This document shows positions 1 through 64,000 of a DNA stretch of 64,000 nt, piece after piece. Where the stretch lies: assembly GCA_919901855.1 (NCBI GenBank), contig CAKKQC010000001.1, positions 1 through 64,000 on the forward strand, given 5' to 3'. Position 1 is the first letter of the stretch; every line of letters begins with the position of its first letter. The notes below the pieces were generated by a model. It had not been told where the DNA came from and made no database searches. It saw only the letters and a list, made by a program, of their open reading frames with translations. The position numbers and the translations under genes were made by a program. Origin of the DNA: a bacterium (GTDB lineage Bacteria > Oederibacteriota > CAKKQC01).

Positions 1-18
1 TTGTCGCTGCGCGGTTTC

Positions 19-1731
19 TCAGCTTGCTCGGGACCAACGTTGGGACACTACTGAGACCAGATAGGTTTCAAACTCCTCACTAATCAACACCTCCGAGGTG
101 AGGGTGCGGATGGGCTTTTCGTGCAAGACCAGCGCCCCGTCGGGAGAGTAGTGGTAGAAGCCGTAGTCAAATGACCTGCCCGCGGAACTGACAAGGAAGC
201 GCGTGCCATGGAGTCCCGAGAACGATGACTCCATGCCGGAGCCGAAATACCCGTCATGAGAACCCTTGCCAGTTGATGAGTAGTAGAGCGTGTCGCCCTC
301 GAGTCTCGCTTCCTTCCCGCACGCGGTGATCAACTGCCTTCGCCCCCCGAGAGCCACATAGACAGCACCGGCTTCTTCTACCACAACCGGCGGAGGCAGC
401 CCGCCCCTGCGCCCCCCACCACGGTCGATGAGCACTTGCTGGGCCCCGCCAATGCCGGTATTCGCGTCCGAGAGCCACAAGCTCTGCCCGTCATGAGACC
501 ATCGGATGTACTTCGCGTACCCGGAAGCAGTCACCGTGATACAAACACCGCTCGCCATATCATAGATTCGGACCTTCCTGTCCAGACCCTGATACGCGAT
601 TCGTTCTCCGTTCGGAGACCACGATGGTCCGTACACTAGCCCTGAATCGACGATCAGCGTCTCCCGTTGCGCCACGATGTCGTAGAGCCAGAGACGGTCC
701 CAACCGTCCCCCACTCGGTTGTATCCTGCGCAGTAGAGAAATGCACGGGATGTCGGCGAACAATACGCCACGCTGTCACTGCTCTCTCTCTTGGCCATCT
801 CGGACCTGCGGAGCCGCACGACCTGATCAACTTCAACACGGTTGACATCGACATTGCGGTACGTCACGCTTGGCACGCGAAGTGCGTCCTCCGAGATGCC
901 GTCTTGAGGATTCGGCCAGTTATCCATCGGGTCGGGGCTGACAAGACGACCGTCTTCGACGGCCGGATACTCGGGATCGTTGCTGGCCACCCAAAGCAGT
1001 TCGCCATCCGACCGCACCTTCTTGATCACGTAGTGCGTGCCATAATGGAGAGACGGCGCCAGAATCCCGTGGAGGATTGCGCCGCCATCCTGGTCAACGA
1101 CAAGCCCTGTCGTCACCTCACGCGCCATTCCAGGCAGCGTCTTCTCCCAGAGGACACACCCCGATGCATCCAGTTTCCTCAGGGTTACGAGGGATCCCTC
1201 AAGACGATTCCCCTCCTGGTCCGAATCCCGGTAGAGCTTCTTCACTGAGGGACCACCCCTGGGCTGGCGGCCGCCCTTCTCGGGCTTGCTCATGCGCACG
1301 ATCGTTCCCGCCAGATCAAGCGTGTGGGTGGCCAGGCTGGGAGCACAGAGGACGTCGACGAAGTCACCGTCGCCTACCGTGAGTCTCATCGCCCGGTCGC
1401 CTACCACGCGTCCCGTCTCCCGCCTGCAATCGAATGCGGGTGGCCAGTTGCCGCCGAGTGACCGGGTCCAAAGAAGCATGCCGTCCGAGCTGTACTTCCG
1501 GACACGGACAACCGTCATCTTCGCCCCGGAGTCGGCAAACTCCATTTCTCCAATGGCCACAACAACGTTCCCGCGCGAGTCCAGCGCCACCAAAGGCGTG
1601 TAGACGTCCATGTTCTCTTCGACATCTCCCTCAAGAGGAACACTGAAGCTGGACACTACCGCCGAGCTTGAATATGCGTTCCCGGCCAGAATGAGCAGGA
1701 CCGCGACCAACCGTGAATGGAAGCCTCTCAT
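19..1731 (-). CDS. Secreted SBBP/TolB-like beta-propeller protein
   Basis: Predicted exported protein of 570 residues, function unknown. It begins with a signal peptide (MRGFHSRLVAVLLILAGNAY). The first half has SBBP-type repeats of the form 'VRKYSSDGMLLWTRSLGG' and 'KKVRSDGELLWVAS'. The second half has PD40/WD40-like TolB strands such as 'YGPSWSPNGERIAY' and 'IRWSHDGQSLWLS', so a beta-propeller is likely. The frame is open upstream to 1851, but that would overlap the toxin gene; the ATG at 1731 lies 26 bases after the toxin stop, is preceded by a GGAAGGAG ribosome site and starts the signal peptide. Unlike the giant proteins of this window it lacks the FlgD-like C-terminal domain. Its DNA looks less GC-rich than its neighbours. 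Confidence 0.75.
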   Translation of the reverse strand: MRGFHSRLVAVLLILAGNAYSSSAVVSSFSVPLEGDVEENMDVYTPLVALDSRGNVVVAIGEMEFADSGAKMTVVRVRKYSSDGMLLWTRSLGGNWPPAFDCRRETGRVVGDRAMRLTVGDGDFVDVLCAPSLATHTLDLAGTIVRMSKPEKGGRQPRGGPSVKKLYRDSDQEGNRLEGSLVTLRKLDASGCVLWEKTLPGMAREVTTGLVVDQDGGAILHGILAPSLHYGTHYVIKKVRSDGELLWVASNDPEYPAVEDGRLVSPDPMDNWPNPQDGISEDALRVPSVTYRNVDVNRVEVDQVVRLRRSEMAKRESSDSVAYCSPTSRAFLYCAGYNRVGDGWDRLWLYDIVAQRETLIVDSGLVYGPSWSPNGERIAYQGLDRKVRIYDMASGVCITVTASGYAKYIRWSHDGQSLWLSDANTGIGGAQQVLIDRGGGRRGGLPPPVVVEEAGAVYVALGGRRQLITACGKEARLEGDTLYYSSTGKGSHDGYFGSGMESSFSGLHGTRFLVSSAGRSFDYGFYHYSPDGALVLHEKPIRTLTSEVLISEEFETYLVSVVSQRWSRAS

Positions 1732-1757
1732 GACTCCAGCCTGACTCCTTCCATGAG

Positions 1758-2183
1758 TCAACAGAGGATGGTCTTCACGCCCTCGCGGTGCGCGATCTTG
1801 GCCAGAGTGCGGTCGGCCAGGAGAAAGACGGCCCCAGGCACGCCGAGACACGCGGAAAGCTGGAACGCGTCCAGCGTCCGAAGCCCTTCCCCTCCGCGAC
1901 CTTCGAGCAAGAGGAGCGCGCGGCGGGAAAGCTCCTGGCTGAACTGAACGACCAGGAATGATTCGTTCAAGTCCTCCCTGAACTCGGCCAGAGCCTTCGC
2001 CGCTCCGGCCGGAGTGAGAGAACCCTCCCGGGTCCGGCGCTTGACGGCGCTGACGAACTCATGGTGAGCAAAGGGCCCGACATGGATCTGGGGATCCCGG
2101 CCCGTCAACCGTTCCACCTTCTCGGAACCCGGTTCACGGACGAAGAGCTTGACGAGCGCACTGGTATCGAGGAACAGCGCCAT
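1758..2183 (-). CDS. vapC: PIN-domain ribonuclease toxin, VapC-like
   Basis: A 141-residue PIN-domain protein, expected to be a Mg-dependent RNase toxin. The acidic catalytic set is complete: D6 in 'MALFLDTSALVKLF', E42 in 'HHEF', D105 in 'TLDAFQLS' and D124 in 'LLADRTL'. Length and motif spacing fit VapC. Its ATG overlaps the stop of the upstream antitoxin gene by one base (TGATG), as expected for a translationally coupled toxin-antitoxin operon. The RNA target cannot be inferred. Confidence 0.9.
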   Translation of the reverse strand: MALFLDTSALVKLFVREPGSEKVERLTGRDPQIHVGPFAHHEFVSAVKRRTREGSLTPAGAAKALAEFREDLNESFLVVQFSQELSRRALLLLEGRGGEGLRTLDAFQLSACLGVPGAVFLLADRTLAKIAHREGVKTILC

Positions 2184-2419
2184 CAGCCCGTGTGGCGCCG
2201 TTCCTCGATGACGGCGTCGGACAGCCGCACCCGGCCGCCCAGTTCGTTGCGCAGCCGGCGAAGCCGGTCGAGCATGCGGTGCACCTTCAGTTTGCGCGCT
2301 TCCCGGTCCGTCCGGATGTCGATGGTCAGCTCGGCAGGGCCTTCCGGCACGCCTCGCGGCACCTTGATGGCGACCCGCCGGTCCCGGCGGATGATCGTCC
2401 GCAACGTCATGGATGCCAT
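2183..2419 (-). CDS. Antitoxin of the PIN toxin, VapB-like
   Basis: Small basic protein of 78 residues directly upstream of and coupled to the PIN toxin, hence the likely antitoxin. The N-terminal half ('IIRRDRRVAIKVPRGVPEG') has the short-strand look of AbrB/DUF104-like antitoxins; the C-terminal half is a charged helix ('ARKLKVHRMLDRLRRLRNE') that could wrap the toxin. The start at 2419 is favoured because a -10 element (TACAGT) lies 6 bases upstream, predicting a leaderless mRNA. ATG at 2410 and an upstream TTG at 2437 are alternatives. Family assignment rests mainly on context. Confidence 0.7.
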   Translation of the reverse strand: MASMTLRTIIRRDRRVAIKVPRGVPEGPAELTIDIRTDREARKLKVHRMLDRLRRLRNELGGRVRLSDAVIEERRHTG

Positions 2420-2425
2420 GCCCCT

Positions 2426-2455
2426 ACTGTACCCCAATCCCCGTGGTTACGGTAA
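2426..2455 (-). promoter_or_regulatory. Sigma-70-type promoter of the toxin-antitoxin operon
   Basis: Read on the minus strand: -35 TTACCG (2455-2450), 18-base spacer, -10 TACAGT (2431-2426). The ATG at 2419 follows after 6 bases, so the transcript should begin at or next to the start codon. Confidence 0.6.
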
Positions 2456-2535
2456 CGCCGTTCTCGACACACGACTCCGGTGCTTCCTTGCCGGCTCGAC
2501 CCCGGCGGCAGCCAGCGCGACCGCGCGGCGCCGGC

Positions 2536-5052
2536 TCACCGGGGCGGGACGGGCACGGACGCGGTCAATCCGGTCGAGGAGTCCGGCCCGACCTGGAGCC
2601 GGACCGGGCCCCGGCCGGAGAGCGTGAGCGTGAACTCGACGTCGGCCACGGCTCCCGCCGCCAGCGTGATCCGCCGGAAGTCCACCAGCGCCTTTCCCGG
2701 ATCGAGCCGGTAGACCTGGACCACCTCCGCGCCAGCCCGGCCCCCTGAGTTCGCGACCGCCACACGCACGCGGACCCCGCCGCCCGCGGGCTCGACCGTG
2801 AGATCCCGGTAGACGAACGTCGTGTAGCTGAGCCCGAAGCCGAACGGGTATAGCGGAGCCTTCGTGGCCCACCGGTAGGTCCGACCCTTCCGCACGTCGT
2901 AACTGTCGAAGGGCGGAAGGTCCGTCGCCGACGCATACGCGGTCACGGGCAGGCGACCGGAGGGGTTGGCTACACCCGACAGGACGTCCGCGATCGCGAA
3001 CCCGGCGGCTTCGCCGCAGTACCACGCCTCCAACAGGGCCGGGGCCAGGCCGGGCGGGACGGCCACCGGGCCGCCCGAGACCAGGACGACGACCGTCCGG
3101 GGATTCGCCTCGACCACGGCGCGCACGAGGTCCTCCTGCACGCCCGGCAGGTTGAGCGCATCGCGGTCCCGGCCCTCGGTCTCGATCCGCTCGTCGGTCC
3201 CCACGCAGACGATGGCGGCCTCGGAGGCGCGCGCGGCCTCGACCGCCTCCGCGAATCCCGCGCGCCCCTCCTGGTCCCAGCCGAGCCACGTGGGCGGCTC
3301 GCCGGCCAGCGCCACGTGGTCGACGCGAACATCCACCGGCCGGCCGCCCTCGAGTGTGAGCGAGAACCTCAGCCGGCCGTCCCCGGCCACGGGCGGGAGC
3401 GCGAAGAGCGCGGCCGACGGCTGGCCCGCGGACTCCCGCCCCAGGTCCCGCCACCGGTCGACCACGATCCGGCCGTCGAACCTCACCCGCAGGATCTGGC
3501 CCGACGGGACCGCGAACGTGTAGCGGCCCGTGGCCGGCGGCGTCAGCCGGGCAGTCCAGCGGACGGAGAAGCCCTGGGCCGGCAGGCCGGGCGCCGGCGG
3601 CGTCCGCGTCCACGTCACCTCGAGCGCGGGTTCCACCCGGTCGAGCAGAGGCACGCCGCGGAGCGACGGGTTGGCGAAGTACTCGGCCCGCACGCCCCGC
3701 CGGCCGTCCACCGCGCCGGGGGGCGTCAGGAACCCGCCGGGAATCGGGCGGTCGGCGAGGACATCGCAGCCGGCCGCGTGGCGGACTGCGGCCCCCGGCC
3801 AGGCCGCGCGGAGCCCCTCGAGCGGCGTGACGGCGTGGGGCGGCTCTCCGCTGTAGTTGCCGAGCATGGCCCGGTCCGCCATCGGGCCGATCACGGCGAG
3901 CGAGGTAAGCGTCCTCGACAACGGCAGGAGCCCTCCCTGATTGCGCAGCAGCACGATCGATGCCGCGGCCGCCTCCCGCGCCAGCTCCCGGTGCGCGGGG
4001 CCGTTGAGCGCCTCCCGCGGGAGCGCGGCCCACGGGTCCCGTTCCGGCGGATCGAACTCGCCGAGCCGGAAACGCACGGCGAACAGCCGCCGCAGGGCCC
4101 GGTCCACGTCCGCGCGCACGATCAGGCCCCGCGCCAGCGCCACCGGCAGGGCCTGCTGGTACACCCAGTGGCAGTCGAGGTCGCAGCCGGCATGAAGCGC
4201 CGCCGCCGCGGCCCCCTCGAGGGTCGTCGCGTACCGGTGGTTGGCGTAGATGTCCGCCACGGCGCCGCAGTCGGCGACGACGTAGCCGGTGAATCCCCAC
4301 TCCTCGCGCAGAATCCGGGTCAACAGCTTCTTATTCGCGCAGCACGGCACGCCGTTGATCGCGTTGTACGCGCACATGACCGCGGCCGCGCCGCCCTCCC
4401 GGACGCAGGCCCGGAACTGGGGCAGGTAGTATTCGCGCAGGCTGTACTCGTCGACGTCCGCGGACCCGAAGTTCCGCCGCCACTCCTCGTTGTTGGCGGC
4501 GTAGTGCTTCGCCGTCGCCGCCGCCTTGAGATACCGCGAATCGTCGCCCTGGAGTCCCTTCACGTAGGCGACGGCCAGCCGGGCCGTCAGTAGCGGGTCC
4601 TCTCCGTACGTCTCCTGCACCCGGCCCCAGCGCGGGTCGCGCGCCATGTTCACGACCGGGCTGAAGAACGTGAGGCCGACCGCCCCGTCGCGGTGGAGAA
4701 TACGCGCCTCGTCCCCGATCGCGGAGGCGATCCGGCGGACGAGGTCGGGGTCCCAGGCGGCCGCGAGCGCCAGCGGCTGGGGAAACGACGTCGCGCCTTT
4801 CGCGACGACCCCGTGCAGGCACTCGTTCCCCCAGGCGTACGCCGGCACCCCGAGCCGGGGAATGGCCGGGGCGTTGGTGCCGAGCTGGGTGAACTTCTCC
4901 CGGAGCGTCATCCGGCCGACGAGGTCGTTCACGCGGGCGGACCACGGCGCCGTGCTGTCCCGCCAGGCCGGCGGGGCCTCCGTGGGGGCCCCCGCCGCGG
5001 AAGCCCCGGCCAGGCCGAGCAGGCACGCGAGCGCGGTTCGTCCCCGGATCAT
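2536..5052 (-). CDS. Glycoside hydrolase family 3 beta-glucosidase/beta-xylosidase
   Basis: Exported 838-residue GH3 enzyme that releases terminal beta-linked sugars from oligosaccharides. It has a signal peptide (to about residue 21), then the GH3 N-terminal barrel with 'RDPRWGRVQETYGEDP', the 'KHYAANN' substrate-binding motif and the nucleophile D261 in 'VVADCGAV'. This 'DCxAV' form resembles plant and fungal beta-xylosidases more than the usual 'SDW'. The second alpha/beta domain is interrupted by a PA14-like carbohydrate-binding insert (about 455-590), and a fibronectin type III-like domain closes the protein. The acid/base residue was not assigned. No other polysaccharide genes flank it. 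A -10 element 6 bases before the ATG supports the start. Confidence 0.93.
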   Translation of the reverse strand: MIRGRTALACLLGLAGASAAGAPTEAPPAWRDSTAPWSARVNDLVGRMTLREKFTQLGTNAPAIPRLGVPAYAWGNECLHGVVAKGATSFPQPLALAAAWDPDLVRRIASAIGDEARILHRDGAVGLTFFSPVVNMARDPRWGRVQETYGEDPLLTARLAVAYVKGLQGDDSRYLKAAATAKHYAANNEEWRRNFGSADVDEYSLREYYLPQFRACVREGGAAAVMCAYNAINGVPCCANKKLLTRILREEWGFTGYVVADCGAVADIYANHRYATTLEGAAAAALHAGCDLDCHWVYQQALPVALARGLIVRADVDRALRRLFAVRFRLGEFDPPERDPWAALPREALNGPAHRELAREAAAASIVLLRNQGGLLPLSRTLTSLAVIGPMADRAMLGNYSGEPPHAVTPLEGLRAAWPGAAVRHAAGCDVLADRPIPGGFLTPPGAVDGRRGVRAEYFANPSLRGVPLLDRVEPALEVTWTRTPPAPGLPAQGFSVRWTARLTPPATGRYTFAVPSGQILRVRFDGRIVVDRWRDLGRESAGQPSAALFALPPVAGDGRLRFSLTLEGGRPVDVRVDHVALAGEPPTWLGWDQEGRAGFAEAVEAARASEAAIVCVGTDERIETEGRDRDALNLPGVQEDLVRAVVEANPRTVVVLVSGGPVAVPPGLAPALLEAWYCGEAAGFAIADVLSGVANPSGRLPVTAYASATDLPPFDSYDVRKGRTYRWATKAPLYPFGFGLSYTTFVYRDLTVEPAGGGVRVRVAVANSGGRAGAEVVQVYRLDPGKALVDFRRITLAAGAVADVEFTLTLSGRGPVRLQVGPDSSTGLTASVPVPPR

Positions 5053-5058
5053 GGCGTC

Positions 5059-5064
5059 ATTGTA
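5059..5064 (-). promoter_or_regulatory. -10 element for the GH3 gene (leaderless)
   Basis: TACAAT on the minus strand followed by 6 bases (GACGCC) and then the ATG at 5052. No convincing -35 was seen. Predicts an mRNA starting at the initiation codon. Confidence 0.5.
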
Positions 5065-5078
5065 GACGCCCGGGCCGT

Positions 5079-6227
5079 TCAGGCGGGGATGACGCGCTCG
5101 CCCGGGGCTCGGACGCTGCGAACGCAGTTCCGGCCGGCTTCCTTGGCCTGGTAGAGCCCCTCGTCCGCGGCGCGGATCAGGGCCGGGCCGTTCTCGCCGT
5201 CATCGAGCCACGTCGCGACGCCGACCGAGACCGTCACGGACGCGGCCGCCGGGTTCCCGGCCGGCTCGGGCGGCAGGGCCGCCACGGCCTCGCGCAGCCG
5301 GTCGGCGAGCGCGAGCGCCCCGGCCTTGTCCGTGTTCGGCAGGATCACGGCGAACTCCTCGCCGCCGTACCGGCCCACGGTGTCGACCTTGCGCGTGTGC
5401 AGGCGGAGCACCCGCGCCACCGCGATCAGGACCGCGTCGCCCGTCTGGTGCCCGAAGGTGTCGTTGACCTGCTTGAACCGGTCGAGGTCGAGCATGAGGA
5501 GCGAGAACGTCATCTCCGGCGCCTGGTACCGCGTCGCCCGGCCGATCTCCTTGCGGAGGACGTCCTGGAAGTGCCGGTGGTTGTAGACCTCCGTGAGCCC
5601 GTCCACGATCGCGAGCTGCTGGAGCCGCTCGTAGAGGGCCGCGTTCTCGAGCGCGACCGCGGCCGCGGTCGTGAAGTGCTCGAGGCCCCGGAGCATCTCG
5701 CGCCCGGGATCGCTCTCCGCCGTCGTGTCCACGAGGATCGCGCCGACCGCGCGGTCACCGGACAGGAGCGGGAGAACGGCGTACGCGGTCAGGTCGAACG
5801 CCCGGACGAAGGATTGCTGGCAGCGCCAGTCCTCGACCGCGTTGCGGACGAGGCAGGGGGTGCGCTCGAGGATCGCGCGCGGGACCACGTCGGCGGACTT
5901 GTCCAGCTTGAAGACGAAGGGAAAAAGCGCTTCGGCGTCGAACCCGGACGCGGCGGCGGGGACCACGACGTCGTGCCGGCCGGCCTTCTCCACGACGAAC
6001 AGCGCAACCCGGGGCGCACCCAGCTCCTCCCGGAACTGGTCCACGACCTTCCGGCGGGCCTCCTCGTTCGAGACGACGCCGCGGAGGGACCCCATGAGCC
6101 GGTCGATCATGCGCAGTTCGCGGGCCGCCCCCGCCTGCCGCACGCGCAGGCGCCGGAGGACTCGCGCGGCGCCCGAGAGGGCGCCCACCAGGGCCGCCAC
6201 CCCCGCCAGGATCACGATCGTCGTCAT
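5079..6227 (-). CDS. GAF-GGDEF diguanylate cyclase
   Basis: A 382-residue protein that should make cyclic di-GMP from two GTP. Residues about 4-22 form one membrane helix, followed by a basic stretch and short coiled segment, a GAF sensor domain (about 45-200) and a GGDEF domain (about 215-370). The signature is intact as GGEEF at 288-292, and an RxxD inhibitory site (R279-D282) lies five residues before it, so product feedback is expected. It is transcribed in the same direction as the TPR gene upstream but has its own -10 (TATAGT) and a GGGGAG ribosome site. A ComFB protein, a family reported to bind cyclic dinucleotides, is encoded at 50485. Confidence 0.95.
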   Translation of the reverse strand: MTTIVILAGVAALVGALSGAARVLRRLRVRQAGAARELRMIDRLMGSLRGVVSNEEARRKVVDQFREELGAPRVALFVVEKAGRHDVVVPAAASGFDAEALFPFVFKLDKSADVVPRAILERTPCLVRNAVEDWRCQQSFVRAFDLTAYAVLPLLSGDRAVGAILVDTTAESDPGREMLRGLEHFTTAAAVALENAALYERLQQLAIVDGLTEVYNHRHFQDVLRKEIGRATRYQAPEMTFSLLMLDLDRFKQVNDTFGHQTGDAVLIAVARVLRLHTRKVDTVGRYGGEEFAVILPNTDKAGALALADRLREAVAALPPEPAGNPAAASVTVSVGVATWLDDGENGPALIRAADEGLYQAKEAGRNCVRSVRAPGERVIPA

Positions 6228-6247
6228 TTCCGATGCTCCCCGGAAGA

Positions 6248-6253
6248 ACTATA
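6248..6253 (-). promoter_or_regulatory. -10 element for the diguanylate cyclase gene
   Basis: TATAGT on the minus strand in the 42-base gap after the TPR gene. Transcription from it would give a leader of about 14 bases that includes GGGGAG, a plausible ribosome site for the ATG at 6227. Confidence 0.45.
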
Positions 6254-6269
6254 CCGCACGAGCCGCGGG

Positions 6270-6821
6270 TCAGCCACCGCTCTCGGGGTCGATCCCCCGG
6301 AGCGCGTCCCGAGCGTCCATGTTGGAGGGGTCGTAGTAGAGGGCCTGCCGGTACCAGGAACTCGCCTCCTCGTACTTCCGCCTCCGCTGGGCGATCACGC
6401 CGAGGTTGTAGCAGGCGTTCGCGACTCCCGCGTGGTCCCGGGCCCTTTTCAGGTATTTGATCGAGGTGATCAGGTTCTCCCGCGCGCCCTTGAGGTCCGC
6501 CGGCTTCAGCGTGAGCTGGATGACCGCGAGCGTGATGTAGAACTGGCCCTCCGCGGGCGCGAGCTCGATCGCGCGCTCGGATTCCCACCGGGCCCGGTCG
6601 AGCTGGGACAGGGCGAGGTAGCAGAGGGCCCGGTTGTTCCGCACGGCGGCATCCTCGCCCAGCAGCTTGAGCATCGCGTCGTACTCGGCCAGCGCGTCCT
6701 CGTACTTCCCCGCGGTATACGCCTGCCGGGCCCGCTCGAGGTGGATCGAGGCGTCGATGGCGGCGGCGGGCGCCGGCGCCAGCACGGGCAAGGCGAGCGC
6801 GGCGAGCAGCGCGAGGAGCAT
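6270..6821 (-). CDS. Exported TPR-repeat protein
   Basis: A 183-residue protein with a signal peptide (MLLALLAALALPVLAPAPAA) and then about four tetratricopeptide repeats, for example 'ARQAYTAGKYEDALAEYDAM', 'RNNRALCYLALSQLDRARWE' and 'YNLGVIAQRRRKYEEASSWY'. TPRs are helical protein-binding scaffolds; no partner can be named, but it should act in the periplasm. It starts 4 bases after the dNTPase stop, so it is probably the last gene of the ymdB-dNTPase operon. Confidence 0.85.
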   Translation of the reverse strand: MLLALLAALALPVLAPAPAAAIDASIHLERARQAYTAGKYEDALAEYDAMLKLLGEDAAVRNNRALCYLALSQLDRARWESERAIELAPAEGQFYITLAVIQLTLKPADLKGARENLITSIKYLKRARDHAGVANACYNLGVIAQRRRKYEEASSWYRQALYYDPSNMDARDALRGIDPESGG

Positions 6822-6825
6822 CGCT

Positions 6826-7851
6826 TCAATCTTCCTCCGCCCACGGATGCGGCATCAAGTGCCGCTCGAACTGCGCCAGCGCGTACTGGTCCGTCATCCC
6901 GGCCACGTAGTCGCAGACGCGCTGCAGCGGCTCCGCCCCCGCCTCGTCCGGCGGGAGGATCTCCGGATGCGCGGCGTAGAACACCCAGAGACGCTCGAGC
7001 ACCTGCCGGGCCCGGTCGAAGGCTTCACGAATCGGGGGCGCCTCGTAGAGGCGCTCGACCAGGAAGCCGCGCAGTTCCTCGAGCCCCTTCTCGATCCGGG
7101 TCGTCATCACGATCCGGGAGCTCCCGGCACTCGTGTGGACGATGTCCTTCACGATCGTGTTGATCCGCCCGGCGTGGGTCTCCCCCAGCGTGTCGATCAC
7201 GGCCCGGGGCAGGTCGGCGGCCTTCAGGAGCCCGGAGCGCACGGCATCCTCGAGATCGTGGTTCGCGTAGGCGACGGAGTCGCAGACGCGGACGACTTCC
7301 GCTTCCAGCGTCGGCGCCGGGTGCCGCTCCCGGGCGTCGCTGAGCCGCTCGAGACCCTTGGAGTGGGTCCGGATGCCGTCCCGGACCTCGGCCGTGAGGT
7401 TGAGCCCCTTGCCGGAGTATTCCAGCACTTCGACGACGCGCAGACTCTGAACGCTGTGGTGGAACCCGCCCGGGAGGAGCTTGGCAATCGTGGACTCTCC
7501 CGCGTGACCGAAGGGCGTATGCCCCAGGTCGTGGCCGAGCGCGATCGCCTCCACGAGATCCTCGTTGAGTTTCAGGGCCCGCGCGATCGTGCGCGAGATC
7601 TGGGCCACCTCGAGCGTGTGCGTGAGCCGGGTCCGGTAGTGGTCGCCCTCGGGCGAGAGGAAGACCTGGGTCTTGCCCTTGAGCCGGCGGAACGCCTTGC
7701 AGTGCACGATCCGGTCCCGGTCGCGCTGGAACGCGGTCCGCAGCTCGTCCGGGCTCTCGGACCGGACGCGGCCCTTCGACGCCGCGCTCCGCGCCCCCCA
7801 GGCCGCGAGCGCGGCGTCTTCGCGCGCCTCGATCTCCTCCCGGATCGTCAT
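6826..7851 (-). CDS. Deoxyguanosinetriphosphate triphosphohydrolase-like HD protein
   Basis: HD-domain dNTPase of 341 residues, type 2 dGTPase-like, converting dNTPs to deoxynucleosides plus triphosphate. The metal-binding motif is complete: H78 in 'RTRLTHTLEVAQ', H107-D108 in 'LGHDLGHTPFGHAG', and the later 'DSVAYANHDLEDA'. The characteristic N-terminal 'KAFRRLKGKTQVF' is present. The frame is open far upstream, but the ATG at 7851 (MTIREEIEAREDAAL) is the family start and overlaps the stop of the ymdB-like gene by 4 bases. The two genes therefore form one operon. Confidence 0.93.
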   Translation of the reverse strand: MTIREEIEAREDAALAAWGARSAASKGRVRSESPDELRTAFQRDRDRIVHCKAFRRLKGKTQVFLSPEGDHYRTRLTHTLEVAQISRTIARALKLNEDLVEAIALGHDLGHTPFGHAGESTIAKLLPGGFHHSVQSLRVVEVLEYSGKGLNLTAEVRDGIRTHSKGLERLSDARERHPAPTLEAEVVRVCDSVAYANHDLEDAVRSGLLKAADLPRAVIDTLGETHAGRINTIVKDIVHTSAGSSRIVMTTRIEKGLEELRGFLVERLYEAPPIREAFDRARQVLERLWVFYAAHPEILPPDEAGAEPLQRVCDYVAGMTDQYALAQFERHLMPHPWAEED

Positions 7852-8693
7852 ACCACTCGCGGCGGCAGGGCCGCAGGCCCTGCCGAAGGCCGCTCCTGCG
7901 GCCCCGGATCGAACATCTCCCAGACACGCGTGATGGCGGCAGCCTGCCCCGTCTTCTCGTCGGCGTCCACGAGCACGCCGCATAGCTGGGTCCGGCCGGT
8001 CGCCGGCCCCCAGATCGACGGCGTCTGCCGGACGAACCGCTCGAGCACGCGCTCCCGGTCCAGCCCGATCACGCCGTCGGCCGGCCCCGTCATCCCGGCG
8101 TCGGTCAGGTACGCGGTCCCCTTCGGCAGGATCCGCTCGTCGGCCGTCTGGACGTGCGTGTGGGTGCCGAATACGGCCGAGACCTCGCCGTCGAGCCACC
8201 AGCCCATCGCCACCTTCTCGGAAGTCGCCTCGGCGTGGAAATCCACGATCACGATCGGGGTCTCGGCGCGCAGCCGGGCGACCGCCGCCTTCGCGCACCG
8301 GAAGGGGTCGTCGAGCGTCTGCTTGTACATGAACACGCGGCCCTGGAGGTTCAGGACCGCGAGCTTGAGCCCCGACGGCGCCGACAGGACGGTGGCCCCC
8401 CGGCCGGGGGCCCCTTCGGGGTAGTTCGCGGGACGCAGGATCCGGGGATCGGTCGCCAGCGGCGTCGCGATCTCGCGCTTGTCCCAGAGGTGGTCGCCCA
8501 TCGTGACGACGTCGATCCCGGCGCCGCAAAGCTCCTCGAGGATCCCGGCGTTGACCCCGAAGCCCTCGGCCGCGTTCTCGCCGTTCGCGATCACGATCTC
8601 GACGTCGTGCGACGCGCGGAACGCGGCGAGACGCTCCTTGAGCAGTCGCCGGCCGGGTTTCCCGAACACGTCGCCAATGAAGAAAATCCGCAC
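7848..8693 (-). CDS. ymdB: YmdB/TIGR00282-family metallophosphoesterase
   Basis: A 281-residue calcineurin-like phosphodiesterase of the TIGR00282 group; characterised members hydrolyse 2',3'-cyclic nucleotides and affect RNA turnover and biofilm decisions. Seen motifs: 'GDVFGKPGRR', 'NGENAAEGFG', 'GDHLWDKREI' (the usual GNH is GDH here), 'DFHAEATSEK' and 'GTHTHVQTAD'. The start is GTG at 8693; the reading frame runs further upstream but homologues begin at 'VRIFFIGD'. It is divergent from rtcB, whose product joins 2',3'-cyclic phosphate RNA ends, which is a suggestive pairing. Confidence 0.9.
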   Translation of the reverse strand: MRIFFIGDVFGKPGRRLLKERLAAFRASHDVEIVIANGENAAEGFGVNAGILEELCGAGIDVVTMGDHLWDKREIATPLATDPRILRPANYPEGAPGRGATVLSAPSGLKLAVLNLQGRVFMYKQTLDDPFRCAKAAVARLRAETPIVIVDFHAEATSEKVAMGWWLDGEVSAVFGTHTHVQTADERILPKGTAYLTDAGMTGPADGVIGLDRERVLERFVRQTPSIWGPATGRTQLCGVLVDADEKTGQAAAITRVWEMFDPGPQERPSAGPAALPPRVV

Positions 8694-8702
8694 GCTAGCC
8701 TT

Positions 8703-8712
8703 AGTGTAACAT
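8703..8712. promoter_or_regulatory. Overlapping divergent -10 elements, ymdB/rtcB
   Basis: Minus strand: TACACT (8708-8703), 9 bases before the ymdB GTG. Plus strand: TAACAT (8707-8712), 20 bases before the rtcB ATG. The two hexamers share two bases, so polymerases could not occupy both at once. Confidence 0.45.
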
Positions 8713-8732
8713 CGGATCAGGACCCTCCGGAC

Positions 8733-10193
8733 ATGAACCGCACGCCCTTTCCCGGCACCTTCGAGCGCCTCGACGCGTACCGCTGGCGGCTCCCCGAGAC
8801 GTTCATGGCGGGCATGCGCGTGCCCGCGGTCATCGTCGCGAGCCGCGACCTCCTCGAGGCCGCGCGCGCGGACCAGACGCCCCAGCAGGTCGCGAACGTC
8901 GCGACCCTGCCCGGAATCGTCGGCGCCGCCCTCGCGATGCCCGACCTCCACTGGGGCTACGGCTTCCCGGTCGGCGGCGTCGCCGCGTTCGACGAGCGCG
9001 ACGGCGTCGTCTCCCCCGGCGGGATCGGGTACGACATCAACTGCGGCATCCGTTTGATCCGGTCGGACCTGCGGGCGGGCGAGCTGGGCAAGCGCATCGC
9101 CCCCCTCGTCGACGCCGTCTTCGCCCGGGTGCCCTCGGGCGTCGGGTCCTCGGGAGCCATGCACCTCACGCTCGAAGACGAGAAGGCCGTCTGCCGCAAG
9201 GGCGCGCGGTGGACGGTGGAGCATGGATACGGCTGGCCCGGCGACCTCGCGGTCACCGAGGACGGCGGCGCGATGCCGGACGCCGACTTCGGCGAGGTCT
9301 CGGCCCGCGCGCGCGAGCGGGGCCGCGGTCAGCTCGGCACCCTCGGGAGCGGCAACCATTTCCTCGAGATTCAGGTCGTGGACGAGGTCTTCGACGAGGC
9401 GGCGGCGGGCGTCCTCGGCCTCTTCCCGGGCCAGATCACGGTCATGATCCACTCGGGGTCCCGGGGCTTCGGCTACCAGGTCTGCGAGGACTTCCTCGGC
9501 GTGATGGGCAAGGCATTGGGGAAATACCGCGTCGACGTGCCCGACCGCCAGCTCGCGTGCGCGCCGCTGACCTCGCCCGAGGCCCGGCGGTACCTGGGCG
9601 CGATGGCCGCGGCCGCGAACTACGCCTGGGCCAACCGGCAAGCCATGACGCACGCCGTCCGCGAAGCGTTTGAAGCCGTCCTCGGACTGCCCGCCACCCG
9701 GCTGGGCCTCGGCCTCGTGAACGACAACTGCCACAACATCGCGCGGATGGAGACCCACACCGTGGACGGGGTACCCCGCCGGGTCTGCGTCCACCGCAAG
9801 GGGGCGACGCGCGCATTCCCAGCCGGCCACCCGGAGGTAGCCGAGCCCCATCGCGCGATCGGGCAGCCCATCCTGCTTCCGGGCGACATGGGGCGCGCGT
9901 CCTACGTCCTCGTCGGCCAGCCCGGGTCGATGGAATGGACGTTCGGCACGACCGCCCACGGCGCCGGCCGCCGGATGTCCCGGCACGCGGCGGTCAAGGC
10001 GGCCAGGGGCCGAAGGATCGACCGCGAGCTCGAGGCCCGCGGCATCACCGTCCGCGCCCATGATCCGCGCAGCCTCGCGGAGGAGATGCCCGAGGCGTAC
10101 AAGGACATCGAATCCGTCGTCGAGGTCCTCGAGGGCGCCGGGCTGGCGAAGAGGGTCGCGCGGTTCCGCCCCCTCGGCGTGGTAAAAGGATGA
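8733..10193 (+). CDS. rtcB: RNA-splicing ligase RtcB
   Basis: A 486-residue GTP-dependent RNA ligase that joins 2',3'-cyclic phosphate or 3'-phosphate ends to 5'-OH ends in tRNA splicing or RNA repair. Family signatures are clear: 'PGGIGYDINCG' with metal ligands D101 and C104, 'LGSGNHFLE', 'HSGSRG', 'DNCHNIAR', 'HRKGATRA', and 'TTAHGAGR' carrying the guanylated H409. No archease gene is adjacent. The stop overlaps the glpK start as ATGA, so it begins a four-gene coupled run (rtcB, glpK, kinase, regulator). A weak -10 (TAACAT) lies 20 bases before the ATG. Confidence 0.96.
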   Translation: MNRTPFPGTFERLDAYRWRLPETFMAGMRVPAVIVASRDLLEAARADQTPQQVANVATLPGIVGAALAMPDLHWGYGFPVGGVAAFDERDGVVSPGGIGYDINCGIRLIRSDLRAGELGKRIAPLVDAVFARVPSGVGSSGAMHLTLEDEKAVCRKGARWTVEHGYGWPGDLAVTEDGGAMPDADFGEVSARARERGRGQLGTLGSGNHFLEIQVVDEVFDEAAAGVLGLFPGQITVMIHSGSRGFGYQVCEDFLGVMGKALGKYRVDVPDRQLACAPLTSPEARRYLGAMAAAANYAWANRQAMTHAVREAFEAVLGLPATRLGLGLVNDNCHNIARMETHTVDGVPRRVCVHRKGATRAFPAGHPEVAEPHRAIGQPILLPGDMGRASYVLVGQPGSMEWTFGTTAHGAGRRMSRHAAVKAARGRRIDRELEARGITVRAHDPRSLAEEMPEAYKDIESVVEVLEGAGLAKRVARFRPLGVVKG

Positions 10194-11674
10194 TCATGCG
10201 CGGTGCGATCCTCGCCATCGATCAGGGCACCACCGGGACCCACAGCCTCCTATTCGACGAGCGCGGCCGCGTCGTCGGGCGGGGCTACCGGCCGTTCCAC
10301 CAGTTCTACCCCAAGCCCGGGTGGGTCGAGCACGATCCCGAGGAGATATGGAAGACGTGCCTCGACGTCATCGGGCAGGCGTTGCGCGGCCGGCGCGCGA
10401 AGATCGCCGCGATCGGGATCACGAACCAGCGCGAGACCACGATCCTATGGGACCGGCGGACGGGCAAGCCCCTCCACCGGGCCATCGTCTGGCAGGACCG
10501 GCGCACGGCCCCCGACTGCGCCCGGCTCCGGAAGGCCGGCGCCCTCGCCGAGGTTCGGCGGCGGACCGGCCTCCTCCTCGACCCGTATTTCTCCGGGACC
10601 AAGCTCGCGTGGCTCCTGCGCGAGATCCCCGGCGCGAAGGCGACCGCGCATCGCGGCCGACTCGCGTTCGGTACGATCGACACGTGGCTTATATGGAAGC
10701 TTACGGGCGGCCGGTCGCACGTCACCGATCCCACGAACGCGTCGCGGACGCTGCTCTTCAACCTCGCTAACCGGGAGTGGGATGACTCCATGCTCCGCCT
10801 GCTTGGCGTCCCCCGGGCGGTCCTCCCCGAGGTCCGGCCGAGCGCGGGCGAGTTCGGCAGGACCGTCTCGCTGGGCGTGCTCCCCGCGGGGGTCCCCGTC
10901 ACCGGCGTCGCCGGCGACCAGCAAGCCGCGCTCTTCGGCCAAGGGTGTGTCCGGTCCGGCGAGATGAAGGTCACGTACGGCACCGGCGGATTCCTCCTGC
11001 TCCAGACCGGGCCTCGGCTCGTCCGGTCGCGGTCGGGGCTCCTGACCACGATCGCCTGCGGCTCCGCCGGCGAGGCGACCTACGCGCTCGAGGGCTCGGT
11101 CTTCATCGCCGGCGCCGCGATCCAGTGGCTCCGGGACGAGCTGAAACTGCTCAAGACGGCCGCGGAATCGGAAGTCGTCGCCCGGTCGGTCCCCGACACG
11201 GCCGGGGTCCATCTCGTGCCCGCGTTCACGGGACTGGGCGCGCCGTGGTGGGATGCCGGGGCCCGGGGCACGATCACCGGCCTGACCCGCGGCGCCGGCC
11301 GGGCCCACCTCGTCCGGGCGGCGCTGGAAGCCATCGCCTTCCAGGTCGCGGACGTCGTGGCCGCCATGCGCCGCGACCTCGGCCGGCCGATCCGGGCCCT
11401 GCGCGTCGACGGCGGCGCGTGCCGGAACGGTCTGCTCATGCAGTTCCAGAGCGACCTCCTCGACGCCGCGCTCGTCCGGCCGAAACTCATCGAGACCACG
11501 GCCGCGGGCGCCGCCGGACTGGCCGGACTGGGCGTCAAGCTCTGGACGCCGTCGGACCTCGGCCGCCTCCACCCCGTCGACCGCGTCTTCCGGCCCCGCA
11601 TGGGCGCCGCCCTTCGGCGGGAACGCCTCGCCGGCTGGCACCTCGCGGTCGCCCAGGCCAGGCTCACTATATGA
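10190..11674 (+). CDS. glpK: Glycerol kinase
   Basis: FGGY-family kinase of 494 residues, converting glycerol plus ATP to glycerol 3-phosphate in the cytoplasm. Typical GlpK stretches are 'ILAIDQGTTGTHSLLFD', 'TNQRETTILWDRRTG', 'GTIDTWLIWKLTGG', 'TDPTNASRTLLFN', 'TYGTGGFLLLQTG', 'PAFTGLGAPWWDAGARG' and 'LRVDGGACRNGLLMQFQSD'. The usual 'QGTTSSR' is 'QGTTGTH' here. The ATG at 10190 overlaps the rtcB stop (ATGA); a second in-frame ATG is at 10196. glpF and glpD are not nearby, and the gene is coupled to a two-component pair downstream. Confidence 0.93.
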   Translation: MIMRGAILAIDQGTTGTHSLLFDERGRVVGRGYRPFHQFYPKPGWVEHDPEEIWKTCLDVIGQALRGRRAKIAAIGITNQRETTILWDRRTGKPLHRAIVWQDRRTAPDCARLRKAGALAEVRRRTGLLLDPYFSGTKLAWLLREIPGAKATAHRGRLAFGTIDTWLIWKLTGGRSHVTDPTNASRTLLFNLANREWDDSMLRLLGVPRAVLPEVRPSAGEFGRTVSLGVLPAGVPVTGVAGDQQAALFGQGCVRSGEMKVTYGTGGFLLLQTGPRLVRSRSGLLTTIACGSAGEATYALEGSVFIAGAAIQWLRDELKLLKTAAESEVVARSVPDTAGVHLVPAFTGLGAPWWDAGARGTITGLTRGAGRAHLVRAALEAIAFQVADVVAAMRRDLGRPIRALRVDGGACRNGLLMQFQSDLLDAALVRPKLIETTAAGAAGLAGLGVKLWTPSDLGRLHPVDRVFRPRMGAALRRERLAGWHLAVAQARLTI

Positions 11675-13281
11675 GGCTTTCGCTCCGGCTTGCGCTGCCG
11701 TTCTTCGTGGTCGCGGCCGCCGTGACCCTCCTCGGCATCGGGGGCGTGGTCTGGCTCGTGCAACGGACCTTCGACGCCTCGCTCGCGCAGGAGGGCCGCC
11801 AGCTCGGGCGCATCACGGAGAACGCCCTGCAGGCCGAGGCCCGCCCGCTCGCGGACGCGGCCGCCGTCCTGGCCTTCGTGGACGGCAACATCGCGAGGCG
11901 GCTCGCGGCGTGGCGCAAGGTCGAGCTCGACGCGGCCGGGGTCGTGCGCCGGGACACGGGCGCCGTCGTCTCGTGGACGGGGGACGAGGTCGACCCCGCC
12001 GACCTCGCGGGGCTGATCCGCGTGTGGCCGGGAGTCTCCACCTCCGGGGAAACTCCGGGGGTCGCCTCTACCCCGGTACTCCTCCGCGCCCGCGGCCACC
12101 TGCTGCTCGCCGGACTGGCCCCCGATCGGGACGGGCGGCACATGATCGTGGCGGCGCGCCGGCTGGGCGCGGCGTTCGCGGCGTCGCTCCGCTCCCTCTT
12201 ACAGGCCGAGATCACGCTCACCGAGGACGGCCGGCCCGTCGCCGGACTCTCGGCGCACGCCGACGTCGCGCTCGTGCCCGTCACGCACCTCCTGCGGACG
12301 CCCGGGGGCGGGCGGGTGGCGCTCACGATGCACCTGCCCGGCGAGGGCGTCCGGGCGGCCCGGCGGCGCGCGATCGGGCTCACGCTCGCCGGGGGAGGCG
12401 CGCTCCTCGCCGTCGGCATCGCCTTCTATCTCTATCTGCTCGCCCGCGTGACCCGCCCCCTCGACGAACTCATCGCCGCCTGTGACCGGATCGCCGCCGG
12501 CGACCTCGGCGCCGCGCTCCCCCCCAATGCTCCGGCCGAGCTCGGAGACCTCATCGCCAAGTTCAACGCCATGGGAACCGCCCTGCGCGAGGCGCAGGAC
12601 CGGCTGGTCCGGTCCGCGAAGCTCACGAGCGTCGGCGCCCTCGTCGCCGGAGTCTCGCACGAGCTCAACAACCCCCTCTCGGTCCTCCTCACCCACGCCG
12701 AATACCAGGCCACGCAGATCCCGGCCGGCGCCCCCGGCCGCGAGGAGCTCGACGTCGTGCGCGAGCAGGGCCGCCGGATGCAGAAGATCCTGGCCGACCT
12801 CCGGGGGCTCGTCCGACCAGGCGCCGAGACGCCCGGCCCCGTCGACCTCAACGCCGTCGCGCGCGAGGCGCTCGCGCTCGTCCGCCACGACGCGACGAAG
12901 GCGCACGTGGCGTGCGAGGCGGTCCTGGCCCCCGGCGCAGTCGTGGTGACGGCCTCCGCCGACGACCTCCGCCAGATCGCGCTCAACCTCGCGATCAACG
13001 CCCTCCAGGCGATGCCGGAGGGCGGCCGGCTCGTCATCCGCACCGGCCGTGCGAGCGTCAACGGCCGCGCGATCATCCACCTGTCGGTGCAGGACACGGG
13101 CGCCGGCATCGCGGCCGGCGATCTCGCCCGCGTGACCGAGCCGTTCTTCTCGACCAAGCCCGGCCGGCTGGGGCTCGGACTCGCGATCAGCCAGGACCTG
13201 GCCCGCCGCCACGGCGGCACGCTCGTCATCGACAGCGCGCCGGGCCGGGGCACGACGGCGACGCTCGAGTTCGCGGCATGA
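11671..13281 (+). CDS. Sensor histidine kinase of cassette 1
   Basis: A 536-residue membrane kinase: TM1 about 7-30, a periplasmic sensor domain of about 200 residues, TM2 about 234-255, HAMP, HisKA with phospho-acceptor H330 in 'VAGVSHELNNPLS', then HATPase_c with the N-box near 436-445 and 'TEPFFSTKPGRLGLGLAIS'. This NtrB-like core normally phosphorylates an NtrC-type partner, encoded immediately downstream with a 4-base overlap. The start overlaps the glpK stop by 4 bases. It is a paralogue of the kinases at 20611 and 33940, with the same N-terminal look ('MRLSLRLALPFFVVAAAVT'). The signal sensed is unknown. Confidence 0.94.
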   Translation: MRLSLRLALPFFVVAAAVTLLGIGGVVWLVQRTFDASLAQEGRQLGRITENALQAEARPLADAAAVLAFVDGNIARRLAAWRKVELDAAGVVRRDTGAVVSWTGDEVDPADLAGLIRVWPGVSTSGETPGVASTPVLLRARGHLLLAGLAPDRDGRHMIVAARRLGAAFAASLRSLLQAEITLTEDGRPVAGLSAHADVALVPVTHLLRTPGGGRVALTMHLPGEGVRAARRRAIGLTLAGGGALLAVGIAFYLYLLARVTRPLDELIAACDRIAAGDLGAALPPNAPAELGDLIAKFNAMGTALREAQDRLVRSAKLTSVGALVAGVSHELNNPLSVLLTHAEYQATQIPAGAPGREELDVVREQGRRMQKILADLRGLVRPGAETPGPVDLNAVAREALALVRHDATKAHVACEAVLAPGAVVVTASADDLRQIALNLAINALQAMPEGGRLVIRTGRASVNGRAIIHLSVQDTGAGIAAGDLARVTEPFFSTKPGRLGLGLAISQDLARRHGGTLVIDSAPGRGTTATLEFAA

Positions 13282-14657
13282 CCGCCGCCGCGCCCCCCCG
13301 GGTGCGCATCCTCGTCGCCGACGACGAGCCCGGACTCGTGTCCATTCTCACGAAGACGCTCGAGGCCGAGGGCCACGCGGTCCTGGGCGCGTCCGGCGCG
13401 AAGGAGGCGCTCGCGATCGCGGAGCGGGAATCGCCCCACCTCGCGCTCGTCGACCTCACCATGCCCGACGGCTCGGGGCTCGATGTCCTTGGTGCGCTGC
13501 GCACACGCCTCCCCGAGTGCCGCGTGATCATCATGACCGCGTTCGCGACCGCGGAGACCGCGGTGGAGGCGATGCGCCAGGGCGCGCTCGACTACCTGAT
13601 CAAGCCGTTCTCCCTCGAGGAACTCAAGCTCCAGGTCCGCCGCGTCGCGGGCGAGCTCTCCCTCGAGCGCGAGAACCGGGCCCTCCGCCGCGAGCTCGCG
13701 CGGTGCGATCCGGACCAGGAAATCGTGGGGACCTGCCCGGCCCTTCTCGCCGCGCTCGACCTCGTCGCGCGCGTCGCGGACGAGGACGCCCCCGTCCTCG
13801 TCCAGGGCGAGACGGGCACCGGCAAGGAGCTGATCGCGCGCGCCCTGCACCGGCAGGGACACAGGGCGGCCGGCCCGTTCGTCGCGCTGAACTGCGGGGC
13901 CGTGGCCGAGAGCCTGCTCGAGCGCGAGCTATTCGGCCACGAGAAGGGCGCGTACACGGGCGCGGACGCCGCGGCGCCCGGGCTCCTGGAGGCCGCCGCA
14001 GACGGCACGCTCCTCCTCGACGAGATCGGGGAGATGTCCGCGGCGCTCCAGACCAAGCTGCTGCGCGTCCTCGACGGCGCGCCCTACCAGCGCGTGGGGG
14101 GCACCCGGCCGGTCCAGTGCCGGGCCCGGTTCGTGGCCGCGACCAACAAGGATCTCGCCCGCGAGGTGCGCGAGGGCCGGTTCCGGCAGGACCTCTGGTA
14201 CCGGCTCAACGTCGTGACCGTCCAGCTCCCGCCGCTCCGCGATCGTGGCGACGACATCCTCGCGATCGCCGCGCACCTGCTCGGGAGGCTGTCCGCCGCC
14301 CGCGGCCGGCCGGTCCCCGTACTTGACGCCGGCGCGGCACGGGCCCTGCGCGAATACCGGTGGCCCGGGAACGTGCGCGAGCTGCGCAACGTCCTCGAGC
14401 GCGCGACGCTGCTCGCGGAAGCCGGGACGCTGACCGCCACCGATCTGCGGCTCGTGGAGCCCGCGGGCGGGCCGCCGCCGGCGGCCGCGCCGGGATGGCA
14501 GGACCTGCCCCTGCGCGAGGCGCGCGACGCCTTCGAACGTGACTACCTCGCCCGCGCGCTCGCGGCGGCGGACGGCAACATCACCCGCGCCGCCGCCCGC
14601 ATCGGCCTCGACCGGAAAAACCTCGAGGACAAGATGAGGAAACTCGGAATCAGATAG
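13278..14657 (+). CDS. NtrC-family sigma-54 activator of cassette 1
   Basis: Response regulator of 459 residues: receiver domain with acidic pocket D15-D16 and phosphorylation site D59 in 'ALVDLTMPDGSG'; AAA+ domain with Walker A 'GETGTGKEL', the sigma-54 contact loop 'GAYTGAD', Walker B 'LLLDEIGEM' and arginine-finger region 'RFRQDLWYRLNV'; and a Fis-type helix-turn-helix at the end ('DGNITRAAARIGLDRKNLED'). An intact GAYTGA loop means it should open sigma-54 promoters, and one lies 89 bases downstream of its stop. It is translated with the kinase (ATGA). Confidence 0.95.
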   Translation: MTAAAPPRVRILVADDEPGLVSILTKTLEAEGHAVLGASGAKEALAIAERESPHLALVDLTMPDGSGLDVLGALRTRLPECRVIIMTAFATAETAVEAMRQGALDYLIKPFSLEELKLQVRRVAGELSLERENRALRRELARCDPDQEIVGTCPALLAALDLVARVADEDAPVLVQGETGTGKELIARALHRQGHRAAGPFVALNCGAVAESLLERELFGHEKGAYTGADAAAPGLLEAAADGTLLLDEIGEMSAALQTKLLRVLDGAPYQRVGGTRPVQCRARFVAATNKDLAREVREGRFRQDLWYRLNVVTVQLPPLRDRGDDILAIAAHLLGRLSAARGRPVPVLDAGAARALREYRWPGNVRELRNVLERATLLAEAGTLTATDLRLVEPAGGPPPAAAPGWQDLPLREARDAFERDYLARALAAADGNITRAAARIGLDRKNLEDKMRKLGIR

Positions 14658-14664
14658 GGGTATC

Positions 14665-14697
14665 GGCGCCCCGCCTCCTCCGGGGCGCCGGCGCCCC
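14665..14697 (+). repeat. GC-rich dyads between regulator 1 and the sigma-54 promoter
   Basis: Two overlapping dyads. GGCGCCCCG (14665-14673) pairs with CGGGGCGCC (14681-14689) across a 7-base loop, and 14682-14697 is a perfect 16-base palindrome (GGGGCGCCGGCGCCCC). There is no T-run, so a classical terminator is doubtful; the position, 50-80 bases upstream of a sigma-54 promoter, also suits an activator-binding site. Confidence 0.5.
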
Positions 14698-14745
14698 GGT
14701 GAACCCCGGAATGCTCCGAAACATGCCATGGGAGCCTTCCATCCC

Positions 14746-14761
14746 CGGCACGCCGTTTGCA
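14746..14761 (+). promoter_or_regulatory. Sigma-54 (-24/-12) promoter of giant gene 1
   Basis: CGGCACG-CCGT-TTGCA matches the consensus TGGCACG-N4-TTGCA at every base but the first, with GG (14747-14748) and GC (14759-14760) exactly 10 bases apart. Start of transcription is expected near 14772, giving a leader of about 45 bases with a GAGG ribosome site. It lies just after an NtrC-type activator gene. Confidence 0.85.
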
Positions 14762-14816
14762 CTTCAGGTATCCCCGATATGCAGGCCATACCCGTTTCCG
14801 GGAAAGCGAGGAATCC

Positions 14817-17800
14817 ATGAGCGTCTCCTCCAGCCCGCGATCGCGGAACGCGGTAACCGGTCTGCTGTGCCTCTTCTCGCTGCTGGGTGTCTCCCCTGTG
14901 GAAGCGGTGACTCCCTCGATCGTCTGGAGCCGCACCTACAACGATGCCATCAACGGCTGGGATTACCTTTACGACGCGGTCGTGGATCCGTCGAACAACG
15001 TCGTCATGAGCGGCTCGGACGAGGCGTCCGGGACCGGGGGGAGCATGCTCGTACGCAAGTACAGCTCCGCCGGCGACCTCCTGCTCCAGCTCAACTACAA
15101 CAGCCCCGCTAACGGCAATGACGGGGCGTACGGCGTGGCGACCGACAGCGCCGGGAACATCATTGCTGCAGGCCAGGAAGACCGGCCCGACCTGGGCCAG
15201 GGGATCAACTGGCTCCTCCGCAAGTACGATTCGACCGGCACGCTGCTGTGGACCCGGTCGTACAACGGATCCGTGAACCAGGATGAGTGGGCTTGGGGCA
15301 TCGCGACCGATCCCGCCGACAGCATCGTCGTGACGGGAATCACTCAGCCCACGATCGGAACTCTGGATTGGCTCACCCGCAAATACGACGCCGCGGGAGT
15401 CCTGCTGTGGAGCCGGACGCACAACGGCCCCGGAAACGCGATCGACGAAGCCTGGGACGTCGCAAGCGACGCGAGCGGGAACAGCTACGTAGCCGGGTAC
15501 GAGAACGGCGGCGGCACCCAGGGAAACAACTGGCGGATCATCAAGTACGACACGGCCGGGGGCATCGTCTGGAGCCGGAGCTATGGCTCACCGGCGTCGG
15601 GCTCGGACGACCGGGCGGAATCGATCGTCGTGGATCCGACGGGCAACGTCTACGCGGGAGGCTTCACGGACCGGAGCGATCTGGGACAGGGCGTCAACTG
15701 GCTCATCGTCAAGTACGACCCCGCGGGGGCCGTCGTCTGGAGCCGGACCTACAACAGCCCGGCCAACTCCGTTGATGTCTGCGCCCGGCTGGCGCTGGCG
15801 CCGGACGGGACGCTGGTCGCGGTCGGCTGGGAGAACCGGTCGGATCTCGGTCAGGGATCGAACTGGCGGGTCTTCGGCTACGACCCGAGCGGCATCTTGC
15901 TGTGGACCCTGACGCACAACGGATCCTCCAGCGGAACGGACGAGGCGAAAGGGGCCACGACGGGGCCGGACGGCTCCATCTACGTGGTGGGCATCGCGTC
16001 CGCCACGGGACAGAACGTCAACTGGCTTGCCTGGAAACTCGGCACTCCCCTGACCCCGCCCGCCATCAGCGTATCCAAGTCCGTGCTCCCGGCCATGGTG
16101 AACCCCGGGGACGCCATCACCTACACGATCACGGTCTCGAACACCGGAGCGTCCACCGTTGCGGATCTGCTCGTCGCGGACACCCTGCCGCCCGCCATCG
16201 CGTTCACGGGCCAGAGCAACACGGCCGGGCTGACCTGGAACGGCGGGACATCGGTCATGGGCTGGAGCGGCCCGGTCACGCTCGGCCCCGGCGGAAATAT
16301 CACGATCACGGTGAACGGCACGGCCGCGACCTGGTTCACTGGTTCCGTCTGCAACACCGGATACGCCCGCGCCTCGAACGCCGACGGTAGCGACGTCGAG
16401 AGCTCCTCCCTGTGCTTCCCGCTGATGGCGCCCGTGCCGCCGGTTGTCTCATGCGGCCCCCGCGCGGTCGTCTGGAGCCGCACCTACAACGACGCCATCA
16501 ACGGCTACGACTACCTCTACGCCTCCGCGCTCGATCCGTCCGGCAACCTCATCATCGGCGGGTCGGACGAGGCCTCGGGGACGGGCGGCAGCATGCTCGT
16601 CCGCAAGTACGACCCCTCCGGCAATCTCCTGCTCAATCTTTCCTATAACAGCCCCGCGAACAGCAACGAGGCCGCGTTCGGCGTCGCCTCGGATCCCTCG
16701 GGGAATATCATCGCGGCGGGCTGGGAGATCCGGTCCGACCTTGGCCAGGGGGATAACTGGCTGGTGCGGAAGTACAACGCCGCGGGCACCCTCCTGTGGT
16801 CCCGCAGCTGGAACGGACCCGGGAACACGGACGACGAGGCGCTGGCGGTGACCGCTGACGCGGCCGGCAACATCTACGTGGTCGGCTACCTCGCGCTGGG
16901 TCCGAACAACCTCGAGTGGCTGGTCGCCAAGTACGACGCCGCAGGTACCGTGGTCTGGAGCCGGACCTACCGTGGCCCCATCGCCGAGGGCCATACGGCG
17001 TCAGAGGTCGCCCTGGATACGAGCGGGAACGTCATCGTCGTGGGTTCCGAGGTGGTCGATCTGTCGTCCCAGCTTCGGAACTGGCGGATTCATAAGTATG
17101 ACGCCGCGGGCAACCTGCTCTGGAGCCGCACCGTGGGCAGTCCCGCCAGCATGTCGGACGACCGGCCGACGGGCGTCGTAACGGACGCCTCGCAGAACAT
17201 CTACGTCGGCGGGTGGCTCAACCGGTCCGATCTCGGCCAGAGCGCGAACTGGCAGATCATGAAGTACGACGCCTCCGGCGCGCTCGTTTGGACCCGCGCG
17301 TACAACGGCCCGGCAAGCGGGACCGACGTCTGCACCAGGCTCGCTCTGGATTCACAGGGGGAACTCGTCGCCTCCGGCTACGACACCCAGGCCGGCCAGG
17401 GGAACAATTGGCGGGTATGCGCCTACGACACGGACGGAACCGTGCTCTGGACGTACACCTACAACGGCGTATCGAACGCCGAAGACCAGGCCCAGAGCGT
17501 CGCCGCCGCCCCCGACGGCAGCCTCTACGTCGTCGGCTGGGAGGTCGTCGCCGGCCAGAACCAGAACTGGCGGATCATCAAGCTCCGCGAGGCCTGCGCG
17601 CCGAGCATCGCCGTGCAGAAATCCGTGGCTCCGGCGACCGCGAACCCCGGGGACGCCGTCACCTACACGATAAGGGTGACCAACACCAGCTCGACCGTGA
17701 TCTCGGACCTCACCGTCGTGGACACCCTGCCCGCGCCGTTCGTATTTGGGTCCCAGACCTCGTCGCCCGGCCTTACGTGGAACGCCAGCACGACCCTCCC

Positions 17801-19463
17801 GGCCTGGACCGGGAGCGGTCTGTCCATCGGCCCCGGCCAGACGGCGACAGTCACGATCACCGGTACGGCGTCGTCCTGCGTCACCGCGACCGCGTCCAAC
17901 ACGGCCTACGCCGTCGCCGCCAACTCCTACGGCGACGACCGCAAGAGCGCGGCGGTTTCGTTCGCGGTAACCGCGCCCGTCCTGGGGCTGACCATCGTCA
18001 AGACCCAGACCGGCGGGTCCGGCGTTGGCGCTCCCGTCGGCTACCAGATCGTCGTCACGAATACGGGGACGGCTACGATCATGAACCTCGTGCTGGTGGA
18101 CACGGTGTCGCCGGTGGTGACGGGCGTGATCCAGACCACTCCGGGCGGGTTCACGGCGCAGGCTGTCAGCCAGAGCCTCTCGGGCTCGGTATACAGTTGG
18201 ATCAACACCACGCCGCTCCTGCCGGGAACGGCCGCGACGTTCCAGCTCGACGGGACGGTGGGCGCGGTGTGTGCGGGCGGCATTGTCTCCAACACCGCCT
18301 ACCTGACGGCGGCGACCGCCTGCACGGCGACGAAGCTGGCCTCCAGCGCCTCGGCGTTCGTCCTGACGGCCCCGATCCTCGCGATCACGGTCGTGAAGAC
18401 GCGGACGCCCGCAGTCCCGGCCATCGGCTTCGCGGTTGGCTACGAAATCGTGGTGACCAATACGGGGAGCGCGACGGTCGACGACGTGACCGTGGTGGAC
18501 ACGGTGTCGCCGGTCGTCACCGGCATCGTCACGACCCAGCCGGGAGGATTCGCCGCGCCCGTGGTGACGAGTCTGGCGGGGACCGGGACGCGCTACGTGT
18601 GGAGCGGAACGGGGCTGGGGCTCGCGCCCGGCGGCACGCTGACGTTCCGCGCCGACGGCGTGGCCGGATCAGTCTGCACGGCCACCATCATCCGCAACAC
18701 CGCGTTCGGCTCGGCAGCCGGCGGCTGCGCGACCGCGCGCGTGCTCTCGGCCGCCGACAGCTTTACGCTCAGCGGTAACACGCCCGTCCTGAGTGCCGTC
18801 CTGCAGGCGGCCCCCACGGAGCCCGCCAGCGGCGAGCCGGTGCGGTACACGTTCGTCGTCACGAACACGGGCGGCGGCACGGCCACGACCCTCACGGTCG
18901 TCGACACCCTGCCCGCGGGCGTGACGTTCACCGGACAGTCCGCGTCCGCAGGCCTTACCTGGAACGGGAGCGGGGCGGTCCCGGCCTGGACGGGCCCGGT
19001 CAATCTCGCGCCGGGCCAGAGCATCACGATCACGGTCGACGCCATGACGTCGTCCACGTTCAAGGGCATCGTGACCAACACCGTCTGGGCCTTCGCCGTG
19101 GGCGGCTGCGGCGCCACCGAGACCGGGGTCGCCGCCTCCTTCACGCTGACTCCGCCGGTCGATCTCGGAGGCAAGCTGGTCAAGATCGTGGGCGGCATCC
19201 GCGGCTATATCCAGCCCAAGCGCGGCGAGCAGGCCACGATTCTGGTGGCCCCGACGACCGCCGGGTTGATCGCGGTCCGGATCTACAACCTCCGGGGCGA
19301 GCTCGTTCGCCTGCTCACGGCGAATGCAGCCGGCGGCAAGACGGAAGTCCTGCACTGGGACGCGACCGACGCCGCGGGGGCGGACGTACCGCCCGGCGCC
19401 TACCCGATCCTGATCGAGGCGCCCGGCGTGCGGTACCGGGACACGCTGGCCGTGCTCCGCTAG
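14817..19463 (+). CDS. Giant secreted protein 1 (SBBP and DUF11 repeats, FlgD-like C-terminus)
   Basis: A 1548-residue exported protein. Layout: signal peptide (about 1-34); SBBP repeats, 'VWSRTYNDAING...LLVRKY' type, about 37-410; one DUF11 Ig-like repeat, about 416-535; a second SBBP block about 550-925; four DUF11 repeats ('ITVVKTRTPAVPAIGF', 'YEIVVTNTGSATV') to about 1450; and a C-terminal FlgD/Ig-like domain (about 1451-1548) with 'VGGIRGYIQPKRGEQ', 'VRIYNLRGELVRLL' and 'VPPGAYPI'. The same terminal domain ends the other two giant proteins. It probably sits on the cell surface as an adhesive or structural protein; the actual role is unknown. ATG at 14817 has GAGG upstream and starts the signal peptide. 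Confidence 0.85.
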   Translation: MSVSSSPRSRNAVTGLLCLFSLLGVSPVEAVTPSIVWSRTYNDAINGWDYLYDAVVDPSNNVVMSGSDEASGTGGSMLVRKYSSAGDLLLQLNYNSPANGNDGAYGVATDSAGNIIAAGQEDRPDLGQGINWLLRKYDSTGTLLWTRSYNGSVNQDEWAWGIATDPADSIVVTGITQPTIGTLDWLTRKYDAAGVLLWSRTHNGPGNAIDEAWDVASDASGNSYVAGYENGGGTQGNNWRIIKYDTAGGIVWSRSYGSPASGSDDRAESIVVDPTGNVYAGGFTDRSDLGQGVNWLIVKYDPAGAVVWSRTYNSPANSVDVCARLALAPDGTLVAVGWENRSDLGQGSNWRVFGYDPSGILLWTLTHNGSSSGTDEAKGATTGPDGSIYVVGIASATGQNVNWLAWKLGTPLTPPAISVSKSVLPAMVNPGDAITYTITVSNTGASTVADLLVADTLPPAIAFTGQSNTAGLTWNGGTSVMGWSGPVTLGPGGNITITVNGTAATWFTGSVCNTGYARASNADGSDVESSSLCFPLMAPVPPVVSCGPRAVVWSRTYNDAINGYDYLYASALDPSGNLIIGGSDEASGTGGSMLVRKYDPSGNLLLNLSYNSPANSNEAAFGVASDPSGNIIAAGWEIRSDLGQGDNWLVRKYNAAGTLLWSRSWNGPGNTDDEALAVTADAAGNIYVVGYLALGPNNLEWLVAKYDAAGTVVWSRTYRGPIAEGHTASEVALDTSGNVIVVGSEVVDLSSQLRNWRIHKYDAAGNLLWSRTVGSPASMSDDRPTGVVTDASQNIYVGGWLNRSDLGQSANWQIMKYDASGALVWTRAYNGPASGTDVCTRLALDSQGELVASGYDTQAGQGNNWRVCAYDTDGTVLWTYTYNGVSNAEDQAQSVAAAPDGSLYVVGWEVVAGQNQNWRIIKLREACAPSIAVQKSVAPATANPGDAVTYTIRVTNTSSTVISDLTVVDTLPAPFVFGSQTSSPGLTWNASTTLPAWTGSGLSIGPGQTATVTITGTASSCVTATASNTAYAVAANSYGDDRKSAAVSFAVTAPVLGLTIVKTQTGGSGVGAPVGYQIVVTNTGTATIMNLVLVDTVSPVVTGVIQTTPGGFTAQAVSQSLSGSVYSWINTTPLLPGTAATFQLDGTVGAVCAGGIVSNTAYLTAATACTATKLASSASAFVLTAPILAITVVKTRTPAVPAIGFAVGYEIVVTNTGSATVDDVTVVDTVSPVVTGIVTTQPGGFAAPVVTSLAGTGTRYVWSGTGLGLAPGGTLTFRADGVAGSVCTATIIRNTAFGSAAGGCATARVLSAADSFTLSGNTPVLSAVLQAAPTEPASGEPVRYTFVVTNTGGGTATTLTVVDTLPAGVTFTGQSASAGLTWNGSGAVPAWTGPVNLAPGQSITITVDAMTSSTFKGIVTNTVWAFAVGGCGATETGVAASFTLTPPVDLGGKLVKIVGGIRGYIQPKRGEQATILVAPTTAGLIAVRIYNLRGELVRLLTANAAGGKTEVLHWDATDAAGADVPPGAYPILIEAPGVRYRDTLAVLR
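14921..17970 (+). repeat. In-frame tandem duplication within giant gene 1
   Basis: The segment starting CGTCTGGAGCCGCACCTACA at 14921 recurs at 16469, an offset of 1548 bases (516 codons). Each copy carries an SBBP block followed by a DUF11 repeat. Protein identity is high at the start of each copy ('WSRTYNDAING', 'GSDEASGTGGSMLVRKY') and falls later, so the duplication is old. End coordinate is approximate. Confidence 0.7.
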
Positions 19464-19493
19464 TGGGCGACCTCCTGAGCGCCGCGTAACCAT

Positions 19494-19607
19494 ATGGAAG
19501 AGAACCCGGAGGAATCCGGAGAGTCCAAGTGGCACTGCGTCTGGATCGTCCTGCTGATCCTGGCGCTTCTGGCTGTCGCCCGCCTTGCCATCGGGGGCAT
19601 CCGCTAG
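19494..19607 (+). CDS. Small single-span membrane protein (37 aa)
   Basis: A short open frame between giant gene 1 and its PorV-like partner. An acidic N-terminus (MEENPEESGESKWH) is followed by one hydrophobic helix ('CVWIVLLILALLAVARLAIG') and a terminal Arg. No family is recognised and no strong ribosome site is seen, so it could be a chance frame; the clean acidic-head plus helix pattern and operon position argue for a real small protein. Cassettes 2 and 3 have no equivalent, since there the giant and PorV-like genes abut. Confidence 0.45.
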   Translation: MEENPEESGESKWHCVWIVLLILALLAVARLAIGGIR

Positions 19608-19649
19608 CCGGGACTTGGAATCCCAGCTCCGAGGGTGCATCATCGAAGC

Positions 19650-20579
19650 ATGATCGTGCGGCCCTCTGTCCCGCATCTGGTCCTGGCCGCCCTGCTCGTC
19701 GGGGCCGCCACGGCCCGCGGCGCACTCGCGCCCGTATCCGCGCTCGACCTCTTCGAGCCCCTCCGCTCGGCCGCGATCGGCGGGGCGGGCGTCGCGATCG
19801 GTAACGACCCCGCGCTCGCGCCCGTCAACCCGGCCGCCGCCGCGCGGGTCGCCGCCCCGTCACTCACCCTCGGAGGACAGAGCGGGCTCTTCCGCGACCT
19901 CCTCGGACACGGCAATGTTGCGGTGCCGTCGGACCGCGGAACCTGGTTCGCCGGCTTCGTCTACTACGAGTCCCCGTCGGTCCAGCTCCGGGCCCCGGAC
20001 GACAGCGTCCGCACCGTCCTGCTCCAACAGGACCTCCTGGTCGCCGGCGGGTACGCGCGCGCGATCTCCCCAGGGCTTTCCTGGGGCGTCACTGCCAAGG
20101 TCATGCGCAGCCATCTCTTCGAGGAGTTCGTGGCCCAGGCGGGCGCCGTTGACCTGGGGCTTCAGGCCCGGCTCACGGACACCCTCAAGGCCGGGGTCGC
20201 GGTCCGGAACCTCGGCCCCTCGTTCCGGTACGCCGAGGACGCCCTCCAGCCCCGCGCCGAGGCGCACGCCGGAGTGGCCTCGGGCTGGCGGGTCCGCCAG
20301 GGCGGGCAAGACTCCCCCGGCGACACCCTCATCATCGCCGCGGATTTCGCCTGGAACCTGCACGCCGGATACGGTGAGGTCCGCGCCGGAGCCGAGTACC
20401 GGTGGCTCGGCCTCCTCGCGTTCCGCGTGGGAAGCTCCATCGGCGGAGTCCCGGGCGAGCTCGCGCGCCTCGCAGCCGGGCTGGGCTTCTCGAACGGACC
20501 GTACCGGCTGGACTACAGCATCCGGTTCAGCACCGGCTTCACCATGCCCCAGGCGCTTGCCATCACCCTGGCCTTCTGA
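19650..20579 (+). CDS. PorV/PorQ-like outer-membrane protein of cassette 1
   Basis: A 309-residue predicted outer-membrane barrel. A signal peptide is followed by the family-type N-terminus 'AIGGAGVAIGNDPALAPVNP', then alternating amphipathic strands ('TWFAGFVYYES', 'LSWGVTAKVMRSHL', 'YGEVRAGAEYRWLGLLAFRVG') ending 'YRLDYSIRFSTGF' and an aromatic terminal residue. PorV in type IX secretion carries cargo bearing a C-terminal domain; here the protein follows a giant protein with such a domain. It lacks the proline-rich tail of its paralogues at 32705 and 44294. ATG at 19650 is chosen; a GTG at 19635 is in frame. Confidence 0.8.
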   Translation: MIVRPSVPHLVLAALLVGAATARGALAPVSALDLFEPLRSAAIGGAGVAIGNDPALAPVNPAAAARVAAPSLTLGGQSGLFRDLLGHGNVAVPSDRGTWFAGFVYYESPSVQLRAPDDSVRTVLLQQDLLVAGGYARAISPGLSWGVTAKVMRSHLFEEFVAQAGAVDLGLQARLTDTLKAGVAVRNLGPSFRYAEDALQPRAEAHAGVASGWRVRQGGQDSPGDTLIIAADFAWNLHAGYGEVRAGAEYRWLGLLAFRVGSSIGGVPGELARLAAGLGFSNGPYRLDYSIRFSTGFTMPQALAITLAF

Positions 20580-20601
20580 CGGCCCGAACTCGCTGTAAGA
20601 T
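20574..20601 (+). promoter_or_regulatory. Sigma-70-type promoter for kinase/regulator pair 2
   Basis: -35 TTCTGA (20574-20579, overlapping the PorV-like stop), 16-base spacer, -10 TAAGAT (20596-20601), then 9 bases to the ATG at 20611. Cassette 3 has the same TAAGAT plus 9 bases arrangement. Suggests the two-component pair has its own near-leaderless transcript. Confidence 0.5.
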
Positions 20602-20610
20602 GTGGCGAGA

Positions 20611-22254
20611 ATGAGACTCCACTTACGGCTGGCCCTCCCGCTGTTCGCCGTCGCGATCCTCGTCACCGTGGCGGGCACGATCGGCGCGATGGTGCTCGTC
20701 CGCCGCACGTTCTCCGCGGCCCTCGACCAGTCGGGCCGCCAGCTTGCGCAGATCACGGACCACGTCCTGCGCAGCCGGACGCGCGGCCTCGGCACAATCG
20801 CCTCCGAGCTGGCCGCCGGCGACCCCGGCGACGCCGTCGCCCGGGCCCGCCGGTGGCCCGGCACCCGGCTCGCGGCGGCGGCCGTGGTCGACCGGGCGAC
20901 CGCGCGCGTGACGAGCCGGTTCGGCCCCGCGCTCGACACCCCGGACGTGGCGGCGCTGGCGAAGGGGCCGCTTCCGGTTCCTCTGGTGCTGTGCGCGGGG
21001 CCGGAACTCCTGATCGCCGGCGCGGCGGCTTCACCCGACGGCCGCCGCCTCGTGGTCGCGGCCCAGCGATTCGACCTCGAGTTCGCCCGGGCCCTGCGCG
21101 AGTTCCTGCGTGCGGACCTGTCGGTGGAGGCCGATGGGCATCCGGTTGTAAGCACCCTCGCGGGGCGCGCCCGGGCGGACGCCCTCCATCCCGTCCGCGT
21201 GCCGCTGAGCTCCCCGTGCGGGGAAGCGATCACGCTCGTCATCCACCTCCCCGCACAGGGTGCGTACGCCGCCCGCCGCGGCGCACTGGCCGCCGCCGGT
21301 TTTGGCGGCGGACTTCTGCTGCTCGTTGCGATCGGGTTCTACTGGTACGCGGTCATCCGCGTCACCCGGCCCATTCACCAGCTCATCGCGGCGACGGAAC
21401 GCATCGCGTCGGGCGACGCCGCCGCCCACCTGCCCACTGGGGCGCCCGCCGAGCTCGGCGCCCTCGTGGCGCGGTTCAACGCGATGGGCACCGCCCTCCA
21501 GGAAACGCAGGCCCGGCTGGTGCATTCGGCTAAGCTCTCGAGCGTGGGCGCGCTCGTCGCCGGCGTCTCGCACGAGCTCAACAACCCCCTCCTCGGCCTC
21601 CTGGGCCACGCCGAGTATCTCGACGGCAAGCTCAAGGCCGGCGATCCCGGTCGCGAGGAGCTCGACGTCATCCTCGCCGAGGGCCGGCGGATGAAGCGGA
21701 TTCTCGCCGATCTCCGGGGATTCGTCCGGCCCGGCGGCGCGGAGCGGGTGCGCGTCGACGTCAACACGATCGCGACCGAGGTCCTCTCGCTCGTCCGCCA
21801 CGAGGCCGAGAAGGCTGGCGTGGCGATGGAGCCCCGGCTTGCCCCCGGCGGCGCCCCCCTCATCGCGTCCCCGGACCTCCTCCGGCAGGCCGTCCTCAAC
21901 CTCGCGGTCAACGCGCTCCAGGCCAGTTCCCGGGGCGGCCGGCTCACGATCGAGACCGCTGTCGAGGGAACGGACGTCCGCGTAACCGTGGAAGACACGG
22001 GCGACGGGATGCCGCCCGATCTCGTGAAGCGGGCCTGCGAGCCCTTCTTCACGACCAAGCCCGGCCGGATGGGTCTGGGCCTCGCGATCTGCCAGGAGGT
22101 CGCGGGCAAGCACGGCGGCCGGCTCGAGATCGACAGCGCTCCCGGCCGCGGGGCGCGCGTGTCCCTGCGCCTCCCCGCGGAGCCGGCGCTGGTCGCGGCA
22201 GGCACCACGGCGACGCCGAAGGCGGCGCCGAGCGCTCCCTTGGAGCGCCCATGA
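20611..22254 (+). CDS. Sensor histidine kinase of cassette 2
   Basis: A 547-residue paralogue of the kinases at 11671 and 33940. TM1 about 7-31, periplasmic sensor region about 32-220, TM2 about 225-245, HAMP, HisKA with H321 in 'VAGVSHELNNPLLGLLGHAE', and HATPase_c with 'ACEPFFTTKPGRMGLGLAIC'. The periplasmic part diverges from the other two copies far more than the kinase core, so the three may sense different cues. A short Ala/Pro tail ('AAGTTATPKAAPSAPLERP') follows the ATPase domain. ATG at 20611 is used; a GTG three codons earlier is possible. It overlaps the regulator gene by 4 bases. Confidence 0.94.
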   Translation: MRLHLRLALPLFAVAILVTVAGTIGAMVLVRRTFSAALDQSGRQLAQITDHVLRSRTRGLGTIASELAAGDPGDAVARARRWPGTRLAAAAVVDRATARVTSRFGPALDTPDVAALAKGPLPVPLVLCAGPELLIAGAAASPDGRRLVVAAQRFDLEFARALREFLRADLSVEADGHPVVSTLAGRARADALHPVRVPLSSPCGEAITLVIHLPAQGAYAARRGALAAAGFGGGLLLLVAIGFYWYAVIRVTRPIHQLIAATERIASGDAAAHLPTGAPAELGALVARFNAMGTALQETQARLVHSAKLSSVGALVAGVSHELNNPLLGLLGHAEYLDGKLKAGDPGREELDVILAEGRRMKRILADLRGFVRPGGAERVRVDVNTIATEVLSLVRHEAEKAGVAMEPRLAPGGAPLIASPDLLRQAVLNLAVNALQASSRGGRLTIETAVEGTDVRVTVEDTGDGMPPDLVKRACEPFFTTKPGRMGLGLAICQEVAGKHGGRLEIDSAPGRGARVSLRLPAEPALVAAGTTATPKAAPSAPLERP

Positions 22255-23627
22255 CCCCCGCATCCGCGCGCATCCTCGTCGTCGACGACGAGCCGAACAT
22301 CACCGGCCTGTTGATGAAGGTCCTGCACGACGAGGGCTACAGCGTCGTGGCGGCGTCGGGCGGCCGCGAGGGCATCGCCATCGCGGACCGCGAGCTCGTG
22401 CACCTCGCCCTCGTGGACCTCACGATGCCCGACTGCTCCGGCCTCGAGGTGCTCAAGGCGCTCAAGGAGCGCGAGCCCGGAATGCCCGTGATCATCATGA
22501 CCGCGTACGCGTCCGCCGAGACCGCGGTAGAGGCCATGAAGCAGGGGGCGCTCGACTACCTCATCAAGCCGTTCTCGATGGACGAACTCAAGATCCAGCT
22601 CCGGCGCGCGCTCGAGGAGTTGGGCACCGTGCGCGAGCTGACCGCCCTGCGCTCCGAGATGCGCCGACGCGGCTTCGACAACGCGATAGTGGGCGAGGAC
22701 GCGCGCTTGCGCGCCGTGCTCGCGACGACGGCGCAGGTCGCCGACGCCGACACGACCGTGCTTGTGACGGGCGAGACCGGAACCGGCAAGGAGCTGGTCG
22801 CGCGCGCCCTCCACGCGGGCGGACGCCGCCGCACCAACCCGTTCCTCGCGGTCAACTGCAGCGCGATCGCCGAGAGCCTGCTCGAGCGCGAGCTGTTCGT
22901 CCACGAGAAGGGCGCGTATACGGGCGCCGACACCTCGCGGCCCGGACTTCTCGAAGCCTGCTCGGACGGCACGCTCTTCCTCGACGAAATCGGGGACATG
23001 TCGCCAGCGCTCCAGGCCAAGCTCCTGCGCGTGCTCGAGGGCCACGAGTTCATGCGCGTGGGCGGCACCCGCCCGATCAAGTGCCACGCCCGGTTCGTCG
23101 CGGCGACCAACAAGGACCTGGCGCACGAGGTGCGGGAGGGCCGGTTCCGGCAGGACCTTCTCTACCGGCTCAACATCGTGACCATCCACCTGCCGCCGCT
23201 CCGCGAGCGGGGCGCCGACGTCCAGATCCTCGCCGACTACTTCCTCGAGAGCCTCGCCCGCCAGCACGGCCGCAAGCCCCTGACGCTCTCGCCGGAGACA
23301 CGCGCGGCACTCACGCGGTACCGCTGGCCGGGCAACGTGCGCGAGCTCCGGAACGTCATGGAGCGCGCGGTCATGCTCGCGCGGAGCGACCGGCTCGTGC
23401 CCGACGACCTCTGCCTCGAGACGCAGGCCGGCGGCGAGGCGCTCACGATTGAGGCGTGGCTCGCGCTCCCGCTGGGCGAGGCCAAGGACGCCTTCGAACG
23501 GTTCTTCCTGAGCCGGGCCCTGCGCGCAACCGGAGGGAACATCTCGCAGGCCGCGGAGCACATCGGGCTCGACCGCAAACACCTGCAAGACAAGATCAAG
23601 AAGTACGACCTCAAGGCCGGATCCTAA
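22251..23627 (+). CDS. NtrC-family sigma-54 activator of cassette 2
   Basis: A 458-residue response regulator with receiver (acidic pocket D12-D13, phospho-site D56), AAA+ domain (Walker A 'GETGTGKEL', sigma-54 loop 'GAYTGAD', 'RFRQDLLYRLNI') and Fis-type helix-turn-helix 'GGNISQAAEHIGLDRKHLQD'. The sequence before the loop is 'VHEKGAYTG' where the other two copies have 'GHEKGA'. The recognition helix is almost the same as in the other two regulators. Its stop lies 90 bases before a sigma-54 promoter that faces the giant gene. Confidence 0.95.
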   Translation: MTPASARILVVDDEPNITGLLMKVLHDEGYSVVAASGGREGIAIADRELVHLALVDLTMPDCSGLEVLKALKEREPGMPVIIMTAYASAETAVEAMKQGALDYLIKPFSMDELKIQLRRALEELGTVRELTALRSEMRRRGFDNAIVGEDARLRAVLATTAQVADADTTVLVTGETGTGKELVARALHAGGRRRTNPFLAVNCSAIAESLLERELFVHEKGAYTGADTSRPGLLEACSDGTLFLDEIGDMSPALQAKLLRVLEGHEFMRVGGTRPIKCHARFVAATNKDLAHEVREGRFRQDLLYRLNIVTIHLPPLRERGADVQILADYFLESLARQHGRKPLTLSPETRAALTRYRWPGNVRELRNVMERAVMLARSDRLVPDDLCLETQAGGEALTIEAWLALPLGEAKDAFERFFLSRALRATGGNISQAAEHIGLDRKHLQDKIKKYDLKAGS

Positions 23628-23636
23628 CCCCCCCCT

Positions 23637-23677
23637 GGGGCCATCCGGCCCCACCGGCAGGGGCCCGGCGGCCCCTG
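23637..23677 (+). repeat. Paired GC-rich hairpins upstream of sigma-54 promoter 2
   Basis: GGGGCC-atcc-GGCCCC (23637-23652) and CAGGGGCC-cggc-GGCCCCTG (23658-23677). Both are perfect stems without a T-run. They occupy the same place as the dyads after regulators 1 and 3, so they may be a terminator for the kinase/regulator operon or activator-binding sites. Confidence 0.5.
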
Positions 23678-23716
23678 TCCGACCCCAAGATAGTTCATGT
23701 ATGGACCGATTCTCCC

Positions 23717-23732
23717 CGGCACGGGGTATGCA
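23717..23732 (+). promoter_or_regulatory. Sigma-54 (-24/-12) promoter of giant gene 2
   Basis: CGGCACG-GGGT-ATGCA, two mismatches to TGGCACG-N4-TTGCA, with GG (23718-23719) and GC (23730-23731) 10 bases apart. The expected transcription start near 23743 is only about 5 bases before the ATG at 23748. Confidence 0.8.
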
Positions 23733-23747
23733 TAACATGGAACCGGA

Positions 23748-26700
23748 ATGTCCAGACACCTCTCTGCCGCCGCGACTCTGGTGCTGGCGGCGGCCGCGTT
23801 CTCCTCCCCCACCGCCGCGACCGCCTCCACGATCACGGTGGTCAAGACGCAGACCGGCGGGAACGGGGTCGGCGCGCCGGTCCACTACGACATCGTCGTC
23901 ACGAACACGGGGGCGGTCGCGATCTCCGACGTCACGCTGGTGGACACGATCCCGGGTGTGCTCACGAACGTGACGACCACCCAGCCGGCGCCCTTCGGGG
24001 CGCCGATCACGACGAGCATCGCCGGGACGGGAACCCGGTTCGTGTGGAGCGCGACCGGGATCGGGCTGGCGCCCGGGAACAACCTCACCTTCACGGTCGA
24101 CGGCAACATCGGCATGGTCTGCGCGGCAAGGGCGGTGTCGAACACGGCCTACGTCATCGCCGTGGACAGCCTGGCCGCCGAGGTCAGGAGTTTCTCGAAC
24201 GTCGTCGGCTCCGTGGTCCTGCCGCCCGTGACGAAGCTCACGGTCGTCAAGACCCAGATCCCGGCGTCGCCCGTGGTCGGTGGGCTGATCACTTACCAGA
24301 TCGTCGTCACGAACACGGGGTCGGCCACAATCACCAGCCTCATCCTCGTGGACACGATCCAGGCCGTGGTGACTTCCGCAGTTCAATCCACGCCGGCTGG
24401 GTTCACGACCCGCCCGGTCGCGCAGACGCTGTCCGGATCGATATACAGCTGGGTGAACACGGCGCCGTTCCTGCCGGGCACCACGTCCACCTTCCAGCTC
24501 GACGGCACGCTGGGGCCGGTCTGCTTCTCGACCTCGGTCTCGAACACGGCCTACATCGTCGCGATGACCGCGTGCACCTCGACGAGGATGGCGTCGAACG
24601 TCACGGGCTTCACGATCCCGGGGCCGATCCTGGCCTACACCGTGACCAAACAGCAGGTCCCGGCCTCCCCCGTGGTCGGCGGGCCGATCACGTACAACAT
24701 CGTGGTCGCGAACACGGGAAGCGCCGACATTGACCAGATCGTGGTCGTGGACACTGTCTCGCCGTTCATCACGGGCGCGACGGGAGGATCGCCCGCGGGC
24801 TGGGCGGCGCCCGTGGTGACGAGCATGGCCGGCAGCGGCACCCGGTTCGTCTGGACCGCATGGGCGGTCTTCATCCAGCCCGGGACGAGCACGACGTTCA
24901 CGATCTCGGGCACGGTCGGCACCGCCTGCGTGGCGCAGGCCGTGTCCAACACCGCGTTCGTCACGGCCGGGCCCTGGGGTTGTCCCTCGCTCGAGCGCTT
25001 CAGCAACCCGGTCGGATTCCTCCACCCCGGCGGCGGCCCGTGCCCGCCCCCGCTCGCGATCTCGGTGGTCAAGACGCTGACCGGGGGCAACTGGAGCGGC
25101 GCACCGCTCACCTACCAGATCGCCGTGACGAATACGGGGGCGGCCACAATCACGGACATCGTCCTTGTCGACACCGTCCTGGGCATCCTAACGGGTCAGG
25201 TGGCCACCCCCCCCGCCGGCTGGACGGCCGCGACGGTGACGACGACGGCCTCGGGCACGCGGTACGTCTGGAGCCAGACGGGGCTGAGCTTCTATCCCGG
25301 AACCACCACGACCTTCACGATCTCCGGACGAATCGGGGTCGTCTGCGCCCCGACGGCGCTCTCGAACACGGCCTATGTCATCGCCCGCGACGCCAGCGCC
25401 AGCGAGATCAGGGCCTTCTCGAACGTCGTCGGCACCCTGGTCCTGCCGGCTACGCTGGGGCTCACGGTCGTCAAGACCCAGATCCCCGCATCGCCCGTGG
25501 TCTGGAACCCGGTCACGTACCAGATCGTCGTGACCAACACTGGAACCGCGACGGTCACGTCGCTCACGGTTACTGACACGGTCTCAACCATGGTGACAGG
25601 GGCGACCGGCGACCAGCCGCCCGCCTTCGGGGCGCCGGTAATGACGACTGTCTCCAGCGGCACGCGGTTTGCCTGGAGCAGCGGCGGGATAAACCTCGGG
25701 CTCGGGCAGGCGTTCACCTTCACGATCACGGGAACCGTCGGCATCCCCTGTTCAGCGCAGGCGGTCTCGAACACGGCTTACGTGGTTGCAACTGCGGCGT
25801 GTTCTACGACGAGGATAGCATCGAACGTGACGGGTTTCGTGATCCCCGGGCCCACGTTCTCGCTCTCCGCCATCAAGACCCAGACCGGCGGAACCACCAT
25901 TGGCGGACCTATCCAGTACCAGATCGCGATCACGAACACGGGAGATATCGTGATCGACAGCCTCACGATCGTGGATACGATCTCCTCTGTGGTGCAGAAC
26001 GTGACCACCTTCGAGCCGGGATTCGCTGCGCCAGCGGTAACGAGCCTGGCAGGGACAGGCACTCGGTACGTGTGGAGCGCCTTCGGGCTGAACCTCGCCC
26101 CCACCGTCACCGCCACCATCGTCATGGACGGGATCATGGGCGTCGTGGGCTCGTCGACCGCGGTCTCGAACACGGCCTACGTGACCGCCCGGGACGTCGT
26201 GAACTGCGCCGAGATCCGCGCGTTCACGAACGTTGTGGGGTCAGTGATTCAGCCGATGGGACCATCTGCGCCGCCGACGCTCACGGCGCTGAGCGGCGGC
26301 GGGCAGATCGCGCTGAGCTGGACCCAGGCGCCCGATGGGGACAACCCGGTCACGACGTACGAGATCTTCCGGGCCACGTGCGCGACGTGCGGTTTCTCTT
26401 CGTTGGCCAGCGTTGGATACTTGGCGACGACCTACTCGGACACCGGCCTCTCCGGCGGGATGAGCTTCTGGTACGAGGTGCGCGCCCGGGATTCAATCGG
26501 ACTGCCCGGACCATTCAGCCCGATCGCCTCCGCAACTACCGGGATCCCGGTGCCGCCGGGGGCGCCACTGACGCTGACAGCGGAGGGAGGACTCACGATC
26601 GGGCTCGCCTGGGAGCCCGCGTCGGTCGGAAGCTATCCGCTTGCGGCGTATGAGATATTCCGTGCAACATGTGGGACCTGCGGGTTCTCCCTGTTGGCCA

Positions 26701-29700
26701 CCGTCGGATGGGGGACGACCGCATGGACGGACGCCGTGACGCCCGACGGTACAACCTACTGGTACGAAGTCCGGGGCCGCGATTCCTCAGGTGTGACGGG
26801 CGGCTTCAGCCCGATCGCCTTCGCGACGACGATCCCTCCAACCCCCCCCGGCCCGCCGCCCTCCCTTGTCGCCGTCGGCGGTGTCGCGATCATCTCGCTG
26901 AACTGGGCGCCTGCGAGCGCGGGTGACTACCCGATCGCCGCCTACGACATATTCCGTTCGACCTGTGGCACGTGTGCGTATTCGGTCGTGGGGAGCGTCT
27001 CCGGTTGGGCCACGACCTGGACCGATGTGGGGCTTCCGGACGCTCCGACCCTCTGGTACGAGGTCCGGGCTCGGGACTCGTCTGGCCTCATTGGCGGTTT
27101 CAGCCCTGCGGCATCCGCTTCCCCTCTCCCTTGCACGAGCCTGGCTTGGACCTATCGCGCGCCGATGCGGAGCTGGACTGCCGGAAACAGCGCCGCCGTG
27201 ATCGGGAACCGCATCTACGTGGCAAGCAGGGACACGTCGGTCAGCAACCTGGAGGCGTATGACGCCGATACCGATACGTGGATGGAACTGGCCCCGTCGC
27301 CCTTCTGGTGCTTCGGGCCGATTGTTGCCGCTATCGGAGGCACCGTGTACGCAATCTCGGGGAACACCATCCCTTCCAAGCTCGGTGCCTACGATCCCGC
27401 CACGGACACGTGGACGATGCTGACCTCGTCGAAAGGTACGCACATATTCGGGGCCTCCGTGGCAGTGAACGGGAAGCTCTATGCCATCGGCGGAACAAGC
27501 GAGAATGGCTTCGAAGCGTACGACCCGGGCATCGGAGCCTGGGTCGCGAGGGCGCCCTTGCCGACAGCACGCGACAGGGCTCCTGCCGCGGCCGTCGCGA
27601 ACGGCATCATATACGTGATGGGCGGGCAGTCCGGCTTGTCTGCGATCAGCACCGTCGAAGCCTATGACCCCCTCACCGATACCTGGACCACCAAGGCCTC
27701 CATGCCCGTACCTCGGTGGGGAGCAGCCGCGGCGACCGTGGGAAACACGATCTTCGTCGTAGGCGGCCTTGACGCGCTGGATCAAAGTGACTCCGCGGTG
27801 TTCGCCTACGATCCTGCGACCGACTCGTGGACCGCGATGTGCTCGCTGCAGGTTCCGCGAGGCGAACTCGGGGCCGCCTGCATCGGAGGCACCCTGTATG
27901 CGATCGGGGGGTATGACACCGCCACCGGCAGCAATTGGGACTCCGCTGAGGCGACCACGCTGGGAATGTTTGTACCGACTCCTCCCGCCGCACCGGCAAC
28001 GCTGACCGCATTCGGAGGCACGAACCAGATCTGGCTCGAGTGGAACCCCGCCGCGGCCGGCACCTACCCGGTATCCGCGTACGAGATCTACCGCGCCACG
28101 TGCGCGGCCTGCGTGTTCACGCCGCTGGCCACTGTCGGCTCGTCGCCCACCACGTACACGGACGCCGGCCTGCCGGACGGAACCACGTTCTGGTACGAGG
28201 TCCGCGCCGTCGACACAACCGCCCTCGCGGGCGGGTTCAGCCCGATCGCCTCGGCGACCACGGCCTCCGCGGTGCCGCCAGCGTGGACGCCAGGCATCGT
28301 GGCCGCCTGCTCGCCCGCGCTTCTCTGGTCCCGGACGTTCGCCGTGCCCCTGTCCGGGGGAGGGCGGAGCATTCCCGCCCCCGACGCGAGCGGAAATTGG
28401 ACTGTGAGCGGCGCGCACGATCAGGGCGGCGGTGCGCTCATCTGGCGGGTGCGCCGGTACGACCCGGCGGGGTCCGAGTTGTGGACGCACGACGGCCAGG
28501 GGATTCCTGGATTGTCGAGTCTGGGCGCAACCGCCGTCAACGGATGGGGAGAATCGGTCGCGGCCGGCTCGATCTGGACCGGAATCCCACTGCCCATGCA
28601 GAATCGCGGCGTCACCAAGTACGACACGGCCGGCAATCTCCTCTGGAGCCGGACCACCATCGGTGGCGGGTATGCGACTGTTACCACCGACACCGCCGGG
28701 AACCTGATCCTGGCAACCAGCGAACCAGGTCCGTTCCATGCTTCAGGCGCAGTGCAGAAGCTGAATGCCGCAGGTGTTCAGGTCTGGGTGCAAGGGACAG
28801 GAGGGGGCGGCGACCTGGAGTCGGGCAATACCGCCGACGTGGCCACCGACGCGGCGGGGAATGTCTACGCGACAGGGAGATACCAGGAGCCGACCTTCTA
28901 CCCTAACGGAGTCCTGACTGTTTGGAAGTTCGACGCCGGAGGCACCATGGTCTGGTTGCGGACTTGGGACGTTCCCGCCGGCCCCGGGGCCTCCGGGAGC
29001 GGGATCGCCGTGGATGCGGGCGGGAATGTCGTCGTCGTCGGCTCGGTCAGCGGGCAAGCCGGAGTCATCCTTCGCTACGATGCGTCGGGCAACCTGCTCT
29101 GGTCTCGCACCCAGGCCGATTTCGGGACGGACGTCGCCGTGGACGGCTCGGGCCGGGCCGTGACGATCGGGATGGGTCCCGGCTCGCAGTACTGGCTGCG
29201 ATCGTACGCCACCGACGGCGCCCTCGACTGGGCCATGACCGTTCCGGCCGGCAGCGGGGTGGCCGTCGATGCCGCGGGCCGGATCGGCGTCGGCGGCTGG
29301 TCCTTCAGCAGTGCCCGCTCTCAACTCGCCGTCTACGGCACGTCCTGTGCGGTTCCGCCCGCCGCCCCGCTGACCCTGACGGCACTCGGAGGCGTCGGGC
29401 AGGTGGCCCTGAACTGGAGCGCGGCCACGGCCGGCACATACGCGATCACCGCTTACGAGATCTACCGCGCCACGTGCACCGACTGCGGATACACCCTGGT
29501 CGCAAACGTGGGCGCCTGGAGCACGACGTACGACGACGTCGCCCTGCCGGGGGGATTAACGCTCTGGTACGAGGTCCGGGCGCTGGACACCGCCGGCAGC
29601 ACTGGCGTGTTCAGCCAGACGGTCTCCGGCACGCCCATCTCCGGGCTCGCAGTGTCTGCGGTCGCCCTCCTCACCCCCGCCGGGCTCACGGTGGGCGGGC

Positions 29701-32700
29701 CGGCCACGTGGCGCCTCGTCGTCACGAACACGGGCACCGAGACGGTCGCAAACCTCCTCGTCGTGGACACGGTCCCGTCCCTGCTCGTGAACGCCACGAC
29801 CGCCCAGCCGGGGCCGATGGGCGTGCCCGTGGTGACCTCCGTCGCTGGCGGAACGCGGTACGAATGGAGTGGAACGGGCCTCTCGCTGGCCCCGGGGATG
29901 ACGCTCACCTTCACGATCACGGGACGGATCGGTCTCGTCTGCGTCCCGACCGCCCTTTCGAACACGGCGCTCGTCTCCGCCGGCACCTGCTGCGGTGCCA
30001 CGTCCGTCGCGACGAACGTCACCGGCGCCCTCGTCCAGCCGCCGGTCCTGGGCCTCACGATCGTCAAGACCCAGGTCCCGGCGGCGCCGGTCCCGGGAGG
30101 CCCGGTCAGCTACACCATCGTCGTGACCAACACGGGTTCCATGACGGTGGATTCGCTCGTCATCGTGGACACCGTGCAGTCCGGGGTCACGGACGTCGTC
30201 CAGACGACACCGCCTGGATTCACCGCCCAGGCCATCGCGCAGTCCGGGTCGGGCACGGTCTTCAGTTGGATCAACTCGGCGGCATTCCTCCCGGGGACGA
30301 GCGCGACCTTCCGGCTCGACGGCACGGTGGGCGCGACATGCGTGGCGATCGCGATCTCGAACTCGTCCTACATCGCGGCGTCGACCGCCTGCTCGGCGAC
30401 GAAGATGGCTTCCAATGTGACGGGCTTCACGGTCGCCGCCCCGGTCCTGTCATTCTCGACGATCAAGACCCGAACCGGCGGCGGCGCGATCGGCGCGGCC
30501 GTGCAGTACCGGATCGCGGTCACGAACACGGGAGCGGCGGTGCTCGACAGCCTCACGATCGTGGACACGCTCTCGCCCGTGGTGCGGAACGTGACCACGA
30601 CCCAGCCGGGCTTCCCCGCGCCGGTCGTGGTAAGCGTGGCGAGTGGAACGCGGTACGTGTGGAGCTCGGCGGGGCTGAACCTCCTGCCCGGCTTCACGGC
30701 GACGATCACCGTGGACGGCGTCATGGGGACCGTCTGCGTCCCGACGGTCGTGTCGAACACGACCTATGTCGCGGCCCGGGACGTCCTGAACTGCGCAGAG
30801 GTCCGCGGGTTCTCCAACGGCGTGGCGTCCGTGATCCAACCGCCCGTGCTCGGGGTCACGATTGTGAAGACCCAGACCCCGGCCTCGCCCGCTTCGGGCG
30901 CCGCGGTCACCTACCGGATCGTGGTGGCCAACACGGGGACCATGACGGTCACGTCGCTCACGGTGACGGACACGGTCTCGCCCGTGGTGACGGGCGCGAC
31001 CGGCGCCCAGCCGGCCGGGTTTGGCGCGGCGGCGGTCACGAGCCTGCCGTCGGGGACGCTGTTCGCGTGGGGCAACGACACCACGAGCCTGGCCCCGGGC
31101 CGGGCGTTCACGTTCACGATCACGGGGGTGGCGGGTACCCTGTGCGCCGACACGCCGGTCTCGAACTCGGCCTACGTGGTCGCGGCCGGATTCTGCGGGT
31201 CCACTGCCGCGGGCACGGGCCCGTCGACGGGCTTCGTGCTGACGGCCCCAGTCCTCACCTTCTCGGTGGTCTACACCCAGACGGGCGGGACCGCGGCGGG
31301 CGGGGCGATCCGATACCAGATCGCGATCCGGAACCTGGGCACGGCCCCGATCGACAGCCTGACGGTCGTGGACACGCTCTCGCCGGCCGTGCAGGGCGTC
31401 ACGACGATCCAGCCGGGGTTCCCGGCCCCCGCGGTCACGAGCGAGGCGGGGTCCGGCACCCGGTACGTGTGGAGCGTGACCGGGCTGAACCTCCTGCCGG
31501 CGCAGACGGTCACGATCACCGTGGACGGGGTGATCGGCACGGCCGGATGCTCGTCGGTCGCCGTCTCGAACACGGCCTTTGTCGTCGCGCGTAACGCGTG
31601 CACCGAGGTGAACGCGTTCTCGAACCCCGTCGGGTCCCTCGTCCAGCCGCCCGTGCTCTCGCTCACGGCGGTGCAGACCGTGACCCCGGCGTCCCCGGCC
31701 ACCGGGGTCCCGGTAACGCTCCGGATCGTGGTGACGAACACGGGGACGGCGCCGGTCACGACGCTGGCCGTGGTCGACACGATCCCGGCCCTGCTCACCG
31801 GCCCGCTGGTCCCGTCCGCCCCCGCGGGATTCACACTCGCCGGGCCGGCGTCGGTAGCCGGCGGCACGCTCTTCGTCTGGGAAGCCGCCGGGGCCTCGCT
31901 CGCGCCCGGGGCCAGCTTCACCTTCACGATCACGGGCGTCGCGGGTGTCGTGGCCGTGCCGACGGCGACCGGTAACACGGCCTTCGTGACCGCGACGGGA
32001 ACCTGCGCCAGCGCGGCCGTGACGATGCCCGGCGGGTTCATGGTCAACACAACCGGCCTCGCCCAGCTGGCCGCGGTGCTGACGGTCCAGCCGTGGGTCC
32101 AGGCCGGCCAGCACTGCACCGTCCTGCTCACCGTCTCCAACACGGGGACGGGACCGGCCACGGTCAGCCCCACGTTCTGGGTCACGATCGGTGCGTCCCT
32201 CGTGAGCGTGAGCTATGGACCATGGCCGCCCGGCCCCGTCACCATCGCGCCGGGGACGTGCCAGACCTTCTGGTGCTCCTATGCCGCGAACACTCAGGGG
32301 ACTGTCGAGTTCGCCGCCTCCGGATCGGGCACCGACACCGGCACCGGGCTTCCCGTCTCCGCCAGCGCGACCGTCTCCATCCCGATCACGCCGCGCGGGG
32401 TCCCGTGCTACCTGACCGGCGGCTCGCGCGGGGTCATCAACCCGGCGGCAGGCCAGAAAGCCACGTTCTGGTTCCGCAGCCCGAAGACCGGCCGGTGCAC
32501 GGTCATCATCTATAATCTCCAAGGCTGGCGGGTCTGGACGGGCGGCGGCAACATCCCGGCCAATGGTTCGTACGGCGTGACCTGGAACTGCAAGTCCCGG
32601 GGCGGCAGTTACGTGTCGCCGGGCGCGTATGCCGCGCTCTGCGGAGATCCGAGCGGCAAGCAGTACCTGATCAGGTTCAATGTCGGTCAGAAGGCGCGGC

Positions 32701-32708
32701 GCCGGTGA
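23748..32708 (+). CDS. Giant secreted protein 2 (DUF11, fibronectin, Kelch, SBBP modules)
   Basis: A 2986-residue exported protein. Layout by residue: signal peptide 1-26; six DUF11 repeats 27-840; three fibronectin-like domains 840-1130; a six-blade Kelch propeller 1131-1408 ('LYAIGG...AYDPATDTW' pattern); a fourth fibronectin-like domain to about 1508; an SBBP block 1518-1865; a fifth fibronectin-like domain to 1965; six more DUF11 repeats to 2766; a CARDB-like domain 2768-2882; and the FlgD-like C-terminal domain 2886-2986 ('TGGSRGVINPAAGQK', 'VIIYNLQGWRVW', 'VSPGAYAAL'). Each fibronectin-like domain carries a CxxC. Likely an extended surface fibre or adhesin; no catalytic motif seen. The ATG follows a sigma-54 promoter very closely. 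Confidence 0.87.
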   Translation: MSRHLSAAATLVLAAAAFSSPTAATASTITVVKTQTGGNGVGAPVHYDIVVTNTGAVAISDVTLVDTIPGVLTNVTTTQPAPFGAPITTSIAGTGTRFVWSATGIGLAPGNNLTFTVDGNIGMVCAARAVSNTAYVIAVDSLAAEVRSFSNVVGSVVLPPVTKLTVVKTQIPASPVVGGLITYQIVVTNTGSATITSLILVDTIQAVVTSAVQSTPAGFTTRPVAQTLSGSIYSWVNTAPFLPGTTSTFQLDGTLGPVCFSTSVSNTAYIVAMTACTSTRMASNVTGFTIPGPILAYTVTKQQVPASPVVGGPITYNIVVANTGSADIDQIVVVDTVSPFITGATGGSPAGWAAPVVTSMAGSGTRFVWTAWAVFIQPGTSTTFTISGTVGTACVAQAVSNTAFVTAGPWGCPSLERFSNPVGFLHPGGGPCPPPLAISVVKTLTGGNWSGAPLTYQIAVTNTGAATITDIVLVDTVLGILTGQVATPPAGWTAATVTTTASGTRYVWSQTGLSFYPGTTTTFTISGRIGVVCAPTALSNTAYVIARDASASEIRAFSNVVGTLVLPATLGLTVVKTQIPASPVVWNPVTYQIVVTNTGTATVTSLTVTDTVSTMVTGATGDQPPAFGAPVMTTVSSGTRFAWSSGGINLGLGQAFTFTITGTVGIPCSAQAVSNTAYVVATAACSTTRIASNVTGFVIPGPTFSLSAIKTQTGGTTIGGPIQYQIAITNTGDIVIDSLTIVDTISSVVQNVTTFEPGFAAPAVTSLAGTGTRYVWSAFGLNLAPTVTATIVMDGIMGVVGSSTAVSNTAYVTARDVVNCAEIRAFTNVVGSVIQPMGPSAPPTLTALSGGGQIALSWTQAPDGDNPVTTYEIFRATCATCGFSSLASVGYLATTYSDTGLSGGMSFWYEVRARDSIGLPGPFSPIASATTGIPVPPGAPLTLTAEGGLTIGLAWEPASVGSYPLAAYEIFRATCGTCGFSLLATVGWGTTAWTDAVTPDGTTYWYEVRGRDSSGVTGGFSPIAFATTIPPTPPGPPPSLVAVGGVAIISLNWAPASAGDYPIAAYDIFRSTCGTCAYSVVGSVSGWATTWTDVGLPDAPTLWYEVRARDSSGLIGGFSPAASASPLPCTSLAWTYRAPMRSWTAGNSAAVIGNRIYVASRDTSVSNLEAYDADTDTWMELAPSPFWCFGPIVAAIGGTVYAISGNTIPSKLGAYDPATDTWTMLTSSKGTHIFGASVAVNGKLYAIGGTSENGFEAYDPGIGAWVARAPLPTARDRAPAAAVANGIIYVMGGQSGLSAISTVEAYDPLTDTWTTKASMPVPRWGAAAATVGNTIFVVGGLDALDQSDSAVFAYDPATDSWTAMCSLQVPRGELGAACIGGTLYAIGGYDTATGSNWDSAEATTLGMFVPTPPAAPATLTAFGGTNQIWLEWNPAAAGTYPVSAYEIYRATCAACVFTPLATVGSSPTTYTDAGLPDGTTFWYEVRAVDTTALAGGFSPIASATTASAVPPAWTPGIVAACSPALLWSRTFAVPLSGGGRSIPAPDASGNWTVSGAHDQGGGALIWRVRRYDPAGSELWTHDGQGIPGLSSLGATAVNGWGESVAAGSIWTGIPLPMQNRGVTKYDTAGNLLWSRTTIGGGYATVTTDTAGNLILATSEPGPFHASGAVQKLNAAGVQVWVQGTGGGGDLESGNTADVATDAAGNVYATGRYQEPTFYPNGVLTVWKFDAGGTMVWLRTWDVPAGPGASGSGIAVDAGGNVVVVGSVSGQAGVILRYDASGNLLWSRTQADFGTDVAVDGSGRAVTIGMGPGSQYWLRSYATDGALDWAMTVPAGSGVAVDAAGRIGVGGWSFSSARSQLAVYGTSCAVPPAAPLTLTALGGVGQVALNWSAATAGTYAITAYEIYRATCTDCGYTLVANVGAWSTTYDDVALPGGLTLWYEVRALDTAGSTGVFSQTVSGTPISGLAVSAVALLTPAGLTVGGPATWRLVVTNTGTETVANLLVVDTVPSLLVNATTAQPGPMGVPVVTSVAGGTRYEWSGTGLSLAPGMTLTFTITGRIGLVCVPTALSNTALVSAGTCCGATSVATNVTGALVQPPVLGLTIVKTQVPAAPVPGGPVSYTIVVTNTGSMTVDSLVIVDTVQSGVTDVVQTTPPGFTAQAIAQSGSGTVFSWINSAAFLPGTSATFRLDGTVGATCVAIAISNSSYIAASTACSATKMASNVTGFTVAAPVLSFSTIKTRTGGGAIGAAVQYRIAVTNTGAAVLDSLTIVDTLSPVVRNVTTTQPGFPAPVVVSVASGTRYVWSSAGLNLLPGFTATITVDGVMGTVCVPTVVSNTTYVAARDVLNCAEVRGFSNGVASVIQPPVLGVTIVKTQTPASPASGAAVTYRIVVANTGTMTVTSLTVTDTVSPVVTGATGAQPAGFGAAAVTSLPSGTLFAWGNDTTSLAPGRAFTFTITGVAGTLCADTPVSNSAYVVAAGFCGSTAAGTGPSTGFVLTAPVLTFSVVYTQTGGTAAGGAIRYQIAIRNLGTAPIDSLTVVDTLSPAVQGVTTIQPGFPAPAVTSEAGSGTRYVWSVTGLNLLPAQTVTITVDGVIGTAGCSSVAVSNTAFVVARNACTEVNAFSNPVGSLVQPPVLSLTAVQTVTPASPATGVPVTLRIVVTNTGTAPVTTLAVVDTIPALLTGPLVPSAPAGFTLAGPASVAGGTLFVWEAAGASLAPGASFTFTITGVAGVVAVPTATGNTAFVTATGTCASAAVTMPGGFMVNTTGLAQLAAVLTVQPWVQAGQHCTVLLTVSNTGTGPATVSPTFWVTIGASLVSVSYGPWPPGPVTIAPGTCQTFWCSYAANTQGTVEFAASGSGTDTGTGLPVSASATVSIPITPRGVPCYLTGGSRGVINPAAGQKATFWFRSPKTGRCTVIIYNLQGWRVWTGGGNIPANGSYGVTWNCKSRGGSYVSPGAYAALCGDPSGKQYLIRFNVGQKARRR
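23823..26250 (+). repeat. DUF11 repeat block A (six units, about 400 bases each)
   Basis: Six consecutive units of about 130-140 codons, each opening 'VVKTQ' and containing 'YQIVVTNTG', 'VDTI/V', 'RFVWS', 'FTITG' and 'AVSNTAYV'. Two sub-types occur: one with 'TQTGG...G' and one with 'TQIPASPVVGG'. The DNA is similar enough between units for unequal recombination. Confidence 0.8.
29641..32045 (+). repeat. DUF11 repeat block B (six units)
   Basis: A second run of six DUF11 units of the same length and sub-types as block A. It is separated from block A by the fibronectin-Kelch-SBBP core, so the protein is roughly symmetric about its centre. Confidence 0.8.
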
Positions 32709-33898
32709 GCAGGATGCGGGTGATCCGCCTACTCGCGGGGCTCGCGGTCGCGGCGCGCTCCAGCGGAGCCCTGGCGGCCCAAGGCACCGACGCCGTGAAC
32801 GCGCTCAACAAGGTCGAGGCCGCGCGCGCGCAGGCGTTCGGCGGAGCCGCCGTCGCCATCGGCAACGACCCCACGCTGGTCTGGCTCAACCCCGCCGCCA
32901 GCGCGCAGGTGGCCGGCGGCTCGATCACGGTCAGCGCCCAGCGCGGCTACTTCGGCGACGCCATGGGCCAGGCGCTCGTGGCCACGCCCGTCGGGGAGGG
33001 CATGCTGACGGCCGGCGTACTGTACTTCGACGCGGGCGAGGGCGAGATGTACTCCGAGGACCTCACCCAGCTCTGGCGGACGAAGCTCCAGCAGGATGTC
33101 GTGGGCGCGGTCGGTTTCGCGGCGCCGCTCTCGCCGCGGGTGACCAGCGGGGCCATGCTCAAGGTCCTGCACAGCCGCCTCGCCGAGTCGATGACGGCCA
33201 GCTCCCTCACGGGCGACGTGGGCGTCCAGACCCGGGTGCAGGACTGGCTGAAGCTCGGGTTCGCGGCCTCCAACATCGGCACGCCCCTCCGGTACGCCGG
33301 GGACGCCGTGGCCTCCCCCGCCGCCCTGCGCGTCGGCGCCGCCGGCGGGTGGCGCCTGCACCTGAGCGGGGGGAGCCGCCCGGACACCCTCATCGTCGTC
33401 GGCGACGCCGAGATGCAGGGCGCCTCCGGGCTGGTCTCGTGGCGCGGCGGGATCGAGTACCAGGTCCGCGGGATGGTCGCCGTGCGGGCGGGCTTCCGGG
33501 CGGGCGCGGCCCGTGAGCCCAGCACGTACTGCGGCGGCGTCGGGTTCCGGGTGGGCGCGTGGCGGCTGGACTACACCGTCCGGTACAACCGGATAGTCGA
33601 CCTGCCACAGACCCTGAGCCTCACGGTCGCCCTGCCTGGCGGCCATGCGGCCTCCCCGGTGACGCCGACGGTCCAGCCGGCCATGCCGGCCCCCGCGCCG
33701 GCCAATCCGGCGCTACCCGATTCCGAGACCTCGATCTACCTGCCCGTCTCGCCCGACCCCGGCATGGCTCCGGTCCCGCCGGAGCCCGAGACGATCCCGC
33801 CGGAGCCCCGTGGCCCGTCGCAGGAGCTCGAACAGGACCTGAACCGGTCGCTGGACGAGCTCATGCAGCCCCCGCCGATCCCGACCGAACCCCGGTAG
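32705..33898 (+). CDS. PorV/PorQ-like outer-membrane protein of cassette 2
   Basis: A 397-residue predicted outer-membrane barrel with signal peptide, family N-terminus 'NKVEAARAQAFGGAAVAIGN' then 'DPTLVWLNPAA', and a barrel ending near residue 305 ('YTVRYNRIVDLPQTLSLTVA'). A proline-rich linker of about 65 residues leads to the C-terminal motif 'LEQDLNRSLDEL', matched in the paralogue at 44294. The GTG start at 32705 overlaps the stop of giant gene 2 (GTGA), so the two proteins should be made together; an ATG at 32714 is the alternative start. Confidence 0.82.
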   Translation: MSRMRVIRLLAGLAVAARSSGALAAQGTDAVNALNKVEAARAQAFGGAAVAIGNDPTLVWLNPAASAQVAGGSITVSAQRGYFGDAMGQALVATPVGEGMLTAGVLYFDAGEGEMYSEDLTQLWRTKLQQDVVGAVGFAAPLSPRVTSGAMLKVLHSRLAESMTASSLTGDVGVQTRVQDWLKLGFAASNIGTPLRYAGDAVASPAALRVGAAGGWRLHLSGGSRPDTLIVVGDAEMQGASGLVSWRGGIEYQVRGMVAVRAGFRAGAAREPSTYCGGVGFRVGAWRLDYTVRYNRIVDLPQTLSLTVALPGGHAASPVTPTVQPAMPAPAPANPALPDSETSIYLPVSPDPGMAPVPPEPETIPPEPRGPSQELEQDLNRSLDELMQPPPIPTEPR

Positions 33899-33924
33899 GG
33901 ACCGCCCCGGGGAGCCGGAGCGGG

Positions 33925-33930
33925 TAAGAT
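33925..33930 (+). promoter_or_regulatory. -10 element for kinase/regulator pair 3
   Basis: TAAGAT followed by 9 bases and the ATG at 33940, the same layout as at 20596. No clear -35 was found. Confidence 0.4.
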
Positions 33931-33939
33931 GATCCGAGC

Positions 33940-35595
33940 ATGAAACTCCACGTCCGGCTGGCCCTCCCGCTGTTCGCCGTCGCGCTCGCAGTGACGCTCG
34001 CCGGGACCCTGGGCACCGCGCGCCTGCTGGGGTCGACCTTCGGGTTCGCCCTGGACGCCCAGGGCCGCCAGTTCGCCGCGATCACGGACAGCCTCCTGCG
34101 CGGCCGCTCCGCGGGCCTGACGGACACGGCCATCGCGCTAGCGGGGGCGGGCGACTTCAACACCGGGGCGCGCGCCAAGGCCAAGGACCTGCGTCTCGAC
34201 CTCGCCGGCTGGCACGACGCCGCGGGAAAGTACACGCGCGCGGTCGGCCCCCGGCCCAACCACGCCGACCTCAAGGGGCTGGCCCTCCTCGCGCCGACGG
34301 CCACCGTCAGCATGAGCTCGTCCCCCATGCTCATCCGCGCGGGCGACGTCCTGATGGTGGTCGGGATCGTGCCGGGGAAGGACCCGTGGTCCTTCGGCGT
34401 CGTCGGCCACCGCCTCGGCAAGGCCTGGGCGAACGCCCTCGCGGAACTGCTGGTCGTGGACGTCACCCTCGTGGCGGGCGGCCGGACGGTGGCGACCACG
34501 GTCCCGCCCGGCGCCGACCACGCGGACTTCCACCCCGTCGAGCTCACGCTGTCGACGACGGGCCAGTGGCCCATGACTTTCACCTTCCATGTCCCCGCGC
34601 GGCCCGCCGTCCTCGCCCGGCGCCGGGCGCTGGCGGCCACCGTGGGCGGCGGCCTCGGGTTGCTGCTCGCCGCGCTCGCCTTCTACTGGTGGACGGTCCT
34701 CCGGATCACGCGCCCGATCCGGGAGATGGCCGAAGCCGCCCAGCGCATCTCGGCCGGCCACCTTGACGAGCGCCTGCCCGCCGACGCGCCCGCGGAGCTC
34801 GGGACCCTCGTCCGGCAGTTCAACGCGATGGGCACCGCCCTCAAGGCCGCGCAGGACAAGCTCGTCCACTCCGCCAAGCTCTCGAGCGTCGGCGCCATGG
34901 TCGCCGGCATCAGCCACGAGCTCAACAACCCCCTCTGGGGCCTGCTCGGGAACGCCGAGGCCCTGGATCCGCTCATCGCCGCCGGCGCGCCCGGCCGCGA
35001 GGAGCTGGACGCCATCCTCATGGAGGGGCGGCGGATGAAGCGCGCGCTCGCGGACCTCCGCGGGTTCGTGCGGCCCGCGGTCACCGAGCGCGCCCGCCTC
35101 GACCTCAACGAAGTCGCCGCCGAGGTCCTGGCCCTCATCCGCCACGAGGCCGAGAAGGCCGGCATCGCGTGCCGCACCGAGTTCCGGGCCGGCGGCGCCG
35201 CCGTCGTCGCCTCCGGAGACGAGCTCCGCCAGGTCGCGCTGAACCTCGCGCTCAACTCCCTCCAGGCGACGCCCGTGGGCGGCACGCTGACCTTCTCGAC
35301 CACGATCGAGGAGGTCGCCGGCCACCGCACCGCGCGGCTCGCGGTCACGGACACCGGGCACGGATTCCCGGTCGATCTCCTGCCGAAACTCACGGAGCCG
35401 TTCTTCACCACTAAGCCCGGCCACATGGGACTCGGCCTCGCGATCAGCCACGAGATCGCGACCCGGCACGGCGGCCACCTCGTGCTCGCGAACCGGGACG
35501 GTGAGCGGGGCGCGGTCGCGACACTCGCCCTGCCCGCCGCCCCCGAGGAGGGCACGGTGCCGCAGGCACCGAAGGCCCCGTCCGGGGCGCCATGA
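33940..35595 (+). CDS. Sensor histidine kinase of cassette 3
   Basis: A 551-residue paralogue of the other two kinases: TM1 about 7-30, periplasmic domain about 31-228, TM2 about 231-252 ('GLGLLLAALAFYWWTVLRI'), HAMP, HisKA with H326 in 'VAGISHELNNPLWGLLGNAE', and HATPase_c with 'TEPFFTTKPGHMGLGLAIS'. A Pro/Ala tail follows. The regulator gene overlaps its stop by 4 bases. The input signal is unknown. Confidence 0.94.
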   Translation: MKLHVRLALPLFAVALAVTLAGTLGTARLLGSTFGFALDAQGRQFAAITDSLLRGRSAGLTDTAIALAGAGDFNTGARAKAKDLRLDLAGWHDAAGKYTRAVGPRPNHADLKGLALLAPTATVSMSSSPMLIRAGDVLMVVGIVPGKDPWSFGVVGHRLGKAWANALAELLVVDVTLVAGGRTVATTVPPGADHADFHPVELTLSTTGQWPMTFTFHVPARPAVLARRRALAATVGGGLGLLLAALAFYWWTVLRITRPIREMAEAAQRISAGHLDERLPADAPAELGTLVRQFNAMGTALKAAQDKLVHSAKLSSVGAMVAGISHELNNPLWGLLGNAEALDPLIAAGAPGREELDAILMEGRRMKRALADLRGFVRPAVTERARLDLNEVAAEVLALIRHEAEKAGIACRTEFRAGGAAVVASGDELRQVALNLALNSLQATPVGGTLTFSTTIEEVAGHRTARLAVTDTGHGFPVDLLPKLTEPFFTTKPGHMGLGLAISHEIATRHGGHLVLANRDGERGAVATLALPAAPEEGTVPQAPKAPSGAP

Positions 35596-36944
35596 CCGGG
35601 GCCCGCATCCTCGTCGCCGACGACGAAGCCACGATCGTGACCATGCTCGGCCGGATCCTGAAGGCCGAAGGGCACACGGTGTTCACGGCGGCCGGCGGAA
35701 CCGAAGCCTGCGAGACCGGGGAGCGGGAGCAGGTGCATCTCGCGCTCGTGGACCTCACGATGCCCGATCGCTCCGGAATCGAGGTCCTGAAATGCCTCAA
35801 GGAGCGGCTCCCGGAGGCCCGCGTCATCATCATGACCGCCTACGCTTCCGCCGAAACCGCGGTCGAGGCGATGAAGCTCGGGGCGCTCGACTACCTCATC
35901 AAGCCGATCGCGACCGACGAGCTCAAGCTCCAGGTCCGCCGGGCGATCGCCGAGCTAGCCCTCTCGCAGGAGAACCGGGCCCTGCGCACGGAGCTCGAGC
36001 GGCTCGCCCCCGGCGGGGAGATCATCGGGACCTCGCCGGGCCTCCGGGAAGCCGTCGACCTCGCGGCGCGCGTCGCCGACGCCCCCTCCCCCGTCCTCGT
36101 GCTCGGGGAAAGCGGCACCGGCAAGGAGCTGATCGCGCGGGCGATCCACCACGCCGCGACCGCCCGGCGGGGCCCATTCCTCGCCATCAACTGCGGGGCG
36201 CTGGCGGAGTCCCTGCTCGAACGCGAACTATTCGGCCACGAGAAGGGAGCGTTCACGGGCGCGGACGCCGCCCAGCCCGGACTGCTCGAAGCGGCCGCCG
36301 ACGGGACCATCCTGCTCGACGAGATCGCGGAGATGTCCCCGGCCCTTCAGGTCAAGCTCCTGCGCGTCCTCGAGGGCGGCGAGTTCATGCGCGTCGGCGG
36401 TACGCGGCCCCTGCGGTGCCACGCCCGGTTTGTCGCCGCCACGAACAAGGACCTCGCCCGCGAGGTCACGGCGGGGAAGTTCCGCCAGGACCTCTACTAC
36501 CGGCTCAACGTCCTGGCCATCAAGCTCCCGCCCCTGCGCGACCGCGGTGATGACGTCCTCGTCATCGCCGAGCACTACCTCGCCCGGTTCGCGGCGGGAC
36601 GGACGATGACGCTGTCCGCGGACGCGCGCGCCGCCCTGCGCGCACACACGTGGCCGGGGAACGTGCGCGAGCTGCGCAACGTGATCGAGCGGGCGGTCCT
36701 GCTCGGCTGCGGGAGCGAGATCGCCGCGACGGACCTCGCTATGGACGGCTCGGCGTCCATCGAGGACCAGCGGCTCGCATCGTGGGCCGCCCTGCCGCAC
36801 CAGGAGGCCAAGGACGCCTTCGAGCGCTGGTACATCGAGCGCGCCTTCCGCGCCGGTGGCGGCAATGTGACCAGGACCGCGGAGAAGTTCGGGCTGGACC
36901 GCAAGAACCTCGAGGACAAACTCAAGAAATACGGACTGAAATAG
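35592..36944 (+). CDS. NtrC-family sigma-54 activator of cassette 3
   Basis: A 450-residue response regulator with receiver (acidic pocket D10-D11, phospho-site D54), AAA+ domain (Walker A 'GESGTGKEL', sigma-54 loop 'GAFTGAD', 'KFRQDLYYRLNV') and Fis-type helix-turn-helix 'GGNVTRTAEKFGLDRKNLED'. It has the canonical GAFTGA where the other two have GAYTGA. A sigma-54 promoter begins 93 bases after its stop and faces the six-gene surface-protein operon. Confidence 0.95.
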   Translation: MTGARILVADDEATIVTMLGRILKAEGHTVFTAAGGTEACETGEREQVHLALVDLTMPDRSGIEVLKCLKERLPEARVIIMTAYASAETAVEAMKLGALDYLIKPIATDELKLQVRRAIAELALSQENRALRTELERLAPGGEIIGTSPGLREAVDLAARVADAPSPVLVLGESGTGKELIARAIHHAATARRGPFLAINCGALAESLLERELFGHEKGAFTGADAAQPGLLEAAADGTILLDEIAEMSPALQVKLLRVLEGGEFMRVGGTRPLRCHARFVAATNKDLAREVTAGKFRQDLYYRLNVLAIKLPPLRDRGDDVLVIAEHYLARFAAGRTMTLSADARAALRAHTWPGNVRELRNVIERAVLLGCGSEIAATDLAMDGSASIEDQRLASWAALPHQEAKDAFERWYIERAFRAGGGNVTRTAEKFGLDRKNLEDKLKKYGLK

Positions 36945-36984
36945 GGCGCCTCTCGCGCCGGGGCATTTCCACCCCACCCCGGGG
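36945..36984 (+). repeat. GC-rich dyads upstream of sigma-54 promoter 3
   Basis: GGCGC-ctctc-GCGCC (36945-36959) and the 8-base palindrome CCCCGGGG (36977-36984). Weaker than the dyads in cassettes 1 and 2, but in the same place between regulator and promoter. Confidence 0.35.
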
Positions 36985-37036
36985 AGGTCTTTCCCCACCC
37001 CCACCGCCGATCCTCTATATACAGTGCCCTGGTTCC

Positions 37037-37052
37037 CGGCACGGGAGATGCA
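37037..37052 (+). promoter_or_regulatory. Sigma-54 (-24/-12) promoter of the cassette 3 operon
   Basis: CGGCACG-GGAG-ATGCA, two mismatches to the consensus, GG (37038-37039) and GC (37050-37051) 10 bases apart. Transcription should start near 37063, about 3 bases before the ATG at 37066, so the mRNA would be essentially leaderless. Confidence 0.8.
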
Positions 37053-37065
37053 TAGATAAGGCAGG

Positions 37066-37860
37066 ATGTCGAGATTGGGTGGAATCGGGAGCGCGGGCAG
37101 AACGGCGGGGGCTGCCGTGGCGATGGCGCTGGCGGCCCTAGCGCCCGCCCCCGGTCTGAGCGTGAGCTACCAGATCATCGCCCCCCCTACCGTCGGGTGC
37201 GGTGCCCCGTTCTGGATCACGGTCGTCGTCCTCGATGTCTCGGGCGTCACGCGGGTCGACTACTGCGGCACGATCGCGTTCACCTCGACCGACCCCGCCG
37301 CCCGGATTGAGGGGCTGGCGATGGGCGCGTACACCTACACGTGGACGAGTTCTCTCGCCTGCTCGGGGGCGCCCAACGACAATGGCGTCAAGCTCTTCGT
37401 CAACGTGGTACTGCCCTCTCCCGGTCCCCAGACGATCACGGCCGTGGACACGATCGACGGATCGATCACGGGCCTCCTCTCGGTCATGGTCGTCTGCGCG
37501 GACGTCAAGCTCTGGGGCTCCCCCGCCTCCGTCATGGCAGAAACCGGCCAGACCGTCCGGTTCCGCGCCTGCTGGAGCAACTACTCGACGGGGTCCGCGT
37601 TCGCGTTCACGATCACGGACCCGGTGCCGCTGGGGGCCTCCTTCGTCCCCGAGGCGTCGATCGCGAACCTGGACGCGGGCAACACGGCCGGCGTCCCGCT
37701 CACGGTCGGGTACTCGACCTCGCCCACGCCGACCGCGCCGCCGGCGGACTCCTTCGTCACCGGCAACCCGGTCGCGGGAACCCGGTGGCTGCGATGGACG
37801 GCGCCGCTGGCGGGCGTCGGCACCACGGGTTGCGGGTGCTTTCGGGTGAAGGTGCAATGA
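37066..37860 (+). CDS. Secreted Ig-like protein, first gene of the cassette 3 operon
   Basis: A 264-residue exported protein with signal peptide (to about residue 30) and beta-rich Ig-like sequence. The second half is DUF11-like ('GQTVRFRACWSNYSTGSAF', 'ITDPVPLGASFVPEASIAN'). Several Cys occur, including a terminal 'GCGCFRV'. It begins right after the sigma-54 promoter and overlaps the next gene as ATGA. Probably a surface component assembled with the next four products; function otherwise unknown. Confidence 0.7.
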   Translation: MSRLGGIGSAGRTAGAAVAMALAALAPAPGLSVSYQIIAPPTVGCGAPFWITVVVLDVSGVTRVDYCGTIAFTSTDPAARIEGLAMGAYTYTWTSSLACSGAPNDNGVKLFVNVVLPSPGPQTITAVDTIDGSITGLLSVMVVCADVKLWGSPASVMAETGQTVRFRACWSNYSTGSAFAFTITDPVPLGASFVPEASIANLDAGNTAGVPLTVGYSTSPTPTAPPADSFVTGNPVAGTRWLRWTAPLAGVGTTGCGCFRVKVQ

Positions 37861-38387
37861 CGATCAAGCGGTACGCCACCATGATCCTCCTGGCCACGGC
37901 CCTCCTCGCGGCGGGCGGCGCGTATGCCTGGCTCGAGACCGGGACCCTGCTCACGAACGCGGCATCCGCGACTTACCAGAACTACGGCGGCCAGTCGACG
38001 GTCACCTACTCGGCCACGATGCGCGTGGTCGTCATGAACCCGTACCTATTCGTCTGGAAGGACTGCACCCCCACGTACGTGACCACGATCGGCGGGTACG
38101 TGACCTACACCCTCAGTTTCTCCAACGGGGGCGCCAACTCGGCCTTCAACGTCACGCTCAACGACATCATGCCCAACGGCAGCGGCGTTTGGTGGATCGG
38201 CTATGCGGGGCACGGGGCCTGGTCCGGCACGGGAGTCCCGGCGCCCTCGTGGAGCGCCAACGGCACGACCTGGGCGCCGGGCACGCCCGGCTTTGGCCAG
38301 CAAGGGCCGCTCTCGCTTCGCTGGATCGTGCCCAGCCTCCCCGCCGGGGCCAGCGGCATCGTGACCTACGTGGTGTCGCTCGGATGA
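37857..38387 (+). CDS. Secreted DUF11-like protein (176 aa)
   Basis: An exported protein of 176 residues: signal peptide 'MTIKRYATMILLATALLAAG', then 'LLTNAASATYQNYGG', the N-terminal motif shared by this gene and the next three, and a DUF11-like core ('GGYVTYTLSFSNGGANSAFN', 'LNDIMPNGSG'). It overlaps both neighbours by 4 bases (ATGA at each end), so it is translated as part of one chain of genes. Single-domain size suggests a subunit rather than a free adhesin; this is inference. Confidence 0.72.
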   Translation: MTIKRYATMILLATALLAAGGAYAWLETGTLLTNAASATYQNYGGQSTVTYSATMRVVVMNPYLFVWKDCTPTYVTTIGGYVTYTLSFSNGGANSAFNVTLNDIMPNGSGVWWIGYAGHGAWSGTGVPAPSWSANGTTWAPGTPGFGQQGPLSLRWIVPSLPAGASGIVTYVVSLG

Positions 38388-38983
38388 GGACCCGGGCGAT
38401 CATCTCCATAGCTTCGCTCGCGGTGCTGCTGGCCACCATCCGGCCGGCCGCCGCTTCGCTCTCCTCGGGACTCCTCCTCACGAACTTCGTCTCGGCCACC
38501 TACGCCCTCATCGAGGGGGACGGTGTCGACATGTCCGGTCCAGGCACGAACGTGATCAACATACCCAACGCCGCGACCGCGTGGGTGCTGGTCACGGACT
38601 CCCCGCAGCTGTGCATGCAGGGCTGGAAGCGCGCGATCGCGGACGGAGCGGGCACCCCGCTTCCGCCCCCGGGCACGCGCGCTCCGGGCGACCTCCTTTG
38701 CTTCGAGATCGGGTTCTCGAACTGCGGCGACTTCACGGGATGGTCGGTCCATATCACTGACGTTCTCCCCGCGAACGTGGTGAAGACGGCAACACTTCCG
38801 GGGGGCCTCTGGGTAGGCGGCGGATACCAGTCCATCCTGACGCCATGGGCAACGAGCATCGGAGGTCCCTGGTACACGTACTCGAACACGGGGCTCGTAC
38901 AGCCCCTGTATCTGCGCTGGATTCTGGGCAAGGTCGGCCTCCACAAGACCGGGTACGTCCGGTACTGCGTGACGGTGCTCTGA
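38384..38983 (+). CDS. Secreted DUF11-like protein (199 aa)
   Basis: An exported protein of 199 residues with signal peptide, then 'LLLTNFVSATYALIEG' and a core around 'LCFEIGFSNCGDFTGWSVHI' with paired Cys. A closely similar segment lies inside giant protein 3 (its residues about 1124-1277: 'TTDCTGWSVVITT', 'LYLRWILGRVGLHKSGFIRY' against 'LYLRWILGKVGLHKTGYVRY' here), so one probably arose from the other. Starts within the previous stop (ATGA) and ends in TGATG with the next gene. Confidence 0.75.
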   Translation: MRTRAIISIASLAVLLATIRPAAASLSSGLLLTNFVSATYALIEGDGVDMSGPGTNVINIPNAATAWVLVTDSPQLCMQGWKRAIADGAGTPLPPPGTRAPGDLLCFEIGFSNCGDFTGWSVHITDVLPANVVKTATLPGGLWVGGGYQSILTPWATSIGGPWYTYSNTGLVQPLYLRWILGKVGLHKTGYVRYCVTVL

Positions 38984-39519
38984 TGGCGCGCGGGGGGTTC
39001 TCGGTCTGCCTTCTCGTGCTCTGGACCACCTTCTGGCCGTCCTCCGGCCGGGCCGCCACCGCGTGGGGCACTGTCATCACTAACGTGGCGACAATCACGA
39101 TGAGCTCCGGAGCCCCCGATTTCGTCGGCTACCAGCTCCCCTACAACATGACCTGCACCGTGCCGATCATGCCCGCCTCCTCAATCCGGGTCCTGAAGTA
39201 CGTGGTGCCGGCCATCGAGAGCCCGGGCGGGACGCTGACCTACACGATCTGGTACGTCAACCGGTCCGCCAGCGCGTCCTCATTCAACATCGTCGCCACC
39301 GACGCCCTCCCGGCGAACGTCGCCTACGACCTCGGACGGGGGTCCTGGAACGGCGGATCGGGGGGCACATGGGCGTCCTTGTACTCGTCGAACAACGTCA
39401 CTTACGCCGGCGGCCAGCCGGCGGCTGGCCAATCCGAACCCTGCTACCTCCGCTTCGTCCTGGACTGGCTTGGTCCCGCCAAGAGCGCGCTCATCTCCTA
39501 TTCGGTGACGATCCGGTGA
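38983..39519 (+). CDS. Secreted DUF11-like protein (178 aa)
   Basis: An exported protein of 178 residues: signal peptide, then 'GTVITNVATITMSSGAPDFV', a variant of the motif seen in its neighbours, and a DUF11-like core ('GGTLTYTIWYVNRSASASS', 'ATDALPANVAYDLG'). The start shares a base with the previous stop (TGATG) and the stop overlaps the GTG of giant gene 3 (GTGA). No family name beyond DUF11-like can be given. Confidence 0.72.
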   Translation: MARGGFSVCLLVLWTTFWPSSGRAATAWGTVITNVATITMSSGAPDFVGYQLPYNMTCTVPIMPASSIRVLKYVVPAIESPGGTLTYTIWYVNRSASASSFNIVATDALPANVAYDLGRGSWNGGSGGTWASLYSSNNVTYAGGQPAAGQSEPCYLRFVLDWLGPAKSALISYSVTIR

Positions 39520-42500
39520 AACCGGCAAGCGCCGCGCGGGTCCTCGCAGCCGTCGCCGGGCTCTCATTCAGCCTCCCTGTCCCTGCATGCGCCGCGACCG
39601 CGGCCGGGTCTATCATCACCAACCTGGTCTCGGTCTACTGGTGGAACGAACTTAGCCAGACGGTCACCGGGGCGCCCATGTCGGACACGCAATCGGCCGC
39701 GTACGCGACCGTAGGGGGTTTCGCGAGCGCGGTTTCGGGGACCTCGGATCGGGTCTCGGCGGCCCCGGGCGACATCGTCACGCGTACGATCACCTACTCG
39801 ATACCCGCCAGCGTATCCGCCGCCACGCTCGTCCTCTTCGACACGCTCCCCCCGTACGTGCACTACGTAGCGGGGAGCGCATCGATCGCGCCGGATCCGG
39901 GCTGGGACCCGGACCCGGGGCCGCCCGGACACGTGCGGTGGACGATAGCGGGCCCGTTCCCGTCCGGGGTATCCGGCGAGATCACGTACCAGTACTCCGT
40001 GGACTGGGGAGCCGGCGAGATATTCGAGCCCGGCAGCGGCGACGTCGCGGCGCCGGAAGCGTACCCGCTCCTGGCCCGGCCTCTCCTCTCCTGGGCCGGC
40101 GGCACGCCCGGTGGACTCCTCGGGGCCACGTCCACGGTTTTCGTCGACTGGTTCGAGTTCATCAAGACGGGCCCGCCCGGCGGAAGCGAGGTCGCGTACA
40201 CGATCATGGTCCGCAACAAGTCCGCGGCCAAGACCTGGTTCGGAGTCACGGTCTGGGACACGGTACCTGCCGCCCTCGACGTCTGGGCGCCCGGCTACGG
40301 GTTTGGCGACCCCTGCAATACGTGGAGCATGACGCCGACCGGCTGTCCCGCCGGGTCGCCGTCCTGGACCACGGCGGGTGGCCGGACGCTTTTGCGCTGG
40401 AACCTCGGCGCCCTCGGCCCCGGCCAGAGCGTCTATCTCGTCTGGCAGGCCCGGCTCGATCCCGCGGTCACATCCGCCACCACCGTGGACAACATCGCCG
40501 CGGTGGCGGCAGCCGGCCAGCCCGGTCCCGGCGGCACCGGCGCCTCCGGCGCGAACTGCTTCGCGGTCGCTTCCCTGCCTCTTGTGCCGGGCTACACTCC
40601 TCCCGGGGCCCCGCCCGGCCTGACCGCGCGGCACCTCGGAGGATCGATCGGTCTATCGTGGAGCACTGCGGCGGCCGGGTCGTCACCGATCACGGCCTAC
40701 CTCATCTACCAGGCAACCTGCGCGACCTGTGCCGGCTACGCGTACGACATGGTCTGGGCGCCCAAGGCCAAGTACGTGGACGTGTATATCGTTCCCTACG
40801 ACCCCTACTGGTACGAGATCACGGCGCTCGACGAGACCTGGGTAGAGAGCCCGCCGTCGCCGCGCGCGATGGCAGCATACGGTCCGTGCACGGACCCGTC
40901 CTGGTACCCGCGGGCCCCGATGTTGTCGGTGGAGGCCGACAATCCCGCCGTAGCGTCCATCGGCGGCAGGCTGGTTCTGGCCGGGGGACTCGACGTGGAG
41001 GTGTTCGACCCCGCGATGGAGACCTGGACGGCCGGCGCACCCCCGCTCAACGAGGAATACGAAGTCGCCTCGGCGGCGCTGAATGGAACGCTCTTCGTCG
41101 CGGGGGGGTACGGCCCGGCCAGCGGGTGGACCCCCGTGAACACGGTCAACGCCTACGGCGCCGGCACGGATTCGTGGTCGACACTCGCGTCGATGCCCAC
41201 GGCCCGTTGGTGCGCGACAGGCGCCGCGGCGAACGGCAAGTTCTACGTGATCGGCGGCTTCGATTCGTCGAGCACCGGGCTGTCCACGGTGGAGGAGTAC
41301 GATCCCGCGACCAACTCTTGGGCGACGAGGTCTCCGATGCCGACGGCCCGGGGCCTCTCCGCTGCGGCCACGGCGGGGGGCAAGATCTACGTGATTGGCG
41401 GTTACCCGGACTACGGGGTGAACGACGCGTACGACACCGTCGAGGTCTACGACCCCGTCCTCGACTCCTGGGCCACGGCACCGGCGATGCCGGTGCCCAA
41501 GGCCGGGCTCTCGGCGGCGGTCGTCGGCGGTTCGATCTACGTAATCGGCGGCGACTACAGTTGGGTTCCCACTTCGTCGGTGGACGTGTTCGACACTGCG
41601 ACGAACTCGTGGACCCCCGCGTGCCACCTCAACACGCCGAGGACCTGGGCGGGCGCCGCCGCGATTGGAGGCACCGTCTACGTCATGGGCGGATTCGACG
41701 GTGGCTGGGCGCCTCTCAACACGGTCGAGGCCACGTCCCCTTCGGGCCCGCCGCCGACCCCACCGTCCGCTCCGGGGACGTTGACCGCACTGGGCGGACC
41801 CGGGCTGGTCCAACTGGAGTGGAGCCCCGCCGTACCCGGCACCTACCCGGTGGCCGGCTACGACCTGTACCGGTCCACGTGCTCGGCCTGCGGGTTCACG
41901 ATCCTCGGAGTCATCGGCGCCGGGGCCACGTCGTTCTCGGACTACGGCGTGCCGTCCTGTGACACGGCTTGGTACAAAATCCAGGCGCTGGATACGCTTG
42001 CCAACGTGGGCCCATTCAGCGTGACGATCTCGGGGGCTCCGACCTGCGCGCCGGTCACGGGCCTCGCGGTCACGGCCGTGAAGACGATGAACCCCGCCGC
42101 GCCCGGGCTCGGCACGCCCGTGACGTTCCAGATCGTGGTCACGAACTCGGGCGCCCAGACGATCACGGATCTCACGGTCGTGGACACGGTCTCGCCGCTC
42201 ATCGTGAACCAGGTGGCGGGGACCCCGGCGGGGTGGGCCGCGCCCGCGGTGACCTCGGTTGCCTCGGGTACCCGGTACATGTGGAGCTCGGCGGGGCTGA
42301 CATTCCTGCCCGGCACCTCGACCACGTTCACGATCAGCGGCAACATCGGGGTGTTCCTCTGGCCCCCGGCAGTCTCGAACACGGCCTTCGTCACCGCCAG
42401 CGGGCCGGCCGGCGCGACTTCGATCTCGACCAACGTAGTCGGTAGTGTCATCCAGCCGCCGGTGGCCTCGCTCTCGGTCGTGAAGTTGCAGACTCCGGCG

Positions 42501-44294
42501 GCGCCGGTCACGGGCGGGCCCGTGTCCTACCGGATCGTGATGACCAACACGGGTTCGGCGACACTCGACAACGTGTCGATCATGGATACGCTGCAGGCCG
42601 TGATCACCGCCGTCACGACGGACCAACCGGCGGGGATGGGCCTACCGGTCGTCGCCGACGCCGGATCCGGTACCCGGTACGTCTGGACCAGTGCCGGGCT
42701 CACATTCCTGCCCGGACAGAGCCTGACCGTCACGATCACGGGCACCGTGGGCACCGTGGCCGTGCCAACCGCGGTGAGCAACACGGCCTACGTCACCGGC
42801 TGGTGCTCGTGGATGATTGGGCTCGGATCGGCGGCCGCCTACTCGCCCGTCATCGGGTTCGTCGTGGCGCCGGTCACGATGTGCGCACCGGCCCTCGACC
42901 TCTGGGAGAGCACCCCGGTGCCGCAGAACGCGAAGGCGGGCGATGTAGTCGAGTACCGGATCTCGTTCTCCAACACGACGGACTGCACGGGATGGTCGGT
43001 CGTGATCACAACGCAGGGGGGATCGTTCTCGAACCGGGTCAAGACGGTCACGCCCCCCGGTTCCCTCTGGGTATCGGGAGGCTTTGGTGCGGTTCTGCCC
43101 CAGTGGGCCAACAGTCTCAACGGGCCCTGGAACGCGACATCGGACAACGGACAGACCGAGCCGCTTTACCTGCGCTGGATACTCGGCCGCGTGGGGCTCC
43201 ACAAGTCCGGGTTCATCCGGTACCAGGCCCAGGTCCTGCCGGGATCGTGCCAGCTCCTGCCCGCGTACGCCTCGGCAACGCTGACGAGCGGGTTCCCCGA
43301 CTTCATACCGTACATCGTGCCCTACACGGCCTCCGCTACCGGGAATCAGCTCTGTGACCCGCCGGCCGCACCGCTTACGCTCTCGGCGGTCGGCGGAGTC
43401 GGCCAGATCGTGCTCGGCTGGACTCCCGCCGCTCCAGGAGCCAATCCGCTTACCGCGTACGAGATATTCCGGTCCACGTGTGGCGGATGCGCGTACGTCT
43501 CCGTCGCGACCGTGGGATCCTGGCTCGCGCAGTGGGCCGACACGACCGTGCCCGTCGGTGTCGTGAGCACCTACGAGGTCCTGGCTCGCGACGCAGTCGG
43601 GATCACGGGCATTCTGTCCGTCCCCTCGGGCAACGCGACTCGCCTGCCGCCTCCGGACGCGGTGCTGACGGCGTCGGCGGCGGCGCCGATGACCGAGTAC
43701 GTCGGCAACACGTTCAACGTCGTCGTCACGATCCACAACACGGGAACGGGGGCGGCGAACGCCGTGACGCCATCGCTCGGCGTGGCGGCCGGGGCCCCCT
43801 TCGTCTCCCTCATGTCCGGCCCGATCCCGACGGGGCCCTTTGCCATCCCGGCTGGCGGCTCTTCGAGCTTCACGTGGGTGTACCGGGCCGACGGCGCTGG
43901 GCCGGTATCGTTCGCAGCATCGGGGGCGGGCACCGACCTCAACACGGGGCTCCCCCTCGGCAGTGCCTCGTCGACGGCGAACGTCGCGCTGAGCCTGACG
44001 CCGACGGGGACCGTGGTCATCATCGGCGGGCCGACTGGCCCGATCGACCCCACCCTCGGCCAGCAGGTCGCGATCACGGTATGGCCGTCGGGCGCCGGGA
44101 CGATCACGGTCCGGATCTACGACATGGGCGGGACGCTCGTGCGGACGATGATGGCGTCCACCGGAGGCGGCGGCGTGACCTTCTACTGGAACGGACGGGA
44201 CAACGGCGGCGCGATCGTGCCGCCGGGCGGGTACCCGATCCAGATCCTGGGGCCGGGCGTGAACAAGACGGACATGCTGGGAGTGCTGTACTGA
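39516..44294 (+). CDS. Giant secreted protein 3 (DUF11, fibronectin, Kelch; FlgD-like C-terminus)
   Basis: A 1592-residue exported protein starting at GTG 39516 inside the previous stop. Signal peptide and the 'IITNLVSVYWW' motif open it; then DUF11-like Ig domains to about 360, a fibronectin-like domain 360-455, a six-blade Kelch propeller 464-739, a second fibronectin-like domain 744-843, two DUF11 repeats to 1122, a segment resembling the product at 38384 (1124-1277), a third fibronectin-like domain to 1375, a CARDB-like domain to 1498, and the shared C-terminal domain (1500-1592: 'GGPTGPIDPTLGQQ', 'VRIYDMGGTLVRTM', 'VPPGGYPI'). CxxC motifs recur in the fibronectin-like domains. Probable surface adhesin or fibre. 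Confidence 0.86.
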   Translation: MKPASAARVLAAVAGLSFSLPVPACAATAAGSIITNLVSVYWWNELSQTVTGAPMSDTQSAAYATVGGFASAVSGTSDRVSAAPGDIVTRTITYSIPASVSAATLVLFDTLPPYVHYVAGSASIAPDPGWDPDPGPPGHVRWTIAGPFPSGVSGEITYQYSVDWGAGEIFEPGSGDVAAPEAYPLLARPLLSWAGGTPGGLLGATSTVFVDWFEFIKTGPPGGSEVAYTIMVRNKSAAKTWFGVTVWDTVPAALDVWAPGYGFGDPCNTWSMTPTGCPAGSPSWTTAGGRTLLRWNLGALGPGQSVYLVWQARLDPAVTSATTVDNIAAVAAAGQPGPGGTGASGANCFAVASLPLVPGYTPPGAPPGLTARHLGGSIGLSWSTAAAGSSPITAYLIYQATCATCAGYAYDMVWAPKAKYVDVYIVPYDPYWYEITALDETWVESPPSPRAMAAYGPCTDPSWYPRAPMLSVEADNPAVASIGGRLVLAGGLDVEVFDPAMETWTAGAPPLNEEYEVASAALNGTLFVAGGYGPASGWTPVNTVNAYGAGTDSWSTLASMPTARWCATGAAANGKFYVIGGFDSSSTGLSTVEEYDPATNSWATRSPMPTARGLSAAATAGGKIYVIGGYPDYGVNDAYDTVEVYDPVLDSWATAPAMPVPKAGLSAAVVGGSIYVIGGDYSWVPTSSVDVFDTATNSWTPACHLNTPRTWAGAAAIGGTVYVMGGFDGGWAPLNTVEATSPSGPPPTPPSAPGTLTALGGPGLVQLEWSPAVPGTYPVAGYDLYRSTCSACGFTILGVIGAGATSFSDYGVPSCDTAWYKIQALDTLANVGPFSVTISGAPTCAPVTGLAVTAVKTMNPAAPGLGTPVTFQIVVTNSGAQTITDLTVVDTVSPLIVNQVAGTPAGWAAPAVTSVASGTRYMWSSAGLTFLPGTSTTFTISGNIGVFLWPPAVSNTAFVTASGPAGATSISTNVVGSVIQPPVASLSVVKLQTPAAPVTGGPVSYRIVMTNTGSATLDNVSIMDTLQAVITAVTTDQPAGMGLPVVADAGSGTRYVWTSAGLTFLPGQSLTVTITGTVGTVAVPTAVSNTAYVTGWCSWMIGLGSAAAYSPVIGFVVAPVTMCAPALDLWESTPVPQNAKAGDVVEYRISFSNTTDCTGWSVVITTQGGSFSNRVKTVTPPGSLWVSGGFGAVLPQWANSLNGPWNATSDNGQTEPLYLRWILGRVGLHKSGFIRYQAQVLPGSCQLLPAYASATLTSGFPDFIPYIVPYTASATGNQLCDPPAAPLTLSAVGGVGQIVLGWTPAAPGANPLTAYEIFRSTCGGCAYVSVATVGSWLAQWADTTVPVGVVSTYEVLARDAVGITGILSVPSGNATRLPPPDAVLTASAAAPMTEYVGNTFNVVVTIHNTGTGAANAVTPSLGVAAGAPFVSLMSGPIPTGPFAIPAGGSSSFTWVYRADGAGPVSFAASGAGTDLNTGLPLGSASSTANVALSLTPTGTVVIIGGPTGPIDPTLGQQVAITVWPSGAGTITVRIYDMGGTLVRTMMASTGGGGVTFYWNGRDNGGAIVPPGGYPIQILGPGVNKTDMLGVLY

Positions 44295-45469
44295 TGCGGC
44301 TCCTGTGGACCCTCGCGCTGGTGCCGGCGCTCGCCGCGGCGGGGACGTCGCCGATCAACGTCCTCAACAAGGTCGAACCGACGCGGACGCAGTCCATCGG
44401 CGGCGCGGGAGTCGCGATCGGCGTCGACCCCACGCTGGTCTGGATCAACCCGGCCGCGGCCGTGCACTGCGACGGGGCGTCGCTCACCATGGAGGGCCAG
44501 CAGGGCTTCTTCCGCGAGACCACCGGACAGGCCCTGTGGGCGACCCCGCTTCGCGGGGGGGTCGTCTTCGCCGGCGCCCTCTACTACGACGCCGGGACGG
44601 CCAAGATCGCGGACTCGACCGGAGCCCTGCGGAGCTACGACCTCCAGCAGGACTTCGCGGGCATGATCGGGTACGCGGCTCCGATCTCGAAGACCGTGTC
44701 GTCGGGCGTGACGCTCCAGTGGCTCCGCAGCGAGCTGTTCAACCGCTCTTCGAGTTCGCTCAACGGCGACGGCGGCGTCCAGATCGCGATCAGCCGCTAC
44801 CTCAAGGTCGGATTCGCGCTCCAGCACGTGGGCACGAAGCTCACGTACCTCAACCACGACATCGATCTGCCCACGACGGCGCGGGTTGGAGTCGCACTCG
44901 GCATGCGGCCGGCCGAGCTCCTGCCCTTCATGGGATCGAAGGACACGCTCGTCGCCGTCCTGGACGCCGTCCAGCCCGTGGTGGAAAAGAAAGCTTACTG
45001 GAAGACGGGCATTGAATACCGTTGGCAACGGCTCATCGCGCTCCGGGCCGGGGCCAACGGCGGAGGCCGCGTGGAGCTCTCGAACTACGCCGCCGGGTTC
45101 GGGCTGCGGTTCGGCCGGTTCCGGCTGGACTACGGAATCCGGTTCGGCCATGCGTTCAGCAACCCGCAGACGCTTTCGCTGACCGTCGCCCTCCCGTCCC
45201 TCGGGGCCTCCGCGCCGGCGCCGGCCGCATCGCTCTCGCCGGCCGCGCCCGGGCCGTCCGCCCCGCCACAGTACGGCGGGCCGACCCTGCCGGTGGAGCC
45301 GGAGGAGTTGGCCCTGCCGACGGAACCCGAGCCCACCGGGACGCCGGAGACCACCCAGGTGGCGCCGCCGCCCGTGCCGCCCGCGCCGCGGTCGGACGAG
45401 GGCGGGCTCATCGACGACCTCAACCGCCAGCTCGACGAGCTTATTCACAAGGGCTCGTCGGGAAAGTAG
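44294..45469 (+). CDS. PorV/PorQ-like outer-membrane protein of cassette 3
   Basis: A 391-residue predicted outer-membrane barrel, paralogue of the genes at 19650 and 32705. Signal peptide, then 'LNKVEPTRTQSIGGAGVAIG' and 'DPTLVWINPAA', barrel strands ending 'YGIRFGHAFSNPQTLSLTVA', a proline/glutamate-rich linker of about 70 residues and the terminal motif 'LIDDLNRQLDEL' like that of the cassette 2 copy. The ATG shares one base with the stop of giant gene 3 (TGATG). Suggested role: outer-membrane shuttle or anchor for the giant protein, by analogy with PorV. Confidence 0.83.
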   Translation: MRLLWTLALVPALAAAGTSPINVLNKVEPTRTQSIGGAGVAIGVDPTLVWINPAAAVHCDGASLTMEGQQGFFRETTGQALWATPLRGGVVFAGALYYDAGTAKIADSTGALRSYDLQQDFAGMIGYAAPISKTVSSGVTLQWLRSELFNRSSSSLNGDGGVQIAISRYLKVGFALQHVGTKLTYLNHDIDLPTTARVGVALGMRPAELLPFMGSKDTLVAVLDAVQPVVEKKAYWKTGIEYRWQRLIALRAGANGGGRVELSNYAAGFGLRFGRFRLDYGIRFGHAFSNPQTLSLTVALPSLGASAPAPAASLSPAAPGPSAPPQYGGPTLPVEPEELALPTEPEPTGTPETTQVAPPPVPPAPRSDEGGLIDDLNRQLDELIHKGSSGK

Positions 45470-45477
45470 CCAACGGC

Positions 45478-46467
45478 GTGGGCGGCGCGATCCCGGCGCT
45501 GTCCCTCGTTCTCGCGATTCTAAACCCGTCTCCCGCCCGGACCGACGACACGTTCGTCACCCCGTCGCTGCGATGCTCGGGCGGCTGGACGGACAACGCG
45601 AACGGCGGCGTGGACGATCCGACGGCCGGGCGGCCGCCCGTCCCCGCCCCGTTCGTCCTCGTCGAGCCGGGGATCCGGATCGGCGACAGGCCGGTCCCCC
45701 GGGTCCAGGCCGGCGCCGGGTACCGGGCCGGCGTAGAGCGGTACCGCGCGGCCGGCGACGAGAACGCCTTCGCCCACCGGGTTGATGGGACAGTCACGGT
45801 CGAGCCGGTAGGGCCGGCCTGGACCGCCGAGGGGTCATGGGATCGCAAGGACTACCCCGCCGCGCACGGGGCGCTCTCGTACCGGGCGGGACGCGGCGGG
45901 ATCTCGGCCTCCCTGCCGCTCGATGGGGACCTCGGCACGATGGCAACCGCGGGCTGGGCTCTCACGCAGTGGCGGTGGCCCGGCGACCGGTATCCGGTGG
46001 GTGACGGCTCCGCAACGGCGGGGCGCGCCGACCTCACGAACCGGGGTTCGGTCGGCATCCGCCGGCGGCTTGGGAGTCGCGTCGTCGCCGGCCTCCAGGC
46101 GCTCTGGGCGCAGAACCGGAGCCGCGCGCTCGGAGCCGGGCCCGCCGGCCTCCGCGAGCGGTTCTCGTGGGCCGGCCCCGGCGCCATCGTCTCGGCCGGC
46201 GTCGCGCCCTCGGGGTGCACGATCCTGACGGTGGCCGCGCAGGTGCAGTCGCGCGGCTACCGGGACTGGATCGCGGGGACCCCGCCCGCCCGCGTGACCG
46301 GCCAGGCGCTCGCGCTCGCGGCCTCGGGGTCCTGGGCCTGCACCCGGCTCGTCTCGGTCGTCGCGGACTACGCGTACCTGCGCCACGATGCCGCCGACCC
46401 CGCCCTGCGGCTGCGCGCCCAGCGCGTGAGCCTCGGGGTCCGCATCGCCCCGCGGCTTCCCCTGTAA
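45478..46467 (+). CDS. Predicted outer-membrane beta-barrel protein
   Basis: A 329-residue exported protein of no recognised family. After a signal peptide ('GGAIPALSLVLAILNPSPAR') the sequence is a series of amphipathic strands rich in Gly, Trp, Tyr and Arg ('VQAGAGYRAGVERYRA', 'WTAEGSWDRKDYPA', 'VSVVADYAYLRHDA', 'RVSLGVRIAPRLPL'), typical of barrel proteins. The likely start is GTG at 45478, 8 bases after the PorV-like stop with GGGAAAG upstream. It ends the cassette 3 operon and has no equivalent in the other cassettes. Confidence 0.65.
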   Translation: MGGAIPALSLVLAILNPSPARTDDTFVTPSLRCSGGWTDNANGGVDDPTAGRPPVPAPFVLVEPGIRIGDRPVPRVQAGAGYRAGVERYRAAGDENAFAHRVDGTVTVEPVGPAWTAEGSWDRKDYPAAHGALSYRAGRGGISASLPLDGDLGTMATAGWALTQWRWPGDRYPVGDGSATAGRADLTNRGSVGIRRRLGSRVVAGLQALWAQNRSRALGAGPAGLRERFSWAGPGAIVSAGVAPSGCTILTVAAQVQSRGYRDWIAGTPPARVTGQALALAASGSWACTRLVSVVADYAYLRHDAADPALRLRAQRVSLGVRIAPRLPL

Positions 46468-46472
46468 CGCGC

Positions 46473-46518
46473 TTGCAGGAAACAGCCCGGTGCGGGATAG
46501 TATACGTATATGTATATC
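46473..46518 (+). promoter_or_regulatory. Promoter and AT-rich palindrome before the AbiEi gene
   Basis: -35 TTGCAG (46473-46478), 17-base spacer, -10 GATAGT (46496-46501). It is followed by the perfect palindrome TATACGTATA (46501-46510) and TGTATATC. AbiEi-type antitoxins repress their own operon, so the palindrome, unusual in this GC-rich DNA, is a candidate operator. Confidence 0.5.
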
Positions 46519-46541
46519 AGACCTAACCGGGCGTGGACGCC

Positions 46542-47129
46542 ATGGACCTGAGCCGCCTCGAGCGGATCCGCGCGAAACCGTGGTTCACGGCGGCCGACGC
46601 CGCGCGCGCGCTGGGCCTCCGCCGGGCGTCGGCCCGCGTCGCCGTATCGCGATGGTGCCGGCGCGGCCTCCTCCACCGGCTGAAGCACGACTTCTACGTC
46701 TACGCGCCCGACTGGTCGTCGCGGTCGATCGAGGAGCGGTTCCGGATCGCGGCGTTCCTGCGCGTGCCCTCCTACGTCTCGCTCCAGACCGCGCTCGGAT
46801 ACCACGGGGTCTCCACCCAGGTCCAGCGCGACGTCGTCGAAAGCGTGTGCCTGCGCCGGCCCAGCCGCCACCGGGCGGGAGGAGCTGAGTTCCGGTTCCA
46901 CAAGACCCGGCCGGCCCTGTTCGGGGGCTTCACGCGGGAGGACGGGTTCTTCATAGCCACCCCGGAGAAGGCCCTCGTCGACGCCGTGCATCTCACGCAA
47001 TGGGGATCGTACGCGCTGGATGCGGCGGCCCTGTCCCTGCGCCGGTTCGATCGCGGGAAACTGCTCGCCGCCCTTCGTCCGTATCCGCGGCAGACGGCGG
47101 ATGCCGTGAGATCCCTATGCAGGATTTGA
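46542..47129 (+). CDS. AbiEi-family antitoxin (type IV toxin-antitoxin)
   Basis: A 195-residue protein with an N-terminal winged helix-turn-helix ('FTAADAARALGLRRASARVA', 'LLHRLKHDFYVYAPDW') and the AbiEi C-terminal region ('PSYVSLQTALGYHG', 'FFIATPEKALVDAVHL'). AbiEi proteins repress their operon and counter an AbiEii nucleotidyltransferase, which is encoded next with a 13-base overlap. ATG at 46542 is chosen; a GTG at 46533 is in frame. Confidence 0.9.
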   Translation: MDLSRLERIRAKPWFTAADAARALGLRRASARVAVSRWCRRGLLHRLKHDFYVYAPDWSSRSIEERFRIAAFLRVPSYVSLQTALGYHGVSTQVQRDVVESVCLRRPSRHRAGGAEFRFHKTRPALFGGFTREDGFFIATPEKALVDAVHLTQWGSYALDAAALSLRRFDRGKLLAALRPYPRQTADAVRSLCRI

Positions 47130-47794
47130 TCGCGCAGGAACGCTTCGAGATGGCCGTCCTCGAGACGCTGCACAGCGCGCAATTGCTCCCGCGGCTCATC
47201 TTCACCGGCGGGACCATGCTCCGGCTGTGCCACGGCCTGGGCCGGTATTCGGTGGACCTGGACTTCTGGACCCCGCCCCGGACCGCCCCCGTCCGCCTGT
47301 ACGCGGCCCTGCACCGGGCGCTCGCGGCCCGGTACACGATCCGGGACGCGGCCAACAAGCGGTTCACGCTCCTGTTCGAGCTCAGGAGCCCGGACGCGCC
47401 CCGGGCGCTCAAGGTCGAGGTCCGGAAGGACGTCCCCCGGGTGCACACCGAGCCCGCCCTCGCGTACAGCATCCACTGGCCCCGGCAGGTGCTCGTGACC
47501 TCCGTCGCCCTGCCCGACTTCATGCGCCGGAAGGCGGACGCCTTCCTCGCCCGACGGGAGATCCGGGACGCCTTCGACATTGAACACATGCTCAAACGGG
47601 GCGTGCCCGTCGTCGAGACCCCGGCACGGGCCCGCGCCCTGCTGGCGGCCCTCGGGTCGCTGACGCGCGCGGATTACACCGTGAAGCTGGGCTCCCTCCT
47701 CGAACCCGCACTCCGCCGATACTACGTCCGCGAGAACTTCGTCCTGCTCGCGGGCACCCTTCGGCAGACCGCCGCGAACGCCAGGGCCCGGTGA
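47117..47794 (+). CDS. AbiEii-family nucleotidyltransferase toxin
   Basis: A 225-residue AbiEii-type toxin. The nucleotidyltransferase signature is intact: 'FTGGTMLRLCHGLGRYSVDL' continuing 'DF', i.e. GGT...S-x-DLDF, plus 'DFMRRKADAFLARREIRDAF' with the Lys and 'RDAFDIEHM' motif of the family. Members can transfer nucleotides to tRNA or other targets and halt growth, acting in phage defence or plasmid maintenance. The start lies inside the antitoxin gene, which ensures coupled synthesis. Confidence 0.9.
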   Translation: MQDLIAQERFEMAVLETLHSAQLLPRLIFTGGTMLRLCHGLGRYSVDLDFWTPPRTAPVRLYAALHRALAARYTIRDAANKRFTLLFELRSPDAPRALKVEVRKDVPRVHTEPALAYSIHWPRQVLVTSVALPDFMRRKADAFLARREIRDAFDIEHMLKRGVPVVETPARARALLAALGSLTRADYTVKLGSLLEPALRRYYVRENFVLLAGTLRQTAANARAR

Positions 47795-47822
47795 CGCCGC
47801 CCAAGGGCGCGGGGCCTTGGAG

Positions 47823-47828
47823 TACGAT
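47823..47828 (+). promoter_or_regulatory. -10 element for tsaD (leaderless)
   Basis: TACGAT followed by 6 bases (AGGCGG) and then the GTG at 47835, in the 40-base gap after the toxin gene. Supports the GTG as the true start. Confidence 0.5.
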
Positions 47829-47834
47829 AGGCGG

Positions 47835-48878
47835 GTGATCATTCTCGGGATCGAATCGTCATGTGATGAGACCGCGGCCGCGGTCGTGACCGACGGCCCC
47901 CGCGGCCCCCGTCTGCTCTCCAGTGTCGTCGCCTCCCAGATGGCCGTCCACCGCCCCTACGGCGGCGTCGTCCCCGAGCTCGCGTCGCGCAGCCACATCC
48001 GGTTCATCACCGAGGTCATAGAGGGCGCCATCAAGCGTTCCCGCGTGTCCCTGGGCAGGATCGACGCCGTGGCCGCCACCGCCGGACCCGGCCTGCCGGG
48101 CTCCCTGCTCGTGGGGCTGACGGCGGGCAAGGCGATGGCGTTCCTGCTGGCCAAGCCGTTCATCGCAGTCAACCACACCGAGGCGCACATCTACTCGGCC
48201 TTCCTCGGGGAGCCGGGCCTCCGGCCGCCCCTGCTCGCGCTCGTGGCCTCGGGCGGCCACACGGAGCTGATCGCGATGCCGAAGATCGGCGTCTTCCGGA
48301 TCCTGGGCCGCACCCGCGACGACGCCGCGGGCGAGGCCTACGACAAGGTGGGCAAGCTGCTGGGGCTCGGGTACCCCGGCGGGCCCGGGGTCGAACGGCT
48401 CGCCCGGGGCGCCCGCACGGCGACCCGCCTGCCGGTGGCGCACATGAAGGACGGGAGCCTCGACTTCTCGTTCTCGGGGCTCAAGACCGCGGTGCGGCTC
48501 GCTGTCCCGGCGACGAAGGGGCGGGCGGCCCGGGCCGCGCTGGCCGCCGGGTTCGAGCGCGCGGTCGAGGAGGCGCTCGCCGGCCGGGCGCGGGACGCCC
48601 TGCGATCGACGAAGGCCAGGACGCTCGTCCTCGCGGGCGGCGTAGCCGCCAACGGGGCCCTGCGCGACCGGCTCAGGGCGATGACCGCCGAGCTGGGCGT
48701 CCGGCTCGTGGTGCCGGCCCCAGCGCTCTGCACCGACAACGCCGCCATGATCGCGGCCGCCGGCTGGTTCCTGGCGAAGCGGCGCCGGTTCTCGCCGCTG
48801 GACACCCCCGCCGACTCCGGCTGGGAGGCCGGGGGGGCCGTTCCCTCGAATCCCCGCCCTGTGGAGGCCCACGCATGA
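47835..48878 (+). CDS. tsaD: tRNA N6-adenosine threonylcarbamoyltransferase TsaD
   Basis: A 347-residue TsaD/Kae1 protein that transfers threonylcarbamoyl to A37 of ANN-decoding tRNAs. Evidence: 'ILGIESSCDETAAAVV', 'YGGVVPELASRSH', the metal-binding HxxxH in 'VNHTEAHIYSAFL', 'LVASGGHTEL', 'DDAAGEAYDKVGKLLGLGYP', 'FSFSGLKTAV', 'AGGVAANGALR' and 'CTDNAAMIAAAG'. GTG at 47835 is chosen from homology and the upstream -10. Overlaps the next gene by 4 bases (ATGA). Confidence 0.97.
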   Translation: MIILGIESSCDETAAAVVTDGPRGPRLLSSVVASQMAVHRPYGGVVPELASRSHIRFITEVIEGAIKRSRVSLGRIDAVAATAGPGLPGSLLVGLTAGKAMAFLLAKPFIAVNHTEAHIYSAFLGEPGLRPPLLALVASGGHTELIAMPKIGVFRILGRTRDDAAGEAYDKVGKLLGLGYPGGPGVERLARGARTATRLPVAHMKDGSLDFSFSGLKTAVRLAVPATKGRAARAALAAGFERAVEEALAGRARDALRSTKARTLVLAGGVAANGALRDRLRAMTAELGVRLVVPAPALCTDNAAMIAAAGWFLAKRRRFSPLDTPADSGWEAGGAVPSNPRPVEAHA

Positions 48879-49597
48879 AGACGCCCGAGATCTCGGTCGT
48901 CGTCCCCGTCTACAACGAATGCCGGAGGCTCCCGGAGGCGCTCGCCCAGGTCGCCCGGGCGCCGTTCACGAAGGAGGTCATCGTCGTCGACGACGCCTCC
49001 ACGGACGGCACCCGCCAGTGGCTGAAGAAGTTCGAGTCCGGGCGGGCCCGCGTCGCCAACCTGCCCCGCGAGGCCGTCCGGGTCGCCTACCACGCCCGCA
49101 ACCAGGGCAAGGGCGCGGCCCTGCGCACGGGATTCGCGCTCGCACGAGGCCGGTTCATCGTCATCCAGGACGCAGACCTCGAGTACGATCCCGCGGACTG
49201 GCCCCAGCTCCTCGCTCCCCTCCAGGCCGGCCGGGCGGACGTCGTGTACGGCACCCGGCTCGCGGGCGGCGGCGCCCACCGCGTCCACCTCTTCTGGCAC
49301 TCGCTCGGGAACGGGTTCCTGACCCTGGTCTCGAACATGTGCACCAACCTCAACCTGACCGACATGGAGACGGGATCGAAGGCGTTCCGCCGGGACCTCG
49401 TCCGGCGGTTCCGGATCAAGTCCAACCGGTTCGGGATCGAGCCGGAGCTGACGGCCAAGTTCGCGCGGCTCGGGTGCCGGATCTACGAGGTCCCCGTTTC
49501 GTACCACGGCCGCACGTACGCGCAGGGAAAGAAGATCACGTGGCGCGACGGGCTGGCGGCCTTCTGGCACATCGTCCGGTTCCGGCTCTTGGACTGA
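48875..49597 (+). CDS. Glycosyltransferase family 2, dolichyl/polyprenyl-phosphate mannose synthase-like
   Basis: A 240-residue GT-A enzyme without membrane helices. 'ISVVVPVYNE', 'VIVVDDASTDGTRQWL', 'NQGKGAALRTGF', the metal-binding 'VIQDADLEYDP', and 'GSKAFRRDLVRRF' through 'FGIEPELTAKFARLGCRIYE' match the DPM1/GtrB-like group, which loads sugar onto a lipid phosphate for use outside the membrane. The sugar and acceptor cannot be read from sequence. Coupled to tsaD by a 4-base overlap. Confidence 0.92.
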   Translation: MKTPEISVVVPVYNECRRLPEALAQVARAPFTKEVIVVDDASTDGTRQWLKKFESGRARVANLPREAVRVAYHARNQGKGAALRTGFALARGRFIVIQDADLEYDPADWPQLLAPLQAGRADVVYGTRLAGGGAHRVHLFWHSLGNGFLTLVSNMCTNLNLTDMETGSKAFRRDLVRRFRIKSNRFGIEPELTAKFARLGCRIYEVPVSYHGRTYAQGKKITWRDGLAAFWHIVRFRLLD

Positions 49598-49617
49598 CCG
49601 GCCCAGTGTGGTATCGT
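49589..49617 (+). promoter_or_regulatory. Sigma-70-type promoter of the purine phosphorylase operon
   Basis: -35 TTGGAC (49589-49594), 17-base spacer, -10 TATCGT (49612-49617), then 13 bases to the ATG at 49631. The -35 lies in the last codons of the glycosyltransferase gene. Confidence 0.6.
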
Positions 49618-49630
49618 CGGACAATCCTCC

Positions 49631-50470
49631 ATGAGTGACGCACCGCCCCTTTTCGACCGGATTCAGGCGGCCGCCGCCGCGGTTAGGTCGCGCGCGGCCA
49701 TGACCCCCGATCTGGCCATCATCCTCGGCACCGGGCTGGGCGGGCTGGGCCGCGAAATCACGGTCAAGGCCGAGATCCCGTACGGCGACATCCCGGGCTT
49801 CGTCAAGTCCACGGTCGAGTCGCACGCCGGCAAGCTCCTGCTTGGCACCCTCGAGGGACGTTCCGTCGTGGCGATGTCCGGCCGGTTCCACCGGTACGAG
49901 GGCTACTCGATGGCCGAGATCACGTTCCCCGTCCGCGTCATGCGGGCGCTGGGGGCGCAGACACTCGTCGTGTCCAACATCGCCGGGGGCGTCAACCGGC
50001 ACTTCGCGCCCGGCGACCTCATGGTCATCGAGGACCACCTCAACCTCATGGGCGACAACCCCCTGATCGGGCCCCACGACGAGAGGCTCGGGGGACGGTG
50101 GCCGGACCTCTGCCGGTGCTACGACCCCTCGCTGCACCGGATGGTCCTCGACCTCGGCCGCGCCGCGGGGCTCCGGATGCAGACCGGCGTGTACGCCGCG
50201 ATGACCGGCCCCTCGCTCGAGACCGCGGCCGAGTACCGGATGCTGGAACGCATCGGGGCGGACGCCATCGGAATGTCCACGGTCCCCGAGGTGCTCGTGG
50301 CCCGCCACGGCGGGATGCGGGTCCTGGGCGTCTCGGTCATCACCGACGTCTGCGTCGCGGACGCGCTCCAGCCGGCTGACGTCGGGGAGATCATCCGGAT
50401 CGCGACGGAGACGGAACCCGGACTCACGAAACTCATGAGAGCGGCCATCGCCACGATGGGCAAGACGTAG
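49631..50470 (+). CDS. Purine-nucleoside phosphorylase family protein (possible MTA phosphorylase)
   Basis: A 279-residue trimeric-type PNP that cleaves purine nucleosides with phosphate. Seen: 'IILGTGLGGLG', 'SGRFHRYEGYS', 'VVSNIAGGVNRHFAPGDLM', 'TGPSLETAAEYRML' (the purine-contacting Glu is present) and 'GMSTVPEVLVARH'. The residue equivalent to Asn243 of human PNP, which selects 6-oxopurines, is Asp (D239 in 'VITDVCVADAL'), a change that favours 6-aminopurines. With mtnA two genes downstream, methylthioadenosine is a plausible substrate. That specificity is inference; family membership is firm. Confidence 0.92.
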   Translation: MSDAPPLFDRIQAAAAAVRSRAAMTPDLAIILGTGLGGLGREITVKAEIPYGDIPGFVKSTVESHAGKLLLGTLEGRSVVAMSGRFHRYEGYSMAEITFPVRVMRALGAQTLVVSNIAGGVNRHFAPGDLMVIEDHLNLMGDNPLIGPHDERLGGRWPDLCRCYDPSLHRMVLDLGRAAGLRMQTGVYAAMTGPSLETAAEYRMLERIGADAIGMSTVPEVLVARHGGMRVLGVSVITDVCVADALQPADVGEIIRIATETEPGLTKLMRAAIATMGKT

Positions 50471-50484
50471 AGGAGGCAGGCAAC

Positions 50485-50766
50485 ATGGCAAAGCAGTACA
50501 AGAATTACATGGAGCAGGTCGTCGAGAAGGCGCTCGGCGAGTACCTGAAGCAGGAACACGAGATGTGCACGTGCGAACAGTGCGCCGCCGACATGGCCGC
50601 GATGACGCTGAACCAGCTCAAGCCGCACTACGCGACGACGATCCGGGGCGCGGCGTTCCTCGAATCAGAGCAGAAGAACCTGGAGTTCGTGGTCAAGGTG
50701 GTGTCGGCGATCAAGGCCGCCTCGGAGAAGGTCAAGCAGAACCCGCGGCACCCGCTCAAGAAGTAA
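50485..50766 (+). CDS. comFB: ComFB-family zinc protein
   Basis: A 93-residue protein matching late-competence ComFB: 'YKNYMEQVVEKALGEYL', then the Cys cluster 'MCTCEQCAADMAAMTLNQL' (CxCxxC, probable zinc site) and 'LKPHYATT'. ComFB proteins of other bacteria have been reported to bind cyclic dinucleotides and to affect motility or competence. It has a strong AGAGGAGG ribosome site and sits between the phosphorylase and mtnA genes, where a link to nucleotide salvage is not obvious. Confidence 0.88.
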   Translation: MAKQYKNYMEQVVEKALGEYLKQEHEMCTCEQCAADMAAMTLNQLKPHYATTIRGAAFLESEQKNLEFVVKVVSAIKAASEKVKQNPRHPLKK

Positions 50767-50774
50767 ATATTCTC

Positions 50775-51815
50775 TTGAGCCGAATCGTTCCGCTCCGGTT
50801 CGCGGGGTCCTCGCTCCGCGTCCTCGACCAGCTCGCCCTGCCCGCCCGCGAGCGCTGGATCGCCTGCCATACCGCCGGCGACGTCGCCCGCGCGATCCGG
50901 GACATGAACGTGCGCGGCGCCCCCGCCATTGGCATCGCCGCGGCGTACGGGCTCGCGCTGGCGGCCCGGCGATCCCGGGCCCGCACCGTGTCCGCCCTCC
51001 TGAGCGACGTCGGCCGCGCGGGGTCACGGCTGGTGCAGGCACGGCCCACGGCCGTCAACCTCGCGTGGGCGGTGAACCGGATCATCTCGGAGGCCCGGGG
51101 CCTGGGCGCCCCGACGCCCGCGGCCCTCCGCGCCTTCGTCACGGCCCAGGCGCACGCGATCGAGCGCGAGGACCGGGCCGCGAATCTCCGCATGGGCCGC
51201 CTCGGCGCCGCCCTGATCCGGAAGCGGATGGACGTCCTCACCCACTGCAACACCGGCGCGCTGGCGACCGGGGGCCACGGCACCGCGCTCGGCGTGATCC
51301 GGACCGCGCATGCGCTCGGCCGGATCCGGAAGGTGTACGTGGACGAGACCCGCCCGTACCTCCAGGGCGCGCGACTCACGGCGTGGGAGCTCCAGCGCGA
51401 CCACATCCCCTTCGTCCTGATCACGGACAGCATGGCCGCCCACTTCATGGCGCTCGGCGGAATCGGGGCCGTGCTCGTGGGCGCCGACCGGATCACGCGC
51501 CGGGGCGACGTGGCCAACAAGATCGGGACCTACGCGCTGGCCATCCTCGCGCGGGCGCACCGGATCCCCTTCTACGTCGTGGCGCCCACCTCGACGCTGG
51601 ACCTGGCCCTGCGGCGGGGCCGGGACATCGTCATCGAGGAGCGGAGCGCGGACGAGGTCGTACGGATCGCGGGAACGCGGATCGCGCCGGCCGGCGTCCG
51701 GGCCGCGCACCCCGCGTTCGACGTGACCCCCGGAACCCTCGTCACGGCCATCGTCACCGAGGCCGGCATCGCGCGCCCGCCATATGCAGCGTCCCTGCCC
51801 CGCCTGTTGGGGTAA
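50775..51815 (+). CDS. mtnA: Methylthioribose-1-phosphate isomerase MtnA
   Basis: A 346-residue enzyme of methionine salvage converting 5-methylthioribose 1-phosphate to 5-methylthioribulose 1-phosphate. Family marks: 'LRVLDQLALP', 'MNVRGAPAIGIAAAYG', catalytic C158 in 'THCNTGALATGGHGTALG', 'VDETRPYLQGARLTAWEL', 'ITDSMAA' and catalytic D238 in 'VGADRITRRGDVANKIGTY'. No ATG or GTG is suitably placed; TTG at 50775 fits the homologous N-terminus and follows the comFB stop by 8 bases. The phosphorylase upstream would make its substrate if it acts on MTA. Confidence 0.93.
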   Translation: MSRIVPLRFAGSSLRVLDQLALPARERWIACHTAGDVARAIRDMNVRGAPAIGIAAAYGLALAARRSRARTVSALLSDVGRAGSRLVQARPTAVNLAWAVNRIISEARGLGAPTPAALRAFVTAQAHAIEREDRAANLRMGRLGAALIRKRMDVLTHCNTGALATGGHGTALGVIRTAHALGRIRKVYVDETRPYLQGARLTAWELQRDHIPFVLITDSMAAHFMALGGIGAVLVGADRITRRGDVANKIGTYALAILARAHRIPFYVVAPTSTLDLALRRGRDIVIEERSADEVVRIAGTRIAPAGVRAAHPAFDVTPGTLVTAIVTEAGIARPPYAASLPRLLG

Positions 51816-51862
51816 AATATCCCCGGTCTTCAACATCCCGACATTCCACGACTCGAAGGAGG
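51813..51862 (+). promoter_or_regulatory. -10 element and ribosome site of the ompA-like gene
   Basis: TAAAAT (51813-51818), overlapping the mtnA stop and flanked by GGGG and CCCC, gives a leader of roughly 43 bases. A strong AAGGAGG (51856-51862) precedes the ATG at 51868. This gene therefore has a classical leader, unlike many others here. Confidence 0.5.
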
Positions 51863-51867
51863 CAACG

Positions 51868-52410
51868 ATGAGAATGGTCCTCGCCCTGACGCTCGTGCTC
51901 GCGGGCTCGACCGCGGTGGCCCTCAACCTCGGCAAGGCCAAGGACGCCGGCAAGTCCGTCGCGGCCACGGACGCGGGCAAGGCCGCGGGCACGGCCGCGA
52001 CCACCGCCGCGAGCGGGGCCGTCAACCAGGCCCTGATCGACAAGATGAACAAGAAGCTCCAGAACGTGCAGAACGAGAACGGCCCCATCCTCTTCAAGGC
52101 CGGGAAGGCCGAGATCGACCCCAAGTGCGACAAGACCATGAAGGCGATCACGGACATCATGGCCGAGTTCCCGGGCACCCATGTCCAGGTCAACGGCCAC
52201 ACGGATAGCAAGGGCAAGAAGTCCGCGAACCAGAAACTCTCCCAGGACCGCGCCGCCGCCGTCGTCGCCTACCTCGTCTCGAAGAAGGGCGTGGAGGCGA
52301 GGCGCCTCTCCGCCAAGGGTTTCGGCGACGAGAAGCCGATCGCGGACAACAAGACCGCGGATGGTCGCACGAAGAACCGCCGGGTGGACTTCACCGTCAC
52401 GTCCCTGTAA
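51868..52410 (+). CDS. OmpA-family peptidoglycan-binding outer-membrane protein
   Basis: A 180-residue exported protein: signal peptide ([18 protein letters not shown]), an Ala/Lys-rich linker (about 20-60), and an OmpA C-terminal domain. The domain has '[18 protein letters not shown]', '[20 protein letters not shown]', '[20 protein letters not shown]' and 'KNRRVDFTV', including the Asp and Arg that bind diaminopimelate-type peptidoglycan. It should tether the envelope to the wall. It is the first gene of a run with thiG (4-base gap) and an oxidoreductase, an odd mixture. Confidence 0.92.
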
Positions 52411-52414
52411 CCGG

Positions 52415-53212
52415 ATGACCGAGCCGGACGCCTCCGCGAAGCCCGACGGCTGGGCGGTCGGGGACCTGACCTTCCGGTCCCGGCTCGTGCTGGGCACGGG
52501 CAAGTACCCCTCGCACGAGATCATGCGGGCCTGCCACGAGGCCGCGGGAACGGAGATGGTCACGGTCGCGATCCGGCGGGTCAACCTCAGACAAGGGGAA
52601 CCCTCCCTCCTCGACTTCGTCGACCGGAAGAAGATCCGGCTCCTGCCCAACACGGCCGGGTGCTACACGGCCAAGGACGCGATACTGACCGCCCAGCTCG
52701 GGCGGGAGGCGCTGGCGACGGAGTGGGTCAAGCTAGAGGTCATCGGGGACGAGAAGACCCTGATGCCGGACGTCGAGGGCACGCTCGAGGCGGCCCGGGA
52801 GCTCGTGAAGCAGGGCTTCCAGGTCCTGCCCTACGTCCCCGACGACGTCGTCGCGTGCCGGAAGCTCGAGGAGGCCGGGTGCCCGGCCGTCATGCCGCTG
52901 GCCGCGCCCATCGGGTCGGGGCTGGGCATCCGGAACCAGCACAACCTGAGGATCATCCTGGAATGCGTGAAGGTCCCGGTCATCGTCGACGCCGGCGTCG
53001 GGACCGCCTCCGACGTCGCGATCGCGATGGAGCTGGGCGTCACGGCCGTCCTGCTCAATACGGCCGTCGCGCTCGCCAGGGACCCGATCCGGATGGCCCT
53101 GGCCATGAAGCGGGGCGCCGAAGCCGGCCGGCTCGCGTTCGAGGCGGGGCGCATCCCGCGCAAGCTCTACGCCTCGGCCTCCAGCCCGATCGAGGGCGTG
53201 GTCGGCAGTTGA
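52415..53212 (+). CDS. thiG: Thiazole synthase ThiG
   Basis: A 265-residue TIM-barrel enzyme making the thiazole phosphate of thiamine from 1-deoxy-xylulose 5-phosphate, dehydroglycine and ThiS thiocarboxylate. Matches: '[14 protein letters not shown]', '[11 protein letters not shown]', '[15 protein letters not shown]', Schiff-base K106 in 'WVKLEVIGD', '[18 protein letters not shown]', '[12 protein letters not shown]', '[19 protein letters not shown]' and '[12 protein letters not shown]'. No thiS, thiH/thiO or other thi gene is adjacent. ATG at 52415 gives the family N-terminus. Confidence 0.96.
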
Positions 53213-53214
53213 CC

Positions 53215-54243
53215 GTGGGGCGGCCGCTCCGCGCGCTCCTCGCCGGGTGCGGCGGGATCAGCCGGGCCTGGGTGAACCCCGCCAAGGACATGCCCGGCCT
53301 CGAGATTGCGGGCCTCGTCGACATCAAACGCGAGGCCGCCGAGGCCCTCGCCGAACAGCACGGGCTCGAGGGCGCCGTCATCGAGACCGACCTCGAGGTT
53401 GCCCTCGACCGGGTCAAGCCCGACGTCCTCTTCAACTGCACCGTCCCCGAGGCGCACCTCTCCGTGTCGCTGGCGGCCGTCCGCCGCGGGATCCACGTCC
53501 TCTGCGAGAAGCCGCTCGCGGACTCGATGGACCACGCGCGGACGCTCGTCGAGGCCGCGCGAGAAGCGAAGGTCGTCTACGCGGTCATGCAGAACCGGCG
53601 GTACGACCCGAACATCCGCAAGGTCCGCGCCCTGCTCGCCTCCGGCGCGCTCGGCCGCGTCACGACGGTCGACGTCGACTTCTTCATCGGCGCGCACTTC
53701 GGCGGGTTCCGCGACCACATGAAGCACGTCCTCCTCGTGGACATGGCCATCCACACCCTCGACCAGGCCCGGTGTCTCTCCCGAACCGACCCGGTCTCCG
53801 TGATCGCGCACGAGTGGAATCCCCCTGGGTCGTGGTACGACCACGACGCCTCCGCGGTCGCGTGCTACGAGATGACCGGCGGGGCCGTCCTGACCTACCG
53901 GGGCTCGTGGTGCGCGGAGGCGCTCAACACGACCTGGGAGGGCGACTGGCGCATCGGTTGCGAGCGCGGGTCGTTGCGCTGGGACGGCGCGGGCGCGATC
54001 CGGGCGTCAAGAGTATCGAAGACCGGCGGGTTCCACTCCGAGTGGGCGGACGTCGAGGTGCCCGACGCCGGGGAGCCGGACAAGGCCAACGGCCATGGCG
54101 GGTGCCTCGCCGAGTTCGTGCGGTGTGTGCGCGAAGGAGGGGTTCCGGAAACCGAGGCCGCGGATAATCTCAAGTCCCTGGCCATGGTATTCGGCGCGAT
54201 CGCGGCGGCCGGGACCGGCCGCCGCGTCCCCATCTCCTCCTGA
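53215..54243 (+). CDS. Gfo/Idh/MocA-family oxidoreductase
   Basis: A 342-residue NAD(P)-dependent dehydrogenase. The Rossmann start 'ALLAGCGGISRAWV' and the 'HVLCEKPLADSMDHA' motif (Glu-Lys-Pro) are typical; 'HVLLVDMAIHTLDQARCL' contains the conserved Asp and His of the active site. Substrates in this family are sugars, inositols and related polyols; the specific one cannot be told. The start is GTG at 53215; a TTG at 53209 overlapping the thiG stop is possible. It ends one base before the convergent gene at 54245. Confidence 0.9.
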   Translation: MGRPLRALLAGCGGISRAWVNPAKDMPGLEIAGLVDIKREAAEALAEQHGLEGAVIETDLEVALDRVKPDVLFNCTVPEAHLSVSLAAVRRGIHVLCEKPLADSMDHARTLVEAAREAKVVYAVMQNRRYDPNIRKVRALLASGALGRVTTVDVDFFIGAHFGGFRDHMKHVLLVDMAIHTLDQARCLSRTDPVSVIAHEWNPPGSWYDHDASAVACYEMTGGAVLTYRGSWCAEALNTTWEGDWRIGCERGSLRWDGAGAIRASRVSKTGGFHSEWADVEVPDAGEPDKANGHGGCLAEFVRCVREGGVPETEAADNLKSLAMVFGAIAAAGTGRRVPISS

Positions 54244-54244
54244 C

Positions 54245-55339
54245 TCAGCGGTACAGGACCTTCAGCTTCCGGCAGAGCTCTGGGCGGTCCATGACGTCCG
54301 TGCAATCCGAGAACGTGTCCACCGATCCCGCGAACTTGGGGAGGGCCCGCACCCGGGGGTCCCGGATCGTGGCCTGAAGCGCATCCGCAAAGACATCCGC
54401 GTGGATGACCAGGAAGGGCCGGGTGTGGAACAACGAGACCTTCGTTGGCAGGGGCCTCGTCAGTCCCAGAGCGTTGTGCATCCGCGCCGCGTGCTCGTAC
54501 GCCCGGCTCATGTGCCGTTCGCGCTCCTTCCAGCCCCCGGCCGCCAGGGCCGCGAGGAGCACCGGGCCCATCCGCCTCGCGCACCGCAGTCGCGAGAAGG
54601 CGGTTCCGAACCATTTCGAGTAGGGCGCCCACCGGCGCTCCATGAGGAAGCACAGCCACATGACGTCCCGGACGAGCCGGGCCATGAGCACCCGTGACCC
54701 CAGTTCATCCCCGACCTGCTGCGTCCGGCCTGGGAACGGCTCCTCCTGCCCGATCCTCGCCCACTGTGCCGCGAGGACGTAGCGCCAGACCTGGTCCGGA
54801 TACCAGCGGAGCCGGCGGCGCAGCGGCTCAAGCGTCCCGAGCCCGTCATGGAAGACCGCGCCGCCGGTCAGCTCACCGAGTTCGTGCTGGGGGACGACGA
54901 GCCAGTCCGCGGGAGCCAGGGGGCGGGTCAGGTCGACCGCGACCGGCCGGCGGAAGAACCGGCGCACGGTCGAGATATCGGCCCGGTGGCTCACCGGGCC
55001 GTGCGTGACACGATGCGGGAACTGCGTGCGCTCCGCACCCTCGGTTCTCCAGTTGGTCGGGTATCCGCAGACCTCGAGCGGCAGGCTCACGCCAAGCGCC
55101 CGATCGATCCGGCGGCGAAGCGCGGAATAGTCGCGCTCGGAAAGGAAGAGCTTGCACCGCGGTCCCCAGTTGTGGTCCCGCGACCGCGGGGTGTCGAACC
55201 CGAGCACCTCGGAGCCGTCGCCCAGGAGGCCCGCCGAATACTTGAGACGGGGAAACTCCCGCTGCAGGACGGGTCGGACGCCGAGCTCGTAGAACCGGCG
55301 GCTCAGCTCCCCGCCGGGAAGGAACCGCGGCGAATTCAT
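54245..55339 (-). CDS. DUF4037 protein (nucleotidyltransferase-like)
   Basis: A 364-residue protein resembling DUF4037 proteins: N-terminal 'LSRRFYELGVRPVLQREFP', then the nucleotidyltransferase-like 'GLLGDGSEVLGFDTPRSRDH' followed by 'NWGPR' with acidic residues in place, and a helical C-terminal half. The biochemical role of the family is not known to me. It is the last gene of a minus-strand run with the isomerase, phosphohexomutase and membrane-protein genes (gaps of 13-22 bases), which does not by itself explain it. Confidence 0.85.
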   Translation of the reverse strand: MNSPRFLPGGELSRRFYELGVRPVLQREFPRLKYSAGLLGDGSEVLGFDTPRSRDHNWGPRCKLFLSERDYSALRRRIDRALGVSLPLEVCGYPTNWRTEGAERTQFPHRVTHGPVSHRADISTVRRFFRRPVAVDLTRPLAPADWLVVPQHELGELTGGAVFHDGLGTLEPLRRRLRWYPDQVWRYVLAAQWARIGQEEPFPGRTQQVGDELGSRVLMARLVRDVMWLCFLMERRWAPYSKWFGTAFSRLRCARRMGPVLLAALAAGGWKERERHMSRAYEHAARMHNALGLTRPLPTKVSLFHTRPFLVIHADVFADALQATIRDPRVRALPKFAGSVDTFSDCTDVMDRPELCRKLKVLYR

Positions 55340-55354
55340 CGTCAGGGCCGCACG

Positions 55355-56164
55355 TCAGGGAACCGCAAGCTCCGCCTCGACCGCCCGGCGTAGCTTGACC
55401 AGCTCGGGCTCGGGATCGAACGGCGCCGGATCGCCGGGCGTCGGGGATAGGTACTCCGCCGTCACGAACCCGCGGTAGCGGGCCGCCCGGAGCGCGGTCA
55501 TGAGTGAGCCAACCTGGACGTTCCCGGTGCCCCAGGGCACCTGCCGCCTCCCGTCTTCCCCCTTCGTGTCGTACAAGTGCACGTGCCCGAGGACCGGGTA
55601 CAGGGGCGCCCATGCCTCCTGGGGAATCCCGCCCGACAGCATCCGCCCGACATCGAGCGTGATCCGGAATCCCGCATCCGCGGCCGCCTCCGCGGCCTCC
55701 TGCGGCGACATGGTCAGCCGGCCCCGGGGTTCTACCGTAAGCATGAGGTCGAAATCCCGGGCCACGTGGGCGAAGTCCCGGAGCCGCCGCAGATCGACCG
55801 CGTCGTCCTTGCCCCCGGCGCGCATGACGTTCACGACGCCTGCGCCCGCGCGCCGCGCGAGCCGGCACACGGCTTCCACCTGGCCGCGTTCGGTGAGATC
55901 GAATGGCTTCGTCTCCAGGTCGAGCACGACGATCCGGACGTGGGACCGGTCCATGGCGCTCTCGATGATCTCCAGCGCGGCCACCGGCTCTTCCCGGACC
56001 TGCGCCGGGGTCATGTGGCCCGCCCCCGCCACCTGCGAGATCGAGAGGTCCGCGTACCGGAAGCCCAGCTCGTCCATGCGCACGAGAGCCTGGTCGAGCG
56101 GCAGGCTCTGGAACGGGTACGTGGAGCACGCGACCAGGATGGGGGCGGGCGCCGAATCCGCCAT
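55355..56164 (-). CDS. Sugar phosphate isomerase/epimerase (xylose isomerase-like TIM barrel)
   Basis: A 269-residue TIM-barrel protein of the AP endonuclease 2/xylose isomerase superfamily. 'MDELGFRYADLSISQVAG', 'LTVEPRGRLTMSPQEA', 'ITLDVGRMLSGG' and 'GHVHLYDTKGEDGRR' place the Glu, Asp and His of the usual metal site. Such proteins isomerise or epimerise sugars and inositols; an oxidoreductase of the Gfo/Idh/MocA type, a frequent partner, is encoded convergently at 53215. The substrate is unknown. Confidence 0.85.
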   Translation of the reverse strand: MADSAPAPILVACSTYPFQSLPLDQALVRMDELGFRYADLSISQVAGAGHMTPAQVREEPVAALEIIESAMDRSHVRIVVLDLETKPFDLTERGQVEAVCRLARRAGAGVVNVMRAGGKDDAVDLRRLRDFAHVARDFDLMLTVEPRGRLTMSPQEAAEAAADAGFRITLDVGRMLSGGIPQEAWAPLYPVLGHVHLYDTKGEDGRRQVPWGTGNVQVGSLMTALRAARYRGFVTAEYLSPTPGDPAPFDPEPELVKLRRAVEAELAVP

Positions 56165-56177
56165 CCCCCCCGCCCCC

Positions 56178-57581
56178 CTAGCGCCGGACGCCCGCCAGCT
56201 TCGCCCCGGCGGCGAGCAGCCGGCGGGTGCGGGCCGGGTCGTCCGACTCGGCGTAGATGCGCAGCAGCGGCTCGGTGCCGGAGGCCCGGAATAGCAGCCA
56301 CGAGTCGTCGCCGAAGATGAGCTTGAGCCCGTCCAGGGCGTTCACCCGCGCGACCTTCGCGCCGGCCACCGCGGACGGCGGCGACGCGATGAGGCGCTTC
56401 AGCGACGCCTGCGCGGTCTCGTGGTGCGTGTCGATCCGGTCGTACGCGGACGTGCCGAACTCCCGGGCGAGATCCGCCACGAGCTGGCGGCACGACTTCC
56501 CCGTCCGGGCCAGCATCTCGAGGGCCAGGAGGCCCGAGAGGACGCCGTCGCGCTCGGGGATATAGCCGCGCACGCCGACCCCGCCACTCTCCTCGCCGCC
56601 CATGAGGATGTCCTGCTCGCGCATGAGCTTGCAGATGTGCTTGAATCCCACCGGGGTCTCGTAGAGCGGCAGTCCGTGCTTGCGCACGATCCGGTCGAGC
56701 ACGAAGCTCCCGGAGACGGTCTTGACCACGCCGCCACGCTGGTGCCGCTCGCGCACCATGAAGAGCAGGAGCAGGGCGAAGACGAGGTGCGGGGTCACGA
56801 ACGCGCCGCCGTCGGCGACGAGGGCGATGCGGTCGCCGTCCCCGTCGGTCGCCATCCCCAGGATGGCACGCCGGCGCCGGACCTCGGCCTTGAGGGCCCC
56901 GAGGTTCTTCTCGACCGGCTCCGGGGAGGCCAGCCCGCAGAACATGGGGTCCACGACGTCGTGGATCGCGACGACCTTGAGCGGAAGCCCCTTGAGGATC
57001 TTCGCGACGATGCCCGCCTGCGCCCCGCCCATGGGGTCCGACACGACGGTCCCCCGCAGTTTCCGCAGCGCCCCGCGGTCGACGAGTCCGCGGAGCATGT
57101 GCGCGTATTCGTCCATGTACTCGACCCGGCGCAGGGCGCGCGTCTCGCCGAACCGCGGCGGGTGCTTCCCCAGCAGCGTCACAATCGGGTGGATCACGGT
57201 CTCGTCCGGCGACCCCCCGTACTCGGGCTTCACCTTGACGCCGCTGTACGAGGGCGGGTTGTGGCTCGCCGTGATCATGAGCCCGGCCGCATACCCCTTC
57301 TGCGGGATGCGCCACGACACCGCCGGCGTGGGGACCGGCCCAGCGGTCACGTCGACCCGGAAGCCGTTCCCGGCCAGCACCCGGCCCGCGTGGAGGGCGA
57401 ACCGCTCGCCCCCGTATCTCCCGTCGTACCCGACGAGGAGGCGGCCCCGCTCGTGCCCCTTCCGCTTCATCCAGTCCGCGAACGCCTGCGCGACGACGTG
57501 AAGCCGGTCCACGGTGAAGGCCTCGGCGATGATCCCCCGCCAGCCGTCGGTGCCGAACGCGATGCCGTGGTGTCGTGTCAT
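56178..57581 (-). CDS. Phosphoglucomutase/phosphomannomutase family protein
   Basis: A 467-residue alpha-D-phosphohexomutase interconverting hexose 1- and 6-phosphates. All four domains are marked: 'GIAFGTDGWRGIIAEAFT', the phosphoserine loop 'ITASHNPPSYSG' (S106), the metal loop 'TDGDGDRIALV', the sugar-specificity loop 'GGEESGGVG' (which allows both glucose and mannose) and the phosphate-binding 'FRASGTEPLLRIY'. It likely supplies activated sugars for envelope polymers. It begins 22 bases after the stop of the upstream membrane-protein gene. Confidence 0.94.
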   Translation of the reverse strand: MTRHHGIAFGTDGWRGIIAEAFTVDRLHVVAQAFADWMKRKGHERGRLLVGYDGRYGGERFALHAGRVLAGNGFRVDVTAGPVPTPAVSWRIPQKGYAAGLMITASHNPPSYSGVKVKPEYGGSPDETVIHPIVTLLGKHPPRFGETRALRRVEYMDEYAHMLRGLVDRGALRKLRGTVVSDPMGGAQAGIVAKILKGLPLKVVAIHDVVDPMFCGLASPEPVEKNLGALKAEVRRRRAILGMATDGDGDRIALVADGGAFVTPHLVFALLLLFMVRERHQRGGVVKTVSGSFVLDRIVRKHGLPLYETPVGFKHICKLMREQDILMGGEESGGVGVRGYIPERDGVLSGLLALEMLARTGKSCRQLVADLAREFGTSAYDRIDTHHETAQASLKRLIASPPSAVAGAKVARVNALDGLKLIFGDDSWLLFRASGTEPLLRIYAESDDPARTRRLLAAGAKLAGVRR

Positions 57582-57603
57582 GCGCTTTGGCGTCCCTTGG
57601 CCC

Positions 57604-59250
57604 TTACCGGACCGCGGCCGGGGCCGGCGGCTTCGTCAGCCGCCCGAGCATGACCGGGATCTGGCCGCGCAGTTCCTCGAGCGAGGCCGCGCTCACGGAA
57701 TCCGAGGCAGCCACGGTGCCGTCCGCGACGTTGATCATCGCGACGCCGAGCGCGAAGCCGCTGCCGGCCTTCTCCAGCCGGCTCACGACGTATGCCTGGA
57801 GTTTCAGGGCCCGGGCATACCGGGTTCCGCAGTCCGCGTCGCCGCACGGCTCGAAGGCGAGCTGTTCCATGTCCTTCTCCTTCATGACGTCGTACTGCCG
57901 CAGGCGGCCCATCCCCGCACGCAACTGTCCGGCCACCCAACCCGCCTCCTCCTGGCTGATCCCGGCGCCGAACATGGGGAAGCTCACGCCCGTCTTGACC
58001 AGGACCGAGGGGGCGAGCGGAGCATCGAGGACGGGCGCGACCTCGATCTCGCGCGCCTCGGGCTTCCCCGGCACCCCGCGCTCGCTCAGCGCCTTCTCGG
58101 TGAAGAGGCTCACGAAAGTGACCCGGAACCCGAGCGAGTTCCCGTAGCTGCCCGAGATGTACGAGAGCCCGGCCTTGAGCACGTTGCCCCCGCCGAACCG
58201 GGCCGTGCCGACGAGCGCCACCTCGATCTCGGTGTTGGCCTTGAGCGGCAGGCTGCCCATCACCCACGCCGCGTCCGTGAGGAACGCCGGCGTGTGGGTC
58301 GGGTACCCCGAGGTCGAGCTCGGGGTCTTCAGCGGATCGGTCCCGTTCTCGGTCCACGTCGCGGCCTGCCAACTCCGGACGTTCATCTCCACCCCCGGCA
58401 CCACGCCGAAGAGGTTCATCGAGGTCTCGACCCCGAGCGTTCCGAACACCACTCCACCCGGCTTGAAGACCTCGTCCATGACCTTGTTGGAGTCGTCGAA
58501 CGGCAGGTTGTTCGGCGCCACGAGGAAGCCCGGCGTGAACGAGAAAGACTCCTTCGACGCCATCGGCAGCGCGTACTCGGCGTCGAGGTAGACGCGCTGG
58601 CCGCCGAGCATCTTCAGGATGGCGACCGCGGGGACGACGCGGCTCACGCCCTCGCCGGGCGCCGGCTTGGCCACGTCGCCGTGGAGGATGCGCACGAACT
58701 GCCTGTACGCGGACCCGCCCGTGCCGAGCGTGAGCCGGACCGTGCTCGAGATCCAGGTCCCGGACGCGTTGTCGCCGTAGAGGAGCGCCATGGCCGAGAG
58801 GGTCGAGTCGCCGATCCCGGTCCCGGCCGCGGCGGTCGTGAGCGACGGGTGGAGGGTCGCCATCGCGAACTCGGCCTGCACGTTCGCCGGGTCGCTCGTA
58901 ACGCGATACCGGTTGAGCTGGAACGACCGGACGCAGAGCAGGGGGACATAGGCGGAAACGTCGACCGAGGGGAGGAACCACGCCCGGCCCAGCCCGTAGC
59001 CGACCGCGATCCCGATCTCGGATGTCACGTTCGTCCACTCGCTCGTGACCGTGTGCTTGCCGGCCACGGGGTGCCCGGCGATCTCGACGGACTCCGAGGT
59101 CTTGTATGTCCCCCCGATTCCCGCCCCGCCGCCGTTGAGCATGTAGTAGATCTTCCCCGGCGGCGCGGGGACGTACCGGACCGGTGCGGACCCATAAGCC
59201 GCCGACCCCGCCGCCAGCAGGGCGATTGCGAAGATCACGCGCGGGAACAT
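57604..59250 (-). CDS. Outer-membrane barrel-like protein with a C-terminal globular domain
   Basis: A 548-residue exported protein. After the signal peptide (MFPRVIFAIALLAAGSAAYG) residues about 40-400 are amphipathic strands ('IGIAVGYGLGRAWFLPSVDV', 'LKAGLSYISGSYGNSLGFRV') like the phenol-pathway (MetA/SphA) barrel proteins. The last 130 residues form a separate alpha/beta domain ('EEAGWVAGQLRAGMGRLRQY', 'LKLQAYVVSRLEKAGSGFAL', 'VADGTVAASDSVSA') resembling DUF2380/CsgG-like folds. The start is set at 59250 because the first in-frame ATG (59259) overlaps a -10 element, while 59250 is 7 bases downstream of it. Function unknown. Confidence 0.7.
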   Translation of the reverse strand: MFPRVIFAIALLAAGSAAYGSAPVRYVPAPPGKIYYMLNGGGAGIGGTYKTSESVEIAGHPVAGKHTVTSEWTNVTSEIGIAVGYGLGRAWFLPSVDVSAYVPLLCVRSFQLNRYRVTSDPANVQAEFAMATLHPSLTTAAAGTGIGDSTLSAMALLYGDNASGTWISSTVRLTLGTGGSAYRQFVRILHGDVAKPAPGEGVSRVVPAVAILKMLGGQRVYLDAEYALPMASKESFSFTPGFLVAPNNLPFDDSNKVMDEVFKPGGVVFGTLGVETSMNLFGVVPGVEMNVRSWQAATWTENGTDPLKTPSSTSGYPTHTPAFLTDAAWVMGSLPLKANTEIEVALVGTARFGGGNVLKAGLSYISGSYGNSLGFRVTFVSLFTEKALSERGVPGKPEAREIEVAPVLDAPLAPSVLVKTGVSFPMFGAGISQEEAGWVAGQLRAGMGRLRQYDVMKEKDMEQLAFEPCGDADCGTRYARALKLQAYVVSRLEKAGSGFALGVAMINVADGTVAASDSVSAASLEELRGQIPVMLGRLTKPPAPAAVR

Positions 59251-59257
59251 CGCGGCC

Positions 59258-59263
59258 ATTGTA
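59258..59263 (-). promoter_or_regulatory. -10 element for the minus-strand operon from 59250
   Basis: TACAAT on the minus strand, 7 bases (GGCCGCG) before the ATG at 59250; it overlaps the earlier ATG at 59259, which argues against that start. Confidence 0.5.
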
Positions 59264-59329
59264 CGGCAGGAAGCCCGCCGCCGTCACTGAGCCCCCCCGG
59301 AACCCAGCAAAATGCCGCCGATTCCGGCC

Positions 59330-60580
59330 TCAGCGGCGGACGAGCTTCGCGAGCACCTCCACGTGGGGCGTGTGCGGGAAGAAGTCGAAGGGCACGGCCT
59401 CCTCGAGCCGGTAGTCCCGCGTCAGGATTCCGAGGTCCTCGACGAGCTTCTTCGGGTTGCACGACACGTAGAGGATCACCGGCGGCGCCACCCGCAGGAG
59501 CTGGGCGGCCATCTTCGGGTGCATGCCCGCGCGCGGGGGGTCGAGGGTCACGGCCCACCGGTCGGCGAGGAACGAGTAGTTCGAGAACCGGCGCAGGAAC
59601 GTGAGCGAGTCCTCGGCCACAAACTGGACCGTCGTGACGCCGTTGAGCGCCGCGTTCCGGCCGGCGTCCTCGACCGCGGCCCCCTCGACCTCGACCCCGA
59701 TCGCGCGGCCGACCCGCTTCGAGAGCGGCAGGGTCAGCCCCCCGACGCCGCAGTAAAGGTCCACGAGCACGGGCCAGGGGCCGCCGAGCATCTCCCCCGC
59801 CCGCTCGCCCAGACGCTCGGCGAGCACGACGTTCGGCTGGAAGAAGGCGTACGGCGAGAGCTTGTACGTGAACCCGCTCTGGTGCTCCTCGAGCCACGGA
59901 TGGCCGAGCACGGTCTTCCGGATCTCGCCGACCGCGAGGTCGGCCTGCCGGTCGGTCACGCACCAGAGGAGCGAGGTCACTCCCAGGGGCGCAAGGCGCC
60001 TTGCCAGCTCATCCAGCGTCGCCTCGAACGCGGCCGGACCGCCCGGCACCGTCGGCTCCGCCGGCGGCGCGGTCACGAGCATCACGAGCAGTTCCCCGCT
60101 GCGCTTCCCGTCCCGCATGACGACGTAGCGGAGCAGGCCCTGGTGGCGGCGCAGGTGGTACGGCGGCCACGTGTGCGCGGTCGTCCAGTCGCGGACCGCC
60201 GCCAGCACGGCCCCGACGGCCTCGTGCATGAGGAAGCACTCCTCGAGCCTGACCACCCCGAAGAACTTGCCCTTCCGGCGCAGGCCGATGGCGAGCTCGC
60301 CGCGCTCGAACCCGAACGCGAACTCCATCTTGTTGCGGTAAAACCAGGGGCTGGGCCCCGTCTCCATCGGCTTGAGGACTGCCGCGTAGTCCCCGAGGAG
60401 GGCGTTGAGCTCGCTCGTCTTGAGGGCCACCTGCTCCTCGTACGGCAGGTTCTGGCGCGCGCATCCGCCGCACCAGCCGAAGTGCCGGCACCGGGCCACG
60501 CCGTGCGGGGCGAAAGGGGGGGCGTACGCCTCCTCCGTCGGCACGGACGGCGGAGCCGGCTCGGGGGGGGAGGATTCCAT
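59330..60580 (-). CDS. 23S rRNA (uracil-5-)-methyltransferase, RlmD/RumA-like
   Basis: A 416-residue SAM-dependent RNA m5U methyltransferase. Iron-sulphur cluster ligands C31, C37 and C40 lie in 'CRHFGWCGGCARQNLPYEEQ'; a fourth may be the Cys of 'EECFLMHEAV'. The SAM site is 'VDLYCGVGGLTLPLSKRVG', followed by 'VTLDPPRAGMHP' and the catalytic Cys in 'LYVSCNPKKLVEDL'. It lacks a TRAM domain. The RNA position cannot be told within the RumA/RlmC/RlmD/TrmA-like group. The frame is open far upstream; 60580 is chosen because a -10 lies 7 bases before it, while an ATG at 60589 overlaps that -10. Confidence 0.9.
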   Translation of the reverse strand: MESSPPEPAPPSVPTEEAYAPPFAPHGVARCRHFGWCGGCARQNLPYEEQVALKTSELNALLGDYAAVLKPMETGPSPWFYRNKMEFAFGFERGELAIGLRRKGKFFGVVRLEECFLMHEAVGAVLAAVRDWTTAHTWPPYHLRRHQGLLRYVVMRDGKRSGELLVMLVTAPPAEPTVPGGPAAFEATLDELARRLAPLGVTSLLWCVTDRQADLAVGEIRKTVLGHPWLEEHQSGFTYKLSPYAFFQPNVVLAERLGERAGEMLGGPWPVLVDLYCGVGGLTLPLSKRVGRAIGVEVEGAAVEDAGRNAALNGVTTVQFVAEDSLTFLRRFSNYSFLADRWAVTLDPPRAGMHPKMAAQLLRVAPPVILYVSCNPKKLVEDLGILTRDYRLEEAVPFDFFPHTPHVEVLAKLVRR

Positions 60581-60587
60581 GCGGGCC

Positions 60588-60597
60588 ATGATATCAT
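60588..60597. promoter_or_regulatory. Palindromic shared -10 element for two divergent genes
   Basis: The palindrome ATGATATCAT contains TATCAT on each strand. On the plus strand it is 7 bases before the ATG at 60605; on the minus strand it is 7 bases before the ATG at 60580. Both mRNAs should be leaderless. Confidence 0.6.
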
Positions 60598-60604
60598 CCC
60601 AACG

Positions 60605-61297
60605 ATGGAATCGATGCTCGGGCCCGCCAGCCTGCTCGCCCAGATCAGCACCCTGCGGTTCCCGCCCGCGGGCCTGAACGCCGGCCACTACCGCGAGGTG
60701 TTCAACCGCCTCTCGCAGGTCGGGACGTTCAACTACCTCATCACGTGCGACGGCGTCGAGCTCGCGAGCCCCGCGACCGAGAGCGGCGCGTCCGTCAAGG
60801 TGACGCTCGTCAAGGACGCGGTGACCGTGAGCTTCGACCCCACGACGAAGTCCGCCGAGTTCGCGGCCGAGGAGCTGATCGGAATCCTCAAGGAAGTCAC
60901 GGGCGCGATCCCGCTCCCCGTGTTCGTCCACCAGGTCCACGTCCTGCGCAAGACGCTCCCGCTCCAGGGCCAGACGGACGCCCGGCAGTTCATCATGAAC
61001 GAGGTCCTGCGGATGGAGCCCGAACGGCTCCAGGGCTGGGAACGCGGGTTCGGATCCGTCGGCGTCCGGTTCGTCTTCCCGCCCCAGAAGATGGAGGACC
61101 TCTCGACCCACGACCTCAAGGTCGAGTCGTTCTTCCAGGACGCGACCAAGATCTTCATCGAGGACACGGCCTCCTTCCTCGTGCCGGTACCGGTGGGCCA
61201 GTGGGACACGCTCAAGACCAACCTCGCCGAGGCCAACCGGTTCATGGACGAGTACTCGCGCGTCCTGCTGAAGGGGCGTCCCGCCCCCGAGACCTGA
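60605..61297 (+). CDS. Conserved-looking hypothetical protein
   Basis: A 230-residue soluble protein with no family I recognise, no signal peptide and no membrane helix. It reads as an alternating alpha/beta protein ('FNYLITCDGVELASPATE', 'SVKVTLVKDAVTVSFDP', 'FAAEELIGILKEVTGAIP', 'RQFIMNEVLRMEPERLQGW', 'VGVRFVFPPQKMEDLS'). Divergent from the RNA methyltransferase and 3 bases before the radical SAM gene. The start is supported by the -10 element 7 bases upstream. Confidence 0.8.
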   Translation: MESMLGPASLLAQISTLRFPPAGLNAGHYREVFNRLSQVGTFNYLITCDGVELASPATESGASVKVTLVKDAVTVSFDPTTKSAEFAAEELIGILKEVTGAIPLPVFVHQVHVLRKTLPLQGQTDARQFIMNEVLRMEPERLQGWERGFGSVGVRFVFPPQKMEDLSTHDLKVESFFQDATKIFIEDTASFLVPVPVGQWDTLKTNLAEANRFMDEYSRVLLKGRPAPET

Positions 61298-61300
61298 GCC

Positions 61301-62380
61301 TTGGTCCCCGAGGCGCCCCCGCCGGTCCCGGGGAAAGGCCGGGGGGCCGGGTCCAATCCGACCAATCGATTCGAAAGGATCGCCTACGAGCCGGACCCCG
61401 AGGTCGACCCCGCGGAGGCGTCCGCCCCGCGCACGCGGTTCTACCGCGACCGCTCCCGCAGCGTCCTCTCGTTCAACGACAGCCCCGACATCGGGTACGA
61501 CGCGTCGCTGAACCCGTACCGCGGATGCGAGCACGGGTGCATCTACTGCTACGCCCGCCCCACGCACGAGTACCTGGGGTTCTCCTCCGGGCTGGATTTC
61601 GAGACCCGGATCATGGTCAAGGAGGACGCCCCCGCGCTCCTGCGCGCGGCGCTCGCGCACCCCAAGTGGGAGCCACAGACCATCGCGCTCTCGGGCGTCA
61701 CCGACTGCTACCAGCCCGTCGAGCGCCGGTTGAGGCTCACGCGCCAGTGCCTCGAAGTCCTTGCCGAGTTCCGGAACCCCGTCGGAATCACGACCAAGAA
61801 CGCGCTCGTGACCCGGGACCTCGACCTGCTGGGCGAACTCGCCCGGCACCGGTGCGTGTCGGTCACGATCTCGATCACGTCGCTCGATCTGGCGCTCCAG
61901 CAGGCGCTGGAGCCGCGGACCTCGCCGCCGTTCAAGCGGCTGGAAGCGGTCCGGATCCTTGCCGCCGCCGGCATCCCCGTCGGGATCAACGTCGCCCCCG
62001 TCATCCCCGCGCTGAACGAACACGAGATGGGGCCGATCCTCAAGGCCGCAGCCGAGGCAGGCGCCCAGTGGGCGGGCCACCAGGTCGTCCGGCTCCCCCA
62101 CGCGGTCAAGGACCTGTTCGCCGAATGGCTGACCACGCACTTCCCCGACCGGGCAAAGAAGGTCCTGAACCGGATCCGGTCCGTGCACGGGGGGAAGCTC
62201 AACGACGCCCGGTTCGGCGTGCGCATGAGCGGCCAGGGCATATTCGCGGAGGAGATCCACGCCATGTTCGCGATCGCGTGCAAACGCGCCGGAATGGAAT
62301 CCCGGCGTGTCGAGCTCTCTACCGCCGCCTTCCGCCGTCCTTCCCTTGCCGTGCCCGGCCAGCTATCGCTCTTCGAGTAG
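61301..62380 (+). CDS. PA0069-family radical SAM protein
   Basis: A 359-residue radical SAM protein of the SplB-like/PA0069 group. The 4Fe-4S ligands are C76, C80 and C83 in 'NPYRGCEHGCIYCYARPTHE'; preceding 'SVLSFNDSPDIGYDASL' and following 'TIALSGVTDCYQPVERRLRL' and 'VSITSLDLALQQALEPRTSP' are typical. The reaction of the group is not established; a relation to spore photoproduct lyase is known. No ATG is available, so TTG at 61301, 3 bases after the upstream stop, is used. Confidence 0.88.
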   Translation: MVPEAPPPVPGKGRGAGSNPTNRFERIAYEPDPEVDPAEASAPRTRFYRDRSRSVLSFNDSPDIGYDASLNPYRGCEHGCIYCYARPTHEYLGFSSGLDFETRIMVKEDAPALLRAALAHPKWEPQTIALSGVTDCYQPVERRLRLTRQCLEVLAEFRNPVGITTKNALVTRDLDLLGELARHRCVSVTISITSLDLALQQALEPRTSPPFKRLEAVRILAAAGIPVGINVAPVIPALNEHEMGPILKAAAEAGAQWAGHQVVRLPHAVKDLFAEWLTTHFPDRAKKVLNRIRSVHGGKLNDARFGVRMSGQGIFAEEIHAMFAIACKRAGMESRRVELSTAAFRRPSLAVPGQLSLFE

Positions 62381-62420
62381 TGAATCCGACAAGAGAGAGC
62401 GGCACAACGAAAAGGGGCGA

Positions 62421-63446
62421 TTATCGCGAAGCGAGGCGACGCCCGTTGGCGGCACTCTGTCCGTCCAGCACGGGAGGGAAGAGGAGATCGCATAGTCTGT
62501 TCCATGTGAGTCGAGTTGGATCAATCCGCAACATGCGACACGCTTGCAGAACGGGTCCAGGGCCTTCCGAATGGAGCAGAACGTAGGCCGAGGCTCGTTC
62601 ACGCCAAGCCTTTGTGATCCGAGCAGTCGGGCGCCATCCACGGATGAAAGCGCGAAGACCTTGAGGATCATTGCCCATAGAATGCCAGAAAGGCAGACAT
62701 TCATAGATGGGGTCTCCTGCTAACGCATTTCCAAAATCGAAGAAACCGGTCACATGCCAACCACCGTCCTGCCTCTTCACTGCGATGTGGGTGCCGTTCA
62801 TGTCACCGTGGAGCAAGGCACGACCAGACCGGTGGGGCGTGGACGTCAGAGCCGGCAACCTGTCGCGCAATTCGGCCAGGAATTCGGTGGAGAAGCGATG
62901 CGATGCGGCGCAGGCGCGAAGTGCGCGCTGCGTCCAAGCGGCAGCATCGAGGCTCGGCAGTTCACGAGGTGCAGGTATGGCATGCAATTGTCGAAGCATC
63001 TGCCCGGCCTCGCGCATGACCGTCAACCAATCCCGATGCATCAGGCGGTTCGAAACCCACCGTACAGCTGTTCCGGGAACGGGGACCATGATCAGGTAAT
63101 GCCATGTCGAGCGGTCGCATAACGTTCCACTCGCCATGATGCGTGGTACTGGAGGTTCTCCTCGAACTGCCACGGCCTGTAAAGCCGCGGATTCTCTCTT
63201 CCAGTGCTGCAATCCGACGGGAGGGTAGAACTTCACCATCACTCGGGGAGTCCTTCCCCCCACAAGAAAGACGGGGCTTGAACCGAGAAACACAGGCTGG
63301 ATGCGGGCTGGCGGAAGACCGTGCCTTGCCAGCACCACTGCAACCGGGCGGCGCCAGATGCGCAACTTGTTGTTGATCCTGCCGCACGCCTTCCATGACC
63401 CGACTTGAGGCAGCAGCCTGGTGCGCATGTGCATTGCTATCGTCAT
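62421..63446 (-). CDS. APH-family phosphotransferase
   Basis: A 341-residue aminoglycoside-phosphotransferase-fold kinase. The catalytic loop is 'LLHGDMNGTHIAV', with His where classical APH enzymes have the metal-binding Asn, as also seen in macrolide kinases; the metal-binding Asp is in 'TGFFDFGNALAGDPIYECLP'. 'VMVKFYPPVGLQHWKRESAA' holds the nucleotide-binding Lys and Glu. Substrate unknown; most chromosomal members are not resistance enzymes. The DNA is less GC-rich than its neighbours, suggesting later acquisition. ATG at 63446 is chosen because TACGAT lies 7 bases upstream; Met codons further upstream are in frame. Confidence 0.82.
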   Translation of the reverse strand: MTIAMHMRTRLLPQVGSWKACGRINNKLRIWRRPVAVVLARHGLPPARIQPVFLGSSPVFLVGGRTPRVMVKFYPPVGLQHWKRESAALQAVAVRGEPPVPRIMASGTLCDRSTWHYLIMVPVPGTAVRWVSNRLMHRDWLTVMREAGQMLRQLHAIPAPRELPSLDAAAWTQRALRACAASHRFSTEFLAELRDRLPALTSTPHRSGRALLHGDMNGTHIAVKRQDGGWHVTGFFDFGNALAGDPIYECLPFWHSMGNDPQGLRAFIRGWRPTARITKAWRERASAYVLLHSEGPGPVLQACRMLRIDPTRLTWNRLCDLLFPPVLDGQSAANGRRLASR

Positions 63447-63453
63447 GACGTGC

Positions 63454-63459
63454 ATCGTA
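63454..63459 (-). promoter_or_regulatory. Extended -10 element for the APH-family gene
   Basis: TGA-TACGAT on the minus strand (an extended -10 with TGn), then 7 bases and the ATG at 63446. No firm -35. Confidence 0.45.
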
Positions 63460-63607
63460 TCAACCAGCATTGCCGACGGAAGTACCTTACGGAGGAAGCG
63501 GTCTCTCAGCGGACGAGGGCAAGGCGGTAGTTCAGATGGCTGTTGCGGTCAAAGTCGTGGCCTGCGGCATGCCCAAGCTGGCAGGCCGGGTAACTACATA
63601 CCTGCGC

Positions 63608-63644
63608 AAGTCACCTTGCCAGTGACTTACGTAGTCTGTAGAAT
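63608..63644 (+). promoter_or_regulatory. Promoter with palindromic operator of the terminal AbiEi gene
   Basis: -35 TTGCCA (63616-63621), 17-base spacer, -10 TAGAAT (63639-63644), then 7 bases to the ATG at 63652. A perfect inverted repeat, AAGTCAC (63608-63614) and GTGACTT (63622-63628) with a 7-base loop, straddles the -35, as expected of a repressor site. The rest of the gap from 63460 to 63607 shows nothing recognisable. Confidence 0.65.
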
Positions 63645-63651
63645 ATCCTCT

Positions 63652-64000
63652 ATGACCACGATCCGGAAGCCCGAAAGACCCTATGGGTCCACCCTCGGAG
63701 CGCGTCTCATGGCGTCTCTCGGACAGTCGGGGCTTAGAGTCTTCGCCATCGACGACGCGAAGCGCCTGGCCGCGAAGCTCGGAATCGGCGATCACCACCT
63801 CCGCCAGCTCCTGCATCAGCTCTCCGGGGGAAGCTGGGTCCGGAGGCTCCGGCGGGGGCTCTACGTCCTCACCGACCCCGCCGGCAGGGAGCAGTCGCCG
63901 CATCCCTTCGTCATTGCCACCAGACTCGTGCAACCGTCGGTGATCAGCCACTGGTCCGCACTCTCCCACCACGAACTGACGGAACAGGTTCCCCGGGATG
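63652..64000 (+). CDS. AbiEi-family antitoxin, truncated by the window end
   Basis: The first 116 residues of a protein that runs off the window. It opens with an N-terminal helix-turn-helix region ('DDAKRLAAKLGIGDHHLRQL', 'SWVRRLRRGLYVLTD') and continues into the AbiEi core ('HPFVIATRLVQPSVISHWSA', 'LSHHELTEQVP'). Any toxin partner would lie beyond 64000. Not closely similar to the AbiEi protein at 46542. Confidence 0.85.
   Translation, partial: MTTIRKPERPYGSTLGARLMASLGQSGLRVFAIDDAKRLAAKLGIGDHHLRQLLHQLSGGSWVRRLRRGLYVLTDPAGREQSPHPFVIATRLVQPSVISHWSALSHHELTEQVPRD

Follow-up and report, generated by a model that had tools for sequence, protein, structure and literature searches.

Tandem gene cassettes encoding giant repeat proteins, PorV-family barrels and two-component/sigma-54 regulators outside Bacteroidota

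The window, i.e. the whole stretch of 64,000 nucleotides that we analyzed, carries three gene sets arranged head to tail on the plus strand, at 11671-20579, 20611-33898 and 33940-46467, flanked by glpK (10190-11674) on the left and an AbiE-like gene pair (46533-47794) on the right. The order within each set is the same: histidine kinase, NtrC-type activator, sigma-54 promoter, giant repeat protein and PorV-family barrel. A sequence-only reading of this DNA had proposed this threefold order, and all three sets were found where it had placed them. Kinase and activator genes overlap by four bases in each set, and the gap of ~120-160 nt between activator and giant contains a -24/-12 promoter. Cassette 3 has additional genes: four small secreted genes (37066-39519) 5' of the giant gene, and a second predicted barrel (45466-46467) 3' of the PorV-family gene. 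The features are as follows (K, kinase; A, activator; G, giant; V, PorV-family barrel; the basis of each call is in brackets):

11671-13281, plus strand: K1, 536-aa membrane histidine kinase with sensor, HAMP, HisKA and HATPase domains, its start overlapping the glpK stop (Pfam, alignment)
13278-14657, plus strand: A1, NtrC-type response regulator, 459 aa, GAYTGA (Pfam, motif)
14664-14690, strand unassigned: candidate activator-binding dyad CGGCGCCCCG-N7-CGGGGCGCCG, or a hairpin (sequence only)
14745-14761, plus strand: sigma-54 -24/-12 promoter of cassette 1, CCGGCACGCCGTTTGCA (motif search)
14817-19463, plus strand: G1, 1548-aa giant cargo with repeats of propeller (SBBP/delta-60) and DUF11 type and a FlgD/T9SS-CTD-like domain at the C-terminus (profiles, domain model)
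19650-20579, plus strand: V1, PorV-family barrel, start corrected to ~19650 (NF033709, 85.8 bits, cut-off 90)
20611-22254, plus strand: K2, histidine kinase, with a TAAGAT -10-like box 15 nt 5' of its start (Pfam, alignment)
22251-23627, plus strand: A2, NtrC-type activator, paralogue of A1 at 61.5% identity, GAYTGA (own-genome search)
23716-23732, plus strand: sigma-54 promoter of cassette 2, CCGGCACGGGGTATGCA (motif search)
23748-32708, plus strand: G2, 2986-aa giant cargo with repeats of DUF11 and kelch type and the C-terminal domain (profiles, alignment)
32705-33898, plus strand: V2, PorV-family barrel, overlapping the G2 stop (NF033709, 92.5 bits; structure model)
33940-35595, plus strand: K3, histidine kinase, paralogue of K2 (51%), with a TAAGAT -10-like box 15 nt 5' of its start
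35592-36944, plus strand: A3, NtrC-type activator, GAFTGA (Pfam, motif)
37036-37052, plus strand: sigma-54 promoter of cassette 3, CCGGCACGGGAGATGCA (motif search)
37066-37860, 37857-38387, 38384-38983 and 38983-39519, plus strand: four overlapping small secreted genes, DUF11-like (profiles, sequence)
39516-44294, plus strand: G3, 1592-aa giant cargo with repeats of kelch and DUF11 type and FlgD_ig at the C-terminus (35.4 bits, cut-off 27)
44294-45469, plus strand: V3, PorV-family barrel (NF033709, 88.3 bits, cut-off 90)
45466-46467, plus strand: additional predicted outer-membrane barrel, cassette 3 only (by eye)

Several smaller observations concern the array and its surroundings. Between G1 and V1, at ~19495-19607, lies a short open frame of ~37 aa with one hydrophobic segment, which shares the frame of V1 but is ended by a stop. 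The small genes of cassette 3 overlap by 1-4 nt, and three of the four are similar to one another and to the N-terminal part of G3 ('LLTN..SATY'). Their products resemble a single domain present in separate copies and may be minor subunits of a surface structure. The pair behind cassette 3 comprises an AbiEi-like regulator (AbiEi_4, 25.2 bits) and an AbiEii nucleotidyltransferase (62.1 bits), and so resembles a type IV toxin-antitoxin system. The leftmost part of the window is lower in GC (0.61), and its minus strand encodes a 610-aa WD40/PD40-like secreted protein (19-1851).

The barrels had been called PorV-like by the sequence-only reading, an assignment confirmed by both profile and structure searches. 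V2 passes the cut-off of the PorV/PorQ family NF033709, V1 and V3 fall just below it, and the only NCBIfam barrel families matched at E 0.01 were PorV/PorQ families, not the PorP/SprF family. The barrels scored 26-36 bits against the PorV equivalog NF033710, below its cut-off of 250. Among solved structures, an AlphaFold2 model of V2 (pLDDT 88.3) was matched best by PorV as resolved in the T9SS translocon (6h3i, Foldseek E 6e-12, and 8gl6, Foldseek E 9e-13; Z 33) and next by FadL-type channels including FadL, TodX and CymD (Z 27-31). The additional barrel of cassette 3 had no family match in the profile searches.

The giants are Sec-type proteins built from DUF11, propeller and kelch repeats, each closed at the C-terminus by an Ig-like domain. 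This domain was modeled as a seven-strand Ig-like fold (pLDDT 89.6). Its highest-ranking Foldseek matches include PorZ, GH3 enzymes, FlgD and also PorU, but the Z-scores tie with those of generic Ig folds. The type A (TIGR04183) and type B (TIGR04131) C-terminal signals gave no match in G1 or G3 at E 0.01.

A single gene for the SprA/Sov translocon was detected in the genome, on contig 23 (TIGR04189, 263.6 bits, cut-off 200). The gene for this 1951-aa homologue (L037, L017) is followed directly by one for a 709-aa cargo with the terminal domain and then by a PorV gene; in the sister genome, too, SprA lies on one contig with PorV (G001:C500). The genome likewise has one rpoN. Because SprA and RpoN are each encoded by one gene outside it, the array is not the self-contained system that the sequence-only reading had envisaged, although cargo, PorV, kinase and activator do stand together. 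Its proposal of surface display is likely to hold, judging from the PorV fold, the cargo-type C-terminal domain and the presence of SprA. Neither the GldL/M motor (TIGR03517) nor a PorU-type C25 sortase (PF01364) was matched in this genome or in any control genome.

SprA/Sov was found in 39 of 44 genomes of the phylum, which carry 4-33 PorV-family matches each (28 in the genome of the array). At 38 phylum loci outside the cassette-bearing family, 31/50 PorV genes had a same-strand neighbor with a cargo-type C-terminal domain, compared with 6/318 other ORFs, and PorV was mostly the downstream partner; the order kinase, activator, cargo, PorV occurred at none of these 38 loci. As the cargo-PorV pair is phylum-wide and the regulator pair was found in one family only, the cargo-PorV pair is probably an older, widespread module to which the two-component/sigma-54 part was added in the cassette-bearing family. 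Two loci in another family (L086 and L088, family f8, two genera) show a different arrangement: within ~10 kb of the same strand they carry an NtrC-type gene (accompanied in L088 by a kinase gene), the gene for a sigma-70-type (ECF-like) factor, genes for secreted proteins, a PorV gene and a cargo gene. We rejected them as cassettes because the NtrC-type gene lies 5-7 kb upstream, with the ECF-like factor and other genes between.

The cassette itself recurs within its family. A complete, isolated fourth cassette lies on contig 37 of the same genome (L012), in the same order and with the promoter TGGTACGCGCCTTGCA. A sensor-HAMP profile search of 289 genomes recovered clear members of the kinase family only in this genome and in its sister genus of the same family, 'Candidatus Coatesbacteria' nzgw597 (G001), which has at least four cassettes; the other 287 relatives yielded none, save one weak match of 64 bits to the sensor in another phylum (G163), which we set aside because its 15-kb locus held no activator or PorV match. 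The order is the same on every informative contig of the sister genus: giant, PorV, kinase, activator, giant on both L028 and L029, and kinase, activator, giant, PorV on L031. On L030, glpK precedes a K1-like kinase, as at the left border of the array. The search of related genomes for the ordered set that the sequence-only reading had proposed thus found it in the isolated cassette and in the sister genus, and nowhere in the cassette-bearing family were these genes scattered among unrelated partners or in mixed order. Four copies in one genome and at least four in the other support the expandability that this reading supposed. The cassette is a real, conserved and modular unit.

The histories of its parts agree incompletely. 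In trees built without an outgroup (a distant one left the kinases unresolved), the kinase of cassette 3 grouped with that of sister cassette d (support 100/100), and a grouping of d with cassette 2 was rejected (p 7e-5). In the PorV tree, by contrast, d grouped with cassette 2 (92/93), and d with cassette 3 was rejected (p 0.028). The activator tree joined cassette 1 to sister cassette b (96/95). The conflict between kinase and barrel suggests module exchange: if L028 and L029 join, cassette d would combine a cassette-3-like kinase with a cassette-2-like PorV, its regulator and cargo halves having been exchanged. These two contigs overlap by 156 bp at 98%, whereas the internal repeats of G1 and G2 are at most ~77% alike over at least 100 bp, so they very probably do join. 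Pairwise identities are correlated between kinase and activator (Mantel r 0.61, p 0.007), kinase and PorV (0.56, p 0.015), activator and PorV (0.58, p 0.017), and terminal domain and PorV (0.45, p 0.02), and no link was seen between the regulators and the terminal domain; with 6-7 cassettes, all of these are weak tests. Co-divergence of the component trees, which had been suggested as a check of the unit, is therefore partial: the identities covary, but kinase and PorV trees disagree over cassette d.

The kinases have HAMP, HisKA and HATPase domains, and the activators combine a receiver (Response_reg), an AAA+ domain with intact GAFTGA or GAYTGA (Sigma54_activat) and a Fis-type HTH (HTH_8). 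Identities of 47-53% among the three array kinases and 61-64% among the three activators agree with their earlier description as clear paralogues; in its own genome the kinase family has four members, the next-best kinase being a 36% partial match. Sensor regions are 27-42% identical, compared with 54-61% for the catalytic part, a divergence that fits a different signal for each kinase. A TANRAT -10-like box stands 12-16 nt 5' of the start in 6/7 kinase genes, with a chance expectation of ~0.5% each, which makes a separate promoter for the kinase-activator pair probable.

Sigma-54 promoters had been predicted in the three activator-giant gaps of the array, and they are present in all of them. 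When we searched both strands of the 64 kb (~128,000 positions) for TGGCACG-N4-TTGCA with at least 10 of 12 fixed bases matched, six sites were found, three of them in these gaps. The stricter CCGGCACG-N5-TGCA occurs four times in the 4.68-Mb genome, each time just 5' of a giant gene or of the first gene after an activator (the reversed pattern, used as a control, occurs once): three copies are in the array gaps, and the fourth, at 98244-98260 of contig 7 (L013), precedes a gene for a ~3,600-aa giant with a FlgD-type C-terminus. An own-genome search found no kinase or activator of the cassette family on contig 7, and control of this giant in trans is possible, judging from the motif. Sites matching 9-11 of 12 bases, with the -24 GG and -12 GC at consensus spacing, are present in all seven activator-cargo gaps (three in the array, one in the fourth cassette, three in the sister genus). 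The promoter cores are near-identical between gaps and the dyads differ. A perfect 24-bp palindrome, CGCTGCAGTGATATCACTGCAGCG, found only before the fourth cassette (L012:12427-12450), lies ~40 bp 5' of its sigma-54 promoter and is a strong candidate activator site.

Taken together, these data suggest that the sets are cargo-plus-shuttle modules of an SprA-dependent, T9SS-like route and that a two-component/sigma-54 switch is fused to each of them, a reading to which we assign a probability of roughly two in three. In each module, the membrane kinase, whose periplasmic sensor has diverged, would phosphorylate the adjacent NtrC-type activator, which together with sigma-54 would fire the -24/-12 promoter in the gap 3' of its own gene. 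The resulting transcript would encode the giant Sec-exported repeat protein and then, as the gene order has it, the PorV-family barrel. The Ig-like domain at its C-terminus would act as the signal for the giant to cross the outer membrane through the single detected SprA/Sov homologue, and, by analogy with PorV and PorP/SprF, the partner barrel would take the giant from the translocon to the surface and perhaps anchor it there. New surface proteins may be gained by duplication or recombination of whole or half modules. The full picture, in which a lineage outside Bacteroidota has given each giant of an SprA-based route its own PorV-type shuttle and sensor-kinase/sigma-54 switch, in tandem cassettes with exchanged halves that display different adhesins in response to different signals, we put forward only tentatively, at somewhat less than even odds.

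The cargo-PorV pairs could function as proposed and yet share their regulation, with kinases and activators cross-talking on near-identical promoters in a co-regulated amplification, and we consider this a sizable, if lesser, chance. The DNA-recognition helices are near-identical (A1, A3 and sister activators b and d share LDRKNLEDK), so cross-talk is possible and the activator-promoter step may not be private; the near-identical promoter cores and the motif-bearing giant on contig 7 point the same way. Against this, the sensors have diverged more than the catalytic cores, the dyads differ between gaps, and the activators differ in the alpha-1 residues of the receiver, the usual seat of partner choice. 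The dedicated regulation proposed by the sequence-only reading is thus suggested by gene position, promoters and sensor divergence, but qualified by the recognition helices. The switches could also be chained: only ~26-57 nt separate a PorV gene from the next kinase, inspection by eye showed no obvious terminator there, and sigma-54 transcripts reading through into the next kinase-activator pair would make the cargos appear in sequence. Such a relay is unlikely given the -10-like box before most kinase starts and the solitary fourth cassette.

Two further readings would dispense with the proposed route or with the unit itself. The structural scores of FadL, TodX and CymD come near those of PorV, and the barrel might be a FadL-like transporter of hydrophobic compounds with the giant as its surface-binding partner and no type-IX-like secretion involved; the two top structural matches and the NCBIfam families are nevertheless PorV/PorQ, SprA adjoins a cargo-PorV pair in this genome, and PorV neighbors cargo throughout the phylum, which makes a transporter improbable. 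The obvious paralogy could also reflect plain tandem duplication of an ordinary two-component operon near unrelated surface genes, the order being due to recent ancestry. We regard this as very improbable, since the divergence is old (kinases 47-53% identical) and both genera, as well as the isolated copy, retain the order, with no mixed order found.

In Bacteroidota, to which a 2025 paper considers the type IX system exclusive, PorV is described as serving every type A cargo as its shuttle (PMC12618676). Our cassettes share with the type A/PorV arrangement of Porphyromonas and Flavobacterium the PorV fold, a C-terminal Ig-like domain of ~100 aa and SprA/Sov, but differ in that TIGR04183 is unmatched and in that the phylum has up to 33 PorV-family matches per genome, often beside individual cargos. 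Literature searches found no paper linking Coatesbacteria with type IX secretion, and only unrelated papers for PorV with sigma-54. Genome and phylum together suggest an SprA-based route outside Bacteroidota in which PorV has multiplied into seemingly cargo-specific shuttles. If this is true, cargo-shuttle specificity could be studied through natural matched pairs, and the tandem paralogous kinase-regulator-promoter sets would provide a clean test of how signaling insulation evolves.

The gene arrangement recalls the type B cargos of the Flavobacterium T9SS, which need a PorP/SprF-like shuttle encoded downstream for their secretion (PMC12618676); there too, giant repetitive adhesins are followed by a cognate 14-strand barrel, in several pairs per genome, and exported by an SprA translocon (PMC12618676, PMC9143113). 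A shuttle gene lies directly downstream of the cargo in all of our cassettes, but the barrel is of the PorV/PorQ family, the terminal domain does not match TIGR04131, the host lies outside Bacteroidota, and each pair adds a two-component/sigma-54 switch. In PorXY-SigP of P. gingivalis, a two-component system also governs the type IX route, but its targets are the genes for T9SS components, and its partner is an ECF sigma factor (PMC7712824), whereas the cassette pair adjoins a single cargo and would work with sigma-54. The proposed regulation is closer to that of the PEP-CTERM system, where a transmembrane kinase (PrsK) and a sigma-54 response regulator (PrsR) are linked to -24/-12 promoters of sorted surface proteins, except that one PrsK/PrsR pair there is associated with many unlinked PEP-CTERM genes (PMC1569441, PMC9850573). 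No PEP-CTERM signal was found in the cassettes, and matches to PrsR (TIGR02915, 380.8 of 502.6 bits) and PrsK (TIGR02916, 73.3 of 300 bits) remained below cut-off. As described, neither the type B PorP/SprF system nor the PEP-CTERM system combines both features or gives each cargo its own sensor and switch; here, outside Bacteroidota, surface proteins seem to be added as ready-made, separately controlled modules.
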